64,000 nucleotides of DNA, taken from contig CANHVY010000007.1 in the NCBI GenBank assembly GCA_947464185.1, positions 1 through 64,000 of the forward strand. Direction: 5' to 3'. The translations under genes and the position numbers were made by a program. Of the stretch, positions 1 to 64,000 are shown piece after piece; position 1 is the stretch's first letter, and the number at the start of each line of letters is the position of its first letter. Below the pieces are notes generated by a model that was not told where the DNA came from, made no database searches, and was given only the letters and a program-made list of their open reading frames with translations. This DNA comes from Burkholderiales bacterium. Its GTDB lineage: Bacteria; Pseudomonadota; Gammaproteobacteria; Burkholderiales; Burkholderiaceae_C.

Positions 1-420
1 CAGCGCGCCGGCAATGTCTGTCAGGGTGTTGTTCGTCGCCGCCTGGTACGTGAAGGCCGTGCCGCCGATCGTGACCGTGTAGTTCTTGCCGACGACGACG
101 CCCACGCCCGTCAGGTCGATGGTACGGTCATACGCCTGGTCGGCAATGTCAGCGGCATTGACCGCGGGCGTACCGCTGACCCCTGAACCCAGCGTCACGC
201 TGATCACGGCCGTGCCGGCGCCATCGCTGACGGTGATGACGCTGCCGCTGGCGGCCGCCACGTAGCTGGCGTGGGCGTTGATGCTTACGGCCAGCGCGCC
301 GGCAATGTCTGTCAGGGTGTTGTTCGTCGCCGCCTGGTACGTGAAGGCCGTGCCGCCGATCGTGACCGTGTAGTTCTTGCCGACGACGACGCCCACGCCC
401 GTCAGGTCGATGGTACGGTC
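1..420 (-). repeat. 97-aa (291 bp) tandem repeat; copies share 129 bp of exact identity (1-129 = 292-420)
   Basis: Direct nucleotide comparison; encodes DRTIDLTGVGVVVGKNYTVTIGGTAFTYQAATNNTLTDIAGAL in each copy. Confidence 0.95.
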
Positions 421-3400
421 GTGCGCGGTGTCGGCGATGTCGGCGGCGTTGATCACCGAAGCGGCATAACCCGGAATGGGTCCGACGGCATCCACGGTGA
501 TCGTCGCATTGGCGGCGCTCGACAAGGTCAGCAACACGTTCTCGCCCACCCGGGCGCGGTGCGCGTTGCCGTTGACCACCACCGTGAACACGCTGTCTGC
601 TGCCAGGGCCGCATTGGCAAAGGCGAGATCGGACACCTGCTTGGCCTTGGACCCCGCCAGCTGGGTCGGCGACAAGCCATCGTCCAGCAGTGCGCCAGTC
701 AGCGTGCCGGAGGTCGTGGAGCTCACGCTCACGGTCACTGTGTAGGCGGTGTTGTCTGGACCCTCCAGGGTCAAGGTGCGCTGTGTCGCATCGGCTGACA
801 CCGCCAGTACCAGCCCGGCGATGCTCTCCAGCTTGAACTCGAGTGCGCCAAGCACCGAGCCCCACGTGGCCCCTACCGGCGCCCCGGAAGCGTAGCCTGC
901 GATGACATCTCCCGGCGTGACCGAGTAGTCCGTGCCGTTGACGCTGACCGTGATGGCCGTGCCAGCAGCCATCACGTCGCTGAAGAACACGCGGCTGATC
1001 TGGGGCGCGGCGATTCCCGCCGATGTGACCGGGGCCGCGGTGACCGCAATCGCTGCACCTCCGGCCTTGAGCACCGAGTCGGCCGTCACGGTGGTTGAAC
1101 CGGTGGTGTAGCCACCCGCGGCGACCACACGCACCTCCAGCTCATCTGTCGTGCCGGTGATGGTGGGATCGGTCAGCAGTTTCGAGGCCGCAGACACCGC
1201 GCCCAGCACCTTCACCTGGTGGCCGTAGAGGTCGGCCGAGGTCTGGTCCAGGGCGGTGCCCGTGATCTGACCCGCCGAATTGCGGATCTGCGCCGCCCAC
1301 TCCCGTATCGTGCCGGCCGCATCCACCGTGATCGTGCCACCGGTCTTCTGCGCCCCTACCGAGGTGCCAGCCTCGACGCGGTCGATCCAGGCGCCGCCGG
1401 TGGCCTCGAGCGTGATGCTGTCGCCGTCGGCCATGTTGTGCACATCGCGCACGTACAGGTCGCCGCCCGCACTCACGTCAATCGCACCGTCGGCAGCCGA
1501 AATGCGGTCAATCATCAGACCGGTGGCCTCTCTGACGGTGACGCTGCCAGCGCCCGACACGTTCACTGTCAGCGTGTCCACCAGGGTATTGAGCTTCACG
1601 GCACCCGTGGCGCGCACGTTCAGGTCGTCGGCGATGAAGACCGAGGCGCCGTCGGTGGTGATGGACTGCGCCGCCAGACGCAAGCGGCCCGTGACGTCGT
1701 TGGCGGCGACGATGCCGCCGCGCACGGTCAAGACGCCTTCGATGTCCAGCGTGACATCCCGCGCCTGATCGAAGCCCTCCAGCCCACCGACAAAACCGGT
1801 CAGCGTGAGGTTGGTGACCGTGGCATCGGTGCCGCTGCCCAGCGCCACAAAGATGTCGCGCTTGGCGCGAAGCTGGAAGTTCTCGGCCGGCAGGACATCA
1901 ACCTGAATGTTGATGAAGCCGGTGTCCACTGGCGTACCGGCCTCCAGCACGGTGTCCAGGATGTCGCCGTCTCCGTTGTAGTCGATACCGAAGGCCGCTT
2001 CGACCACGACGTCGGTCTTGTCGCCATCACCGTTGTAGTCCACATTGGCCAGCGCCTCTGACAGCGTGTCCAGCGTGTCGCCGTCGCTGTTGCGATCGAC
2101 CGCAGCCTGGATGGTCTCCACCAGCGTGTCGCTGGTGTCCCCGTCGTTGTTGAGGTCGCGCGCCTGCACGGCCTGACGCAAACCCTTGGCGGTGATCAGC
2201 ACCTCGTCGATCAGGCCGTTGGCGTCACCTGCGGTCACGCCAACCTTGCCCGCCAGCAGCACGCTCTCGGCAGCGATGAGTTCCAGGCGCTTGCCGACTT
2301 TCAGCTCGCCTGTCATGGTGAGCGAGCCGCCTGTCTCGAGGATCAGGGTTTCGGTGGTGATGGTGGTCGGCAGCCTGCGGGTGAAGGTGTTGCTGTCGTA
2401 CCCGAAGACGAAATGGTCGCCGGCGCGGTACTCCATCCACTGCGACGCGTTGAAGAAACGGTACAGGGCCACCACGGTTTCAGCCGAGAAGGAGACGCCC
2501 GTGGTGTAGCGGATCGAGTCCGGCGTGCTGCCGTTCCAGCCAGTGGGCTTGTCGACGCTGACGCCCGCGTCTTCGCTGGCGAGTTCCACGCGGTCGCCCC
2601 GCACGACGCCGTCCGCGCCCACACGCAACTGGTTCTCCGTTGACACCCGCACGACGGTGGCCGCTGGCGTACCGGTATCGGTGGTCAGGCTGGACCAGGC
2701 CCGGACGATTTGCAGGCCGTCGGATTTCTCGTACAGGCCGTCTGATTCGCTCAAGTCGATGGAGCCGCCGGTGGTCAGCGCATCCAGGCTGTTGGCCGAG
2801 ATCTCCAGGCCCAGGATGCCTGTCTTGGCCGAGAGGGTCAGGCGGTCAGCCACGATGTCCACGGCAGCGTCGGTGAAGGTCTCGCGGATGGCACCGCCGG
2901 TGCTGGTCAGCGTGACCTCGCCCGCCGAGGTGTAGAGCGTGACCAGCCGGATCACCGCGCTGCTGCCATCGATCTGGGCCGTGTACTTGCTGCCGCCACT
3001 GATGGCGGTGGCCAGGCCGCTGGCGATGGCCACGATGGTGTCACCCACCTTGGCGGTGTAGCTGTAGGTGTCGCTGCTGCCGCCGCGCTCAATGGTGACG
3101 CTGTACACCTTGTTCGCCACGGCGGTAACGCCCGTCAGCGTGATCGTGCGCTCGGTCGACGCGTCAGCAAAGTCACGGGCATTGATCACCGGTGCACCGG
3201 TGGCACCCGCGGGCACCGGCAGGCGGATGTCCAACGTGCCGGCGCCGGCCGTGATGTTGATCTGGCGGGTGTTGGTGACGTCCACCGCCGCGGTGTAGAC
3301 ACCGCCGAGGTTGATAGCCGCCGACAGCTTCGACGCCAGCGCCGCTGCGGGATTGACAGCCGACACTTCACCCAGCGTTGCTGTCACGCTGTAGCTGTGC

Positions 3401-6400
3401 GTGGGGCTGCCCTGGGGCCCGAACTCCACGGTGTAGGTCAAGCCCTCGACCACCGTCATCGTGCCCAGGTCTATCGTGCGCAGGTGGTTGGCGTTTGCGG
3501 TGTCCGCTGCACTCACGACCGGGCTGCCGCTCACGCCCGAGGCCAGATTCACGCTGATCGCGGCAGTGCCCGCACCTGCGCTGGCGTCGTAGATCACCGG
3601 CCGATCGCCTGCCTGCAGCAGGTGGATGCCGGCCGACACGTAGCGCACTCCGATGTCGCCGGAGGCAGTGACCGTGACGTCGTTGCTGTCCTTGTTCGAG
3701 GCCAGGCGCACGTCGGCGAGTTCCACGCCTCCCTGGCCAGTCACCGTGAGGCTGCCATCGGCCACGTTGACGGCATTGAGCACGAGATCTCGGTTGCCCT
3801 GGCTGATCGTCACACTGCCAGCATGCGTGGTCTGCAGTGTCAGGCCCTGCAGTTGGGTGTTGAGCGTCACGGAGCCACCGGCACGCACGTCCAGTTGATC
3901 GGCCTTGAGCGCGTGGGTCAGCAGTACAGGGGCGGTCACCGGCTTCCGGGCGTTGGCCACATCGCGCGCCGCGTCGGACAGGAGCGACGACGATTGGACG
4001 ATCTGCCCAGCCGAACGCAGCACGATGTCGCCGCGGTCGTCCGTCTGCAGCGTGTCCACCGTCAGCGCGCCAGCGCCCACCGCCAGCGTGGTGAGGACGA
4101 TATCGTTGCGGTCGCTGCTGCCCAGCGTGCGCACGAGCGCAGCGCTGAGCGATCCTGTGGCGGCCACGGTGATCGAGCCGTCGTAGGCCTCCGCGTCCTG
4201 CAGCAGCAGGCTGCCCAGGTTGGTCAGCTCCACATTGCCTGCAGCCGTGGTACGGAGCGTGGCCTTGCTGGCCACGGTGTTCAACTGAATGCCGGTCTCC
4301 GCCAGGACCCGGATCTCAGCCGCCGTGAGAACGCCACTCGCCAGCGCTGCGCTTGCGGTGCCCGAAGTGGCCGTCGATTTCACCTGCTCGACAGCGCCAA
4401 ATCTTGCCGTCAGGTCGATGCGCTGGTCAGGCGCCTGCGCAGTGAAGGTGGCGCCCGTCATGCGGATGTGACCGCCCAGGTCGCCCGCGGTCAGCACGAT
4501 GTTGCCGGTGGTGGCCAGCACACGCGTCTCGGCGTCGGCCGTGATGGTCCCGTCCTTGCCGACGCTGTCACCGGCCTTCATCTCCAGCTCATTTGCAGTG
4601 ATGAGGCCGCTCAGATTGATGTTGCGGCCGGCCCGGGCATCGATGTCCAGGCTGCCCCCGGGTGCGAAGGTGGCATTCAACTCGGTGACGCCGCCCCACG
4701 CCAGGTCAAGCCCTGCCTTCAGGTCGATCTTGCTGAGCTGGCCCGTGGCCTCCAGGATGGCGGAGTCGTCCAGCGTCATGCCGTCGCGCGACACCAGATC
4801 GATGTCGGCCGAGCGCAGCCGGGCGGTGACCTGCTGCCCGTCCCGCATCTGACCCTTGAGCTCCAGCAGTCCGCCAGCGTTGACGGACACGGCCTCGGCC
4901 GCGGCCACGCGGCCGCTCAAGCGCACGTTGCCGCCGGCGTTGATCGTGACCGAAGAGCCGGTGATGGACTCGCCGTCGAACTCGCCATACTGACGCGCTG
5001 TCGCATTCTCGGTGGCGACCACCGTGCGCAGGCGGGTCTCCTGCTGAACCACCGGCACCTGCGCCCAGACCGTGACGTCCTTCTGCGTCACCACCTGCAC
5101 ATCCTTGATCACCGTCTGGTAAACAGGGCGGAACTGGAAGATGTCCTGGTCCTGCGTGGCGAGCTGGTAGCTCAGCTTGACGCGCGTGTCGTAGACGTTA
5201 TGCCAGTTGGACTTCCAGTCGTAGCGGTAGTTCTTGTAGGTCTCGGAGACCGTGGCGTTCAGTGCCTTGCGGCCCTGGATTTCGATGTAGAGGTCGTCGC
5301 CACCGTCGTTGGCCTCTCCGTCGACCCGGTAGTCCTGGGAACTGCGGATCCAGTCGAACTCGGACCGCATAGAGTTCCAGGTATTGCCGTTGAAGTTCTG
5401 CTGCCGCCCCCAGTAAGCATAGCCATCGTGACCGCTGGCTGTCATGAACAGGCGGTTGCGCTCCCAATCGCGCTGATCGACCTTGGTGCCGCTTCCATCG
5501 ACCTTCATCAGGTCACGGTAGGTGCCCGGCTTGTCGTTGACGCGGCCCCATTCACCGACCTCGCTCTCGTCGTCGTACTCGCCCCACTCGCTGCCGTCGT
5601 CGTTGTCGACCCACATTCCGACCACGGTGGTCCAGGCGCCCCAGTACTGGTAGCTGAAGGCGTTGGATTTGAACGAGCTGGTGCTTGCGCCGTTCTGGCT
5701 CAGCGCTTGCGTGTCGAAGGCCAGTGAATCGACCCAGGTGTTCAGGGCGAAGATGTTGTCAGTGGCGCGGTTGCCCTTGTAGTCACTCAATGCCGTCTGA
5801 CGTTGCGCGGACGGATTGATCACATCGGAGTCGTTGTCGTAGGCCTGGATCAGTTGCGTGCTCTCCCAGGTCCAGTTCGGGTCGCGATCCAGGACGGTCT
5901 TGGTGGAGGCTCCGTTGGTACGGCTGAAGATGTCGAACACCCGGTCACCGCTGGCCAGGCTGTAGTCGACCTTCCAGCGTCCGCGGCCGTCTTCCTGCGC
6001 GGCAAAGGGGTTGTCATAGCCTGCCCTCTCCTGCGCTGCAGGAGGGGTGGGATAACCGTTGACAGGGAGGTAATAGACCGACCTGTCCTGCGTGTAGGTC
6101 ACCGCCGCCTGATCTTGGTAGCGGCCAACCCATTCGCCCTGGGGCAGCCGCGACTGCCCGGAGATACCGCTTCCCCCAGTGATGGTGATCACGGCACCCA
6201 CAGCCTTGGCACCGTAGGTGGGATGCACATCGATCTGCGTGGCCAGCAGGGCAGCTACCGCTGAGGCGGTCTGGCCACTGGCGGCGGTGACCGAGAACGA
6301 TGTGCCCGAAACCGAGATCGTGAACTGCTGCCCGGCCACCGGTGTGGTGATCGTGACGGCCGAGCCGCTGACGGACAGCGCTGCGGTCAGCGCCGCGATG

Positions 6401-9400
6401 TCGGTGGCAGTCTTCCACTGCCCATCGCTTCCGCCGTCGTTGGTGGTGTCGCCCGCCAGGTACAGCGCTTCGCCTTGCGATGTGACGCGCAGGACGTCAG
6501 CCTCGGCGCCCACGGGCATGCGCACGTACTTGTCGCGCCATCCGGCCACGTCGATGAAGAACACCTTCTCGTTCGCGCCGACATTGGCGTTCCATGACGG
6601 TGTGAAGGGTGCGCTGGTGACATTCCCGTTCAGGGTCTGGTGCTTCAGGGCATTGCTGTAGCCGAACTGGTACAGCGCCATGTAGCCGGTCTGGTTGAGC
6701 ACCGCCTGACGCTGGACGTCCGTCAGTTGCGTGAATCCCTTGTAGAGCGTCTTGTTCTTTTGATCCGTGGTCTGGAGGTTGTTGACCTCGCTCGTACTGA
6801 AAGTCACGGCGGCACGGCCTTCGGTGCCGTTGTTGTTCCAGTCGATGTTGCTGTTGACGTAGTCCAGACCCTCCACCAACATCTCGCGGAACTGCGCGTC
6901 AGCGGTGGCCTTGGGGTTGTAGTAGCCGGTCTGCGTCAGCGTCACGTCCATCGTCGTGTAGCTGCTGCCGACCTTGACGCGCTCCGTGCCCACCTGCTCG
7001 GTGATCTGCGTCTTGACCCAGGAGTACTCGGGCACCTGCACCTGCCCCACCGCGACCGAGGTCTCACCCACCACCACGTCCACGGTCTCGGCCACCGTCA
7101 CCAGACGCTCGATGCTGACCGCGCGCGGCGCGGTGACGGCAGCCTGCGCATCCAGCACCACAGACCCACCGGCCTGCAGGCGCACCGCCCCGCCCGCGCT
7201 GACGAGGCCATTGCCGCTGACCGTCAGGGTGCCGCCGCGAAGTTGAGAGGCAAGGATCGCCCCTTCCAGTTGCGCTCTGGTCCAGCTCAGGTCCACACCG
7301 GCGTTCATGTCGATGCGATCGTTGGAGGAGACGATGCCGCCCACCGTCAACGTGGTGCCCGCATTGAACAGCACGCGTCCGGACGCGGAATCACCGCCCA
7401 GGCTGATGCTGATGCGGGCGGTGCCGGCGCCGGTGGTGATCTTGATCTGGTCGGGCTTGGTGCTGTCCACCACGGCGGCATAGGCCGCGTCTGCATCGAT
7501 CTTCGCCGCCAGGGCGGCCACCAGTTGCTCCAGCGTCTGCGTCAGGGGCGTACCCAGGGTCTCGGCAAAGGTACGCACCGTCTCGCTGGCCACCGGCCCG
7601 TGGGCGATGCGCACGGTGTAGGCCTGGCCGGCGGTCAGCGACAGGCCCTTCATGTCGATGATGCGGTCGGCGTCCACATTCGCCGCGTCGGCCGGGTTCA
7701 CGGCCACCAAGCCGGCCTCCACCTGGCCCATGATGCTGACGGTGGGCGCTGCCAGGTGCACCAGCTCATCAGCCTTGACGATGGCCTGTGCCTTGGGCGC
7801 CAGCGCGCCGGAGACGACAAGCGCGTTGCGAGCGCGCATGTAGACCTCGGAGTTGGCTCCGGTGGCGTACACGTAGCTGCCCGACAGCACGTTGATGTTC
7901 TGGCCGGTGATGCGCACCTCGTCGCGCACGTCCACGTTGCGCAACACCGTGACGTCGCTGCCCGAGGAGTCGATCTCCAGCAGGCCGACTTTGGCCGAGC
8001 CCAGGTCGCGCTGGCCGATGACGCCTTCGATCTTGATGCCGTCGGTAGCCGTCAGCCGGATCGTTCCGCCCGCGGCAGTGTCCAGCGTGCCGCCGGACTT
8101 GTAGGTAGTGCCATCCAGCACCAGCGTGCTGACCAGCAGGCCCACCTTGGAGCTGTGCACACCGCCCTGCACCACCAAGCTGTCATTGGCGGTGATCAGG
8201 CCATCGACCACCACCTGGCTCAGCGAAGACACCGTGATGTCGGCGCCGGTGTCGAAGGCCGTGACTTCGCCGTGCATGCGGACGGCGCCGTCAGCGCGCA
8301 CGCTGACGCTGGCGTCTCCACCGGCTGCGGCCTCGCTCCAGACCGCCGCCTGCGTGGACCTGAACTGTCCTGTGGCCGAGGCGATGACCGAGGTTTTCGT
8401 GCCGAGGAACACGCCCACGCCCGTGCTGCCTGCGCCGGCCTGGACCGTGATGGCGCCAGTGGCCTGGACGCTGCCCCCGATCCTCTGTTCAGCGTCAGCA
8501 GCCGTGTCATCACCCAGGCTGATGGCGCGCGTGGCGTTGAGGTCCAGGGCTGCCAGCTTGCCCGTCCAGGCACGGGTTCCCGCCTGCGAGGCAGGCGCAC
8601 CGGCCGGAGGCGGGGTGTAGGTGGCGCCGGCGTCTATGCTGCCCAGCACGACGATGTCGTTGCCACGCAGCGAAATCCGGCTGTTGTCGCGGCTGGAATA
8701 GAGCTTGGCATTGCGCTCCACGGTGACCAGCCCGCCGGCACGCACGTCGAGCGCAGTGCCCGCCCCCACCTGGGCGCCTTCGTCCGCCACCGTGCTGCCG
8801 AACGTCAGCGCATCACCCACCTCGAAGGTCAGGCGCTGGCCGGCGCCCTGCGCCAGCAGTTGCGTGCCCTTGACCGAGACGTCGTCCCCGGCCTTGACGA
8901 GCAGCGATCCGGCCAGCGTGAGCGTGCCGTTCAGCTGGACGTCATCGATCGCCTGGATGGTGATCTCGTGGTCGAAGACCGCGGGCGTCGAAAGCAAGCT
9001 GACCACGTTGCCGAAGACATCGACGTCAGTGCCCTTCAGCAGCATGGACGCGCCGGTCTCCAACCACCCGGATTCACGGGCAATCTCCAGCGAGCCCTGG
9101 GTGGACTCGATCTGCAGCAGACCGAGCTGCGCGTTGCCCTTGCCCACGGTGCTGTTGATGAGCACGTCGTTCAGGCCGGTCAGGAGGATGCGGCTGCCCG
9201 CGTCCAGCGTGGTGAGCTGGCTGGTGCCGTAGGTGCGCAGGCTCTTCTGGCCCGCCTGCACAGTGGTGCCGGCACTGATGATGATGTCGCGCTGCGCAGT
9301 GAGGTCGCCCCGGAGTTCCAGGGTGTCGCGCGCCTGGATGACGATGTCCGCACCCGCGCCGCGCGCCACCAGCGAACCCTGCAGCACCGCCGCGCCCGCG

Positions 9401-12400
9401 GGTCGCAGCACCATGCCGCCTGACAAGGTCTCCAGCAGACCGGTGGTCTCCAGCTTGACCGACTGTCCACCGCTGGACGTGCTGCCACCGTACAGATTGA
9501 TGGCGCTGTGGGCGCGGATCCAGCCCGAGACCGTGATGTCACCGCCCGGCTGGTTGAGCTTGCCGATGTTCACCGTCGACCCGAAGCCCGGTGCGTCGAT
9601 GGCGTAGCCGCGGCCCGAGGCCACCGGGCCGCTGGTGGCCCCGCTGGCGGCGATCTGCGTCAGGCCCAGGCGCTGCGCACCGCCCCCGGCCACTGCCACG
9701 ATCGAGAACTCGAAGTTGCTCGTGAACATGAGCCGGCCGTCATTGAGCCGGACATTGAACTGATAGGGTGCGTTGTCGGCGCCTGAGATATTGAAGGCGG
9801 TGCCCACCGGGACCGCGTTGCCCGGCGAGGACACCACCAGGAACGGCGCCGCCTGGATGGCAGCCTGGATCGCATCGCGCAGCGCCCCCAGCCCACCCGT
9901 ACGCGCCGCCGGAACGTCGATCACGCGCTCGACCACGGCCGTGCCGACGTTGATGCTGAGCTTGAAGCTGGCAGGGGCACTCAGGTGGCCGTCGGCATAT
10001 TCGGCGAAACCGTCGGCCACCAGTTCCTGCGTCCATGCAGGGGCCAGCACGGACAGCTTGCCGGATGCCGACAGCGTGACGTTGCTGTTGTCCTGCCAGG
10101 TCTTCAGGTGGACGGAGCCGCCGATAACGATGCCGTCATTGGCCCAGGGGTCGTCGGCCGTGCTGCGGCCGCTGACGGTGCCGCCGCGCACATCGACGGA
10201 TTTGCCGGCGAACAGGTCGCGGCCCAGGCGAACCTGTCCCTGCGTGGACTCCACCGTGATGGTGGAGTCGCCACGGAAGTTGCGCGCCGTGCTGCCCAGG
10301 AAGTCGCCCGTCGGGTCGAAGTGGTCGATGACCTCGCCGCCGGCCACCACCTGGCCGTAGACCCAGGCATCCTCGATGGAGGAGATGACGATCTGTCCAT
10401 CCGGGTTGTAGGTGGCCAGGCGGGCGGATCCGGGCAGCTTCAAGCCCACGTCATCGGTGCTGACGCCGCCCATCAGCTCGATGCGCTGGTTGGCACGCAC
10501 CGTGGCGCCGATCTCCACCGTGCCGCCGCTCTCCGTTCGCGTCAGCCCGCCCAGATAGAGCTGGCCTGCGGACTTCAATGAGACGGTGGAGGCCTCGCGC
10601 CATACGATCTCGTCACCGTTCATGGTGCCGCCGGCCAGGATGGTGCCTGCCACCGTGACGTTGCCGGCCACATCGAAGGCCACGCGTCCGCCGCTGCCGT
10701 TGCTGGTGATGCCGCCAGCCACCAGCGCGCCGGCCGAGGTCACGACGATGGCGTAGCCCTTGTCATCGAGGCCCGTTACGCCGGTGGTCTGCAGCTTCAC
10801 CTCCTTGGAGGCCAGCAACGCGGTGTCGACCAGGATCTGCTCCCCGGCGACGACGCTCACCTTCGAGTCGGGGCCGGCCCAGGTGACACCGCTTGCGCCA
10901 ATGGCGCCGCCGGCCACCGCGCGGCCGTAGAGCTCCACGTCCCTGCCGCCCAGCAGGGTGATGGACATGCCTGCGCCCGTGGTGTTGAGCGTCGAGGCGG
11001 CGTGCACGTACAGGCTGACGCCGTCAGTGTTGGCGCCTGCGCCGCCGGTTGGCAGCGTGCCATCGATCTTTATGCCGCCGGCCAGCAGGATGCTGCCGGC
11101 CACGTTGGCGGTGCCTTCCCAGTAGGTCCAGCGGTCGGACTGGATCGTCAGGTCTGAACCGGCGCCCAGCAGGTTGATATTGCCGCGAATGATGGCGTCA
11201 TCGGCGCCCTGGACCGTGAAGTCGGCGTTGTCCTGCAGCGTCGTGATCGTGCCGGTCAGCAGGAAGCCGTAGCCACGCTGGCCGAGCAGCGGATGGGCGC
11301 GCTGAACGCGCAGTTCATCCACGATGCCGTCGTTCTCCGCGTCGTACGCGTACAACTGCAGCTTCTGGCCCGTGTTGTCCGTGACGATCCAGCGCTTGGT
11401 CGGGTTCGAGCTGCTGTCAACCGTGTAGTCGATACCCGGCAGGAAGGACGTGACGAGGGTGCGGTCGCCCGCACCGGCCTTGTAATAGACCGGTCCGGCC
11501 TGGAACGCGAAGCCGGTCTGGGCGAGCACGGCCTGCTGCTGCGCGCTGTTCAGCGCGCCGTAAGGCACGTCGGTGACGCCGCCGCCGGGCACATCGTCGA
11601 TCACGGCCGTGCCAGACGCGGTGGTGCTGAAGGTGATGACCGCGCGGCCGCTGTTGTCAGCCCCAAGCCCGTCGTTGATCTGGAGCCGGTTCGCCTGGGC
11701 CGGATCGACACGGGCCGCATGCACGCCGCCCTTGTTGATCGCCGACAGGAGTCCGGCCACCACCTTCGCGAGGTTGTCTCCAGCGCCAGCCGTGTACACA
11801 TAGTCCGTGCCGTCGATGCTGATCGTGTAGCTCTTGTCGGCCGTGACCGTCACCGCGGACAGGTCCACACGCTGGCTCAGCACCGGCACCTCGATGGCGC
11901 TCCAGCGGATGCTCTTGTTCTCGTAGTCCTTGCCGGCACCCTGCTCGAACCCCAGCATGTACTGCTTGCCCGCCGGGGCCTTGCTGCTGTAGTACAGGAG
12001 GCCGTCCCAGCGGATGTAGCCCGTCTGCTCCAGCACACGGTCCTGCTGCTCTCGTGTCAGCGCGTCGAAACTCGTGCCCTCCACCGGCTTCGGTGCGTCG
12101 CCCCAGTTCAGGCTGCCGTTCTGGTAATCGGCGCCTTCGACCAGCAGGGTCAGCACGCGCTTGGCGGCGTCTGCGGCATTGAGCTTGACGAAGACCTGGC
12201 GGTCGAGCACGTCGTAGCCCAGGGTCTGCGCGACGACGCGCTGCTGGGCCAGGGTCAGATCCTCGAAGCCCGGCTCCGCGCCCGAAGTCAGCTTGGCCGG
12301 CGCTCGGACGCCACCCCAGTCGATGAGTTCCAGGCTGAAGTCCGCCGGGGCGCCCGTGGCTGCCTGCGTCACCAGGCGTGTGGCTGCCGGGGCGTCGGCG

Positions 12401-15400
12401 CAGTACCACACGCTGCCCTCGTAGACCTCATAGCCCAGCGCCTTGGCGACGACCTTTTTCTGCGCCAGGGTCAGGGCCCCGAACGCGGCCCCCGTCGTCG
12501 GCGCTCCTGCCGAGCCCCAGTACACGTTGGTGTTCTCGTAGTCCGTCAGCGGTCCCTGGCTGAAGGTGGTGCGCGTGACATCGCCAGGGGCGGCGTTGAA
12601 ATTGAAGAAGTTCTTTGGCAGCGGAATGGTGCGGGCAGGCGTGCTCGCATCGCCGTCGTGATCGAAACTCGTCTGGCCAGGCCCGTCCAGGTAAGCCGTG
12701 ATGACCCCACGCTGAGCCGCTGTCAGGTCTTGCCAACGGGCGTCCAGCGAAGGACGCAGCTTGCCCATGACAACATCCCGTTGGCCGGGAGTGAGGTTGG
12801 CATAGGCAAGCTGCGCCACGCGGGTCTGCTCGACGCGTGCTTCGTTCGCGTCCAGGGTGAGGGTGAAGGCAGGAGTGGACTGAGCGGTGGACAGATCCGA
12901 GCGCACGCGCAGCAGCTCGCCGTGGGCCTGGGCCGTGACCTTGGACGCGACAAGGGGCTGGGCATTGATCGCGTCGGCCAGGCGAAGCGCCACCGCGGCC
13001 CGCGTGGCAGCCTGGTTGGCCCCGACGTCGGAGGCCTGCACCGTCACCGCCACGCGCGTGCCGTTGATCGTGACGGCCAGCGTGGCACCTACGGTGTACT
13101 CGCCGGTCAGCACCAAGCGATCGACCTGCATGGGCGAGAACTCGATCCAGCGGTCGACCACGGCGCGCTGTGCTTCTGTCAGCGAAGCGTACGGGGTGCC
13201 CGACAGCGGCCGCGGCACCGAACCCCACTGGGTGGCCGACAGCGTGTTGCGGAAGTCGATGGTCGAGGCGTCGATCCAGGTCTGCAGCGGGATCTGCGCG
13301 TAATCGAAAGGCGCGCTCGCCCAGGTGTCCAGCGGGATGACCGAATGGTCGAACACATAGCCCAGGCTGCTGGCCACCACCATCTTCTGGGCCCCGGTCA
13401 GGCTGTCGAAGGTGGCGTTGGCGGCGGGCGCAGGCACGCCTGCGGCCTGCCAGTTGATCGCGGCGTTGCTGTAGTCAGGCCGCTCACCCTGGACGAAACT
13501 GGTGCGCAGTTCGATGGCCTTGATCTGGTTCAGCAGGGCCTGGCGCTTGACCGGGTCGGTTTCCTGCGCCAGCAGGGCCCTTAGGGGCTGGGCCTCCGCA
13601 GCGTTGGCCTTGTAGAAGATCAGCCCGTCGTGTTTCTCGTAACCGGTGGACGAGACCACCCCGCCCTGGGTCAGCGAGGTCCTGAAGGCGCCTGTGGTGG
13701 GGTTGTAGTAGCCGCCGTCCACGTAGGTGGTGTAGCCCAGGTGCAGTGCCAGCGCGTCGCGGGCCGCCTTGTTCAAGCTGGTGAAGGGCGCGTAGTCCTG
13801 CAAAGGGGTCAGCGCGGGGTTGGGTTGCAGGCCCACGATGGAACTGGACAGCAGCGTGCTCAGCGCAGGGCTGAGCGTCCCCGCTTTCAGCGCGACGAGC
13901 GCGGCCTGCAGATCGGCGGCACCCAGCGTGGAAATCGTGCGGCCGGGCAGCGTGTCGAAGTAGTCGGCGTAGGTGGAGAGTGTCTTGCCGGACTGGATGG
14001 TCAACGTACCGGCGGCCGTGACGGAGCCGGCGATGTTGAGTTCGCCCGTGGTGTTGATGGACAGGGTGGCATCGGCACCGGTCTTCACAGGCACCGGGGT
14101 GGCGCCGACCATGTCGAAACGCGCGCCCGACGTGACCGCACTGCCGCTGTTGAGGTGGATGTAGGTGGTGGCCGACAGCTCGATCTTGGCCCGGTCGCTT
14201 CGGGCGACGATGGCTGCACCTTCAAGCACCGTCAGGCCAGTGCCGGCGATGACCTTCACCCAGGAGTCTGCTCCGCGCGCCTCGATCGTCGTGGCGCTCA
14301 AGATCGCATGGCTGGTCGTGATCTCCACCCGGCTGCCAGCGTTCAGGGACTGGACGCTGCTACCCTTGTCAGCCGACAGGCTGATCAGGCCCGCTCGAGA
14401 AGTGAGCATCGCGTCGACGCCGGTGCTGCCGGTGACGTCGATGTCCACCAGTTCGTCACCCTTGATCCAGCCGGAAATCTGGATCTGTTCGGTGACGTTC
14501 ACTAAGGCGCGCTTCGCCGTGATGCCGGAGTCGGCAGGGCCCAGGGCATCCTGCACGTTCTGGCGCTGCACCTCCAGCAGGTGCGCAGACAGCGTCAGCG
14601 TATCGGTCGACTGCAGGTCGCCCATCACGTTGATGCGGTAGGCCTGCAGCGTGGCGGGGTCGGTGAAGCGCGACAGGAAGTTGAAGATGCCCACCGCCTT
14701 GTTCTCGACGTCGCCCACACTCATCAGCACGCCAGGGGCACGGTGACCGATCGTGATCGCGCTGAATCCATCGGCCAGGGCGGACAGGTCTCCCATGCCG
14801 AGGTCGAAGGTGCCGGTGGCGCCGTTGCGCGACAGGTCACGCCCGAAGGTGCTCTGGCCGGCAGCGCCGATGCGGTAGTCCTGCGCGGCGTCCTTGGCGC
14901 GCAGCGTCAGCGTCCCGGTGCCACCCACGCGGTCGTCGCCCGAGACGAAGTCGACATCGTCGGCCAAGATGCTGATCGCGCCCCCGCCGGCCGCCGTGGA
15001 CAGCACGCCGCTGCGCAAGGTCAGCAGAGATTCGCGCTTGGCGAGTTCGACGTCGATGCTGCCGGCAGCGGCGTACAGGCCGCCGTTGGTCCGGTTGTCG
15101 GCCACGATGTCGAGGTCATCGACCTCGCGCACGACGATGTCGCGCTCGGCGGCCACGCCCCCCGTGAGCGTGTTGACGACGGTGAGTTCCGCCACCGTAG
15201 TGTTGATCGTGCCCTTGATGCCCTTCGCCTGCAGGCTCAGCAGCGCCTGCGGCGCGTGGAAGGTGGCGCCCGTCACGTCCAGCACGCCCGCGGCGTCCAG
15301 CGCCAGGTCGGTGGCGCCCCAGCTCGCGCCGCTGCCGGTGAGGACATTGGTGGTGGCGGCGTTGTCGCGCACCTCGATGCGGTCCAGCGCATCGGTGAAG

Positions 15401-18400
15401 TCGATGGTACGGGCACCCTGGACGAACTGGTGGTCATTCAGCCGGATGGGCTGGTCAGCCGTGCTGCTGATGGGCGACAACTCCAGCCGGTCAGTGCCGC
15501 TGCCGCCCGTCACCTCCAGGCGGCCGCCTCCGCTGACGAGCAGCAGGTTGTCGCCCTCGCCTGTGTCCACGAAGGACTCGCCCGTGCCGATGTAGATGGT
15601 GTCATTGCCGCCACCGCCGAACACGGTGTCGGAGCCCGAGCCCATGTCGATGATCTCGGCCGTGCCGCCGCCGACAAAACGGTCGTTGCCCTCACCGCCC
15701 TCGTAGCTTATGCCCGCCACCGAGCCGCCCTGGAAGACGTCGTTGCCGGCCCCGCCCTTGATGACGCTGCCAGCCGCGCCCCCAAAGATGTTGAAGTTGT
15801 CCTTGCCGTCGCCGCCGTCGAAGTCGAGCACGGCCTTCACGCCCTCGCCGACGTAGATCGAATCGCTGCCCTTGCCGCCGCGGGCCACGATACGGTTCAC
15901 GCCGTAGTGCTTGACCTGCTCGCCGAGGGACTCGACCGTGATGCTGCCATCGGCGTTGGAAAGGATGGTGTAGGCCTCGTTGACGGTGTCGTCGTAGAGG
16001 TCACCCCCGCCGTAGCGCCCGGAGGTGTCGCCCGAGTTCAGGTACAGGGTGTCGCCATCCTGGCGCGTGATCACGGGACGCGGGCCGAAGCTCCACAGGT
16101 GGCTGCCCGACACGGTGACACCCATCACCGTGACGCTGGCGGCCATGTAGGCGCTGATCGGGGTGAGGTCGATCGCGGCGCTGAAGCCTGCGAGGGTGAT
16201 GTCGATCTCGAACAAGCCGAGGTCGATCTCGAAGTCCAGCGAGCCATAGGCGCTGCCCGCAAAGCGCGGCTGGCTGCTGAACAGGATGCTCATCCCGGCT
16301 TCCAGACGCAGCGGCCCGAGCTTGATGTCAAGTTTGGCCGAGCCGCTGATCAGGAAATCGCCATCGGACTCGATGAAGCCCTCGACGTTGATGACCAGAA
16401 AGCCGAAGAAATCCAGCGTGCCCTTGAAGTCCAGACGGAAGACCTCGTCGACGATCTCGATGCCGCCTTCAAGCGCCACCTCGAAGGCCAGCACCTTCAG
16501 CTTGCCCTTGATCTCGAGGTCGAACAGGGTGTTGGCGGCGATCGTGTACGTCTTGCCGCCGCTGTCCGGCAGCGTGGTGTAGGCGCTGCCGCGTGTGTTG
16601 ATCTGCAACGTGGCGTCGGCGAAAATGCCCAGTTGCGACACGCCGAACTCGAGCTTCGTCTGCACTCTCAGCGCGAAGAAGGGCGTGGTGCCGTCGACGC
16701 CGAAGGCGGCGGCGCCGGCGACCTTGATCTCACCGAAGTCGCTCAGGTCCAGCGTCAAGTCCATGGCAGCCTGCACGCCAGTCTTGTCGATCAGCAGGTC
16801 CACCGCGCCGCGCAGCTCGATCGGGCCCACCTCGATGGACGCCTTGCCCGAGATGCGCAGGGTCTGGGCAGCGACGCTCACCTCCGACGGCTTGCCCTGC
16901 GGGTCGAAGAAGGTACCGGTCACCGGGTCGCGCCCGCGCACCTTCTGCGTCGCGGAGGTGGTGTTGATCTGCAGCAGGAAGCTGCCGCTGACCGAGAAAA
17001 TGTCCCCGCCGTCGATGATGGTGGAACTGGGGTTGTTGCCGCCCACCTCCAACGCGCCGTAGATGCCCGTCTGGTTGGCGCCGCTCGTGTTCGTGTCGAT
17101 CACCAGCCCCAGCGTGCCGGCCACACCCAAGGGTTCGAGAAGCGGCAGGTCCAGGGTGGCGGTGACGCCCAGTTCCAGCACCACGCTCGTCTGGACCTTG
17201 GCCACGATGACCGAGAAGTCGCCCTTGAGGTCCAGCGCGCCATCGAACAGCTCCAGGCTGCCCTTGCCCGTGAGGGCGGCGTACATGCCCGTCCAGGAAG
17301 CGTCCTTGCCCGGCGGGAAGGCTCCGATGGTGAACTGCCAGCGTTCGTCGACCGTCGGCGTAGACGGGTTATCGGGGCCGAAGTCGGTCGACGGGCCCCT
17401 GAAGACCTCGGGAACGTCGTAGACGATGAGCTTGCCGAAGGTGTTCAAACTGAGGTCGAGCTCGGCGTCGAGCTTGGCCACCGGGCCCAAGTCCAGGTCC
17501 GCCTGCATGTTCATGCGCAGCGCTACCCCACCCTGGTTGATGACGAGCAGGCCCGTAGCTTGTCGTCGCAGATTGAAGCCGTCGGGGCCGACCTGGACTT
17601 GCACGTTGGCAAAGGCGGTAAGGCCGTCCTTGTCGCTGAGGCGGAAGTCGAGCTGCCCATCCAGCGAGACCAACCCAAACAGCTCCACCTCCATCGCGCC
17701 GAACAAACGCAGGAACTGCGAGCTGTAGTTCAGTACGACCGGCTCGCGCGGGTTTCCGGTGTCGATCGCGTAGCCCGGCCGCGTCACACCCGGCGCGTCA
17801 TCGGGGTGCGTCCAGGTGCTCTTGCTGAAGTCGATCGTCGTCAAACTCACCGTAACCGACAGGTTCGGGTCGTAGGAGACCGTGCCCGCAGCCTCGTCGC
17901 GCACGAACTGACCCATGCCGAGCGAGAAGCGCGCCCCGGTGTTGATCTCGATAGCCAAATCCCGCGCCTCGAGAGTGGCGCCAGGCACGCCGACAAGGCC
18001 GATCTTCTGCACCGTGGCTCGGCCGCCGAGGTAAAGGCCAAAGTCTACGCCCGTGGCGCTGAAACGCGACTCCTTGGCCAGCACGAGGCCGAGGTCGAGA
18101 TCCTCGATGGCCAGGCCGACGGCGCCTGTGTTGCGAACGGTGTCCTTCTCGTCGATACGGCCGTCGTTGTTGTTGTCGTAAAAGTAACCCTTGCCGCCAA
18201 AGGGGATGCCGATGAAGCCGTAGGCATCGTTGATGCCCACCGCCAACGAGGTGACCTGGGTTGTCACGCCGTTGGACAGCGTGACGCTCTCGCTCCCCTT
18301 CTTGGTCAGCGACATCGACGCCGACAACTGCAGGAAGCCGGCGAGGTTGATCTCCGCGTAACCGATCTTGGCCTGCACGATCTCCTCGTCGAAATCGATG

Positions 18401-21400
18401 AAGACCATGTTGTCGCCGCCGGCCGGCAGCGCGAAGCCCGCAGTGTCAATGCGGCCGTTCTGGTTGCGGTCCTCGCCCGCGTCGATCACGCCGTCGCCGT
18501 CCTTGTCCTCGGTGTAGTCGCGGAAGGAGGCGCTGCGCTGGAAGTTGATGGACGGCGGGCCGAAGAGTTGCAATGCAGCGTTGACCGGGCCAGGGGCCTT
18601 CCCGAGCACGAAGGTGTTGATGTTGACCTCAACGTCCTCGGCCTGCACTTCAAGGATGTCTTCTTCCACGCCGACCAGCGAAGCGGAACCGATGCTAGCC
18701 TTGGCTGCGATGAACCTCGGATCGAACTTCCCGATGCCCGGCACGAAGTCCAGCAGCGTGGGCGTCATGATCGCAAGGCCGAAGTCGACGTCTGTCACCT
18801 GAACGCCGACCGCAGCCTCGTTGACGAAGTCGGGGATACCGTCCGGCGCGTCGGTGCCCGGCGTGCCGGTCAAGTCAGGGCCGTAGCGGTACGGGCCGCC
18901 GATGCCGGCAAAACCGGTCAGGTTGGCGCCGCCCAAGGTGAGCGCTCTGACCTGCACGTCGTCCACGTACCGGCCCAGCGGGGCACCGATGGGGGTGCCG
19001 ATGCTCTGCAACAGCGGTGCCAGGCCACCGGTGTCGATGCTGATGTCGTACACCTCTCCCTTGCGGAAGGCCAGCGAGCCCTGCAGGTGCAGGAAGTCGG
19101 CGACGACGATCTGCGCGAAGCCGATGTCCAGGCCCATCAGTTCGCGGCCGTCGAAATCGAGCCGCACTGGCGTGCCGCCGGTGGGGATGACCAGACCCTT
19201 GTTCGGGCCGGTACCGATGCTGGAGTACACCGGCATCGCCCTCAGCAGGCCGTTCATAGCCTTACCGCCGGTGTTGGCCTCGACCGTGATGTCTTTTGCG
19301 ACGAGATCCAGCACGTCGCCCAGGCCATAGACGCCAAGCTCGTCAGCCTTGGCTTTCAGTGAGAAGACCTTCTCTGCCTTGTACCACTTGGGCAGATCGG
19401 CCTGGAAGGACCCGATGGCGAGGTCCAGGTCCTGCATGCCGAAGCCGAGCAGGCCCGACTGACCGGACAGGGACTTGCTGAAATCCGGCTTACCCAGGCC
19501 GACGAAGACGTCTATGTCGCTGCCGCCAAAGCTCACGCCCTTGAACTTGACCCCCGACAGCGTGGAGTAGTCGGCCGACAGGCCGCCGAACATCTTCAGG
19601 CCGTCGATGATGGTGTTGGCGGTGGGGCCGAGCAGCGCCTCGATCAGCTGCAACTGGCTCGGCAGGCCCGTACTCATGTCGGCCGTGAAAGTCTGCCCCA
19701 GATTGAGCTTGAAATCGCCCTGCAGGTGGACGAAGCCATCGAGACTGACGCTCAGGTTGGGCAGGTCGATCGAGCCGAACACGCCATTGATGCCGATCTG
19801 CAGGTCAATGTTCTGGAGGAACTTCAGCCCGTCGCGCAGCCACTGCGGCGTCGTCAAGGACAGGTCCGGGATCAGCCCGGTCAGGCTCTTCAGGCTGATC
19901 GTCGGGAACAGGCCATTGAAGCTCGGTGCCGGCAGGTTCAACCCGAGCGAGAAACTCGGCAGAGTGAACTTCGGGAACTCGATGTCCGGGAAGGACAGTG
20001 CGAAGGTGGGGAGCGCCGCGAACAGTCCGTGCAGCTTGGTCAGGTCGATCGAAGGCAGGTTGGCGTTGATCGCCGGCAGTTTGAACAGCTCGAAGTCGGG
20101 GAAGGCCGGCAGATCAGGGAGTTGGAGGCCGGGGTAGTTCAGCTTGAAAGCCGGCCAATCCTTGAAGAGCTGCTCCAGCGCCGTGAGGCTGAACGCCGGC
20201 AGGTCGAAGTTGAAACCCGGCACACCGATGTCGGGCAGCGCGGGCAACGCAGGGAAGACGATGTCCGGGAAATTGAGCTTCCAGCCCGCCCAGCCCGCGA
20301 ACAACTTGCCCAGCGCCGGCAGACTCAGCTTCAGGTCGGGCAGGCCCAGGTTCAGGTCGGGCATGCCGAGCTCGAGCTTCCAGTCGAAGCTCGGCAACGT
20401 CGGCAGCGTCAAACCCGGCAGTGTGAAGCGAAAGGGCAGGTCCGGGAGCGCCGGCAGGCTCGGGAAGACGATATTCGGGAAGCGCAGTTGGAGCGAAGGC
20501 CAAAGCGCGATCAGCTTGCCCAGTTGCGGCAGCGTCAGGCTGGGCAGGTCCAGATTCAGATCGGGCACGCCCAGCACCGCGCTCCAGTCGAAGTTCGGCA
20601 CAGTGGGCAGCTTCAGCGTCGGCAGCGCGAACTTCAGGCCCGAGATCGACGGCAACTTGAACGTCAGACCCGAGAAGTCGGGCATCGGGAAGGCGGGCAG
20701 CGTCGGCAGGATGCTGCTGAAGCCGGGCAACTCGAAGGTGAAGTCGAAATCGTGGCTGATATCGAAGAGATCAAATATGCCGAGCTTGGCCTCGACCCGC
20801 ACACCAAAGATGTTCTTGTCGAAGTCCAGCACCATCTTCTGACCGGTGCTGCCCACGGGTATGTGCCAAGCTCCGCCCTCGAGCGTCTTGAAGTTGGCGA
20901 AGAAGCCAGGCACCGGGTAGCCCTGCGCGAAGGCGCCGTTCAGGCTGAGACTGATGTCGCTGCCCTGCAGAGTCAGGAACGGGTCCGTGCCGACCAGGCC
21001 AGCGAGGTCTGCCGTGGCCTCGAGCGCAAAGTACTTCAGGCCCGGGATCGCCAGGCCCGTGGTCGAAGCGGGGCTCAGCAGCGCGAGCGCGAAATCCAGG
21101 TCCTCGATGGTGAAACCGATGGCGTTCGGGTTGGCGGGGTCCTTCTCGTCGACGACACCGTCTTTGTTGGTGTCCGTCCGGTAGGGGCCCTTGATGCCGA
21201 CAAAGGCGTGGACGTCCATTCCAGCCACGACCAACGCATCGGCCGCGGTGATGATCTCCTTGGTGGGCACATTGAAGCCGACACGGTCCAGGCTGCGCTT
21301 CTGAAAAGCGAAGCCCCCCTCCAGGCTCACCAGGTTGGCCAACTTGGCGGTGGCATGGCCTACCGAGGCCTCGAGGATCAGGTTGTTGGACTTCAGCTTG

Positions 21401-24400
21401 ACCGAGGTGACCCCGGTGGCAATGTCGCGGCCCGCGACAAGCCCGCCGTCGGTGAAGTCGACGACGTGGCTGGCCTTGCTGCTCTGGTTGATCGCGACGT
21501 TGACGTCATCGAGGGTGAAAGTTATGAAGTCGCCCACGCCGACGAAGCTGACGCTGTCGGCATGGGCCGCGAGCGCGGTGAACTTCACACCCGCCACACC
21601 GCCCAGCGTGTTCAGCGGGGTGTTGCGCGCCTTGTACAGGCCGAGGCCAAAGTCCAGGTCGTCAATGACGAGGCCGATGGCGTCAGGGTTGACGGCGTCG
21701 TTGTTATCGACGTCACCGTCATTGTCAGTGTCGGTTCGGTAGGGCCCGTTAACACCAACGAAGGCCTTTACGCCACTGGCACCGACCTCGAAGCCATCGA
21801 CCTGGACGTTGCGCAGCAGCACCCCGCCAGGACCTTTAACCGCAAGCGGAGCAGGCTGACCCTTGGAAAACGCGAAGGCGCCCTGGACGTGGACGAAGTC
21901 AGAAATGCGCAACGTGGCCTGGGTGACCGAGGCGCCGATCGCGGCAGTCTCCATGTCCAGCAGGACCGGCGTGCCACCCGTCGGGACCTGATAGCCCCCA
22001 GTCCCGGAGAAGCTCTTCTTGAAATCCAGCGCCGCCGCCCCGCCCGAGGCCTGGTTCAGGCTGACATCGAGTCCAAGCGCAGAGAGTTGGAAGTCGGCAG
22101 GATCAAAACCGTACAGTGCCAGGGTGTTGGCACTGGCCTTCAGCGCTGTGTACTTGACGCCGCCCGCCTTGACCTGCAGCAGACCGAAGTTGATGTCCTC
22201 GGCGCCCAGACCGTAGAGCTTGTCGGCCTGGCGGGCAAAGGGCTTCTGTGCGTCAAGCCCACCGTCGGCATAGCCGACGAAGACGTCGACGGCGGCCCCG
22301 CCGATCGAGAAGCCCTCACCCATGGGCAGGTTGTTGTTGTTGGCGTTCTTCAGGCCGGTGAAGGAGCGCTGCTCGAAGCCGATCGCGCCGCGAGCGTAGA
22401 CAAAGTCCGAAATGCGCAGCACGGCCGTGCCGGCGTAGGCGCCCAGGCGCGAACCCTGGAAGTCAAGCCGTACCGGCGCGGCCCCAGTGGCCACGTCCAG
22501 GCCGCGTGGCCCGGCGAAATTCAGTTCCCGGCCGGCCGTACTCGAGCGGTTGTATTCGAGCTTCACGTCCGACACCGAGAGCTCGAAGTCTTGCGGGTCG
22601 AAGCCGTACGCGGCCATGTTCCCGGCACTGGCCTTCAGCGAGGTGTAGGACGTTCCCGCCGTGTCCTTCAGGCTCAGCAGGCCGAAGGTCAGCCCGTCGA
22701 CGCCGAAGCCGTACAGGCTGCTGGCCTGCTGGGCCAGGGTCTTGGTGCGGTCGATGCCGCTGGAGGCGTAACCGACGAAGGCCGTGATGCCACTGCCGCC
22801 GATGGCGAAGCCCTTGGCGCCGGTGACCTGCGTGGGAGTGCTGCCCGCGCGCAGCGTGTTGCCGTAGTTGGCGCGCTCGAAGCCGAAGGCACCGCTGAGG
22901 TAGACAAAGCTCGAGAGCTGCAGCGTAGCGTTGCCGGCGTAGACGCCGAAGCGCTCGCCGCCGCTGAAATCCAGGGTCACGCCTTCTGCGCCACCGAGTT
23001 GCAGCCCACCGCCAAAGGACGCGGCGAAGTTGATCGTCTTGCTCGCAGTGTCGGCCCGGTTGATCTCCAGGTTCAGGTCCTGCGCGGAAAGCTCGAAATC
23101 GTCACCGTCGAAGCCGTACAGGCTGGCATCGTCCATGCGCGCGCTGAGGGCGGTGTAACTCTGCCCGCCCGCCTTGATGATGGCCAGGCCGAAGTCCAGG
23201 CCTTCCACACCGAAGCCGTAGAAATCGTCCGCCTGCTCCGCAAAGGTCTTGGTCGTGTCGAAGCCGCCGTCGGCGTAGCCCACGAAAGCGTCGATGTCAC
23301 GCCCGGTGATGGCCATCATCGAGGTGGCCGAGACCTTGCTGCCATCGTTGCGTGTGAGCTGGCCGGTGGGCGTGTAGCGTTCGAAGCCGATGCGGCCGCT
23401 CAGGTAAACGAAATCCGACAGTTGCAGCGTGACATCGCCCTCGGCACGCAGCAATTCGCCCTGAGCGCCGACGAAGCCCAGTGTCACCGGGCTGGCAGCA
23501 CCGGTGGCCACCAGCATCGGCTGCGCCGAGAAGTCGACGACGACGTCGTTGGCCTTGGTGGCCTGATTCAGCTCGACCGCCAGGTTGCGCACGGTGGGCA
23601 GCAAGTCGGACAAGCCGACGAAGCCGACGCTGGTGGCCTGTGCGCTCAGCGCGGTCCAGCGGCGCGAGGTGTCGGCCTTGCTGGTCATCAGGGCCAGGCC
23701 GAAGGCCACGTCATCCAGCATCAACCCGATCGCATCGGACGTGCCTGCGCCCACCCCAGCGAAGATGTCGACCGACGAGCCGCCCAGAGCGAGCAGATCG
23801 ACCTCGACCTTGTCGCCGGTGGCCTGACCGGTCTTCTTGGCGAGCGTCACCGTTTCGGTGCGCTTCTCTACCGCGACGCTGCCCTCGACGCGGACGAAGC
23901 CGAACAAGTCGATCAGCAGCGAGCCACTGGCCCGCAGCAGTTCGCCCTGTTGGCCCGCGAGGCTGAAGGCGAGCGGGCCGGCGGAGCCTGTGACCACCGA
24001 CAGGTTGGTGGCGCCCGGAGCGTAGTCGACCACCGTCGTCGCAGTACCGCCGGCCTGGTTGACCGCCAGCGTGATGCCGGTGGCCGAGACCACCATGTCG
24101 CTGCCCAGGCCGACGAATCCGGCCGAGCCGGCCGTGGCCTGCAGCGTGGTCCAGGTGCGAGCCGTGGGCGCGGGGTCGCCATCGGCCTTCTCGCTCAGCA
24201 GCGCCAGGCCGAATCGCACATTTGACAGTTGCAGGCCCAGGGCATCGCTCGTGCCGCCATTCAGGCCGGCGAACAGGTTCAGCCCTTCGCCGCCCACAGA
24301 CAGCAGGTCTACGTTCACCTTCTCGCCCGTGGTCTGCCCTCCCGTGCGCGCCAGAGTGACCTGGGTGCTGCTCTTCTCGAAAGCCAGGTTGCCGGTGACC

Positions 24401-27400
24401 TTCACGAAGCCCGCAACATCCAGCGTCAGGACGCCACGCGCCTGCATCAGTACGCCCTCGGTACCTCCCATGCCGAGCGTGATGGAGGTGCCCGGGCCGG
24501 TGGCCAGCGTCTTCTTGTTCGCTCCGGCGAAGTCCAGCACCGTGCCATCTGCGGCAGCGCGGTTGATCCGCACCTCCAGCGCCTGGCCCGTGGCCGTGAC
24601 CTCGTTCACCCCCACCAACGCGGCTGATGTGGCCGTTGCGCTGAGCGCGCTCCACCGCTGCGCCGTCTGGCCCTGCGCCGGGTTGCGCTCGGTGTACAGC
24701 GCCAGCCCGAAGTCCAGCTCCTGCACCTGCAGGCCCAGCGCCTGGGCAGTGCCGCCGCCGATGCCCGCAAAGGCATTGACGCCGCCGCCGCCCACCGTCA
24801 GCTTGTCCACCTCGACGCTGCGGCCCTTGCTGTCGACCACCGTGTCCGTGGCCTTCTCGATCGCGAAGCTTCCGTCGACTTGCAGGAAGCCGAACACGTC
24901 CAGTTCAAGCTCGCCCGTGGCGCGCGTGAGCTGGCCCTGGGCGCCGTCAAGGGTGATCGTGTAATGCGTATCGGCGGCCACCAGCACGTCCAGCGACTTG
25001 ACGCCGAAGTCCACCACCAGGTTCGGGTCCGCGTCGATGACACGGTCAGGCTGGGCTACCGTGGCGCCTTGCTGCACCACGGTCAAGGTGGCGCCGCCTT
25101 GCGCCGCGATCCCGCTGACCTGCAGCAACGCCAGATCACGCCCGCCCAGGCTGCCGCCGAACGTGATGTCGTAGACGCCGGACTCCGCTGGCGTGACCGT
25201 CAAGGTGACACCGGACAGTCCGCCCGCGCTGAAGGCCTGCGCCAGCGACTGCTGCACCTGCGCGGCCGTGGCGTCCAGCGCCAGTGTGGCCGTCGTGTAG
25301 GTCTTGGAGTCGTGCGTTAGCGCGAGCTTGAAACTGCCGCCTCCAGCGCCGTTGACCGTGACGCGCTGCACTTCGTCGATGGCCGGCGTGGTGACTGTCG
25401 AAGTCTGCGTGATCGTCAGGCCGCGCTGCAGCACCGCCAAGTCCACGCGCGCTGCGGCCGGCTGCGCCTGGACATGCACCGGGGCCACGGCCGTGCCGGC
25501 GAGTTGTCCGCCGAAGTTGATGATCCAGTCGCCTGCGCTGCCAGTGACCGTGATGTCGGCGCCAGCAGTGCCGGTGGCCGTGCGCAGCGCGGTCTGCACC
25601 TGTGCGGCCGTGCTGGCCAGGGACAACGCTGCTGTGGTCTTGCTCCCCGCGCCCACATCCACGCTCAGTGTGAAGGTGCCCTGCGCGCCTGCCGGGGCCT
25701 GCACGCGTTGCTGCGCTGGCGTCTTCTGCAGCACAGGCGTCACCGTCTTGGCCTGGCCCTGCTGCGACGTGCTGACCTGCACGCTCACGCCGGTCTGGGT
25801 GGCCACGGTGAACTGCGGCACATCCTTGAAGGCCAGCTCGCCAGTGAAGTCGACGAAAAAGCGCGGGGATGCCGCGGTGGAACTCTGGTCGAAGCTGACT
25901 GTGGCCCGGCCACTGCCGAGCATCGTGTCCAGCGCCGCCTGCAACGTGGTGCGGTTCTGCGTGGGGCTGGACTTGGAGAAGTCGATGAGGCCGGTGGTCT
26001 TGGCGTTGGCGCCAGTGCCATACCCCAGGCTGTAGCGCACGTTGGTCGTACCGGTGGCGCCGCTGAAGGCGATGACCTGACGCTCGCGCACGTTGGTGCC
26101 GCTGCTGGTGCTGCCGGTCTGCGTCGTGCGGCCTTCCTCGACAGCGGTCACCTGCAGCGTGATCGAGGGCTGCTGCAGCGCCACGCCCAGCGCACTGAAG
26201 TCTTGCCCGGCACGTGCACCACTGAATTCCAGCGTGTAGCCGGCTGCGCGCGTGCCCGTCACCGTGACTGCGCCAGCCCCCACGCCCGTCAGCGACTCCA
26301 GCGCGATGTCGATCTTCGCGGCCAGCGCCGCATCGGTGTCGGCCGCAACCAGCGTCACGTCCGCCGTCTGCCCGCCCAGGCTGAAGCGCAGCGTGCCCGC
26401 CTGGGCTGCCAGCGTCATCTGCAGCCGGCTGTTCTGCACCAGCGGCGTCAGCGTCACATTGATGCGCGCAGCCTGGCCCGCGGTGCGCTCGCTGGCCCCG
26501 GCGCTGACCGTGCCCGGCTCGGCGCGCACGGTCAACGTGGAGTAGTCGCTGCCGGCCAGCGCGCCGCCGAAAACGATGGTGAAGCCTTCTTCTCGCGTGC
26601 CGGTGATGTCGACGGCCCCGTCCACGTCGGCTTGGGTGCGCCCGGCGCCCACCAGCATCTGCTCGAGCTTGCGGCGCAGTTCGTTGCGGATCGATTCGCT
26701 GCTGCGCGATGCCGTCAGCGCCAGCGCTGCCTGCTGCGCGCCCAGCGCCAGGTGCAGCGTGCCCTCGGCCAGGGTGGTGTCCAGGCGCAGGATGGTCTCG
26801 TGCTTGAGCGCGGGCTGCGCCTGCGTGCCGCCTGTGGTGGCCAGGTTGCGGTTGATGGCCAGTTGCAGGCTCTGCGCCTGCACCGTCAGGCCGTCCACGC
26901 CCACGAAGGCTGCGGAGCTGACGTCGCTCTGCAGCGCCATCCACTTGCGTGCCGTGTTGGCGCGGTCGCTCATGATGGCCAGCGCGAAGTCCGCATCCTG
27001 CAGGTTCAGCCCGAGCGCATTGCTCGCGCCACCATTGAGCCCGGCGAACGCCGAGATGTCCTTGCCCCCCAGCGTCAACACGTTCGCGTTGACCGTGCTG
27101 CCGTCGGACAGCGCGAGTTCGGCAGTGGTGCGCTCGAAGGCGAAGTTGCCCTGCACGCGGAAGAAGCCCGCCACGCCCACGGTCAGCAGGCCGGCAGCGC
27201 GAAGCACCGGGCCCGCGGAGGCTGCGTAGGCGATCTGGATGGAACTGCCTGCGCCGGTGGCCACCGTCACCGGCGTGAGCGCGAAGTCCACCAAGCTGCC
27301 GTCGGTGGCCGCGCGCGTGACCTCCAGCTTCAGGCTGGATGCTTGCAGCGTGAGTTCGGGCACGCCCACCAAGCCAACGACCCCGTCGGTGGGCACCACC

Positions 27401-30400
27401 GCCTGCAGCGCCAGCCAGCGCCGCTGCGCATTGGTCGCGTCGCTGGCCAGCACCAACCCCAGGTTCAACTTGCTGATCGACAGCCCCGTGCGGTCAGCAC
27501 CCACGCCCACGCCAGCAAAGGCACTCAGGTTCGAGCCACCGAAGCTCAGCACCCGGGCGCTGACGTCAGCCGTTGTCGCTGCCGCGCCGCCCGTGCCCGG
27601 CTTGAGCACCTTCAGTGTCTGCGTGGTGTCGCGCACCGCGAGGTCGCCGCTGGCCTGGATGAAGTCGCCCACGCGAAGACTCGCGCCGGTGAGCGTGGCC
27701 CCGCGCAGGTCAGCAACACCCAGGGTGCCGAAGGTGTGCGAGACAGTGTCGATCGTCAGCGTTTGGCCCGTCCAGCTCTTGCCAGTGCTGTTGTAGAAGA
27801 TCGTGGCCTCGTCGGCTCCGAGTTCGACCGCGCCGCCCAGGTCGGCGTAGAGCCCGCCCACGGCCTCGAAGGCCACGCCCGAGGCGTCGATCACCAGCCC
27901 GATGTCGGCGTCGGTGGCACCTACCTCGAAGCCGCCGGCTGACAACACTGCCAGCGCATCGTTGGCCAGCAGTACCAGCCGCTGGCCGGCCTTCTCGAAG
28001 CCAAAGTCGCCGCTGAGGACCAGGTAGTCGCCTAGCGCGATGTCGAGCGAGCCGAAGATTTTGAAGCCTAGATTCTGCAGGTCCAGGTCGAAGGGCAGCT
28101 TGCCGATCAGGCCATCCAGGCTGGGGAGTTCGGGCAGTTCGATGCCGAACAGGCCGAAGTCCAGGCCGGGCAGGTCCATCTGCGGCAGCTTGAACAGGAA
28201 CTGCAGCACGTTGAGCTGCGCCCAGTCCACGTTCACGTCCGGGAAGGCCAGGTCGCCCAGCTTGACGTCCGGCCAATCTGGCAGCAGTTTGCTGAAATCG
28301 AAGCTCAGCTGCAGCCCTGGCAGGTTCAGCCTGGGCAGCGCGAACAGGAACTCTGGCAGGCTCAGTGTGGCCCAGTCGATCTGCAGGTCGGGGAAGGCCA
28401 CCGCCAGGTTGGGCAGGCGGATCGTGTCCCAGTTCACGGTGCCGAATTCCGGCAGCGTCAGACTCACCCCGGGCAGGCTGGGCAGCAGGCTCTTCAGCGA
28501 GGTCAGCAAGTCGCCCAGGCTGACGTCGCCCAGTTGCGGCAGTGTCAGGTTGGGCAGCGCCACGTCCGGCCAGCTCACGCCGGGCACGCTGGGCAGCTTC
28601 AGCGCGGCCCAGTCGAAGCCGAACTCCGGCAGCAGGCCTGAGAGGTCGATGTCGAAGCCCGGGATGTTCAGCCGCGGCAGGGCGAACACCAACTCTGGCA
28701 GCGTCAGGTTCAGCCAGTCCAGCCCCAGGTTCGGCAGTTGGGCCGTCAGCTCCGGCCAGGTCAACGTCAGGAAGCCCAGATCAATGTCGGGCAGGCTCAG
28801 ATCCAGCCCAGGCAGGCTCAGCAGCGTCAGCCCGAGTTCGGGGAGCGACAGGCCGGCCCAGTCGATACCAAGATCCAGCGCGCCCAGCCCCGGCAGGTTG
28901 AAGCTGGGCAGCGTGGGGACGCTCAGGTCCATGAACGGGAAGGACCCGATCGACAGGTCAATCTCGGGCAGGTCCAGGTCCGGCGTGAGCCCACTCAGGT
29001 CGAAGGTGTTGAAGTTGAACGGCAGGTCGTGCAGGCGCAGTTCCAGGTCCATCACCAGCGGCGTCACGCCGTCGGCCTTGGTCAGCGCCGCCTCGCCCAC
29101 CTGCAGCGAGCCCGAGAACCCGGTCTTGCCGTTGACCTTGGTCACGATCACGCCGCCCTGCAGGCCCTTCAGCGCCAGCTTGGCGCCACCTGGGGGCGAA
29201 CCCAACGTCAGAGACGTGTGCGCGTCGAAGGCCGACAGCACCCAACCCTGCTGTGGCTGGCCCTCTTCGATGGTCATCTGCTCGCGGCTGATGCCAAAGC
29301 GCCCGCCCAGCTCGTAACTCACCCCGCCGAAGGACAGGCCCAAGTCCAGGTCGGCCGAGACCGAGAAGAAGTCGTGGTGCTGGGTCGCGCTGTAGTCGAA
29401 GGCAAAGGCACCGACCTGCGTGTCCACGGCACTCCCCGTGGTGTTGAAGCCCAGGTGCGCGCTGCGGATCGCCGCCACGTCCAGGCCTTGCAGCGGGCTA
29501 CCATCGTCCTGCGTCAGATCAAGGCTGCCCAAGCGCAGCACGCCGGCAACACCGGCGGACGACAGCACGAAGCCGCCGTCGATGCCACTGGCCGAAAGCT
29601 TGGCCCCGCCCGCGGACAGTACGAAACTGCCGTTGTCGATGGACACCTCGACCGCATCATCGCTTCCGGTGGGGATGGCAACGGTGATGTCGCCTGACAA
29701 CTCGCCCGGCCCCAGGTCAACCGTTGCTTTGACCTGCAGCAGTGCCCGATCGCGGGTGTCGTCCCATGACAGGAGGAAGGCGCCGGCATCGATGTCGAAT
29801 CCGCCGACTGTGAAGTCGGCGGAGAAGTTGACGGCGGGCAGGCTGCCTGGAACGAAATAGTCGGCGTTCAACAACTGGCCGATCTGGTCCAGCACGCCTG
29901 CAGACCCCACGATCTGCGCCAGCGGCAGGGCTTGGCCCGCGCCAGGGACCAGTTCCTTGGCGACAAGCTTGAGCTGGCCGGCGGTGCTGGCGTCACCCGT
30001 CTGCACAAGATCGAACCAGATATTGCTGTGAAGGCCGAACAGGCCCTCCACGGCATCGAAGCGGCCCTGGACCGACCCATAGCTGAACACCACGAACTCG
30101 TCACCGGCCTTGGGCGTGAAGCCGTTGACGAGTTCGAGGTCCAGCGTGCCGTTCAGCGTGGCCAGCCCGCTGACGTTGATGCGGTCGTGGAAGGCACCAC
30201 TGCCGGCGTCTGCCACGGTGGCAGGCGCGGTGCCACCGAGTTCGATGACAGTGCGCGTGGCGTCTGTCAGCGTCAAGCCGCTCTCGTAGGAGATCAGTCC
30301 GGGCGAGTACCCGGGAGCGAGCGTTCCCTCGACCAGCGTGGGCGCGTCGATGACACCGCTGCCGGCCAGCGTGGCCCCGGGTCCGACGACGAGCGCGCCA

Positions 30401-31020
30401 AGGTCGACGTTGCCGACCTCCCGGGCCAGGCGAGCAGTGTCGAAAAGACCTTCGCCCAGCTTCAGTTCGCCGTCAAGCCATAGGGAATGGCGCAGCCCAC
30501 CGGGGGTATCTTCCGACTCATCGGCGGTGCTTGGCACCTCGGCAGACCACGGCCCGGCGGCCGAGGCATCCAGCACCGCAGCGGTCTCGCCCGCGCTGCC
30601 AGCCTGCAGCACCTGGACCGACAGCACCTCCTCCATGAAGCGGCCATACCCTGGATCAGCCGAGGCCAGCGCCGAGTCCATGAAGGCGGCCCGCGTGCGG
30701 GTCAGCGCAACATCGAAAGCACTCGAGTCAACTGAAAATGCAGGTTCAGTTGCAGTGCCGGGCTCGAACGCACCCAGCGCAGATTCCCCGGCACGCAGGG
30801 CGTGTTCCAGGTCATCGATCTCGCCGGCAGCGCGGATCCCGTTGTCGTACAGGACGTGCTCCGCATCGCGCAGCGCAAGGGCCTGCACGGCGGCAGCCGC
30901 CGGGTCCGCAGACAGCAGGATGCGCTGCTCCAAAGGCTCGACCTGGAAGGTCGTGCGCAGGAGCTTTCGCAACAGCCCCGACATGCGGGGCGGTGTTGCA
31001 ACGGGCCTGTTTCGGCGCAT
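1..31020 (-). CDS. Giant LEPR-XLL-type modular repeat protein, adhesin/surface-like (partial; C-terminus beyond left edge; >=10,340 aa)
   Basis: ATG at 31018-31020 (minus), immediately preceded by an in-frame TGA (31021-31023). 31,020 nt = 10,340 codons. Translations sampled at about 30 places in this frame are coherent from 30.9 kb to position 1. No listed minus-strand ORF has its start at a coordinate divisible by 3 between 1 and 31,020, as expected if the frame never closes in the window. N-terminus MRRNRPVATPPRMSGLLRKLLRTTFQVEPLEQRILLSADPAAAAVQ. Confidence 0.95.
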   Translation of the reverse strand, partial: MRRNRPVATPPRMSGLLRKLLRTTFQVEPLEQRILLSADPAAAAVQALALRDAEHVLYDNGIRAAGEIDDLEHALRAGESALGAFEPGTATEPAFSVDSSAFDVALTRTRAAFMDSALASADPGYGRFMEEVLSVQVLQAGSAGETAAVLDASAAGPWSAEVPSTADESEDTPGGLRHSLWLDGELKLGEGLFDTARLAREVGNVDLGALVVGPGATLAGSGVIDAPTLVEGTLAPGYSPGLISYESGLTLTDATRTVIELGGTAPATVADAGSGAFHDRINVSGLATLNGTLDLELVNGFTPKAGDEFVVFSYGSVQGRFDAVEGLFGLHSNIWFDLVQTGDASTAGQLKLVAKELVPGAGQALPLAQIVGSAGVLDQIGQLLNADYFVPGSLPAVNFSADFTVGGFDIDAGAFLLSWDDTRDRALLQVKATVDLGPGELSGDITVAIPTGSDDAVEVSIDNGSFVLSAGGAKLSASGIDGGFVLSSAGVAGVLRLGSLDLTQDDGSPLQGLDVAAIRSAHLGFNTTGSAVDTQVGAFAFDYSATQHHDFFSVSADLDLGLSFGGVSYELGGRFGISREQMTIEEGQPQQGWVLSAFDAHTSLTLGSPPGGAKLALKGLQGGVIVTKVNGKTGFSGSLQVGEAALTKADGVTPLVMDLELRLHDLPFNFNTFDLSGLTPDLDLPEIDLSIGSFPFMDLSVPTLPSFNLPGLGALDLGIDWAGLSLPELGLTLLSLPGLDLSLPDIDLGFLTLTWPELTAQLPNLGLDWLNLTLPELVFALPRLNIPGFDIDLSGLLPEFGFDWAALKLPSVPGVSWPDVALPNLTLPQLGDVSLGDLLTSLKSLLPSLPGVSLTLPEFGTVNWDTIRLPNLAVAFPDLQIDWATLSLPEFLFALPRLNLPGLQLSFDFSKLLPDWPDVKLGDLAFPDVNVDWAQLNVLQFLFKLPQMDLPGLDFGLFGIELPELPSLDGLIGKLPFDLDLQNLGFKIFGSLDIALGDYLVLSGDFGFEKAGQRLVLLANDALAVLSAGGFEVGATDADIGLVIDASGVAFEAVGGLYADLGGAVELGADEATIFYNSTGKSWTGQTLTIDTVSHTFGTLGVADLRGATLTGASLRVGDFIQASGDLAVRDTTQTLKVLKPGTGGAAATTADVSARVLSFGGSNLSAFAGVGVGADRTGLSISKLNLGLVLASDATNAQRRWLALQAVVPTDGVVGLVGVPELTLQASSLKLEVTRAATDGSLVDFALTPVTVATGAGSSIQIAYAASAGPVLRAAGLLTVGVAGFFRVQGNFAFERTTAELALSDGSTVNANVLTLGGKDISAFAGLNGGASNALGLNLQDADFALAIMSDRANTARKWMALQSDVSSAAFVGVDGLTVQAQSLQLAINRNLATTGGTQAQPALKHETILRLDTTLAEGTLHLALGAQQAALALTASRSSESIRNELRRKLEQMLVGAGRTQADVDGAVDITGTREEGFTIVFGGALAGSDYSTLTVRAEPGTVSAGASERTAGQAARINVTLTPLVQNSRLQMTLAAQAGTLRFSLGGQTADVTLVAADTDAALAAKIDIALESLTGVGAGAVTVTGTRAAGYTLEFSGARAGQDFSALGVALQQPSITLQVTAVEEGRTTQTGSTSSGTNVRERQVIAFSGATGTTNVRYSLGYGTGANAKTTGLIDFSKSSPTQNRTTLQAALDTMLGSGRATVSFDQSSTAASPRFFVDFTGELAFKDVPQFTVATQTGVSVQVSTSQQGQAKTVTPVLQKTPAQQRVQAPAGAQGTFTLSVDVGAGSKTTAALSLASTAAQVQTALRTATGTAGADITVTGSAGDWIINFGGQLAGTAVAPVHVQAQPAAARVDLAVLQRGLTITQTSTVTTPAIDEVQRVTVNGAGGGSFKLALTHDSKTYTTATLALDATAAQVQQSLAQAFSAGGLSGVTLTVTPAESGVYDITFGGSLGGRDLALLQVSGIAAQGGATLTVVQQGATVAQPDRVIDADPNLVVDFGVKSLDVLVAADTHYTITLDGAQGQLTRATGELELDVFGFLQVDGSFAIEKATDTVVDSKGRSVEVDKLTVGGGGVNAFAGIGGGTAQALGLQVQELDFGLALYTERNPAQGQTAQRWSALSATATSAALVGVNEVTATGQALEVRINRAAADGTVLDFAGANKKTLATGPGTSITLGMGGTEGVLMQARGVLTLDVAGFVKVTGNLAFEKSSTQVTLARTGGQTTGEKVNVDLLSVGGEGLNLFAGLNGGTSDALGLQLSNVRFGLALLSEKADGDPAPTARTWTTLQATAGSAGFVGLGSDMVVSATGITLAVNQAGGTATTVVDYAPGATNLSVVTGSAGPLAFSLAGQQGELLRASGSLLIDLFGFVRVEGSVAVEKRTETVTLAKKTGQATGDKVEVDLLALGGSSVDIFAGVGAGTSDAIGLMLDDVAFGLALMTSKADTSRRWTALSAQATSVGFVGLSDLLPTVRNLAVELNQATKANDVVVDFSAQPMLVATGAASPVTLGFVGAQGELLRAEGDVTLQLSDFVYLSGRIGFERYTPTGQLTRNDGSKVSATSMMAITGRDIDAFVGYADGGFDTTKTFAEQADDFYGFGVEGLDFGLAIIKAGGQSYTALSARMDDASLYGFDGDDFELSAQDLNLEINRADTASKTINFAASFGGGLQLGGAEGVTLDFSGGERFGVYAGNATLQLSSFVYLSGAFGFERANYGNTLRAGSTPTQVTGAKGFAIGGSGITAFVGYASSGIDRTKTLAQQASSLYGFGVDGLTFGLLSLKDTAGTSYTSLKASAGNMAAYGFDPQDFELSVSDVKLEYNRSSTAGRELNFAGPRGLDVATGAAPVRLDFQGSRLGAYAGTAVLRISDFVYARGAIGFEQRSFTGLKNANNNNLPMGEGFSIGGAAVDVFVGYADGGLDAQKPFARQADKLYGLGAEDINFGLLQVKAGGVKYTALKASANTLALYGFDPADFQLSALGLDVSLNQASGGAAALDFKKSFSGTGGYQVPTGGTPVLLDMETAAIGASVTQATLRISDFVHVQGAFAFSKGQPAPLAVKGPGGVLLRNVQVDGFEVGASGVKAFVGVNGPYRTDTDNDGDVDNNDAVNPDAIGLVIDDLDFGLGLYKARNTPLNTLGGVAGVKFTALAAHADSVSFVGVGDFITFTLDDVNVAINQSSKASHVVDFTDGGLVAGRDIATGVTSVKLKSNNLILEASVGHATAKLANLVSLEGGFAFQKRSLDRVGFNVPTKEIITAADALVVAGMDVHAFVGIKGPYRTDTNKDGVVDEKDPANPNAIGFTIEDLDFALALLSPASTTGLAIPGLKYFALEATADLAGLVGTDPFLTLQGSDISLSLNGAFAQGYPVPGFFANFKTLEGGAWHIPVGSTGQKMVLDFDKNIFGVRVEAKLGIFDLFDISHDFDFTFELPGFSSILPTLPAFPMPDFSGLTFKLPSISGLKFALPTLKLPTVPNFDWSAVLGVPDLNLDLPSLTLPQLGKLIALWPSLQLRFPNIVFPSLPALPDLPFRFTLPGLTLPTLPSFDWKLELGMPDLNLGLPDLKLSLPALGKLFAGWAGWKLNFPDIVFPALPALPDIGVPGFNFDLPAFSLTALEQLFKDWPAFKLNYPGLQLPDLPAFPDFELFKLPAINANLPSIDLTKLHGLFAALPTFALSFPDIEFPKFTLPSFSLGLNLPAPSFNGLFPTISLKSLTGLIPDLSLTTPQWLRDGLKFLQNIDLQIGINGVFGSIDLPNLSVSLDGFVHLQGDFKLNLGQTFTADMSTGLPSQLQLIEALLGPTANTIIDGLKMFGGLSADYSTLSGVKFKGVSFGGSDIDVFVGLGKPDFSKSLSGQSGLLGFGMQDLDLAIGSFQADLPKWYKAEKVFSLKAKADELGVYGLGDVLDLVAKDITVEANTGGKAMNGLLRAMPVYSSIGTGPNKGLVIPTGGTPVRLDFDGRELMGLDIGFAQIVVADFLHLQGSLAFRKGEVYDISIDTGGLAPLLQSIGTPIGAPLGRYVDDVQVRALTLGGANLTGFAGIGGPYRYGPDLTGTPGTDAPDGIPDFVNEAAVGVQVTDVDFGLAIMTPTLLDFVPGIGKFDPRFIAAKASIGSASLVGVEEDILEVQAEDVEVNINTFVLGKAPGPVNAALQLFGPPSINFQRSASFRDYTEDKDGDGVIDAGEDRNQNGRIDTAGFALPAGGDNMVFIDFDEEIVQAKIGYAEINLAGFLQLSASMSLTKKGSESVTLSNGVTTQVTSLAVGINDAYGFIGIPFGGKGYFYDNNNDGRIDEKDTVRNTGAVGLAIEDLDLGLVLAKESRFSATGVDFGLYLGGRATVQKIGLVGVPGATLEARDLAIEINTGARFSLGMGQFVRDEAAGTVSYDPNLSVTVSLTTIDFSKSTWTHPDDAPGVTRPGYAIDTGNPREPVVLNYSSQFLRLFGAMEVELFGLVSLDGQLDFRLSDKDGLTAFANVQVQVGPDGFNLRRQATGLLVINQGGVALRMNMQADLDLGPVAKLDAELDLSLNTFGKLIVYDVPEVFRGPSTDFGPDNPSTPTVDERWQFTIGAFPPGKDASWTGMYAALTGKGSLELFDGALDLKGDFSVIVAKVQTSVVLELGVTATLDLPLLEPLGVAGTLGLVIDTNTSGANQTGIYGALEVGGNNPSSTIIDGGDIFSVSGSFLLQINTTSATQKVRGRDPVTGTFFDPQGKPSEVSVAAQTLRISGKASIEVGPIELRGAVDLLIDKTGVQAAMDLTLDLSDFGEIKVAGAAAFGVDGTTPFFALRVQTKLEFGVSQLGIFADATLQINTRGSAYTTLPDSGGKTYTIAANTLFDLEIKGKLKVLAFEVALEGGIEIVDEVFRLDFKGTLDFFGFLVINVEGFIESDGDFLISGSAKLDIKLGPLRLEAGMSILFSSQPRFAGSAYGSLDFEIDLGLFEIDITLAGFSAAIDLTPISAYMAASVTVMGVTVSGSHLWSFGPRPVITRQDGDTLYLNSGDTSGRYGGGDLYDDTVNEAYTILSNADGSITVESLGEQVKHYGVNRIVARGGKGSDSIYVGEGVKAVLDFDGGDGKDNFNIFGGAAGSVIKGGAGNDVFQGGSVAGISYEGGEGNDRFVGGGTAEIIDMGSGSDTVFGGGGNDTIYIGTGESFVDTGEGDNLLLVSGGGRLEVTGGSGTDRLELSPISSTADQPIRLNDHQFVQGARTIDFTDALDRIEVRDNAATTNVLTGSGASWGATDLALDAAGVLDVTGATFHAPQALLSLQAKGIKGTINTTVAELTVVNTLTGGVAAERDIVVREVDDLDIVADNRTNGGLYAAAGSIDVELAKRESLLTLRSGVLSTAAGGGAISILADDVDFVSGDDRVGGTGTLTLRAKDAAQDYRIGAAGQSTFGRDLSRNGATGTFDLGMGDLSALADGFSAITIGHRAPGVLMSVGDVENKAVGIFNFLSRFTDPATLQAYRINVMGDLQSTDTLTLSAHLLEVQRQNVQDALGPADSGITAKRALVNVTEQIQISGWIKGDELVDIDVTGSTGVDAMLTSRAGLISLSADKGSSVQSLNAGSRVEITTSHAILSATTIEARGADSWVKVIAGTGLTVLEGAAIVARSDRAKIELSATTYIHLNSGSAVTSGARFDMVGATPVPVKTGADATLSINTTGELNIAGSVTAAGTLTIQSGKTLSTYADYFDTLPGRTISTLGAADLQAALVALKAGTLSPALSTLLSSSIVGLQPNPALTPLQDYAPFTSLNKAARDALALHLGYTTYVDGGYYNPTTGAFRTSLTQGGVVSSTGYEKHDGLIFYKANAAEAQPLRALLAQETDPVKRQALLNQIKAIELRTSFVQGERPDYSNAAINWQAAGVPAPAANATFDSLTGAQKMVVASSLGYVFDHSVIPLDTWASAPFDYAQIPLQTWIDASTIDFRNTLSATQWGSVPRPLSGTPYASLTEAQRAVVDRWIEFSPMQVDRLVLTGEYTVGATLAVTINGTRVAVTVQASDVGANQAATRAAVALRLADAINAQPLVASKVTAQAHGELLRVRSDLSTAQSTPAFTLTLDANEARVEQTRVAQLAYANLTPGQRDVVMGKLRPSLDARWQDLTAAQRGVITAYLDGPGQTSFDHDGDASTPARTIPLPKNFFNFNAAPGDVTRTTFSQGPLTDYENTNVYWGSAGAPTTGAAFGALTLAQKKVVAKALGYEVYEGSVWYCADAPAATRLVTQAATGAPADFSLELIDWGGVRAPAKLTSGAEPGFEDLTLAQQRVVAQTLGYDVLDRQVFVKLNAADAAKRVLTLLVEGADYQNGSLNWGDAPKPVEGTSFDALTREQQDRVLEQTGYIRWDGLLYYSSKAPAGKQYMLGFEQGAGKDYENKSIRWSAIEVPVLSQRVDLSAVTVTADKSYTISIDGTDYVYTAGAGDNLAKVVAGLLSAINKGGVHAARVDPAQANRLQINDGLGADNSGRAVITFSTTASGTAVIDDVPGGGVTDVPYGALNSAQQQAVLAQTGFAFQAGPVYYKAGAGDRTLVTSFLPGIDYTVDSSSNPTKRWIVTDNTGQKLQLYAYDAENDGIVDELRVQRAHPLLGQRGYGFLLTGTITTLQDNADFTVQGADDAIIRGNINLLGAGSDLTIQSDRWTYWEGTANVAGSILLAGGIKIDGTLPTGGAGANTDGVSLYVHAASTLNTTGAGMSITLLGGRDVELYGRAVAGGAIGASGVTWAGPDSKVSVVAGEQILVDTALLASKEVKLQTTGVTGLDDKGYAIVVTSAGALVAGGITSNGSGGRVAFDVAGNVTVAGTILAGGTMNGDEIVWREASTVSLKSAGQLYLGGLTRTESGGTVEIGATVRANQRIELMGGVSTDDVGLKLPGSARLATYNPDGQIVISSIEDAWVYGQVVAGGEVIDHFDPTGDFLGSTARNFRGDSTITVESTQGQVRLGRDLFAGKSVDVRGGTVSGRSTADDPWANDGIVIGGSVHLKTWQDNSNVTLSASGKLSVLAPAWTQELVADGFAEYADGHLSAPASFKLSINVGTAVVERVIDVPAARTGGLGALRDAIQAAIQAAPFLVVSSPGNAVPVGTAFNISGADNAPYQFNVRLNDGRLMFTSNFEFSIVAVAGGGAQRLGLTQIAASGATSGPVASGRGYAIDAPGFGSTVNIGKLNQPGGDITVSGWIRAHSAINLYGGSTSSGGQSVKLETTGLLETLSGGMVLRPAGAAVLQGSLVARGAGADIVIQARDTLELRGDLTAQRDIIISAGTTVQAGQKSLRTYGTSQLTTLDAGSRILLTGLNDVLINSTVGKGNAQLGLLQIESTQGSLEIARESGWLETGASMLLKGTDVDVFGNVVSLLSTPAVFDHEITIQAIDDVQLNGTLTLAGSLLVKAGDDVSVKGTQLLAQGAGQRLTFEVGDALTFGSTVADEGAQVGAGTALDVRAGGLVTVERNAKLYSSRDNSRISLRGNDIVVLGSIDAGATYTPPPAGAPASQAGTRAWTGKLAALDLNATRAISLGDDTAADAEQRIGGSVQATGAITVQAGAGSTGVGVFLGTKTSVIASATGQFRSTQAAVWSEAAAGGDASVSVRADGAVRMHGEVTAFDTGADITVSSLSQVVVDGLITANDSLVVQGGVHSSKVGLLVSTLVLDGTTYKSGGTLDTAAGGTIRLTATDGIKIEGVIGQRDLGSAKVGLLEIDSSGSDVTVLRNVDVRDEVRITGQNINVLSGSYVYATGANSEVYMRARNALVVSGALAPKAQAIVKADELVHLAAPTVSIMGQVEAGLVAVNPADAANVDADRIIDMKGLSLTAGQAYTVRIAHGPVASETVRTFAETLGTPLTQTLEQLVAALAAKIDADAAYAAVVDSTKPDQIKITTGAGTARISISLGGDSASGRVLFNAGTTLTVGGIVSSNDRIDMNAGVDLSWTRAQLEGAILASQLRGGTLTVSGNGLVSAGGAVRLQAGGSVVLDAQAAVTAPRAVSIERLVTVAETVDVVVGETSVAVGQVQVPEYSWVKTQITEQVGTERVKVGSSYTTMDVTLTQTGYYNPKATADAQFREMLVEGLDYVNSNIDWNNNGTEGRAAVTFSTSEVNNLQTTDQKNKTLYKGFTQLTDVQRQAVLNQTGYMALYQFGYSNALKHQTLNGNVTSAPFTPSWNANVGANEKVFFIDVAGWRDKYVRMPVGAEADVLRVTSQGEALYLAGDTTNDGGSDGQWKTATDIAALTAALSVSGSAVTITTPVAGQQFTISVSGTSFSVTAASGQTASAVAALLATQIDVHPTYGAKAVGAVITITGGSGISGQSRLPQGEWVGRYQDQAAVTYTQDRSVYYLPVNGYPTPPAAQERAGYDNPFAAQEDGRGRWKVDYSLASGDRVFDIFSRTNGASTKTVLDRDPNWTWESTQLIQAYDNDSDVINPSAQRQTALSDYKGNRATDNIFALNTWVDSLAFDTQALSQNGASTSSFKSNAFSYQYWGAWTTVVGMWVDNDDGSEWGEYDDESEVGEWGRVNDKPGTYRDLMKVDGSGTKVDQRDWERNRLFMTASGHDGYAYWGRQQNFNGNTWNSMRSEFDWIRSSQDYRVDGEANDGGDDLYIEIQGRKALNATVSETYKNYRYDWKSNWHNVYDTRVKLSYQLATQDQDIFQFRPVYQTVIKDVQVVTQKDVTVWAQVPVVQQETRLRTVVATENATARQYGEFDGESITGSSVTINAGGNVRLSGRVAAAEAVSVNAGGLLELKGQMRDGQQVTARLRSADIDLVSRDGMTLDDSAILEATGQLSKIDLKAGLDLAWGGVTELNATFAPGGSLDIDARAGRNINLSGLITANELEMKAGDSVGKDGTITADAETRVLATTGNIVLTAGDLGGHIRMTGATFTAQAPDQRIDLTARFGAVEQVKSTATSGTASAALASGVLTAAEIRVLAETGIQLNTVASKATLRTTAAGNVELTNLGSLLLQDAEAYDGSITVAATGSLSAALVRTLGSSDRNDIVLTTLAVGAGALTVDTLQTDDRGDIVLRSAGQIVQSSSLLSDAARDVANARKPVTAPVLLTHALKADQLDVRAGGSVTLNTQLQGLTLQTTHAGSVTISQGNRDLVLNAVNVADGSLTVTGQGGVELADVRLASNKDSNDVTVTASGDIGVRYVSAGIHLLQAGDRPVIYDASAGAGTAAISVNLASGVSGSPVVSAADTANANHLRTIDLGTMTVVEGLTYTVEFGPQGSPTHSYSVTATLGEVSAVNPAAALASKLSAAINLGGVYTAAVDVTNTRQINITAGAGTLDIRLPVPAGATGAPVINARDFADASTERTITLTGVTAVANKVYSVTIERGGSSDTYSYTAKVGDTIVAIASGLATAISGGSKYTAQIDGSSAVIRLVTLYTSAGEVTLTSTGGAIRETFTDAAVDIVADRLTLSAKTGILGLEISANSLDALTTGGSIDLSESDGLYEKSDGLQIVRAWSSLTTDTGTPAATVVRVSTENQLRVGADGVVRGDRVELASEDAGVSVDKPTGWNGSTPDSIRYTTGVSFSAETVVALYRFFNASQWMEYRAGDHFVFGYDSNTFTRRLPTTITTETLILETGGSLTMTGELKVGKRLELIAAESVLLAGKVGVTAGDANGLIDEVLITAKGLRQAVQARDLNNDGDTSDTLVETIQAAVDRNSDGDTLDTLSEALANVDYNGDGDKTDVVVEAAFGIDYNGDGDILDTVLEAGTPVDTGFINIQVDVLPAENFQLRAKRDIFVALGSGTDATVTNLTLTGFVGGLEGFDQARDVTLDIEGVLTVRGGIVAANDVTGRLRLAAQSITTDGASVFIADDLNVRATGAVKLNTLVDTLTVNVSGAGSVTVREATGLMIDRISAADGAIDVSAGGDLYVRDVHNMADGDSITLEATGGAWIDRVEAGTSVGAQKTGGTITVDAAGTIREWAAQIRNSAGQITGTALDQTSADLYGHQVKVLGAVSAASKLLTDPTITGTTDELEVRVVAAGGYTTGSTTVTADSVLKAGGAAIAVTAAPVTSAGIAAPQISRVFFSDVMAAGTAITVSVNGTDYSVTPGDVIAGYASGAPVGATWGSVLGALEFKLESIAGLVLAVSADATQRTLTLEGPDNTAYTVTVSVSSTTSGTLTGALLDDGLSPTQLAGSKAKQVSDLAFANAALAADSVFTVVVNGNAHRARVGENVLLTLSSAANATITVDAVGPIPGYAASVINAADIADTAHDRTIDLTGVGVVVGKNYTVTIGGTAFTYQAATNNTLTDIAGALAVSINAHASYVAAASGSVITVSDGAGTAVISVTLGSGVSGTPAVNAADIADQAYDRTIDLTGVGVVVGKNYTVTIGGTAFTYQAATNNTLTDIAGAL
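1921..2160 (-). repeat. Four tandem ~19-20 aa acidic EF-hand/TSP3-like repeats
   Basis: RDLNNDGDTSDTLVETIQAAV/DRNSDGDTLDTLSEALANV/DYNGDGDKTDVVVEAAFGI/DYNGDGDILDTVLEAGTPVDT, translated in the giant frame. Confidence 0.85.
5000..6000 (-). other. Trp/Asp/Tyr-rich segment of giant protein, no family recognised
   Basis: GAWTTVVGMWVDNDDGSEWG (5,581-5,640) followed by EYDDESEVGEWGRVNDKPGT (5,521-5,580). Confidence 0.7.
6960..11250 (-). other. Filamentous-haemagglutinin-like beta-helix region of giant protein
   Basis: Alternating hydrophobic/Gly-rich short repeats, e.g. AFDVAGNVTVAGTILAGGTM (10,621-10,680). Confidence 0.65.
11450..13850 (-). repeat. 'DYENxxVxWGxAxxPxxGxxFxxLTxxQxxVVxxxLGYxxxxGxxYYK' repeats
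   Basis: DYENTNVYWGSAGAPTTGAAFGALTLAQKKVVAKALGYEVY (12,421-12,543); GVTDVPYGALNSAQQQAVLA + QTGFAFQAGPVYYKAGAGDR (11,461-11,580). A further copy, DVQRQAVLNQTGYMALYQFG, lies outside the block at 6,661-6,720. Confidence 0.8.
15541..15780 (-). repeat. RTX-like glycine/aspartate nonapeptide cluster
   Basis: SVIKGGAGNDVFQGGSVAGISYEGGEGNDRFVGGGTAEIIDMGSGSDTVFGGGGNDTIYIGTGESFVDTGEGDNLL translated from 15,541-15,780. Confidence 0.85.
19860..20760 (-). repeat. Leu/Pro-rich repeat block 2 (LPGLTLPTLPSFDWKLELGMPDLNLGLPDLKLSLPALGKLFAGWAGWKLNFPDIVFPALPALPDIGVPGFNFDLPAF)
   Basis: Codon-by-codon translation of 20,101-20,420; 'FP(D/N)IVFP(A/S)LPALPD' occurs twice 210 nt (70 aa) apart. Confidence 0.88.
21121..21750 (-). 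other. EF-hand-like acidic loops (GPYRTDTDNDGDVDNNDAVNPDAIG; GPYRTDTNKDGVVDEKDPANPNA)
   Basis: Translated at 21,661-21,750 and 21,121-21,210; DxDxDGxxDxxD spacing of calcium-binding loops. Confidence 0.7.
21300..24960 (-). repeat. Array of ~160-170 aa modules ('LSDFVYLSGxFGFER' type)
   Basis: The anchor Phe codon of the FVYLSG-like motif falls at 22,402, 22,906, 23,410, 23,896, 24,406 and 24,886 (spacings 504, 504, 486, 510, 480 nt = 168, 168, 162, 170, 160 aa). Confidence 0.85.
25080..26640 (-). repeat. 'TVTG...G(Y/W)xIxFGGxLAG' repeats interrupting the ~168-aa module array
   Basis: TVTPAESGVYDITFGGSLGG (25,141-25,200), ADITVTGSAGDWIINFGGQL (25,501-25,560), GAGAVTVTGTRAAGYTLEFS (26,221-26,280), RTQADVDGAVDITGTREEGF (26,581-26,640). 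Confidence 0.75.
27000..28030 (-). repeat. ~160-170 aa modules ('F..V.G.FAFE' type), N-proximal group
   Basis: VGVAGFFRVQGNFAFERTTA translated at 27,121-27,180; related segments near 27.6-28.0 kb. Confidence 0.7.
28070..28990 (-). repeat. Leu/Pro-rich repeat block 1 (e.g. AVAFPDLQIDWATLSLPEFLFALPRLNL; WAGLSLPELGLTLLSLPGLDL)
   Basis: Translated codons 28,321-28,400 and 28,801-28,860 in the giant frame; 'LPxL/FPDL/DWxxLxLP' recurs across the block. Confidence 0.85.
30150..30480 (-). other. Autotransporter/passenger-associated-type repeat region (GSGVIDAPTLVEGTLAPGYSPGLISYESGLTLTDATRTVIELGG)
   Basis: Direct translation; the 'G.L.PG.SPG.....G.L.L.......ELGG' pattern is typical of this repeat class. 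Confidence 0.65.
30901..30948 (-). other. LEPR-XLL-like N-terminal motif (FQVEPLEQRILLSADP)
   Basis: Codons 25-40 of the giant ORF. Resembles the LEPRxLLSAD signature recalled from N-termini of very large bacterial surface proteins. Confidence 0.8.
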
Positions 31021-31066
31021 CAAGCGGGGGATGTGAGGTTCGAGAATTCAGCTTGAGGCGAAGGCC

Positions 31067-31795
31067 TCAGCTCAAGGCTTTCTGACCCGCAGCGCGTTCT
31101 TCCTTCAGAGTCATCAGGCGTTCGATCTGGGCCAGCGACACCAGATGCGCGTACACGGCCGGCAGGTAGCGCTTCTCACGCATCTCCAGGAAGCGATCGT
31201 TGGACAGGTTGTTCAGCCGCTCCTCGTTGACGACGTAGCAGCCACTGATGTTCTTGGCGGTCTGCCCTTGACGGACACGCATGTTCAAGGGGGTGAAGAG
31301 GTTGTGCTCGGCAAAGTACTTGCAGAAAGAGCGCGTGAACTGGTCCATCTGCTGCAACTCGCCCAGATAGCGCTTCACGTTCTCGATCGCCTCAGAGGGC
31401 TCGCCGTCTTCCTTGAACAAGGGCACGCCCTCGCTCTGATTCACCAGCGCGCTGCCCTCGTCGATGCAGACCGTGAACTGCCCCTCCTCGCCTGTCTTGG
31501 CCAGCGCGAATGGGTAGCGGCGAATGATCGCGGGCACGTAGGACGCCTGCCACTTGCCCTCAGCATCCACGAAAAGGTTCTCGCCCTCGTCCAGCCCCAT
31601 CAGCGCAACAGGACGAAACTCGTCCTGCGCCTTGTCCTCGAGGAAGACGACCGGATAGATCGCCGCCGCGCGAGCGAACTCGTGGACCATGACAGAGGCG
31701 ATATGGAACTGGGACGCGAACCCGAACCCGTCGATCTGCTTGATCTTGGTGGTGGCATGGCGGGCCTTGCTGACGGGTACCAACTGCTGGAACAT
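31067..31795 (-). CDS. SapC family protein
   Basis: MFQQLVPVSKARHATTKIKQIDGFGFASQFHIASVMVHEFARAAAIYPVVFLED...; ATG at 31,793-31,795 with a GGAGAG-type Shine-Dalgarno just upstream (cgaaccgaggagagatttttcATG). 46 bp upstream of the giant ORF, same strand. Confidence 0.85.
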   Translation of the reverse strand: MFQQLVPVSKARHATTKIKQIDGFGFASQFHIASVMVHEFARAAAIYPVVFLEDKAQDEFRPVALMGLDEGENLFVDAEGKWQASYVPAIIRRYPFALAKTGEEGQFTVCIDEGSALVNQSEGVPLFKEDGEPSEAIENVKRYLGELQQMDQFTRSFCKYFAEHNLFTPLNMRVRQGQTAKNISGCYVVNEERLNNLSNDRFLEMREKRYLPAVYAHLVSLAQIERLMTLKEERAAGQKALS

Positions 31796-31991
31796 GAAAA
31801 ATCTCTCCTCGGTTCGATAGGGCTTGTGCTGCACCCAAACATGCAAGCGAACGCACTTTGCTCTGACATTGAAACTTTATCGGGCTACTCAGCCCAAGTC
31901 CCACGCCGTGACAGAAAATGTAAGAAATGAATCCGCAAAACAAAGGGAAAGCCCGTAGTCCGAGCCGAGGGGATCCGCGTGGTGGCGCCGC

Positions 31992-34100
31992 GTGCATGAC
32001 GGGCCGCGCCATCGGGTCTTCGAGCCTGGCGGACTTTCGCGGGGCGTGTCTTTGAGTTTCTGGCGCGCTGGCCTGAAGGCGCTTGCTGCGCTGGCCTTGG
32101 CCGGGTGCAGCCTGGCATCCAGTCATGCCGCCCAAGACCCGCCCGGGCGATGGGTGATCGACAGCGGCTGGGTGGCACTGCGGGATGCCTCGGGCACCTT
32201 GACGCTGGAGCAGGTACGCGACGCTGAGCTCGCCAACAGCTTCGTCCCGCAGAACGGAGCGCCCCGTCTGGGCTATCTGCGCGGCGCAGTCTGGTTACGC
32301 AACACGATCCGCCCCCCCGCCGGTGAGGTTGGCGAAGGCTTGCTGGAACTGCAGTTTCCCGCCATCGACGAGGCCACGTTGTTCTGGCCCCGGCCGGGCG
32401 GCGGGTTTGAAGAGCGCCGGGCTGGCGACCGCCACCCGATGGCGCAGCGAGATTTCGAGCACCGCAACATCGTCTTCAGGGTCAACTTCCAAGACGACAG
32501 ACCGGTGACGTTCTACCTGAAGCTGCAGGGAACGCACGTCAACAACTTCAACGTCGTGCTGTGGTCGCCGCAGCGCTTTCTGTCTGCGTCGCTGTCGGAA
32601 CAACTGCTCTGGGGACTGCTGCTGGCGCTTCACGGCGTCCTGATCCTGACCAACCTTTGGGCGTTCTATTCGACGCGCGACACCGATTCGGGCCTTTTCG
32701 CCCTGTTCATCACGGTCAGCTTCGTCAGCATTTCATTTCTCGAGGGTTTCGGGCACCAGTACCTGCTGGACGGCCATCCGGCGCTGAACGATGCCCTGGT
32801 CGTGACCTTCTGGATGCTGAGCCCGCCAGTGGCCTACCTGTTCATGCTGCGCTACGTGGGACTGATTGGGGCACATGCGACGGTGCGCTGGCCCACCTGG
32901 CTCGTGGTGGCGCTGACCAGCTGGGCGGTGGCCGTGATCGCGATAGACCAAGCGCTGCACCCCCTATGGACACGACCAGCCTACACCGCCACACAGCTCG
33001 TCAGCGTGTTCCTGCTCCCGGTGATACTGGCATGGAGGGGATGGATCCAGCACGTGCGGGCAGCTCAGCTGATGTTGCTGGCCAGCCTGCCGTCACTATT
33101 GGGGGTGGGCCTGCGACTGGGGCGCAACCTCGGCCTTCTGCCACCGCACCCGGTCACCGACAGCGCTTACTACTTCGGACTGGCCGCCTATCTGCTGCTG
33201 CTGAACTACACCGTCAGCCAGCGATACCTGACGCTGAGGAGGGAGAAGGAGGAAGCCCAAGCCCTGGCGCTGGCGACGTCAAGGCTGGCCGAGCAGGAAC
33301 TTGAGAAGCGCGTGGCGCAACGTACCGCAGACATCGAGACGGCGATGCGGCAGGTACAGACCTCGCTCGAGTTGGAGCGCAAGTTGCTCTCAGACCGTCG
33401 TGCCTTCTACGCGACGGTTTCACACGAGTTGCGAACACCGCTGGCCGTGATCAATGCCACCGCAGAGAACCTGGCCCTGCTGGATACACACGCGGAAGCA
33501 TCGACCAGCGCTCGGTACCACAAGATCCTTGACGCCAGCCAGCGCCTGAGCACGCTGCTGGACCGCTACTTGCGGCAGGACGTATTCGATCGTGGCCCGG
33601 GTTTGGAGCCCAGTTCCCCTACGGACTTGCGCCTGCTGCTGAACGACGTCATGCAAGCGGCGCGGCTGGCTGGACATGGGCAGCGGTTTCAGGTCGACGT
33701 TGCTGATGGGGCAGAGTCCTTCTTCTGCGATGAGGTCCTGACGCGGTTGGCACTGAACAGCCTGGCCGAGAACGCCGCCAAATACACGCCACCTGGCGCG
33801 ACCATCCTGGTGCGCGGCCGCGTGACGACGCTGGATGGAAGGCGCCAAGCGCTCCTGGAAATCATCGATGATGGTCCTGGGATTTCCAGCGACGACCTTC
33901 CCCACGTCCTCGAGCCGGCTTTCAGGGGGGTCAATGCCGCTGGGGTGCCGGGCACTGGCATGGGTCTGCCACTGGCACAACGGATGATCGAACTTCAGGG
34001 AGGCAGCCTTCGCCTGAACAGCGATGCCGGGTGCGGGACGCGCGCTCTGGTGGTGCTGCCCGAGCTCACCCGCAGTCCCATGGCCCTACCAGCTGGCTGA
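31992..34100 (+). CDS. Membrane sensor histidine kinase with 7TMR-DISM-like sensor (HisKA + HATPase_c)
   Basis: Lipobox-like LALAGC, multi-TM region, H-box FYATVSHELRTPLAVI, N-box NSLAENAAKYTPPG, G-box DDGPGISSDDL / GTGMGLPLAQRMIELQGG. A GTG start at 32,046 is an alternative. Confidence 0.85.
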   Translation: MHDGPRHRVFEPGGLSRGVSLSFWRAGLKALAALALAGCSLASSHAAQDPPGRWVIDSGWVALRDASGTLTLEQVRDAELANSFVPQNGAPRLGYLRGAVWLRNTIRPPAGEVGEGLLELQFPAIDEATLFWPRPGGGFEERRAGDRHPMAQRDFEHRNIVFRVNFQDDRPVTFYLKLQGTHVNNFNVVLWSPQRFLSASLSEQLLWGLLLALHGVLILTNLWAFYSTRDTDSGLFALFITVSFVSISFLEGFGHQYLLDGHPALNDALVVTFWMLSPPVAYLFMLRYVGLIGAHATVRWPTWLVVALTSWAVAVIAIDQALHPLWTRPAYTATQLVSVFLLPVILAWRGWIQHVRAAQLMLLASLPSLLGVGLRLGRNLGLLPPHPVTDSAYYFGLAAYLLLLNYTVSQRYLTLRREKEEAQALALATSRLAEQELEKRVAQRTADIETAMRQVQTSLELERKLLSDRRAFYATVSHELRTPLAVINATAENLALLDTHAEASTSARYHKILDASQRLSTLLDRYLRQDVFDRGPGLEPSSPTDLRLLLNDVMQAARLAGHGQRFQVDVADGAESFFCDEVLTRLALNSLAENAAKYTPPGATILVRGRVTTLDGRRQALLEIIDDGPGISSDDLPHVLEPAFRGVNAAGVPGTGMGLPLAQRMIELQGGSLRLNSDAGCGTRALVVLPELTRSPMALPAG

Positions 34101-34164
34101 GTGGCTGCCGTGAGCCCGAACCTGGCTGCCATGAAGCGCCGACCAGACACACTGCAACCCTTCC

Positions 34165-34824
34165 TCACCTGCGCTCGATGACCCCGAGAAACCCATAGCC
34201 CTCGCGGCGCAAAGTCTTCAGGGGCAGTTCGCGCCCAACCTCACGACGCCACCTGGAGCGCAGGCGACTGACCAAGGTATCAAGCCGCCTCAGGTCGTAG
34301 CTGGACCAATCTTGCCCCAAGGCCTCGACCAATTGGCGCTTCGATGCCGGCTCTGCCCCGGCCTCGCACAAACGCCGTACCAGGGTCATCTCCTGCGGTG
34401 TCAGATTTATGGAGCGACCTTCGGGGTCGCTGAGCCGGCCCGCGTTGGCGTCCAGAATCCACTCACTGCCCACGCGTCGCAACAGCGCATCGATGATGGC
34501 GCCGAGTTCGAGAAGGCCAAATGGTTTGACCAGATAGTGGTCAGCGCCGTACCTCAGGCCATCAAGCCGGTCCTCGAGTTGCCCTCGAGCCGTCAGCATG
34601 ATGATTCCGACCTGGGACGACTGCTCACGCACCATTCGCGCAGCGTCAAGGCCGCTACCATCGGGCAGCATCAAGTCCAGCAGGCATATGCGAGCCTGCG
34701 GCACCAACGGTACGAAGTCGGCCAAGGTACCCGCCTGCAGCACGCGGTGCCCGCGATTGCACAGGAAATCGGCCACCTCTTCCCGCAGCGCCAACTCGTC
34801 TTCCAACAGCAAGATCGTTGGCAT
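34165..34824 (-). CDS. OmpR/PhoB-type response regulator
   Basis: MPTILLLEDELALREEVADFL...ICLLDLMLPDGSGLDAARMV...IIMLTARG...GADHYLVKPF + winged helix ...LVSRLRSRWRREVGRELPLKTLRREGYGFLG. Convergent with the kinase. Confidence 0.9.
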   Translation of the reverse strand: MPTILLLEDELALREEVADFLCNRGHRVLQAGTLADFVPLVPQARICLLDLMLPDGSGLDAARMVREQSSQVGIIMLTARGQLEDRLDGLRYGADHYLVKPFGLLELGAIIDALLRRVGSEWILDANAGRLSDPEGRSINLTPQEMTLVRRLCEAGAEPASKRQLVEALGQDWSSYDLRRLDTLVSRLRSRWRREVGRELPLKTLRREGYGFLGVIERR

Positions 34825-35095
34825 CTCAGGGGACCCTGCTCATGGGCCCCGCACCTGAAGTTCTCTCACAGAGTTCGGCTCCATCACGGTGAAAAAGGGT
34901 GCTCCGGCGAACGTTGTTGCAGGCCTTGGAAAACGCTGCCGCGATCGCATGCCCGCTGATGCCACGAGAATATCAAACTCGCAGACGTGCACCCTGGACA
35001 GTCGGGGTCTGGCGACGTCCAAGCGAGGGGGCCTGTTCCACGGGACATGACACGGAATCGCGCGCAGGTTCCATTTCGATCACGAAAGTCGAGCC

Positions 35096-36628
35096 TTGAA
35101 GCTTCTCGCACTTGCATTGCCCCACCACGACGCGAGCATCGCTGCACTGGACGGCAGCCGCGTTCGATACATCAAGCTGGAACGCACACGCCAGCAGAAG
35201 AGATACAGCCCCGGCAGCGTACTCGAGTGGCGGCGAATCGCTGAGCAAGCGTTCGGGCTGTCCGGCAGCGACGTGGATGACTTCGTCTTCTGCATCGACC
35301 CTGGCGCATTGCCGAAGCAGGTTACTGGCGACACAGCAGAAAACACGCTCGAACAGTTGGCACGCGGCACCTCCCCGGCGCTTGCGTTAAGCCCGGCCCT
35401 GTGCCAGTTCTTCCAGGTGCCCCACGGCTGGCTCATCAGCCACCACTTTGCGCACTCGCTCGACCACTGGATGCTCGGCTCAGGCGAAGCTGATGTACGC
35501 ATCGTCATTGACGGCCTGGGCGATGGTCGCCCGTGGAGCGTTTACCGGGGTGACACCCTGGTGGCAGGCGGCGATATTCGCCGCGGCTCCATTGGCTGGG
35601 GCATCAGGGAGGCCGGCAAGCTGCTGGACGTCAGCTACGGACATTACAACGACATCGCCGGCAAGGTCATGGGGCTGCAGGCGTATGGAAAGGTTGACAC
35701 CGGATTCCTGCAGACTCTGGAACGCTTCGGGATGGAAGATATCGCTGAGATCTGGTCTGTCGAGCATTGGAAGCGTCACCGTGGGGACGCATTGGTGGCG
35801 CGCTGGAGCCTGCTGGACTGGATTGCAACGGTCCACCATCGGATGGAAGCGGTCCTGGTGGACTTCTTCGCCCGGTATGCGCGGCCGGATGAGGTGATTG
35901 CCTATTCCGGCGGCGTTGCGCAGAACGTGGTCTGGAACTCGGCGTTGCGCGAGAAGTTTCCGCAACTGCAGGTTCCTCCCCACGCCTCGGACGAAGGACT
36001 GAGCCTTGGTGCGCTGGAGTGGCTGCGCCGTCATCATGCGCTTCCCAGACTGCAGATCGACCACTTCCCCTACTCTCAAGATGACGAGGCGCCGCCGACC
36101 GGACCGTCCCCGCATACCCTGGAAAGGGTCGCCGATCTTCTGGCCCGCGGCAGGAGCGTGGGTTGGTACCAGGGACGCGGAGAGATCGGCCCGCGCGCCC
36201 TGGGCCATCGATCCATCTTCATCGATCCCCGACTTCCGGATGCCCGTTCTCGCTTGAACCGCATCAAGCGCAGAGAGGCCTACAGGCCGTTTGGCGCCAG
36301 TGTGCTTGACGAACACTTCGACGCGCACTTCGAAGGCGCGGCTGACGAATTCATGCTTTACGCCTGCCGTGTGACCAATCCCGCGCTCGCGTCGATTGGT
36401 CATGTGGATGGCTCGTCAAGGGTGCAGCGGGTGACTGCCCGAAACCAACTCTTGCGGGGCCTGCTGGGCGCCTTCATGGAACGGACCGGGTGCCCGGTTC
36501 TGGCCAATACCAGCCTGAACATCGCGGGCAAGCCGCTCGCGGCGTTTCCTGAGAACGCGCGGCAAGTCTTTCACGACACCGATATCGATGCGATGGTGAT
36601 CGGAGACGAACTGCTGTTGAAGCCCTGA
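35096..36628 (+). CDS. NodU/CmcH-type O-carbamoyltransferase
   Basis: MKLLALALPHHDASIAALDG...HHFAHSLDHWM...GDGRPWSVYRG...YSGGVAQNVVWNSALREKF...QGRGEIGPRALGHRSIFIDPR...NTSLNIAGKPL. Confidence 0.88.
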   Translation: MKLLALALPHHDASIAALDGSRVRYIKLERTRQQKRYSPGSVLEWRRIAEQAFGLSGSDVDDFVFCIDPGALPKQVTGDTAENTLEQLARGTSPALALSPALCQFFQVPHGWLISHHFAHSLDHWMLGSGEADVRIVIDGLGDGRPWSVYRGDTLVAGGDIRRGSIGWGIREAGKLLDVSYGHYNDIAGKVMGLQAYGKVDTGFLQTLERFGMEDIAEIWSVEHWKRHRGDALVARWSLLDWIATVHHRMEAVLVDFFARYARPDEVIAYSGGVAQNVVWNSALREKFPQLQVPPHASDEGLSLGALEWLRRHHALPRLQIDHFPYSQDDEAPPTGPSPHTLERVADLLARGRSVGWYQGRGEIGPRALGHRSIFIDPRLPDARSRLNRIKRREAYRPFGASVLDEHFDAHFEGAADEFMLYACRVTNPALASIGHVDGSSRVQRVTARNQLLRGLLGAFMERTGCPVLANTSLNIAGKPLAAFPENARQVFHDTDIDAMVIGDELLLKP

Positions 36629-36704
36629 CGTGCCGAGTGGCTCACGATCTCGGCACAGCCTGCAGGACTTCAAGCCACCCCGGCGGTAAACGCAAGGCGC
36701 AGGT

Positions 36705-37220
36705 TCAGGCTTCAGCGTTCAGCCAGTTGAGATTCAAGACAAGGCGGTATGGGGCGTCGGTACAGGAAGCCCCCGTGTGCCGCAAACTTGAGTCAAACAC
36801 GACGAACCGGTTCGCCGCACTTTGAACGCGAGTGCCGTCCTCAAACAAGGTGTAGCCGTTGTTGTCGTTCAGGTACAGGATCCCCGTGGATGCATCAGGT
36901 CGGCGGACATCCACATGGAGCCCGTACTCGAGGTGCCTGTCAAGCGGCCTGGTGAGATTGGCCTTCACCCGCAGCAAGCGCACCGGGCCGAGCCGGTCCG
37001 CCACGGCCTCGAGCATGGGAAGCGCCGGGGACCGGTACGGCTTGCGCGACTGCCAGTGAACGAAACCGTGAACCCATTGCAGGTTCTCGGAAGCCGCCAT
37101 GTCTGGCGAGGCTCCGCTGGACAGGATGGGAACGCATTGCCAGGGAAAGTCGCTCGCCAGCATTCCGTCCCTCAACGCGATCAGCTCCGCCGGTTGGAGG
37201 AAACCATCGATGATCTTCAC
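36705..37220 (-). CDS. 2OG-Fe(II) oxygenase family protein
   Basis: GLHVDVRRPDASTGILYLNDNNGYTLFEDGTRVQSAANRFVVFDSSLRHTGASCTDAPYRLVLNLNWL: HxD...H...R facial-triad layout. Confidence 0.8.
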   Translation of the reverse strand: MKIIDGFLQPAELIALRDGMLASDFPWQCVPILSSGASPDMAASENLQWVHGFVHWQSRKPYRSPALPMLEAVADRLGPVRLLRVKANLTRPLDRHLEYGLHVDVRRPDASTGILYLNDNNGYTLFEDGTRVQSAANRFVVFDSSLRHTGASCTDAPYRLVLNLNWLNAEA

Positions 37221-38131
37221 GGGACATGGTCAGGCTGACCGACGGGAAGCGCATAACGTGGCCTGACTCGACGACCGGCGAGCAGGTCGTCGAGCATCTT
37301 CGAAGCGAGACCTTCTCCAGCGCGTGCTGCCATCATCTGCACGACGCTTTCAAGATGCGCTGCCAGGGCTCGGGAGCCAAGATGAAGGTCGTAAAGCGGC
37401 TTGTCCGACACTCCTGGTGTGCAAATGGACCGGGCCAGCATGTGGGCGAGGTGCTCGATGCTCACGTGAACCAGAGCCAGCGTCAGGTGCAGGCAGGGTC
37501 CGGCTTCAGCCAGCGCCTCATGCGACCAGCCCTGCGGCACATAGAGCAAGTCACCAGGATTCAAGAGGAAATGCTGAAGGTCCGGCCCACCGGTTCTTGA
37601 CGCCGCAGCAGGCCTGCCGACCGACCACCGCTTGCTTCCGAAGAGGTGAACGACCAAGACGTCATGGGTGTCCTCATGACGAGGAAATCCCGCGGCACCT
37701 GCAGATGAACAGTACAGATTGGCCTGAACCCTGACAGGCAGTGCCGATTCGATGGACTCCGCCAAAGCCCCCACAGCAGGAATGACGCCATCGATGCCGC
37801 TGGCCATCAGCGTGGCCCCCGCCTTCAGCGCCTTCGAGACGCGCTCAGAATCAGGACGCCACACGGTGCCTGACGAGGACTCGTGAGGACTGCAGTACTC
37901 CGGCGTGGGCACGGGCCTGCCGTGCAACCCCAGGCGGAGGTTGCGGTCATCCCAGGCTCGGACACAGCCGAGAGCCTGGTTGACGTCATTCCAATCGATG
38001 ATCCGGCGCCGTGAACGATCATCAGGAGACCCGTGCCACGGACCGCACCCGTAAGCCGAAGACAAGAAGCCTTCAACGGTGCAGGGATGCATCAGGCCGC
38101 GGAAGGGATCAGCTTGGAAGTCGTCAACCAT
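37217..38131 (-). CDS. JmjC/cupin_4-type oxygenase
   Basis: FPRHEDTHDVLVVHLFGSKRWSVG...LLNPGDLLYVPQGWSHEALAEAGPCLHLTLALVH. ATG at 38,131 (MVDDFQADPFRG) chosen over the 38,422 ORF start, which would overlap the divergent gene. 4-nt overlap with the 36705-37220 gene. Confidence 0.78.
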   Translation of the reverse strand: MVDDFQADPFRGLMHPCTVEGFLSSAYGCGPWHGSPDDRSRRRIIDWNDVNQALGCVRAWDDRNLRLGLHGRPVPTPEYCSPHESSSGTVWRPDSERVSKALKAGATLMASGIDGVIPAVGALAESIESALPVRVQANLYCSSAGAAGFPRHEDTHDVLVVHLFGSKRWSVGRPAAASRTGGPDLQHFLLNPGDLLYVPQGWSHEALAEAGPCLHLTLALVHVSIEHLAHMLARSICTPGVSDKPLYDLHLGSRALAAHLESVVQMMAARAGEGLASKMLDDLLAGRRVRPRYALPVGQPDHVP

Positions 38132-38221
38132 GGACCGCGCATGTTGAAAATGGCCTGCCCCATCATACGATTGGCGATGCCTGAGCCGCATTCTCCAGAC
38201 GCCCTTTAGGGGTGCGCCAAC

Positions 38222-39073
38222 TTGCTTGCCCGCGCCCCGATGAGCATAGATGGACATGAAAAAAGACAGGCCGTGATTCGGCCGATCGGTGCGTCGCAGC
38301 CTGTCGACGCGGGGGGCTTCATCGTCAACACCTGTGCCGCTGACCTGATCGGGGAGCCCTGGAGCCGCCTTGTCAGCCACCTCCTGGTCCAATGCCTGGA
38401 AGAGTTGGGCCCTTCGCTGCACAGTCTGCAGCTTCGAGGGTCGGTGCCCAGGGGCATCGCAGTGGAGGGCATATCGGACCTTGACGTGTTCTGCATCACG
38501 GATGGGCGGCTCCCGCAGGCTTCGGCCTGGATCGACCGAATGGCGCGCCGCCTACAAGCGCTGCATCCCTTCTGCCGTGGCCTGGACTTGAGGGTCTGGC
38601 CGCTGTGCGATCTGGTCGGGCTTCCATCTGGCCACCCAGCGCGGTTCCTCTTGAAGACGCAAGGTCTGTGCATATGGGGGCCGGACGTGACAGCAGACTG
38701 GCCCCCTGTCCCGCTTGAGCATGCTCAGATCGCCCTGAAGGCCTTGCCCGTCGCGCTGGAGCGCATGCGGATGGCGATCGCACGGCGCTCACCTGCTGAT
38801 GAGGCACTGATGGTCGCGCGCTGCCGCTGGTTGGCCAAGAAAGTCGTTCGTGCAGGTTTCGAACTGGTGGCGCCACTTGAGCGAGCCTACACAAGAGACC
38901 TGCACCCTTGCTGGCAGGGGTTCGCTCGCCATCACCCAGCGCTGACAACACCCATGGAAGAAGTGCTGTTGCTCGCGATCAGGCCCACTGCCCGCACCAG
39001 CTTACTGAGGAAAATCCTGGAACTGGGAGAACAAGTTCTGCTTGAAGCCCGCAGGAGCGACAGGCCGCTCTGA
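38222..39073 (+). CDS. Nucleotidyltransferase-fold protein
   Basis: LQLRGSVPRGIAVEGISDLDVFCITDG = GS...(S)DLDV pol-beta NTase signature; ATG at 38,240 (MSIDGHEK) is an alternative start. Confidence 0.7.
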   Translation: MLARAPMSIDGHEKRQAVIRPIGASQPVDAGGFIVNTCAADLIGEPWSRLVSHLLVQCLEELGPSLHSLQLRGSVPRGIAVEGISDLDVFCITDGRLPQASAWIDRMARRLQALHPFCRGLDLRVWPLCDLVGLPSGHPARFLLKTQGLCIWGPDVTADWPPVPLEHAQIALKALPVALERMRMAIARRSPADEALMVARCRWLAKKVVRAGFELVAPLERAYTRDLHPCWQGFARHHPALTTPMEEVLLLAIRPTARTSLLRKILELGEQVLLEARRSDRPL

Positions 39074-39155
39074 CCGACGGGGCGTCATTGTGGGACAACG
39101 ATGAAGGCTGACTCCGGGTCCGGCTGTGCCGGCCACGAAGCATGCGAGAAGTGGT

Positions 39156-39232
39156 TGGGGTGGCTGATGGGACTCGAACCCACGACGACCAGAATCACAA
39201 TCTGGGACTCTACCAACTGAGCTACAGCCACC
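39156..39232 (-). tRNA. tRNA-His (GTG)
   Basis: Reverse complement GGTGGCTGTAGCTCAGTTGGTAGAGTCCCAGATTGTGATTCTGGTCGTCGTGGGTTCGAGTCCCATCAGCCACCCCA; anticodon GTG, G-1:C73 feature of tRNA-His, encoded CCA. Confidence 0.95.
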
Positions 39233-39261
39233 GCAGAGACGGACGAATTATAGCGCCGCCA

Positions 39262-41175
39262 TCACTGCGAAGCCGCCTTCGAAGGGCCTGGCGCGACGCG
39301 GGCGGAGGCTTCGACCTCCACCTTGAAGCGTCGCTTGAGCGTGCTCAGATAAGCCTCGGTCTCGGCGGCACTCAAGGCTTGGGCCAGTTGTGGGGCCAGC
39401 AAGGCATCGGCCGAGGCCGCCTGCTCCCGCGGCAACACCTTCAGCACGCGCGCGACCACGTAGCCATCGGCTCCCAGGTCCACGCCGATCGGTGCGGGAA
39501 GTTTGTCCTGCGGCGCCAGCAACACGGCATCGAGCAAGGCCCGAGGCACGTTCTGCGCCTGCCCCCTTGACAGCACGGCAGACTGAGGCAAAGCAGTGGC
39601 CGGGCTCTGCTTGAGCGCTTCCAGCTTGGCCTGGCCTTCCTTGCGCGCCTGAGCTGCGGCCTGCTCCTGCATGACGGCGGCGCGTACGGCGTCCTTCACA
39701 TCCTCGAAGGGCGGTACCCGCGCGGGCGTGTGCTGAACGACGCGGGCTGAGACGAGCTGACTGCCCCCCAGGTCCACCGCCTCGGTGTTGCGCTTGTTCT
39801 TCAGGGCGTCGGTGCTGAACACGGCGTCCAGCAGCTTCTGCGACGCCAGGGGCCCCGTGGCTTGCGGACCAGGCTGACGTCGGACAGTGGCCGTGCGCTT
39901 GTCCAGCTTGAGCTTGTCGATCACCGGTTGCAGGCTGTCGGCCTGCTCGTACACCATGTTCGTGAACTGTTCGGCGGCCTCGGCAAACTTGCGCTGGGCC
40001 CCCTGCTTGCGGATCTCGGCCTCGATCTCCGCCTTCACAGACTCGAAAGGCTGCTTCTCTCCGCCGCGCGAGGCGGTCATCTGGATGATGTGGTAGCCAA
40101 AGTCCGTCTCGATCACGTTGCTGATTTCGCCCGCTTTCATGACAAACAAAGCGTCTTCAAAGGGCTTGACCATGGCCCCCCGACCGAAGAAATCGAGATC
40201 CCCCCCCTGCGCCGCCGAGCCGGGATCGTCGGAGTTCTTGCGTGCCAGTTCTGCGAAGCGCGCCGGCGTGCGCCGCACCTCGGCCAGGAGGTTCTCCGCC
40301 TTCTGGCGCGCGGCCTGTCGATCGGCCGAAGAAGCCGATTTGTCAGCCTTGATCAGGATGTGGCTGGCCCGCCGCTCCTCGGCCTTGGTGTAGCGACTCT
40401 GGTTTTCCTCGTAGTAGCGGCGCAGGTCCTCCTGCGGAACGCTGACACCCTTGCTGACAGTGGGCAGGTCCAGGAGCACGTATTCGATCTGCGCTTCCTC
40501 GGGCAAACGGAAGCGGGCCTCTTGCGCCTTGAAGAAGCTCTGCAGCTCCTCGGGTGTGGGCTGCACCTTGGCCAGATAGGTCTTCGGGTCGAAGCGCACC
40601 CAATCAATTTCCCGCCTTTGCAGCAAGGCATCCAAGGCCAGGGTGGCTGACACCTTGGGCACACCCACTGCGCCGGTCACCCCGCCCAGCACTTGGCGCA
40701 TGGCCAGGTCACCACGCAGTTGCTGGGCGAAGCCCTCGGAGGTCAGCCCTTGGGCGGTGAGGAAGTCACGATTGACGCTGCCATCCGGGTTGCGCAGCCC
40801 TGCGAACTGGGGGTCGGTACGGAAAAGGCGCGCCAGACGCTCATCACCCGGCTGCAGGTGGTCTCGTACGGCAGCAGCCATCAGGACCCGCTCGCGCACC
40901 AGGCTGTCCAGCGTCTGCTGCTTCAGTTCCGGCGAATCCAGCATCTTGGCGTCGATACCCGGCATCTGCTGGCGCATGCGTTCAATCGCCCGCTGATGGG
41001 CCTGGTCCCATTCGCTGCGCGTGATGGGTCGGCCGTCCACCTCCGCCACCGGTCGCGCTCCTTCCTCGCTGAAGCGCGAGTACCCCTGCACCCCGAAGAA
41101 GACGAACGAAGGGAAGATGAGCAACACCAGCACGAACTGGAGCACTTTCTGGTGAGAGCGGACGAAGTCAAACAT
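39262..41175 (-). CDS. ppiD: Peptidylprolyl isomerase PpiD-like (SurA_N + parvulin)
   Basis: [35 protein letters not shown]...; parvulin core [12 protein letters not shown]...[48 protein letters not shown]. Confidence 0.92.
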
Positions 41176-41225
41176 ATGCCGATGAACAACAAAGGCGAAC
41201 CGGAGTTCGCCTCGTGGACAGGTTG

Positions 41226-41301
41226 TGGTGGGTGCTGACGGGATCGAACCGCCGACCTACGCCTTGTAAGGGCGCCGCTCTGCCAGCTGAGCTAAGCACC
41301 C
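41226..41301 (-). tRNA. tRNA-Val (TAC)
   Basis: Reverse complement GGGTGCTTAGCTCAGCTGGCAGAGCGGCGCCCTTACAAGGCGTAGGTCGGCGGTTCGATCCCGTCAGCACCCACCA; anticodon TAC. Confidence 0.95.
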
Positions 41302-41345
41302 GGTTTGTCACCGGGAAAGGCGTCGAAAAACGCCTGACCATGTGG

Positions 41346-41618
41346 TCAATTGAGATGGTCCTTCAAAGCCTTGCCGGGCCTGAACTTGGGCACCTTGGCG
41401 GCCTTGATCTTGATGGCCGTGCCGGTTCGCGGGTTGCGGCCGGTTCGGGATGCACGCTTGCTGACGGCAAAGGTGCCGAAGCCCACGATGGACACGCTGC
41501 CGTTCTTCTTGAGCGTGGCCTTGACGCCGCCAATCAGCGCCTCCAGAGCCCGCCCGGCAGCCGCCTTGGAAATGTCAGCCTGCGTGGCAATGTGTTCAAT
41601 CAATTCGGTCTTGTTCAA
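41346..41618 (-). CDS. HU-family DNA-binding protein (TTG start)
   Basis: [90 protein letters not shown] at 41,616-41,618. Confidence 0.93.
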
Positions 41619-41875
41619 TTCGGTCCCCTGTATGCACTTTGACCTGGCTGGCGCAGCCCTCATGCCTCGCTCACCCGGCCTGCCTGGGGATGACAGAGGC
41701 GGCACACCTGAGAGCAAGCTCCACGCGCCACCCGGTCGGTCAGACAGGGGCCGGATTCTATGCCCAGCGCCGCGGGTTCAGACAGGGGGGCACAACCCCT
41801 ACAAGTCCCATTGACAAACCCACGCGCCCGGAATTACGGCTTGCAGACCGGCGGCTGGGGGCGTCTGCCGCGGCG

Positions 41876-42973
41876 TCAGCGGGTGGAGGCAACCACCTGC
41901 GCGATGGCCTGTCCCACCTCTGCCGTGCCCGCGCGTCCGCCCAGGTCCGCGGTACGCGGCGCGTGGGGGTCCGCCAGGGCGGATTCGATGGCTGCAAGGA
42001 TCGCGTCATGTGCTGCGCGGTGACCCAGGAAATCCAGCATCAGCGCCGCCGACCAGATCTGGCCGATGGGGTTGGCCACCCCCTTGCCCGCGATGTCCGG
42101 GGCCGAGCCGTGCACGGGTTCGAACAGGCTGGGCCATGCTCGGGTGGGGTTGAGGTTGGCAGAAGGCGCAATGCCGATGGTGCCTGTGCAGGCAGGGCCC
42201 AGGTCCGACAGGATGTCGCCGAAAAGGTTGCTCGCCACCACCACGTCAAAGTGCTGGGGCCGCTGCACGAAGTGCGCGGTCAGGATGTCGATATGGAAGC
42301 GGTCCACCGCCACCTCCGGGTACTGACGCGACATGGCCTCCACCCGCTCGTCCCAGTACGGCATGGTGATGGCAATGCCGTTGCTCTTGGTGGCCGAGGT
42401 GAGCTTCTTGCGTGGGCGCTTCATGGCCTCGTCGAAAGCGAACTTCAGCACGCGGTCCACGCCCTGGCGCGACATGATGGTCTGCTGCATCACGATCTCG
42501 CGGTCGGTGCCCTCGTACATGCGACCACCCACGGCCGAGTACTCACCCTCGGTGTTCTCGCGCACGATCAGCATGTCGATGGCCCCAGGCGCCAGGGGCT
42601 GCCCCTGACGGTCCACCAGCGGGGAGCGGATGCCTGGCATCAGGCGGGCCGGGCGCAGGTTGACGTACTGGTCGAAGTCGCGGCGGAACTTCAGCAGCGA
42701 GCCCCACAGCGACACATGGTCCGGCACGGTGGCGGGCCAGCCCACGGCGCCAAAGAAGATGGCGTCATGGCTGCCAATCTGGTCTTTCCAGTCGTCCGGC
42801 ATCATCTGCCCGTGCCGGGCGAAGTACTCGCAATTGGCGAAGTCGAACGCGTCGACCTGGACGGCGATACCGAAACGGCGGCAGGCTGCATCCAGGACGC
42901 GAAGTCCTTCGGGCATGACTTCGGTGCCGATGCCGTCGCCGGCGATGGCCGCAATGCGGTGGGGTGCGTTCAT
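41876..42973 (-). CDS. Tartrate dehydrogenase / isopropylmalate dehydrogenase-family
   Basis: MNAPHRIAAIAGDGIGTEVMPEGLRVLDAACRRFG...IVRENTEGEYSAVGGRMYEGTDREIVMQQTIMSRQGVDRVLKFAF...SNLFGDILSDLGPA. Confidence 0.85.
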   Translation of the reverse strand: MNAPHRIAAIAGDGIGTEVMPEGLRVLDAACRRFGIAVQVDAFDFANCEYFARHGQMMPDDWKDQIGSHDAIFFGAVGWPATVPDHVSLWGSLLKFRRDFDQYVNLRPARLMPGIRSPLVDRQGQPLAPGAIDMLIVRENTEGEYSAVGGRMYEGTDREIVMQQTIMSRQGVDRVLKFAFDEAMKRPRKKLTSATKSNGIAITMPYWDERVEAMSRQYPEVAVDRFHIDILTAHFVQRPQHFDVVVASNLFGDILSDLGPACTGTIGIAPSANLNPTRAWPSLFEPVHGSAPDIAGKGVANPIGQIWSAALMLDFLGHRAAHDAILAAIESALADPHAPRTADLGGRAGTAEVGQAIAQVVASTR

Positions 42974-42996
42974 TCAGGGAACTCCAATCGAGGCCG

Positions 42997-43947
42997 TCAT
43001 TGTGAGGGCACGCGCCGGGGCGCGGGGCTGGCGTGGGAGGTGTCACGCACCACCAGCCAGACCCCCACCGCCGTCAAGGCCATGCCTGCCAGGACGCCGG
43101 GCGTCAGGGCCTCGCCGAAGAGGATCCAGGCCAGGAAAGCGGTGCACGGGGGCACCAGGTACATGAGGCTGGTGACCTGGGTGGCGGCGCCGCGCTGGAT
43201 GAGCATCACCAGCAGCGAACTGCCCCCCAGCGTCAAGGCCAGCACGGACCACGCCATGGCCGCCGAGGACTGCGCGTTCCAGCGGAAGGGCTCCGATTCG
43301 GCCAGCGCAAAGGGCAGGCACAGCAGGAAGGCCGCCATCAACTGCACCGTGTTGGCCGTGCGCACGTCACAAGCCCGCACATGGCGCTTTTGCCACAGGG
43401 TGCCGGCGGTGATGCTCAGCAGCGCGAGCACCGCCAAGGCCAAGGTGGCGCCGCTGGCCTCGCCCAGACCCAGCTTGCGCCAGACCACCAGCACCAAACC
43501 CGCCAAGCCCAGCGCCAGCCCGACCCACTGGCGCGACGATGCGCGCTGCGCATGGCCCACGCCTGACAACCACAAGGCCGTGAGCAGGGGTTGCAGGCCC
43601 ACGATCAGCGCCGCGGTGCCCGCGCTCATGCCGCCCTTCACCGCAGCCCAGACACCCCCCAGGTAGCCCCCGTGCAGCAGCAGGCCCACGACGGCCAGGT
43701 GCATCCACTGGCTGCGACCCTGCGGCCAACGGGCACCAGACAGGCGAATCCACAACAGAAAGGCCGCCACGGACAAGGCAAAGCGCCAGGTGAGGAAGGT
43801 CATGGGCGGCGCGTGCGGCATGCCGAACCTCGCCACCACGAACCCAGTGCTCCAGATCAGCACGAAGACGACGGGCATCCAGGGCAGCCACCAGGGCTGC
43901 AAGCCTGGCTCGGGCAGGCCCACAGCGCCCTGGGTGTCCTGCGGCAC
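42997..43947 (-). CDS. EamA/DMT-family transporter
   Basis: Ten-TM-like hydrophobic protein; FVLIWSTGFVVARFGMPHAPPMTFLTWRFALS; C-terminal YLVPPCTAFLAWILFGEALTPGVLAGMALTAVGVWLV. Confidence 0.88.
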   Translation of the reverse strand: MPQDTQGAVGLPEPGLQPWWLPWMPVVFVLIWSTGFVVARFGMPHAPPMTFLTWRFALSVAAFLLWIRLSGARWPQGRSQWMHLAVVGLLLHGGYLGGVWAAVKGGMSAGTAALIVGLQPLLTALWLSGVGHAQRASSRQWVGLALGLAGLVLVVWRKLGLGEASGATLALAVLALLSITAGTLWQKRHVRACDVRTANTVQLMAAFLLCLPFALAESEPFRWNAQSSAAMAWSVLALTLGGSSLLVMLIQRGAATQVTSLMYLVPPCTAFLAWILFGEALTPGVLAGMALTAVGVWLVVRDTSHASPAPRRVPSQ

Positions 43948-44529
43948 TCAGCGCGCCTTCGCGCGGATTTCGGGCAAGGCCTTGCGCAGGTAATAGACCA
44001 TGGACCAGATGGTGAGCACCGCTGCCAGGTAGATCAGCACGGTGCCCCAGATGCGGGTATCGATCAGGCCGAACAAGGACCCGTCGAACAGCAAAAAGGG
44101 GATGGCCACCATCTGCACCACGGTCTTGAGCTTGCCCAGCATGTGGACTGCCACGCTGCGCGAGGCCCCGATCTGCGCCATCCATTCGCGCAAGGCCGAG
44201 ATGGCGATCTCACGGCCGATGATCACCAGGGCCACAAAAGCATTGACGCGATCCAGCTGGAGCAGGATCAGCAAGGCGGCACAGACCAGAAACTTGTCCG
44301 CCACGGGGTCGAGGAAGGCACCGAAGGAAGAGGTCTGGTTCAACTTGCGGGCCAGGTAGCCGTCCAGCCAGTCGGTCAAGGCCACCACCACGAAGAGCAC
44401 CGTCGCCGCCAGGTTGCGGGCGGCCGGCTCCACCGGCAGGTAGAACAGGCCGACGATCAAGGGGATGGCGACGATGCGCGCCCAGGTCAGCAGTGTCGGC
44501 AGGGTGAAGAACATGGGCCCATTTTGCAC
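43948..44529 (-). CDS. pgsA: CDP-diacylglycerol--glycerol-3-phosphate 3-phosphatidyltransferase
   Basis: MFFTLPTLLTWARIVAIPLIV...DWLDGYLARKLNQTSSFGAFLDPVADKF = CDP-alcohol phosphotransferase signature. Confidence 0.92.
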   Translation of the reverse strand: MQNGPMFFTLPTLLTWARIVAIPLIVGLFYLPVEPAARNLAATVLFVVVALTDWLDGYLARKLNQTSSFGAFLDPVADKFLVCAALLILLQLDRVNAFVALVIIGREIAISALREWMAQIGASRSVAVHMLGKLKTVVQMVAIPFLLFDGSLFGLIDTRIWGTVLIYLAAVLTIWSMVYYLRKALPEIRAKAR

Positions 44530-44537
44530 GGGAGCCC

Positions 44538-46709
44538 TCAGCGCAGGGCCTTGTAGATGTCTTCGGCCAGCGCCAGGGAGATGCCCTCCACGCTGGCCAG
44601 TTCCTCGGCAGTGGCCTGCGCCACGCCGCGAATGCCCCCGAAGCGCTGCAGCAAACGCGCCCGCTTGCGGGGCCCGACCCCCGGAATCTCCTCCAGCCGG
44701 CTGCCGCCCGTGCGCACGCTGGCGCGCCGGGCCCGCATGCCAGTGATGGCGAAGCGGTGGGCCTCGTCGCGGATCTGGGCTACCAGCATCAGGGCAGCGG
44801 AGTCTGCGCCCAGGTAGACCTTCTCGCGCCCGTCAGCAAACACCAGCTCTTCCAGGCCCACCTTGCGCTTGTCACCCTTCTCCACCCCCACGATCAAAGA
44901 CAGGTCCAGGCCCAGTTCCTCAAAGACCTCGCGTGCCATGGCCACCTGCCCGCGCCCGCCGTCCACCAGCACCAGGTCAGGTAACCGCGGGCCGCTGCGC
45001 GCACCGGGGGAGCCGCCGCCTTGCGCTGGAGGTACGCCCGCGCTGGCGGGCTCCGACAGGCTGGCGTCACCTGCCTCGGCGGGGGAGACCGCCTCGTGCC
45101 GCCGCTGCGCCACCGCCTCCGCCAGCCGCGCGTAGCGGCGGGACAAGACCTGACGCATGGCGGCATAGTCGTCACCACCCGTCACGCCTTCGACATTGAA
45201 GCGCCGGTACTGGTCCGATCGCATGGCATGGCCTTCGTACACCACGCAGGAGGCCTGGGTGGCCTCGCCTGCGGTATGGCTGACGTCGAAACACTCGACC
45301 CTGAAGTGGTCCAGATCGGCCACGTCGAGGTCCAGCGCCTCCACCAGCGCACGCGTGCGTTCCCGCTGGGAGCCCTCCTCTGCCAACAGCCTAGCCAGAG
45401 CCAGCCCGCAGCCCTGGCGCGCCATCTCCAGCCAGACCTTGCGCTGGCCCCGGGGCTGATGCTGCACCTGGACGCGGCGCCCGGCCAGTGCGGACAAGGC
45501 TTCGATCACGCAGGCGTCCACCGGTTCGCTCAGCAACAGCAGGGCCGGTGGCGACTGCCCCGCGTAATGCTGGAGCAGGAAGGCTTGCAGCACCTGCTGT
45601 TCGGGGCTGGGGGGGCTGGGAGGGCTGGTGGTCCTGGAGCCCTGGCCCTGGGCCTCACCCTGCCCTTCGCCTGCTTCCTCCACCAGTGCCTCGCCTTCCT
45701 CCAAGGCGGCAACATGCCACGCCGTGGCGTCTTCCAAGTGCTGCGGAAAGTGGGCCCGATCGCCCAGATGGCGTCCGCCGCGCACCATGGCCAGGTTGAC
45801 GCAGGCCCGCCCGCCCTGCACCTTCACGGCCAGGACATCCACCTCCTGGTCGTCATCGCCCAGGCTGCTGCGGTCCACGCTCTGCTGGTGCAGCACACGC
45901 GACAGGGCGGAGATCTGATTGCGGATCTCCGCAGCCTTCTCGAACTCGAGCACCTCGGCGTGGGCCATCATGCGCTGCTGCAGGCCGTCGAGCACCTCCT
46001 GCGAGCGGCCGAGCAGAAAGGTTTCCGCGTCGGCCACATCGCGGGCATAGGTCTTGACGTCCACCAGGCCCACGCAAGGGCCGGAACAACGCCGGATCTG
46101 GTACAGCAGGCAGGGCCGGGTGCGGTTGGCGAAGACCGTGTCTTCGCAGGTGCGCAGCCGGAAAGCCTTCTGGATGAGTTGGATGGTTTCCTTGACCGCC
46201 CAGGCCCCAGGGTAGGGGCCGAAGTAGCGGTGCCTGCGGTCCACGGAACCCCGGTAGTACGCCACGCGCGGAAAGCGCTGCGGTGCGCCCGGTTCCTGGT
46301 CTACCCATCCAGCAGACTCGGTGCGGGCAGCGCTGCCGGAAGGGCCGGTGATCTTCAGATAGGGGTAGCTTTTGTCGTCCCGAAAGAGGATGTTGAACCT
46401 CGGGCTCAGGGCCTTGATGAGGTTGTTCTCCAGCAGCAAGGCTTCGGCCTCGTTGCGGACGACCGTGGTCTCCAGGCGATGAATCCGCGCCACCATGACG
46501 CCAATGCGCGTGCCGCCGTGGTCCTTCTGGAAGTAGCTGGAAACGCGCTTGCGGAGATTGCGCGCCTTGCCGACGTAGAGCACCGCCCCCTGGACGTCAA
46601 AGTAGCGGTACACACCGGGCAGGCTGGGCAGGGCGGCCACCTCTTCGAGCAGGCGTTGGCGCGATGCTGCTTCGGGCAATGAGGGCGAGGTGTCGGTCAG
46701 GGCGGACAA
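44538..46709 (-). CDS. uvrC: Excinuclease ABC subunit C
   Basis: GIY-YIG start [34 protein letters not shown]; UvrC core [23 protein letters not shown]-terminal HhH. Confidence 0.95.
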
Positions 46710-46806
46710 GGCTGGGGGGCACGCTGGCGTGAAGGACCACGGACCGCCCTCGAGCGCGATGCCGAGAGGGCCTGTTCTGGATTGTCCATCTTCGTATCAT
46801 GACCCC

Positions 46807-48003
46807 GTGAACCTTTCCCCTTCCACGGCTCCCACAACCCCAGACGATGCCAATGGCAACCCAGTGGACACGGGCGCTCATTCCAAGCCAGCCTTGTGGG
46901 ACCTCTTTTGCAGGGTCGTCGACAACTTCGGCGACGTGGGCGTGTGCTGGCGACTTGCGGCGGATCTGGCCACCCGGGGCCAGCGCGTGCGGCTGTGGTG
47001 CGACGACCCCAGCGCGCTGGCGTGGATGGCGCCTGATGGTTCGCCGCAGGTGCAGGTGATGCCCTGGCCTGAACGCTTGTCCCACGTGGAGCCCGGCGAG
47101 GTGGTGATCGAGGCCTTTGCCTGCGATCCCCCCGCTGACTTCGTCCGGGCGATGGCCGCCGCGCCCAGGCCCCCAGTGTGGATCAATCTCGAGTACCTGA
47201 GCGCGGAAAGCTGGGTGGAGCGCTGCCACGGGCTGCCCTCGCCTCAGTCCAGCGGGCCCGGCGCAGGGCTGACGAAGTGGTTCTTTCACCCCGGCTTCTC
47301 GTCCGCCACGGGCGGATTGATCCGCGAGGCCGGACTGCTGGAGGCGCAAGGCCGGTTCGAGCGGGAGGCCTGGCTGCGGCACCTGGGTGTGCATCTGCGA
47401 CAGGGGGAACGCCTAGTCGTGCTGTTCTGCTACGCCAACCCCGCCTTGCCGCAACTGGTCCAGCTCCTGGCCGACCAGCCCACGACCCTGGCCCTGACCC
47501 CCGGACACACCCAGGCGCAGGTCCACCGAATGGCCTTGCCCCCTGGCGTGCGCACGCTCGACCTGCCCTTCCTGAGCCAGCACGATTTCGACCGCCTGTT
47601 GTGGAGCGCCGATCTCAACCTGGTGCGAGGCGAGGATTCGCTGGTGCGTGCCCTCTGGGCCGGACGACCCTTCCTGTGGCAGCTCTACCCCCAGGACGAT
47701 GACGCTCACATCGTCAAGGCTGGCGCCTTCCTGGACCGTTGGCTGGGTACCGACACGGCCGGGCAGGCACCTTGGAAGGCTGACTTGCGGGGCCTGTGGC
47801 AGGCCTGGAACCCTGCAAGCCGGCCGCAGGACCCGAGACCCGCTGGCAGCCGGCCCCTGGTACTGCCAGACGCCAGCAGCTGGACCGCCGGCGTCCAGGC
47901 GCTGCGCCAGGACCTTCTGCGGCAGGACGACCTGACCACGCAGTTGATGCGCTTCGTGGCCTGCCGCGGGCAGGTTGCCGGTACGGGCGAGTCGTCGGCG
48001 TAG
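46807..48003 (+). CDS. earP: EF-P arginine rhamnosyltransferase EarP
   Basis: [46 protein letters not shown]...; adjacent to efp. Start uncertain (ORF open from 46,690; GTG at 46,807 chosen to avoid overlap with uvrC). Confidence 0.88.
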
Positions 48004-48215
48004 AGACGCCGCTGAGGCGCCCGAAAGCCGCCCCAAAGCCGGCAGAAAGCCAGCAGAAAGCCTGGCCCGCGCTAGAATCAGAGGCTCTCCGTGGTGCCTT
48101 GAATGCACCATGCACAGGCCTTCCACGCGGTCCGGCAGCCCTTCGGGCGGCGACGCCCTGCGACCGAAGATACCCGCCCAACCCCATGCTTGCGCCCCCG
48201 CGGGCGCCACACGAC

Positions 48216-48770
48216 ATGAAATTCGCTCAAGAAATCCGCGCCGGCAACGTCATCATGCAGGGCAAGGACCCGATGGTCGTCCTGAAGACCGAATACAGCC
48301 GTGGCGGCCGCGGTGCGGCCACGGTGCGTATCAAGATGAAGAACCTCCTGAACGGCGGCGGCGCCGAAGTGGTCTTCAAGGCCGACGACAAGATGGACCA
48401 GATCATCCTGGACAAGAAGGAGTGCACCTACTCCTATTTCGCTGACCCGATGTACGTGTTCATGGACACCGAGTACAACCAGTACGAGGTGGAAGCCGAG
48501 AACATGGGCGACGCCATCCAGTACCTGGAGGACTCCATGTCCGTGGAAGTGACCTTCTATGACGGCAAGGCCATCTCCGTGGAATTGCCCACCACCGTGG
48601 TGCGCGAGATCAACACCGAGCCCGGCGTCAAGGGCGACACCTCCGGCAAGGTGATGAAGCCTGCCCGGCTCGTCGGCACGGGCTTCGAGATCTCGGTGCC
48701 CCTGTTCGTGGAAGACGGCGACAAGATCGAGATCGACACCCGCACGCACGAGTACCGCAAGCGCGTCTGA
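48216..48770 (+). CDS. efp: Elongation factor P (EarP-type, Arg at tip loop)
   Basis: [45 protein letters not shown]...[10 protein letters not shown]. Confidence 0.96.
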
Positions 48771-48839
48771 TCTTGGCGCTTCGGCGCAGCGGCGGCCAAA
48801 GACGAAGCCGCCCGGCAAGCTCGGTGCGGCGTTCGCTTC

Positions 48840-48861
48840 AAGGGCACCCCTGGGTGCCCTT
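48840..48861 (+). terminator. Hairpin terminator candidate downstream of efp
   Basis: aagggcaccc-ct-gggtgccctt perfect 10-bp stem (2-nt loop as drawn, so a shorter stem in practice); only a modest T-tract follows. Confidence 0.5.
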
Positions 48862-48918
48862 GTGCATTTCTGGAGACCTGGTGACGGGCCGGCCTGCGAA
48901 CTTGGGCATCATCCGCGC

Positions 48919-49863
48919 ATGAGCTTCGACTACGCAGCCGCAGTGGTGGCGCCGTTTCGCATGCAGCCCGGGTTGCGCCGGCTGGACCCGGCGGCGCCTC
49001 ACTTCACGCCGCTGCCCCCCGGAGGACGGCATCAGCGGGAAAAACTGGCCGTGTTGAGCGCCTTCGCGCCGCAGGCATTGGTGAGCGCCCCCGGTTTCGA
49101 CGCCACACCCGTCCTGGTAAGGGTGTGCGAGCAGGCCGCCCTGGAGCACCCCGAGGCCTTCGCTTGGGACGGCCGCACGGCCACATCCCTGACGCTGGGG
49201 GTGTCGGTCCGCCAGGAGCAGGTGCTGGAGATCGGCACCGGTGCCTTCGGGCTGGGCGACGAGATCGGCCGGTGCCTGCTGGGCCTGCCGCCCCCATGGC
49301 GCTTGACGGGCTTGCTGGCGCTGAGCTTTTCACAGGACCTGGCCATCGTGCAGGGGGACACGGGGCGGGTGCCCTGGATGGCGGTGGCCCTGCCATCCCA
49401 CTGGGACCCTGCTGAAAAGGTGGGGCGGCACTTCAACGAGATTCACGCCCCGGTGGCCGACCCCCACTTGCTGCTGGCCGCGGGAGAACGGCTCATGCAA
49501 CTGGTGTGCGGCGCGCAGAGTTTCGAGCGTTTCGTCTGGAACGTCACCGGCCATCCGCGGCTGCACGCCCACCCCGAGCGCGTGGACCCGGACCGCTGGC
49601 CCGCAGGCGAGCTGACCGACTTCGCGGCACAAGCCTGGTGGCGCACGGAAAGGCAGACCTTCCTGCCCATGCCGGATACGGGGCTGGCGGTGTTCACCAT
49701 CGAAGTGCAGGTCCAGCCGCTGCGCCATGCGGTGGCCAACTCTGGGCAGGCCCGGGCTTTGCGCGACGCCGTGGGCACCATGAGCGAGGCCGTCCTGGAG
49801 TACCGCAGCTTGAAGCCCGTCAAGCAGGCGCTGTTGCAATGGTTGTCTCAGGTGCCGCATTGA
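48919..49863 (+). CDS. Heme-dependent oxidative N-demethylase family (DUF3445-like)
   Basis: FRMQPGLRRLDP...WDPAEKVGRHFNEIHAPVADPHLLLAAGERLMQLV...FVWNVTGHPRLHAHP. Confidence 0.8.
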   Translation: MSFDYAAAVVAPFRMQPGLRRLDPAAPHFTPLPPGGRHQREKLAVLSAFAPQALVSAPGFDATPVLVRVCEQAALEHPEAFAWDGRTATSLTLGVSVRQEQVLEIGTGAFGLGDEIGRCLLGLPPPWRLTGLLALSFSQDLAIVQGDTGRVPWMAVALPSHWDPAEKVGRHFNEIHAPVADPHLLLAAGERLMQLVCGAQSFERFVWNVTGHPRLHAHPERVDPDRWPAGELTDFAAQAWWRTERQTFLPMPDTGLAVFTIEVQVQPLRHAVANSGQARALRDAVGTMSEAVLEYRSLKPVKQALLQWLSQVPH

Positions 49864-51851
49864 GCAGTCCGGCCCTGCGCCCGGCGCGCATCGACTTCTC
49901 GGGCGGCGTGCCCCGTTCGCTGGACCATGACGACATCTACCACCCGAAGGGGGGCGCCCAGGCGCAGGCCCGCCACGTCTTTCTGCAGGGCAACGGGTTG
50001 CCGCAGCGCTGGCAGGGCAGGCGGCAGTTCTGCATCCTGGAAACAGGCTTCGGCCTGGGTCACAACTTCCTGGCGACCTGGGCGGCCTGGCAGGCCGATC
50101 CCCAGCGCTGCGACGAACTGCATTACGTCTCGCTGGAACTCCACCCGCCTGGCCCTGAAGACTTGTTGCGGGCCCACGAGATCGCCAGGCAGGACCAGGA
50201 TGCGCCAGCGGGCCACGAGCAAAGGTCCCGTGCGCTGGTGACAGCCTGGCCACCCCTGTTGAGCGGGCTGCATACGCTCGAGTTCACAGGCCACGCCACC
50301 TCCACGGACCGTGGCCTGGGGCGTGTATTCCTCACGCTGGCGTTCGGCGACGCCCGACACCTGCTGCCCAAGATCGTCGGCCGCTTCGACGCCTTCTATC
50401 TCGACGGCTTTGCGCCCAAAGCCAACCCGGAAATGTGGGACCCGTGGCTGCTGCGCGGGATGGCACGGCTGGCGGCGCCGGACGCCACGGCGGCCACCTG
50501 GAGCGTGGCCCAACCCGTGCGCGAGGGGCTGAAGGCGGCGGGCTTCGCCGTGGAGGGCGCACCCGGCTTTGGCGCCAAGCGCGACATGACCATGGCCCAC
50601 TTCGCGTCCCTGGCCCCACGCCGTACGCCCGCCGGCCGTCCACAAGGGCCGTGGACCGGCGAGCGGCGCGCCGTGATCGTGGGTGCGGGGCTGGCAGGCG
50701 CACTGGCCGCCCAGGCCCTGGCGCAGCGGGGCTGGACTTGCACGGTGCTGGACCGTGCCAGCACGCCCGCCCAGGGCGCGTCCGGCAACCCGGCCGGGCT
50801 GTTCCACGGCGTGCTGCATCGCGAAGACGGTGTGCACGCCCGCCTGCACCGCCACGCCGCCCTGGCCGCCGCCGGGTACTACGGCCCGCTGATACGCAGC
50901 GGCACCGTGCCTGGCGGCCTTGACGGCCTGCTGGCCGTTCGAGGCGAAGGGTCAACGGCAGACGAAACAGACCGCCTGGAATCGCAAGGATTGCCGGGCT
51001 ACGCCGAGGGCCAGACCCGAACTGAGGCAAGCCTGCTCGCCCAGGCCTCACTCAGCGGGCCAGCACTGCACTTCCTGCAAGGCGGCTGGGTGGACCCCGC
51101 CGCCATCGTCCGGCAGGCCCTGGCAAGCCCCGGCGTGCGCTTTCAGGGCAACGCACGGGTGAAGGCACTGCGGGCGCCCGTGAACGACGACCCCACCTGG
51201 AGCCTGCTGGACGAAGCAGGCCGACAGCTCGCGCACGCGCCGTTGGTCGTGCTGGCCGCTGGCGGGGGTCTGCCGGTGCTGGCCCATGATGTGGGCCGTG
51301 ACCTGTCAGCGCTGGGCCCTCAGGAAGTGACCCGAGGCCAGTTGACCTGGTTCACCTGCAACTCGCCGCTGCGGCGCCCGGTGACCGGGCACGGTTATGC
51401 GGTAGCTCTGCCGGACGGCCGCCTGCTGTGCGGCGCCAGCCAGCAGCCGGTAGACGCACAAAACCAGACGGACCGACTGCGGCAGGAGGACCATTCGTGG
51501 AACCTCGCCCGGCTGCACACGCTCACGGGGCTCTTCCCCGCAGAAGGTTCGACGCTGGGCGGGCGGGCGTCGTGGCGTGTACAAACGCCCGACCGTCTGC
51601 CCCTGATCGGCCCGGCACCGCGGGCCGATCTCTCACCACCTGTTCGGCGGGATCAGCCCCGGTTCATCCCGAGACACCCTGGGCTGTTCATCATCGGAGC
51701 CTTGGGGTCCAGGGGGCTGATCTGGGCACCGCTGGCATCGCGCCTGCTGTGTGCCTGGCTGGACGCCACGCCCATGCCTTTGGAGGCCGATCTGCTGGAC
51801 GCGCTGGACCCTTGCAGGTGGAGCGTGCGTCAGTCGCGCCGGGCAGCCTGA
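49839..51851 (+). CDS. mnmC: Bifunctional tRNA mnm5s2U biosynthesis protein MnmC
   Basis: N-terminal MTase: [36 protein letters not shown]...[18 protein letters not shown]...[16 protein letters not shown]-terminal FAD domain: [22 protein letters not shown]. Start uncertain (49,839 ATG or 49,860 TTG). Confidence 0.9.
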
Positions 51852-51869
51852 ACGAAGGGGCAGGTCAGC

Positions 51870-51901
51870 AAAAAAGGCCCTTGAGCGAACTCGTCCAGGG
51901 C
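51870..51901 (-). terminator. Possible Rho-independent terminator for the 51914-52150 gene
   Basis: Minus strand: GCCCTGG-ACGAGTTCGCT-CAAGGGC followed by CTTTTTT; one mismatch in the stem. Confidence 0.45.
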
Positions 51902-51913
51902 GCAGCAGCGGGC

Positions 51914-52150
51914 TCAGGCGGCGGGCGGCGCCGGGGCGGCCTGCGCTGGTGAACCAACCCCAACGGCTTCGCCTGCCGAGATTTCTGCAGCCGTTTCTGC
52001 GGTGGCGTCGCCTTCAGCCGCCGCGTCTTCGGCGTCGGGTCCAGCACCGTCCGCCTTGCCATGCGCCTTGCGCGCGGCCTTCTCTTCCTTCTTCTTTTTC
52101 TTCGCAAGTTCGCGCTGGCGCTTTTCGTAGGAATAGTTCGGTTTCGCCAC
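51914..52150 (-). CDS. Small conserved Lys-rich protein (GTG start)
   Basis: (M)[59 protein letters not shown]; basic N-half, acidic/Ala-rich C-half. Confidence 0.7.
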
Positions 52151-52185
52151 GGCGGTCCTCGGGATGTGGGTGGTGGATGACCGTA

Positions 52186-52845
52186 TCAGAACACAAGCGT
52201 GCGCACGCCCGTGGCGGTGCCCAGCAGGCAGGTGTGCGCACGATGACGGGCGAAGATGCCCACCGTGACGACACCGGGCCACTGATTGACCTCCGACTCC
52301 ATTGCCAGCGGATCCACGATGTGCAGGCCCTGCACATCCAGGATGGGGTGACCGTTGTCGGTCAGCACGCCCGGCCGCAGCGTCGCCTGTCCGCCCAGCG
52401 CTGCAAACCGCCGCGCCACCTGGGCCGCCGCCATCGGAATCACCTCCACGGGCAGCGGGAACCGACCGAGGACGTCCACCCGCTTGGACTCGTCAGCAAT
52501 GCAGATGAAGCGTTCGGCCAGGTCCGCCACGATCTTCTCGCGTGTGAGGGCCGCTCCTCCGCCCTTGATCATGAAACCCCGACCGTCGATCTCGTCGGCA
52601 CCGTCCACATAGACCCCCAGGCGCTCCACCGTGCTGGCCTCCAGCACCGCAATGCCCAGCGCCTTGAGCCGCTGCGTGCTCTGCTCGGAGCTGCTGACCG
52701 CGCCGGCCAGCGGGATGCGGGCCTGCGCCAACGCATCGATGAACTTGTTGACCGTGGAACCGGTGCCCACGCCCACCACGGAGCCTGGGGTCACGTAAGC
52801 CACGGCTGCACGGCCGACGGAGGCCTTGAGTTCGTCCTGGGTCAT
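52186..52845 (-). CDS. rpiA: Ribose-5-phosphate isomerase A
   Basis: [39 protein letters not shown]...[27 protein letters not shown]. Confidence 0.95.
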
Positions 52846-52905
52846 GGGTACAGAAGCTCGGAGCGGCTGAGCCGGCAAAGCGTGGTTTGCGAGAATCGAA
52901 AGATT

Positions 52906-53946
52906 ATGGCCTTGCTCCCCTACGCGCTGACCCGCCCCTTCCTTTTCGGGCTGGACCCGGAACAGGCCCACGACCTGACGCTGGTCGCCATCGCCGCCTT
53001 GCAGAACACACCGGCGCAGTGCCTGTGGCAGCAGGCCCGCGTGAGTGATCCCGTCACCGTGGCCGGCCTGCGCTTTCCCAACCGCCTGGGCCTGGCCGCG
53101 GGGCTGGACAAGAACGGGCGCTGCATCGACGGCCTGGGCGCGCTGGGCTTTGGCTTCATCGAGGTGGGCACGGTCACGCCCCTGGCCCAGAGCGGCAACC
53201 CCAAGCCGCGCATCTTCCGCCTGGTGGAACACCGGGCGCTGATCAACCGCCTGGGTTTCAACAACGAGGGCCTGGCCGCCTTCATCGCCAACGTGCGGCG
53301 CAGCCGCAGCTTTCGCGCGGCGGGCGGCATCCTGGGCCTGAACATCGGCAAGAACGCGGCCACGCCCATCGAGCGGGCCACCGACGATTACCTCACCTGC
53401 CTGGATGGCGTGTACCCGCACGCCGATTACGTCACGGTCAACATCTCCAGCCCCAACACCCAGAATCTGCGCTCGCTGCAAAGTGACGAAGCCCTGGACT
53501 CCCTGCTGGGCGCGTTGCAGGCACGGCGCGAGGCCTTGTGCCAGACACACGGCCGGCAGGTACCCCTGTTTCTGAAGATCGCGCCGGATCTGGACGAGGC
53601 GCAGGTCCAGGTCATTGCCGCGACGCTGCAGCGCCATGGGATCGACGGCGTGATCGCCACCAACACCACGCTGGCGCGTGAGGCGGTGGCCGGCCACACC
53701 CACGCGGGCGAGGCCGGCGGCCTGTCGGGTGCGCCCGTCCTGGAAGCGAGCAATCGCGTGATCCGCACCCTGCGCCAGGCGCTGGGCGCGGGCTACCCCA
53801 TCATTGGCGTGGGCGGCGTGATGTCCGGCGCCGACGCCCGCGCCAAGCTCGGGGCGGGTGCGGATCTGGTGCAGATCTACACCGGGTTCATCTATGGCGG
53901 CCCGCCCCTGGTGACCGAGGCGGCTCGGGCGATGGCCGCTGCCTGA
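52906..53946 (+). CDS. pyrD: Dihydroorotate dehydrogenase (quinone)
   Basis: [26 protein letters not shown]...[31 protein letters not shown]...[14 protein letters not shown]...[12 protein letters not shown]. Confidence 0.96.
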
Positions 53947-53961
53947 AGCCGAGGTCTGCCG

Positions 53962-55659
53962 ATGCAAGCCCACCTGCTGGCCCAGGTTCTGCAACTGGCG
54001 GAGTCCGAGCGCGCCGCAGGCCGCCCCAGCCAGGCAGAGGACCTGTGCCGCCGGCTGCTGGACGAGATGCCGGATTGCGCCGACGCCTGGAACTTGATGG
54101 CCCTGCTCTATGCCGACGCCGGGCGCGATCTGCAGGCAGCGGCCTGCCTGGAGCGCGCCATGCAGGCCGCGCCCCGTCATCCCGGTTACCCCGCCAACCT
54201 GGGCGAACTGATGCGCCGCGCCGGCCTGCCCGAACGGGCCGTGGAACTGGGTACGCGGGCCGTGCAGTTGGACCCCCGTCACCTGGTGGCCCACCTCAAC
54301 CTGGGCTTTGCGCTGCTCGACCTGGGCCGCGCTGAGCAGGCCCTGGCGCACTTCGCGGCGGTGACAGCCGCCCAGCCCAGCCAGCCCCAGGCCTGGTTCG
54401 GCACCGGCCGGGCCCACCTGATGCTGCAGCGCATCGCACCGGCCTGCGAGGCGCTGGAGCATTGCCAACGCCTGGCGCCGGGTGATCCCGAGGGCCGGCT
54501 GGCCTTGGCGCAGGCGCGTCGCCTGCTGGGTGACCGCGCCGCAGCGCAAGAGCATCTGCAGGTGGCCGCGCGCGCACTGCCCGGCCACCCGGGCGTCGTG
54601 GCCCTCCAAGCCGACCTGCTGCTGGAAGCGGGCCGACTGGATGCCGCGGAGCAACTGGTACGCGCCCACGTGGTGCCAGGCCAGCCGGCGGCTCCTGGCC
54701 TGCTCTACCGCCTCTCGCTGTGCCGCCTGAGCCGGGGGGACTACCGCGACGGCTTTGCGCTGTATGAGTCACGGCTGAGCCTGGGGCCGGCCGATGTCTC
54801 CAACCGCATCCGCCAGCCTGTGCTGCCCATGCCGCTGTGGCAGGGGCAGGGCCTGCGCGGCAAGAGGGTGCTGGTGCTGACCGAACAAGGCTATGGAGAC
54901 CACATCCAGTTCTGCCGCTTCGTGCCGCGCTTGGCTGCCCTTGGAGCCGAGGTGGTGATGGGCGTGGCGCCGCCGCTGGAAGGCCTGATGCGCTCCCTGC
55001 CTGGATGCTCCCAAGTGCTGACGCAACTGGACGACACGCGCAATGCCGGCTGCGACTACTGGGTGTTCGTGGGCAGCCTGGCGCAGCGTCTGCAGATCGA
55101 CCGCGCGCAGTTGGAGACCGGCGGCCCCTACCTGCGGGCACGAGAGGACCTGAGGGCGGGCTGGCGCGAGTTGCTGAACCGGCGCGTGGCGCCGAAGGGC
55201 AGCGCCAAGCGCGTCGGCCTGGTCTGGGGCGGCAGGCCGGAGAACGAGTACGAGCGGCGGCGCGCCCTGCCCTTCGAGGCCCTGTTGCCCCTGGGCCAGG
55301 TGGATGGCCTGCGCCTGGTCAGCCTGCAGATGGGGCCGCGCGCACAGGACCCCGTTCGCCACCCCGGCGTGTTACCCATCGAAGTGCTGACGCCCCAGGA
55401 GCTGGGCACCTTCGAGGACACGGCCGCGCTGATGGCCGAGCTGGACGCCGTGGTCACCATCGACACCGCGTTCTCGCACCTGGCGGGCGCGCTGGGCGTG
55501 CCCACCCTGCTGCTCTTGCCCGAGGCCCCGGACTGGCGCTGGTGGCTGCAGCCTGAGACCTCCCCCTGGTACCCGTCGGTACGGCTGTTCCGCCAGGCCA
55601 GCGCCCCCCGCTGGGACGACGCGGTGGGCCGGGTGGCACGCGCGCTCAGTCGCCTCTGA
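53962..55659 (+). CDS. TPR-repeat protein with C-terminal glycosyltransferase-like (GT-9/GT-41-like) domain
   Basis: N-terminal TPR pattern; C-terminal [33 protein letters not shown]...[34 protein letters not shown]. Confidence 0.82.
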
Positions 55660-57514
55660 CCACGCCCTCGCGCCGGGGGTCGGCGCCGCCGAACCATCCG
55701 CCGCCCCGACGCTGGATGGCCTGCAGGCCGCTGGTCATGTCGATCTCCTGCACCGCATGGCCGCGAGCCTTGAGCGCCTCCAAGGTGGCGGCGTCGAAGC
55801 GGCCCTTCTCCAGCACGGTGGGGCCGTTGAAGCTGCCGAAGTTGGGCAGGTCGATGGCGCGCTGGGCGTCCAGGCCGAAGACCAGCGTGCCCAGCAGCGT
55901 CTTGGCGGTGAAGTGGATGATGGCCGCGCCACCGGGCGAACCCAGGCTCATCAGCAGCCGGCCATCGCGGCGGTCGAACACCAGCGTCGGGCTCATGCTG
56001 GAGCGCGGGCGCTTGCCAGACTCCACCCGGTTGGCAATGGGCTGGCCTTGCGCATCTGCTGGGGCGAAGGAGAAGTCGGTCAGCTGGTTGTTGAGCAGGA
56101 AGCCTCCGGGAAGACCCGTGCCGCCATCGGAGAGGATGCGCGAGCCCCACGCGGCCTCGATGGTGGTGGTCATGGCCAATGCGCGGCCCTCACTGTCCAC
56201 GATGCTGAGGTGACTGGTGCCGAACTCGGGCTGGTGAGGCTGCGAAGCATGCGACAAGCGCTCCACCCCCGGGGGGCGGCCCGGCTGCGCCGTCTTCATG
56301 CTCTGCGCGCCAATCAGCGACGACCTGGCCTGCAGATAGGCCGGGGCGAGCAGCGAGGTCCAACGGCCGCCTGGCGCAGCAACGAATGCCGGATCGGCCA
56401 CGTACTGGGCACGGTCAGCAAAGGCCAGGCGCGCGGCCTCGGTGTAACGATGCAGGAACGGGGCGCTGGCGGGGCCGTCAGCCGCGCCTGTGCCACCCGC
56501 ACCTGCCGGCCCAACTGGCGCTGCTGCGCCTGCCCCAGGGGCCTCGGGCCCCAGCGCGTCCAGCATGCCCAGGATCTGCATCACGGCCAGATGCCCGGAT
56601 GATGGTGGCGGAAAGCCGCAGACGCGGTAGGCCCGCCAGTCGGTGCAGATAGGCCCTCGGGCCAGCGGGCGGTAGTCCGCCAGATCTGCCGTGCTCAGGA
56701 GCCCCGGGTTGGCAGGGTGCTGGCGCACGCGGCGCACCATGTCGTCGGCCATAGGCCCGGTGTGCAGCGCCGCGCTGCCCTCGGCCGCCAGACGCTTGAG
56801 CACCTGGGCCAAGGCCGGGTTGCGCAGGCGATGGCCCACCGGGTGCGGCTGGCCGTCGGCGCCATAGAAGTAATCTGCAGCATTGGGCGTTGCCTTCAGC
56901 GCCTGTTCGGCCCGCAGCTGGGTGTGCAGCCGCGGGCTCACGGGAAACCCTTCTTCCGCCAATTGAATGGCGGGATCGAAGAGGCGCCCCCAGGGCAGCT
57001 TGCCGTGCACGCGGTGGGCCTGCTCCAGCATGGGGACCACGCCAGGCACCCCCACCGAACGGCCGCCCACCACGGCCTGTGGGAAAGGCATGGGCTTGCC
57101 GTCGGGCAACAGAAACAGGCGTTCATCAGCTGCCGCAGGCGCGGTCTCGCGACCGTCCCACGCCTGAACAGCTTTTCCATCCCAATGCATCAGGAAAGCA
57201 CCACCGCCAATGCCGCTGGACTGGGGCTCCACGAGCGTGAGCACCATCTGGACGGCGATGGCGGCGTCCAGCGCGCTGCCGCCAGCCTTGAGCAGCTGGT
57301 AGCCCGCATCGGTGGCCAGCGGGTTGGCCGCCGCCACCATGAAGCGCTGGGCCGACCAGCCGGGCTTGGAACTGAGGCCGGAAGAAACCTCCGGCATGGG
57401 GGGAATGGCTGGCGTGACGGCAGAGGGTGGTGCAGCACAGCCCCCCAAACCCAGCAGCAGAACGGAACAAGCGAAAAGGGCCGCTCTCGCGGCCCTGACG
57501 GCAGTCTTCAACAT
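55646..57514 (-). CDS. ggt: Gamma-glutamyltransferase
   Basis: MVAAANPLATDAGYQLLKAGGSALDAAIAVQMVLTLVEPQSSGIGGGAFLMHWDGKAVQAWDGRETAP; catalytic-Thr region GTSHLSIVDSEGRALAMTTTIE. Confidence 0.93.
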   Translation of the reverse strand: MLKTAVRAARAALFACSVLLLGLGGCAAPPSAVTPAIPPMPEVSSGLSSKPGWSAQRFMVAAANPLATDAGYQLLKAGGSALDAAIAVQMVLTLVEPQSSGIGGGAFLMHWDGKAVQAWDGRETAPAAADERLFLLPDGKPMPFPQAVVGGRSVGVPGVVPMLEQAHRVHGKLPWGRLFDPAIQLAEEGFPVSPRLHTQLRAEQALKATPNAADYFYGADGQPHPVGHRLRNPALAQVLKRLAAEGSAALHTGPMADDMVRRVRQHPANPGLLSTADLADYRPLARGPICTDWRAYRVCGFPPPSSGHLAVMQILGMLDALGPEAPGAGAAAPVGPAGAGGTGAADGPASAPFLHRYTEAARLAFADRAQYVADPAFVAAPGGRWTSLLAPAYLQARSSLIGAQSMKTAQPGRPPGVERLSHASQPHQPEFGTSHLSIVDSEGRALAMTTTIEAAWGSRILSDGGTGLPGGFLLNNQLTDFSFAPADAQGQPIANRVESGKRPRSSMSPTLVFDRRDGRLLMSLGSPGGAAIIHFTAKTLLGTLVFGLDAQRAIDLPNFGSFNGPTVLEKGRFDAATLEALKARGHAVQEIDMTSGLQAIQRRGGGWFGGADPRREGVVRGD

Positions 57515-57538
57515 GCGGCCTCCCAGGGAGGCGCCAGC

Positions 57539-58177
57539 TTACTGCAGCAGCACACCCGTCTTGGACTGGAGTTCCTCGCGCGTCACGCCCGGCGCGATCT
57601 CCACCACCTTCAGGCCATGCGGCGTGACGTCCAGCACGGCCAGGTCGGTGATGATGCGGTCCACCACGCCCACGCCCGTGAGCGGCAGCGTGCACTGCGG
57701 CAGGATCTTCAGATCAATGGTGCCGTCCTTCTTCTTGGCCACGTGCTCCATCAGCACCACCACGCTCTTGACGCCGGCCACCAGGTCCATGGCACCGCCC
57801 ATGCCCTTGACCATCTTGCCGGGGATCATCCAGTTGGCCAGGTCGCCCTTGGCGCTCACCTGCATGGCACCCAGGATGGACAGGTTGATCTTGCCGCCAC
57901 GGATCATGGCAAAGCTGTCGTGGCTGCCGAAGATGCTGGAGCCGGCGATGGTGGTCACGGTCTGCTTGCCGGCGTTGATGAGGTCGGCGTCCACTTCATC
58001 TTCAGTGGGGAACGGGCCGATACCGAGCATGCCGTTCTCGCTTTGCAGCCAGACTTCGATGTCGGCCGGCACAAAGTTGGCCACCAGGGTCGGCAGGCCG
58101 ATGCCCAGGTTCACATAGAAGCCGTCTTGCAACTCGCGAGCGGCGCGGGCCGCCATTTCGTCATGGGTCCAGGCCAT
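57539..58177 (-). CDS. 3-oxoacid CoA-transferase subunit B
   Basis: [50 protein letters not shown]. Confidence 0.93.
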
Positions 58178-58179
58178 GG

Positions 58180-58887
58180 TCAGACTCCTTCCTTGGCGCG
58201 CACGGTGCGCTTTTCGATGCGCTTCTCAGCGGTGGCGTTGAGCACCAGGCGGTGCACGTAAATGCCGGGCAGGTGGATGGCGTCCGGGTCCAGCGCGCCG
58301 GTCTCGACGATCTCCTCCACCTCCACCACGCTGATCTTGCCGGCCATGGCCACGGCGGGGTTGAAGTTGCGGGCCGTGCGGCGGTAGACCAGGTTGCCGG
58401 ACTTGTCGGCCTTCCAGGCCTTGGAAAGCGAGACATCGGGCTGCAGCGCCCGCTCCATCACGTAGGTGTGGCCGTCGAACTCGCGCAACTCCTTGCCTTC
58501 GGCCACCTGGGTGCCCACGCCCGTGCGGGTGAAGAAGGCGGGAATGCCCGCGCCGCCGGCGCGCAGGCGCTCGGCCAGCGTGCCCTGGGGCGTGAACTCC
58601 AGCTCCAGTTCGCCCGCCAGGTACTGACGTTCGAACTCCTTGTTCTCGCCCACGTAGCTGGAGATCATCTTGCGGATCTGGCGCGTTTCCAGCAACTGGC
58701 CCAGGCCGAAGCCGTCCACGCCTGCGTTGTTGGAGATCACCGTCAAGTCCTTGGCGCCTGTGTCGCGCAGGGCGGCGATCAGGGCCTCGGGAATGCCGCA
58801 CAGGCCGAAACCACCCACGGCGAACAACTGCCCGTCGCGGACGATGCCTTCAAGCGCTTGGGCGGCGCTGGGAAAAATCTTGTTCAT
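58180..58887 (-). CDS. 3-oxoacid CoA-transferase subunit A
   Basis: [88 protein letters not shown]. Confidence 0.93.
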
Positions 58888-59015
58888 GGTCGCTCTTGAT
58901 GGAAGATGACGGCCATGATTATCCCGCGCTGGCTTGGAGCCACCTGACGCGGGCCGACCCGCCACGGACTCGGAGACACTGCCGGCCTCCAAGAAAGACA
59001 CCGAAAGACCCCGCC

Positions 59016-59441
59016 ATGACTTCCACCACACCCGATCTTGCGCAGTTGCTGCACACCACCCTGGGGCAGGTGGCCGCCCCCTGGATCGTCGCGTTGGGGC
59101 TGAAAGTGGTGCAGGCCGGGCCGCAGCAAACGGTGCTGGAACTGCCGGTGGGCGGGCACCTGGTGCATGGCGGCGGTGTGCTCTGCGGACAGGCGATGCT
59201 GGCCGCCGCCGACACCGCCATGGTGCTGGCGCTCACGGCCGCCGAGGGCGCTTTCCGGCCCATGACCACGGTGCAGCTGCAAACCAGTTTCCTGCGCCCC
59301 GTGCCGGCGGACACCCCGTGGCTGCGCGTGGTGTGCACGGTGCTGCGCCGGGGCAAGACGCTGGCATTTGGCGAGATCGAGTTGTCAACACCCGACGGGC
59401 GGCTGGCGGCCCACGCCACCACCACCTACGCCCTGCTGTGA
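59016..59441 (+). CDS. PaaI-type hotdog thioesterase
   Basis: [18 protein letters not shown]...[27 protein letters not shown]...[14 protein letters not shown]. Confidence 0.8.
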
Positions 59442-59496
59442 AGGACCCGGGTCTTCCGCGCCGCGCGGCGGGTGAGCCGTCCGGGCGGGGCGAACC

Positions 59497-59919
59497 TCAG
59501 CTCACCAGTTCACGCAGCCAGTCCGGCAGCGGGGCCGACTTCTTGGCGGCGTAGTCCGACCACACCGTGGTGGCACCGCCTTCGGCATAGACCACGCCCG
59601 GCTCGTCGGTGCGCTCCAAGGTCAGGTAGGTATCGAAGCTGCTGCGTCCCGGGTTGCACACGTAGTGCTTGGCCAGGATGCTGCCCGGGAACTCCAGCTG
59701 CCGGATGAAGTTGCAGAAGGCGTTGACGATCAGCGGCCCCTGCCCTGCCCCCGGGCTGGCGGCGGCGCCCACGGCGTACAGCCACTCCAGGCGCACGATC
59801 TCGAAGTAGCGGAAGTAGATCGTGTTGTTGACATGGCCCATGGCATCCATGTCGCCCCAGCGGATGGGGATCACCATCTCGTGCGTGAGCTTCTTGTGCT
59901 CGGGCAGGGTGAATCGCAT
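59497..59919 (-). CDS. Acyl-CoA (4HBT-type) thioesterase
   Basis: MVIPIRWGDMDAMGHVNNTIYFRYFEIVRLEWL: 4HBT motif. Confidence 0.88.
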   Translation of the reverse strand: MRFTLPEHKKLTHEMVIPIRWGDMDAMGHVNNTIYFRYFEIVRLEWLYAVGAAASPGAGQGPLIVNAFCNFIRQLEFPGSILAKHYVCNPGRSSFDTYLTLERTDEPGVVYAEGGATTVWSDYAAKKSAPLPDWLRELVS

Positions 59920-59955
59920 GGCTCAGGTCCTCTTGAAGTCCTCAGGTCCGCAGGC

Positions 59956-60657
59956 TCAGGGAACGGCAGACTCGATACCCAGCTCGCCACACAGCCGTTG
60001 CACCAGGGCCTTGAGTTGCTCCAGCTCTGCGGCCATTCGCGCCTGTTCCGCTTTCAGGGCCGCCAATTCGCCCGCAGACACGTCCGTGCCCCAGGCACCG
60101 GCAGTTGCTGCGGCCATGGCAGGGCCCGCAAGGCCTGCCGCAGCCGCGGGCGGCAAGGCCACTTCGCCGCACAACAGATGGGCCCAACGCGCTTCACGCT
60201 CGCCGGGTGCGCGCGGCAACTTGACCACCCGCACCGGCTCGCGCGTGGCCAGTTCATCCAGAAAGCCTTCCACCGAGGAGATGTCGGCGAACTTGTGCAG
60301 GCGCTCGCTGTTCAACCGCAGCTCGGCCGACGTTTGCGGGCCACGCAACAACAGCACCGCGAGCAGCGCCACCGATTGGCCCGGCAGGCCCAGGCGGCGG
60401 CCCAGGTTGTGCTCGAAGCGCACCACCCGGCTGCCGCTGCCTTCGAAAACCAGGCTCAAGGCCTTGAGGCTGTCCACGGCGGTCAGGACTTCGGCCTCGG
60501 TGGCCTCGATGACGGGCGAGCGCGCGGTCTTCTGGTTGCAGCCCGCCACCAGCGCGTTCAGCGACAACGGATAGGTGTCAGGCACGGTGTGCTGCTTCTC
60601 GACCAACACGCCCAGCACCCGGGCTTCCAGCGGCGTGAGAATCCTGACCGGCCCCAC
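59956..60657 (-). CDS. YceH family (DUF480) protein
   Basis: LTPLEARVLGVLVEKQHTVPDTYPLSLNALVAGCNQKTARSPVIEATEAEV. Confidence 0.9.
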   Translation of the reverse strand: MGPVRILTPLEARVLGVLVEKQHTVPDTYPLSLNALVAGCNQKTARSPVIEATEAEVLTAVDSLKALSLVFEGSGSRVVRFEHNLGRRLGLPGQSVALLAVLLLRGPQTSAELRLNSERLHKFADISSVEGFLDELATREPVRVVKLPRAPGEREARWAHLLCGEVALPPAAAAGLAGPAMAAATAGAWGTDVSAGELAALKAEQARMAAELEQLKALVQRLCGELGIESAVP

Positions 60658-60661
60658 CGCG

Positions 60662-61444
60662 TCAGACCCCGAAGCCGTCGTCGGCCTGGATGACGGCGCC
60701 GTTGATGAAGTGGCTTTCGTTGGCGCACAGCATCATCAGCGTGGCGTCCAGGTCCTGCGGCTGACCCACCCGCTTGCGTGGCAGCATCTGCACAAGCTTC
60801 TGGCCGGCCTCGGTCTTCCAGTGGTGGTGGTTGATCTCGGTGTCGATGTAGCCGGGGCAGATGGCGTTGACGTTGATGCCGAAACGGCCCCATTCCAGCG
60901 CCATGGCGCGCGTCATGTGGATCACGGCGGCCTTGCTCATGCAGTACACGCCGATCTGGCTCAGCACCCGCAGCCCGGCCATCGAGGCAATGTTCACGAT
61001 ACGCCCCCCCGTGAAGGTGCCGGGCGCGGTGCCGCGCGAGCGGGCGATCATGCGCTTGCCTACCTCCTGCGCGACGAAGAACGCGCCGCGTGTGTTGGTG
61101 TCCATGATGAAGTCGTAGTCCTTCGGGCTCACGTCGACCAACTTCTGCGTGGTGCTGACGCCAGAGTTGTTGATCAGGATGTCGATGGTGCCCATTTCGG
61201 TCTCGGCATGGGCCACCGCAGACTTGATGCTGTCGTGGTCGGTCACATCCAGTTCCACCACGTGAGCATCACCGCCCTCAGACTCGATCTCGGCACGCAG
61301 GGACATCAGCTTGTCCACCCGCCGCGCGGCCAACACCACGCCGGCGCCTGCCTTCGCCAGGGTGCGCGCGAACTGCGATCCCAGCCCGCTGGAGGCCCCC
61401 GTCACCAGGGCCACGCGGCCCGCCAGATCGATCTCGTATGCCAT
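60662..61444 (-). CDS. SDR-family oxidoreductase
   Basis: MAYEIDLAGRVALVTGASSGLGSQFARTL...INNSGV...YCMSKAAVIHMTRAMALEW. Confidence 0.9.
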   Translation of the reverse strand: MAYEIDLAGRVALVTGASSGLGSQFARTLAKAGAGVVLAARRVDKLMSLRAEIESEGGDAHVVELDVTDHDSIKSAVAHAETEMGTIDILINNSGVSTTQKLVDVSPKDYDFIMDTNTRGAFFVAQEVGKRMIARSRGTAPGTFTGGRIVNIASMAGLRVLSQIGVYCMSKAAVIHMTRAMALEWGRFGINVNAICPGYIDTEINHHHWKTEAGQKLVQMLPRKRVGQPQDLDATLMMLCANESHFINGAVIQADDGFGV

Positions 61445-61564
61445 GTCCCGTTCCTTCGTGTGTGCACGCTGACGCGTCCCGAACAACGATAGCACGCCAC
61501 CTAGAATCGCAACCCTTGCACAACCGGTGCCACGACACCGGAAAGCCCCTGAGGAGAGACCTGC

Positions 61565-63262
61565 ATGACCGCGCCCATGACCGCCCCCATGACCTCCCAA
61601 GACATCCTGGACCAGTTCGGCCCGCGCGAGGCCATGGAGTACGACGTCGTGGTGGTGGGCGGCGGCCCGGCGGGCCTGAGCACGGCCATCCGCCTCAAGC
61701 AGCTGAACCCGGAGATTTCCGTGGTGGTGCTGGAGAAGGGCTCAGAGCCCGGCGCCCACATCCTCTCCGGTGCAGTGATGGACCCGCGCGCCATCAACGA
61801 GCTCTTCCCCGACTGGAAAGAGCGCGGCGCCCCGCTGAACCAGCCCGTCACGGCTGACGAAGTGCTGTTCCTGGATGAAAAGGGTGCGCAAAGGACGCCC
61901 GACTGGCTGGTGCCGGGCTGCCTGCACAACGAAGGCAATTACGTCATCAGCCTGGGCGCGTTGACCAAGTGGCTGGCCGAGCAGGCTGAAGGCCTGGGCG
62001 TGGAGATCTTCCCCGGTTTCACCGCCGCCGAGGTGCTGTACGACGCGGCCGGCGCGGTTCGCGGTGTGGCCACCGGCAACCTCGGCATCGGCAAGGACGG
62101 GCAGCCGCATGACGGGTTTCAGCTCGGGATGGAACTGCTCGGCAAGTACACGGTGTTTGCCGAAGGCGCGCGCGGCCACCTGGGCAAGCAGTTGATCGCG
62201 CGCTTCCACCTGGACGAGGGGCGCGACCCGCAGAGCTACGCCATCGGCATCAAGGAACTCTGGGAGATCGACCCCGCCAAGGCCAAGCCGGGTCTCGTGG
62301 TGCACACCGCTGGCTGGCCCATGGACGAGCACACCTACGGTGGCGGCTTCCTGTACCACCTGGAAGGCAACAAGGTGACGCTGGGCTTCGTCACCGGTCT
62401 GGACTACCAGAACCCCTGGATCAGCCCCTTCGAGGAGATGCAGCGCTGGAAGACGCATCCGTCCATCCGCGCCCACCTCGAAGGCGGCAAACGCATCGGC
62501 TACGGCGCGCGCGCCATCACTGCTGGCGGGCTGCTGAGCCTGCCCAAGCTGGCGTTCCCGGGCGGCGCCCTGGTGGGCTGCGACGCCGGCACGCTGAACG
62601 CTGCGCGCATCAAGGGCAGCCACGCCGCCATCAAGACCGGCATGTTGGTGGCCGAGGCCATCGCCCCGGCCCTGGCCGCGGGCCGGGCCCACGACGAGTT
62701 GGCCGCCTACCCCGAGGCCTTCGAGAAGAGCTGGCTGCATGAGGAGTTGAACGCCAGCCGCAACTTCAAGCAGTGGTTCAAGAAGGGCAACACCGTGGGC
62801 GCGGTGATGACCGGCATCGAGCAATGGCTGCTGCCCAAGCTGGGCCTCAAGAGCCCGCCGTGGACCATCCACCGCCACGCGCCAGACCACGGCCGGCTGC
62901 ACGCGGCCAGCCAGGTCCCTCCGATCCGCTACCCCAAGCCCGATGGTGTGCTCACCTTCGACCGCCTGAGTTCGGTGTTCATCAGCAACACCAACCACGA
63001 GGAGAACCAGCCGGCGCACCTGACGCTGAAGGATGCCTCGGTGCCCGTGGCCATCAACCTCGAACGCTACGCCGGCCCCGAGAGCCGCTACTGCCCGGCC
63101 GGCGTGTACGAGTACGTGAAGAACGACGACGGCAGCGACCGCCTGCAGATAAATGCGCAGAACTGCGTGCACTGCAAGACCTGCGACATCAAGGACCCGA
63201 CGCAGAACATCGTCTGGGTCACCCCCGAAGGCGGCGGCGGGCCGAACTACGCGGGGATGTGA
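61565..63262 (+). CDS. Electron transfer flavoprotein-ubiquinone oxidoreductase
   Basis: MEYDVVVVGGGPAGLSTAIRLKQLNPEISVVVLEKGSEPGAHILSGAVMDPRAI...INAQNCVHCKTCDIKDPTQNIVWVTPEGGGGPNY (4Fe-4S). Confidence 0.95.
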   Translation: MTAPMTAPMTSQDILDQFGPREAMEYDVVVVGGGPAGLSTAIRLKQLNPEISVVVLEKGSEPGAHILSGAVMDPRAINELFPDWKERGAPLNQPVTADEVLFLDEKGAQRTPDWLVPGCLHNEGNYVISLGALTKWLAEQAEGLGVEIFPGFTAAEVLYDAAGAVRGVATGNLGIGKDGQPHDGFQLGMELLGKYTVFAEGARGHLGKQLIARFHLDEGRDPQSYAIGIKELWEIDPAKAKPGLVVHTAGWPMDEHTYGGGFLYHLEGNKVTLGFVTGLDYQNPWISPFEEMQRWKTHPSIRAHLEGGKRIGYGARAITAGGLLSLPKLAFPGGALVGCDAGTLNAARIKGSHAAIKTGMLVAEAIAPALAAGRAHDELAAYPEAFEKSWLHEELNASRNFKQWFKKGNTVGAVMTGIEQWLLPKLGLKSPPWTIHRHAPDHGRLHAASQVPPIRYPKPDGVLTFDRLSSVFISNTNHEENQPAHLTLKDASVPVAINLERYAGPESRYCPAGVYEYVKNDDGSDRLQINAQNCVHCKTCDIKDPTQNIVWVTPEGGGGPNYAGM

Positions 63263-63389
63263 TGGCCGCAGGCCAGCACAGGCCCCGCCTGCCTGATGCT
63301 CGCGGGGATGTGAGGACCCAAGGCCCGTACTGCGTCGCCACACCTGACACAAGCCCGATACCCAAGACCACGACATCTGCAGCCACGCC

Positions 63390-63695
63390 ATGAGACTCAG
63401 CAGCACGGAACAGCAGGCCATCCGGACCGCGGCAGCCGAATGCTTTGGTCCTGATGCAACGGTGCGGCTGTTCGGCTCTCGCGCCAGACCCGACGGGCGC
63501 GGCGGTGACATTGACCTGCTGATCGAGACCCATCAGTCCGACCCCGACCTGGTTTCCCATGCCCACACCCGCTTCCTGGCGCTGCTGTATGGCCGGCTGG
63601 GGGAGCAAAAGATCGATGTGTTGGTGGACTACCCGGGCCGACAGTTTCACCCGCCGGTCTACGCAGTTGCCCGGCAAGAGGGGTTGATGCTGTGA
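63390..63695 (+). CDS. MNT-type nucleotidyltransferase (putative antitoxin)
   Basis: VRLFGSRARPDGRGGDIDLLIETHQ: minimal NTase motif; overlaps the next gene by 4 nt. Confidence 0.85.
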   Translation: MRLSSTEQQAIRTAAAECFGPDATVRLFGSRARPDGRGGDIDLLIETHQSDPDLVSHAHTRFLALLYGRLGEQKIDVLVDYPGRQFHPPVYAVARQEGLML

Positions 63696-64000
63696 ACTCG
63701 GATGTTTCGCGTGCCGCCAGACTGAAATGGGCCGAAGCTTGGGATCAGTGCCAACGCCACCTCCACCACCTGCACCACGCCCTGGCCGCCGTGCAGGCCG
63801 CTTTGCCCCTGACGGCGCAACAGCTGCGGGAACTGGACGACGAGGCAGTGCAGGACTGGGACCAGTTGATCCTGCGCTTGACGAAACTGCAGGACACCAT
63901 GGGCTCCAGACTCTTTGCGGCCACGCTCGAAGTGCTGCAGGAGCCCTATGACGACCGGCCCATGATCGACCGTCTCAACCGGCTGGAGAAGCTGGGGTAC
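63692..64000 (+). CDS. HEPT-like partner protein (partial, runs off right edge)
   Basis: GTG at 63,692 with GTGA overlap of the upstream stop; VNSDVSRAARLKWAEAWDQCQRHLHHLHHALAAVQ...DWDQLILRLTKLQDTMGSRLFAATLEVLQEPYDDRPMIDRLNRLEKLGY; open to window end. Confidence 0.72.
   Translation, partial: MNSDVSRAARLKWAEAWDQCQRHLHHLHHALAAVQAALPLTAQQLRELDDEAVQDWDQLILRLTKLQDTMGSRLFAATLEVLQEPYDDRPMIDRLNRLEKLGY

Follow-up and report, generated by a model that had tools for sequence, protein, structure and literature searches.

A giant LEPR-XLL open reading frame at a contig end in a Burkholderiales genome and a linked, putative export module

The giant open reading frame and its surroundings

The window, that is, the whole 64,000-nucleotide stretch analysed here, begins at base 1 of the 96,910-bp contig C7, which belongs to a 4.17-Mb genome assembled in 169 contigs. 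Nearly half of it is taken up by one minus-strand ORF, followed upstream by a SapC-family gene and two genes for signal-transduction proteins. The features are as follows.

1..31020, minus strand: giant LEPR-XLL ORF of 10,340 codons that runs off the contig (translation, codon-position GC)
1..140, minus strand: incomplete unit of a 291-bp tandem repeat, near-identical to the copy at 292-431 (135/140 nt identical)
15541..15798, minus strand: Gly-rich, RTX-nonapeptide-like segment, about aa 5075-5160 (sequence; PF00353 E 0.0011, below the Pfam cut-off)
17926..19563, minus strand: third block of about 165-aa repeats, aa 3820-4365 (self-comparison)
19861..20748, minus strand: Leu/Pro-rich segment, copy 2, about aa 3425-3720 (self-comparison)
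20761..25017, minus strand: main block of about 165-aa beta-rich repeats, aa 2002-3420 (predicted all-beta, low confidence)
26848..27681, minus strand: first block of about 165-aa beta-rich repeats, aa 1114-1391 (self-comparison)
28141..28953, minus strand: Leu/Pro-rich segment, copy 1, about aa 690-960 (self-comparison)
30883..30948, minus strand: N-terminal LEPR-XLL motif FQVEPLEQRILLSADP, residues 25-46, a proposed address or leader signal (NF012209, N-terminal comparison)
31067..31846, minus strand: gene of the SapC family immediately upstream of the giant, about 45 nt apart (PF07277 E 1e-75)
31992..34100, plus strand: 7TMR-DISM sensor histidine kinase (domain match)
34165..34824, minus strand: OmpR/PhoB-type response regulator (domain match)

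Translation of the minus strand from position 31,020 to position 1 yielded 10,340 residues with 0 stops, and the next in-frame stop upstream is the TGA at 31,050-31,048. In every 500-codon block of the ORF, the GC content of the third codon position (0.79-0.92) exceeds that of the second position (0.40-0.56), and there is therefore no sign of a hidden frameshift. The longest stop-free runs expected by chance are far shorter, with a mean of 407 and a maximum of 649 codons in 50 random sequences of the same dinucleotide content. The claim of the preliminary description that an uninterrupted ORF of at least 10,340 codons lies here is thus borne out by the stop-free translation and the single codon-position phase. 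The same description called the ORF invisible in the ORF track; it is indeed absent from the default list because it runs off the contig end, but it comes first once open-ended ORFs are allowed. Translation may start at TTG 31,023, ATG 31,020 or a later ATG, and no clear ribosome-binding site was found upstream of these candidate starts. Since C7 breaks inside the second copy of the 291-bp repeat, the C-terminus of the giant is lost from the assembly. It lies outside the window, as had been described, but it is unassembled rather than located in a neighbouring stretch, since position 1 is the contig end. A search of the source genome for the missing middle part, using a slice of an orthologue (G027, below) as the query, gave no match.

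The giant matches the NCBIfam family NF012209 (LEPR-8K) with 36.6 bits (E 2e-8) in the genome search and 29.2 bits in the protein search, both above the curated cut-off of 17 bits. It therefore has the two hallmarks of LEPR-XLL proteins, a motif near the N-terminus scoring above the cut-off and a very large size, and the repeats of about 165 residues agree with the earlier claim of a modular, repeat-built LEPR-XLL protein. The protein contains a single cysteine among its 10,340 residues, is net acidic in composition, and has no transmembrane segment over that length. Its N-terminus is basic and lacks a hydrophobic core. Pfam searches with 5,000-aa and 1,000-aa slices gave no domain above the cut-off, the weak RTX match being the only signal, and the predicted model of one repeat of about 165 residues, an all-beta structure of low confidence, has no match among known folds. 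Giant repeat exoproteins with probable beta-helix stretches are also the cargo of two-partner secretion (FHA/TpsB). In contrast to that system, a Pfam search of residues 1-1000 of the giant, taking in matches up to E 1, did not find the TPS (haemagglutination activity) domain, and TpsB is not among the linked genes. Weak LEPR-like matches on contigs C46 and C13 of the source genome belong to other genes, the one on C46 to a LEQRFMFDGAA/DUF4347-type protein.

The SapC orthologue of a same-genus genome (G014) also adjoins the giant, in divergent orientation. In Campylobacter, the S-layer export locus is reportedly organised as sapC-sapDEF. The locus studied here shares with it a SapC-family gene beside a large surface-protein gene, but lacks a sapD-type ABC exporter. 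The repeat make-up and SapC suggest a surface function of the giant, as an adhesin or an S-layer-like protein. The convergent genes for the histidine kinase and the OmpR-type regulator (window 31992-34824), next to SapC and the giant, are possible regulators of the locus. Genes of carbamoyltransferase (NodU-like), 2OG-oxygenase-like and JmjC-type proteins lie nearby at window 35096-38422 and are possible modification genes. EF-P helps the translation of proline-rich stretches; a gene for EarP, the EF-P rhamnosyltransferase, is located at window 46690-48003, and the giant has Leu/Pro-rich segments.

Orthologues and the module beside the giants

Two genomes of the same genus, G027 and G014, encode closed, colinear orthologues of 12,518 codons (stop to stop) and 12,605 codons, respectively, with about 30-48% protein identity to the giant. 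Residues of the giant up to about 10,290 align with orthologue positions up to about 9,330. Judging from this alignment, roughly 3,000 residues may be absent from the C-terminal end of the giant, and we estimate the complete protein at roughly 12,500-14,000 residues. The orthologues share a C-terminal DYWxxxLxL sequence, and the G014 giant ends with FDYWEDSLVL. Directly downstream, overlapping the end of the giant gene, lies a second LEPR-XLL gene (G027_C98 51176-59110 and G014_C89 7835-15817). Its approximately 2,650-2,700 codons are homologous to the C-terminal part of the giant. Even longer LEPR-XLL ORFs were observed in other genomes, one of 19,427 codons (G160:C115:112865) and one of 18,012 codons that runs off its contig (G061:C10:53906).

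At the start of contig C14 of the source genome lie the C-terminal 723 residues of a protein of the LEPR-giant type, which ends with FDYWVETLTL. The reading directions are those expected of one gene running off C7 and on into C14, and orientation and homology together suggest that the two contigs join. The fragment scores slightly better against the approximately 2,660-aa LEPR paralogue of G014 and G027 than against the giants, and it could instead be the end of a second LEPR gene. The genes that follow it on C14 are, in order, those of a lipoprotein, TolC, an M50 chimera, a SecA-like protein, an MFP and an extended MFP, and 4-nt overlaps (GTGA) join the M50/SecA and MFP/MFP2 gene pairs. A conserved module of TolC, two MFPs, a PqqD/RRE-like-M50-MFP chimera and a SecA-like ATPase adjoins LEPR-XLL giants also in same-genus and same-order genomes. 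The divergent neighbours of the G014 giant are SapC, TolC, an RND-type MFP, an N-terminally extended MFP, an M50 protein and a SecA-like protein. Matches to PF02321, PF13437 and PF16576 identify the TolC and HlyD-family adaptors linked to the giants. The preliminary description expected type I (T1SS) or two-partner secretion genes past the C-terminus. The TolC and HlyD-type adaptors on C14 agree with this in part, but the C14 module has neither an ABC transporter nor TpsB, and in their place are the RRE-like/M50/MFP chimera and the SecA-like ATPase. SecY2 and Asp genes were absent among the module genes scanned, and no SecY-like pore was found within the module. We found no description of the module in the open-access literature (PMC) searched.

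The first 140 residues of the chimera match PqqD (PF05402) in 25 of 28 members, with a best E-value of 2e-7. The N-terminal domain is predicted with pLDDT >90 for residues 11-100, and the top PDB matches of this predicted fold in Foldseek are leader-peptide-bound RRE proteins of lasso peptides (prob 1.00, with a modest E of 0.004). The RRE-like domain is followed by a polytopic M50 domain and then by an MFP barrel-sandwich. The HExxH and NxNPLxRFDGY motifs are intact on C14 and in 79/79 chimeras from the best 80 of at least 588 loci (see below). The M50 protein scores 165.9 bits against daptide_HExxH (NF041824), under the curated cut-off of 300. With RiPP maturation systems (PqqD/RRE; daptide_HExxH NF041824, YydH/LiaK M50) the chimera shares the fusion of a PqqD-like domain to an M50 intramembrane protease; in contrast to these, it has an additional C-terminal MFP domain, and the proposed cargo of the module is a giant protein instead of a small peptide.

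The SecA-like protein has SecA_DEAD, PP_bind and P-loop domains and aligns to SecA residues 52-607, which we take to be the motor and preprotein-binding domains, with the wing/two-helix-finger part lying beyond. The C14 protein keeps the motor motifs GEGKT, DEADS and GRGTDI, and Walker A is kept in 70/73 SecA-like proteins from the best 80 of at least 588 loci. On the other hand, Walker A, DEAD and GRGTD are lost in the SecA-like proteins of G014, G027, L107 and L114, while M50 stays intact. These proteins form a small pseudo-ATPase clade, which includes those next to the closest giants (G014_C89 60784-62577 and G027_C98 103769-105352).

Linkage and co-occurrence of giant and module

A scan of 84,980 genomes with 14 chimera sequences returned at least 588 loci, of which the best 80 were analysed. 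These 80 come from Burkholderiales, other Gamma- and Alphaproteobacteria, Desulfobacterota, Verrucomicrobiota, Planctomycetota, Fibrobacterota, Nitrospirota and Rokubacteria, and include cultured Marinobacterium mangrovicola DSM 27697, Dyella, Frateuria and Psychromonas. In this set, M50 is immediately followed by the SecA-like gene in 73 of 76 testable loci and immediately preceded by the extended MFP in 62 of 69, and an ABC transporter occurs within 7 kb in 3 of 80, each time more than 5 kb away. LEPR-8K was found in 34/39 module-bearing genomes, where the longest ORF has 18,012 codons, as against 0/14 controls. In most of the module-bearing genomes one end of the giant falls 2-7 kb from M50 on the strand of M50, and the usual distance to the module is 2-3 kb. 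That giant and module share a contig was judged by coordinates, and in more than 20 loci the computed end of the giant agrees with the ORF seen in the locus itself.

Among 61 relatives, the chimera is present in 10 of 11 LEPR genomes and 6 of 50 others (p 9e-7). An evenly drawn sample of 299 Pseudomonadota contains 36 LEPR-8K genomes and 33 genomes with a full-length (class A) chimera; 29 of these 33 are LEPR-positive, compared with 7 of the other 266 (Fisher p 1.8e-29, counting genomes as independent, with positives spread over many families). Full-length was defined as at least 530 bits, a boundary set after seeing the data. Since raw M50 alignment matches at E<=0.001 occur in 293/299 genomes through the MFP domains, score bands alone were used. 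Raw searches with the SecA-like protein mostly matched housekeeping SecA and were of no use for co-occurrence. One of the four class A genomes that had no LEPR match has IEPLEPRLLFSA beside the chimera, and the other three have cut-off contigs.

The seven LEPR-positive genomes that lack a full-length chimera all read ALEPRxLLD(A/G)A and all have a lower-scoring, class B chimera, so that each of the 36 LEPR-positive genomes has one class or the other. When these seven are left out, a post hoc reclassification made after seeing the data, 29/29 LEPRxLLSA-type genomes have class A (p 2e-36). The class B chimera of G051 adjoins a DUF4347-type giant with LEPRFMFDGAA, and class B modules have no SecA-like gene. 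The source genome itself carries a second giant system, with a LEQRFMFDGAA/DUF4347-type N-terminus, preceded by OEP and MFP, at C46:3-6998 (minus strand). At C41:25163-33779 (minus strand), a giant C-terminus is followed by an extended MFP and a class B M50, with no SecA-like gene. The giant parts on C46 and C41 are possibly one gene split by the assembly.

A candidate export route and its alternatives

The locus holds one real gene, which encodes a probably extracellular or surface LEPR-XLL repeat giant, and we consider it likely that a dedicated machine other than a classical type I system exports this protein. Our results concern the ORF, its orthologues, the module, their linkage and co-occurrence, the intact catalytic motifs and the predicted RRE-like fold; export, tag recognition, cleavage and the choice of an inner-membrane pore are what we infer. 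In this route, the N-terminal basic stretch and the LExLE(P/Q)RxLLSAD motif would serve as an address tag, to be bound by the PqqD/RRE-like N-terminal domain of the polytopic M50-protease/membrane-fusion chimera. The SecA-like ATPase encoded next to the chimera would drive the unfolded, cysteine-free chain, and the MFP part of the chimera, the two further MFPs and TolC would form the conduit through the envelope. The M50 site may then remove or release the tag. The strongest objections to a dedicated exporter are the motor-dead SecA-like copies, the class B modules without SecA and the missing inner-membrane pore. Given the motor-dead copies and the SecA-free class B modules, the SecA-like protein is not the sole motor.

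The giant might instead be secreted by a common ABC-type T1SS of the LssB/LapB type whose genes lie elsewhere, with the linked module having another role, for instance in its processing or anchoring. A canonical LssB-type ABC exporter above the curated cut-off is indeed encoded on contig C70 of the source genome, the giant has weak RTX-like repeats, and the conserved C-terminal DYWxxxLxL could act as a C-terminal signal. In addition, a published report (PMC10868602) describes RTX and serralysin domains at the C-terminal end of a Vibrio LEPR-XLL protein of about 8,000 aa. We regard this alternative as unlikely, since LssB is unlinked and only weakly associated with the giants (20/36 LEPR-positive vs 87/263 negative genomes, p 0.008), no LssB scores above the cut-off in 16 of the LEPR-positive genomes whereas all 36 have a class A or B chimera, and the modules bring their own TolC and MFPs without ABC genes. 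T1SSs (HlyB/HlyD/TolC; LapBCE with giant RTX adhesins) and the module share TolC/OEP, HlyD-family adaptors and giant cysteine-free cargo. They differ in that the module has a SecA-like ATPase and an M50-MFP chimera instead of an ABC transporter, and in that the conserved address motif is N-terminal.

It is less probable still that the housekeeping Sec system takes the giant across the inner membrane and the SecA-like protein acts as an additional SecA, in the manner of the accessory Sec system of Gram-positive bacteria, MFP and TolC serving the outer membrane only. The SecA-like protein is a true member of the SecA family with a preprotein-binding domain, and accessory SecA2/SecY2 is reported to export giant serine-rich adhesins (PMC5578698, PMC5076819). 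However, the giant has no Sec signal peptide, its basic N-terminus having no hydrophobic core, the SecA-like protein lacks the wing/two-helix-finger part, and the module has no SecY2-like gene. The accessory Sec system (SecA2/SecY2/Asps) resembles the module in having an extra SecA-family ATPase beside a giant surface-protein gene. The module differs in being Gram-negative and devoid of SecY2 and Asp, and its shorter SecA-like protein, which stops near SecA residue 607, is tied to TolC and MFP.

That the 31-kb ORF is a decayed gene, or an artefact of assembly or composition, is a reading already refuted as far as sequence can refute it: GC-rich genomes yield long antisense ORFs too and this draft is fragmented, but the codon-position signature spans the whole ORF, the chance maximum is 649 codons, the gene has colinear orthologues, and closed LEPR ORFs of more than 7,000 codons occur by the dozen elsewhere, several in complete genomes. 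Of the findings that the preliminary description named as refuting it (an in-frame stop, a frameshift, separate genes in another assembly), none turned up, and closed ORFs of this type occur in several independent genomes.

Beyond the dedicated exporter proposed for this giant, LEPR-XLL and the sister motif ALEPRxLLDAA/LEQRFMFDGAA may be leaders of an undescribed RRE/SecA-like/M50-MFP/TolC class of diderm secretion, in which an RRE-like domain would select giant proteins much as such domains do in peptide natural-product pathways and two chimera classes match two leader classes; we rate the chance of this broader scheme a little short of even. In the open-access literature searched, LEPR-XLL proteins are known as a motif only, with no linked exporter or RRE partner and just two passing mentions in PMC. 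For diderm bacteria, the export of proteins of 8,000-19,000 residues is a largely open question, and such giants are widespread. If the module is the exporter, a SecA-like motor, RRE leader recognition and a TolC conduit would be joined in one system, a combination not described in the open-access literature searched. The LEPR-XLL motif would then gain a function, and the question would be testable in cultured carriers.
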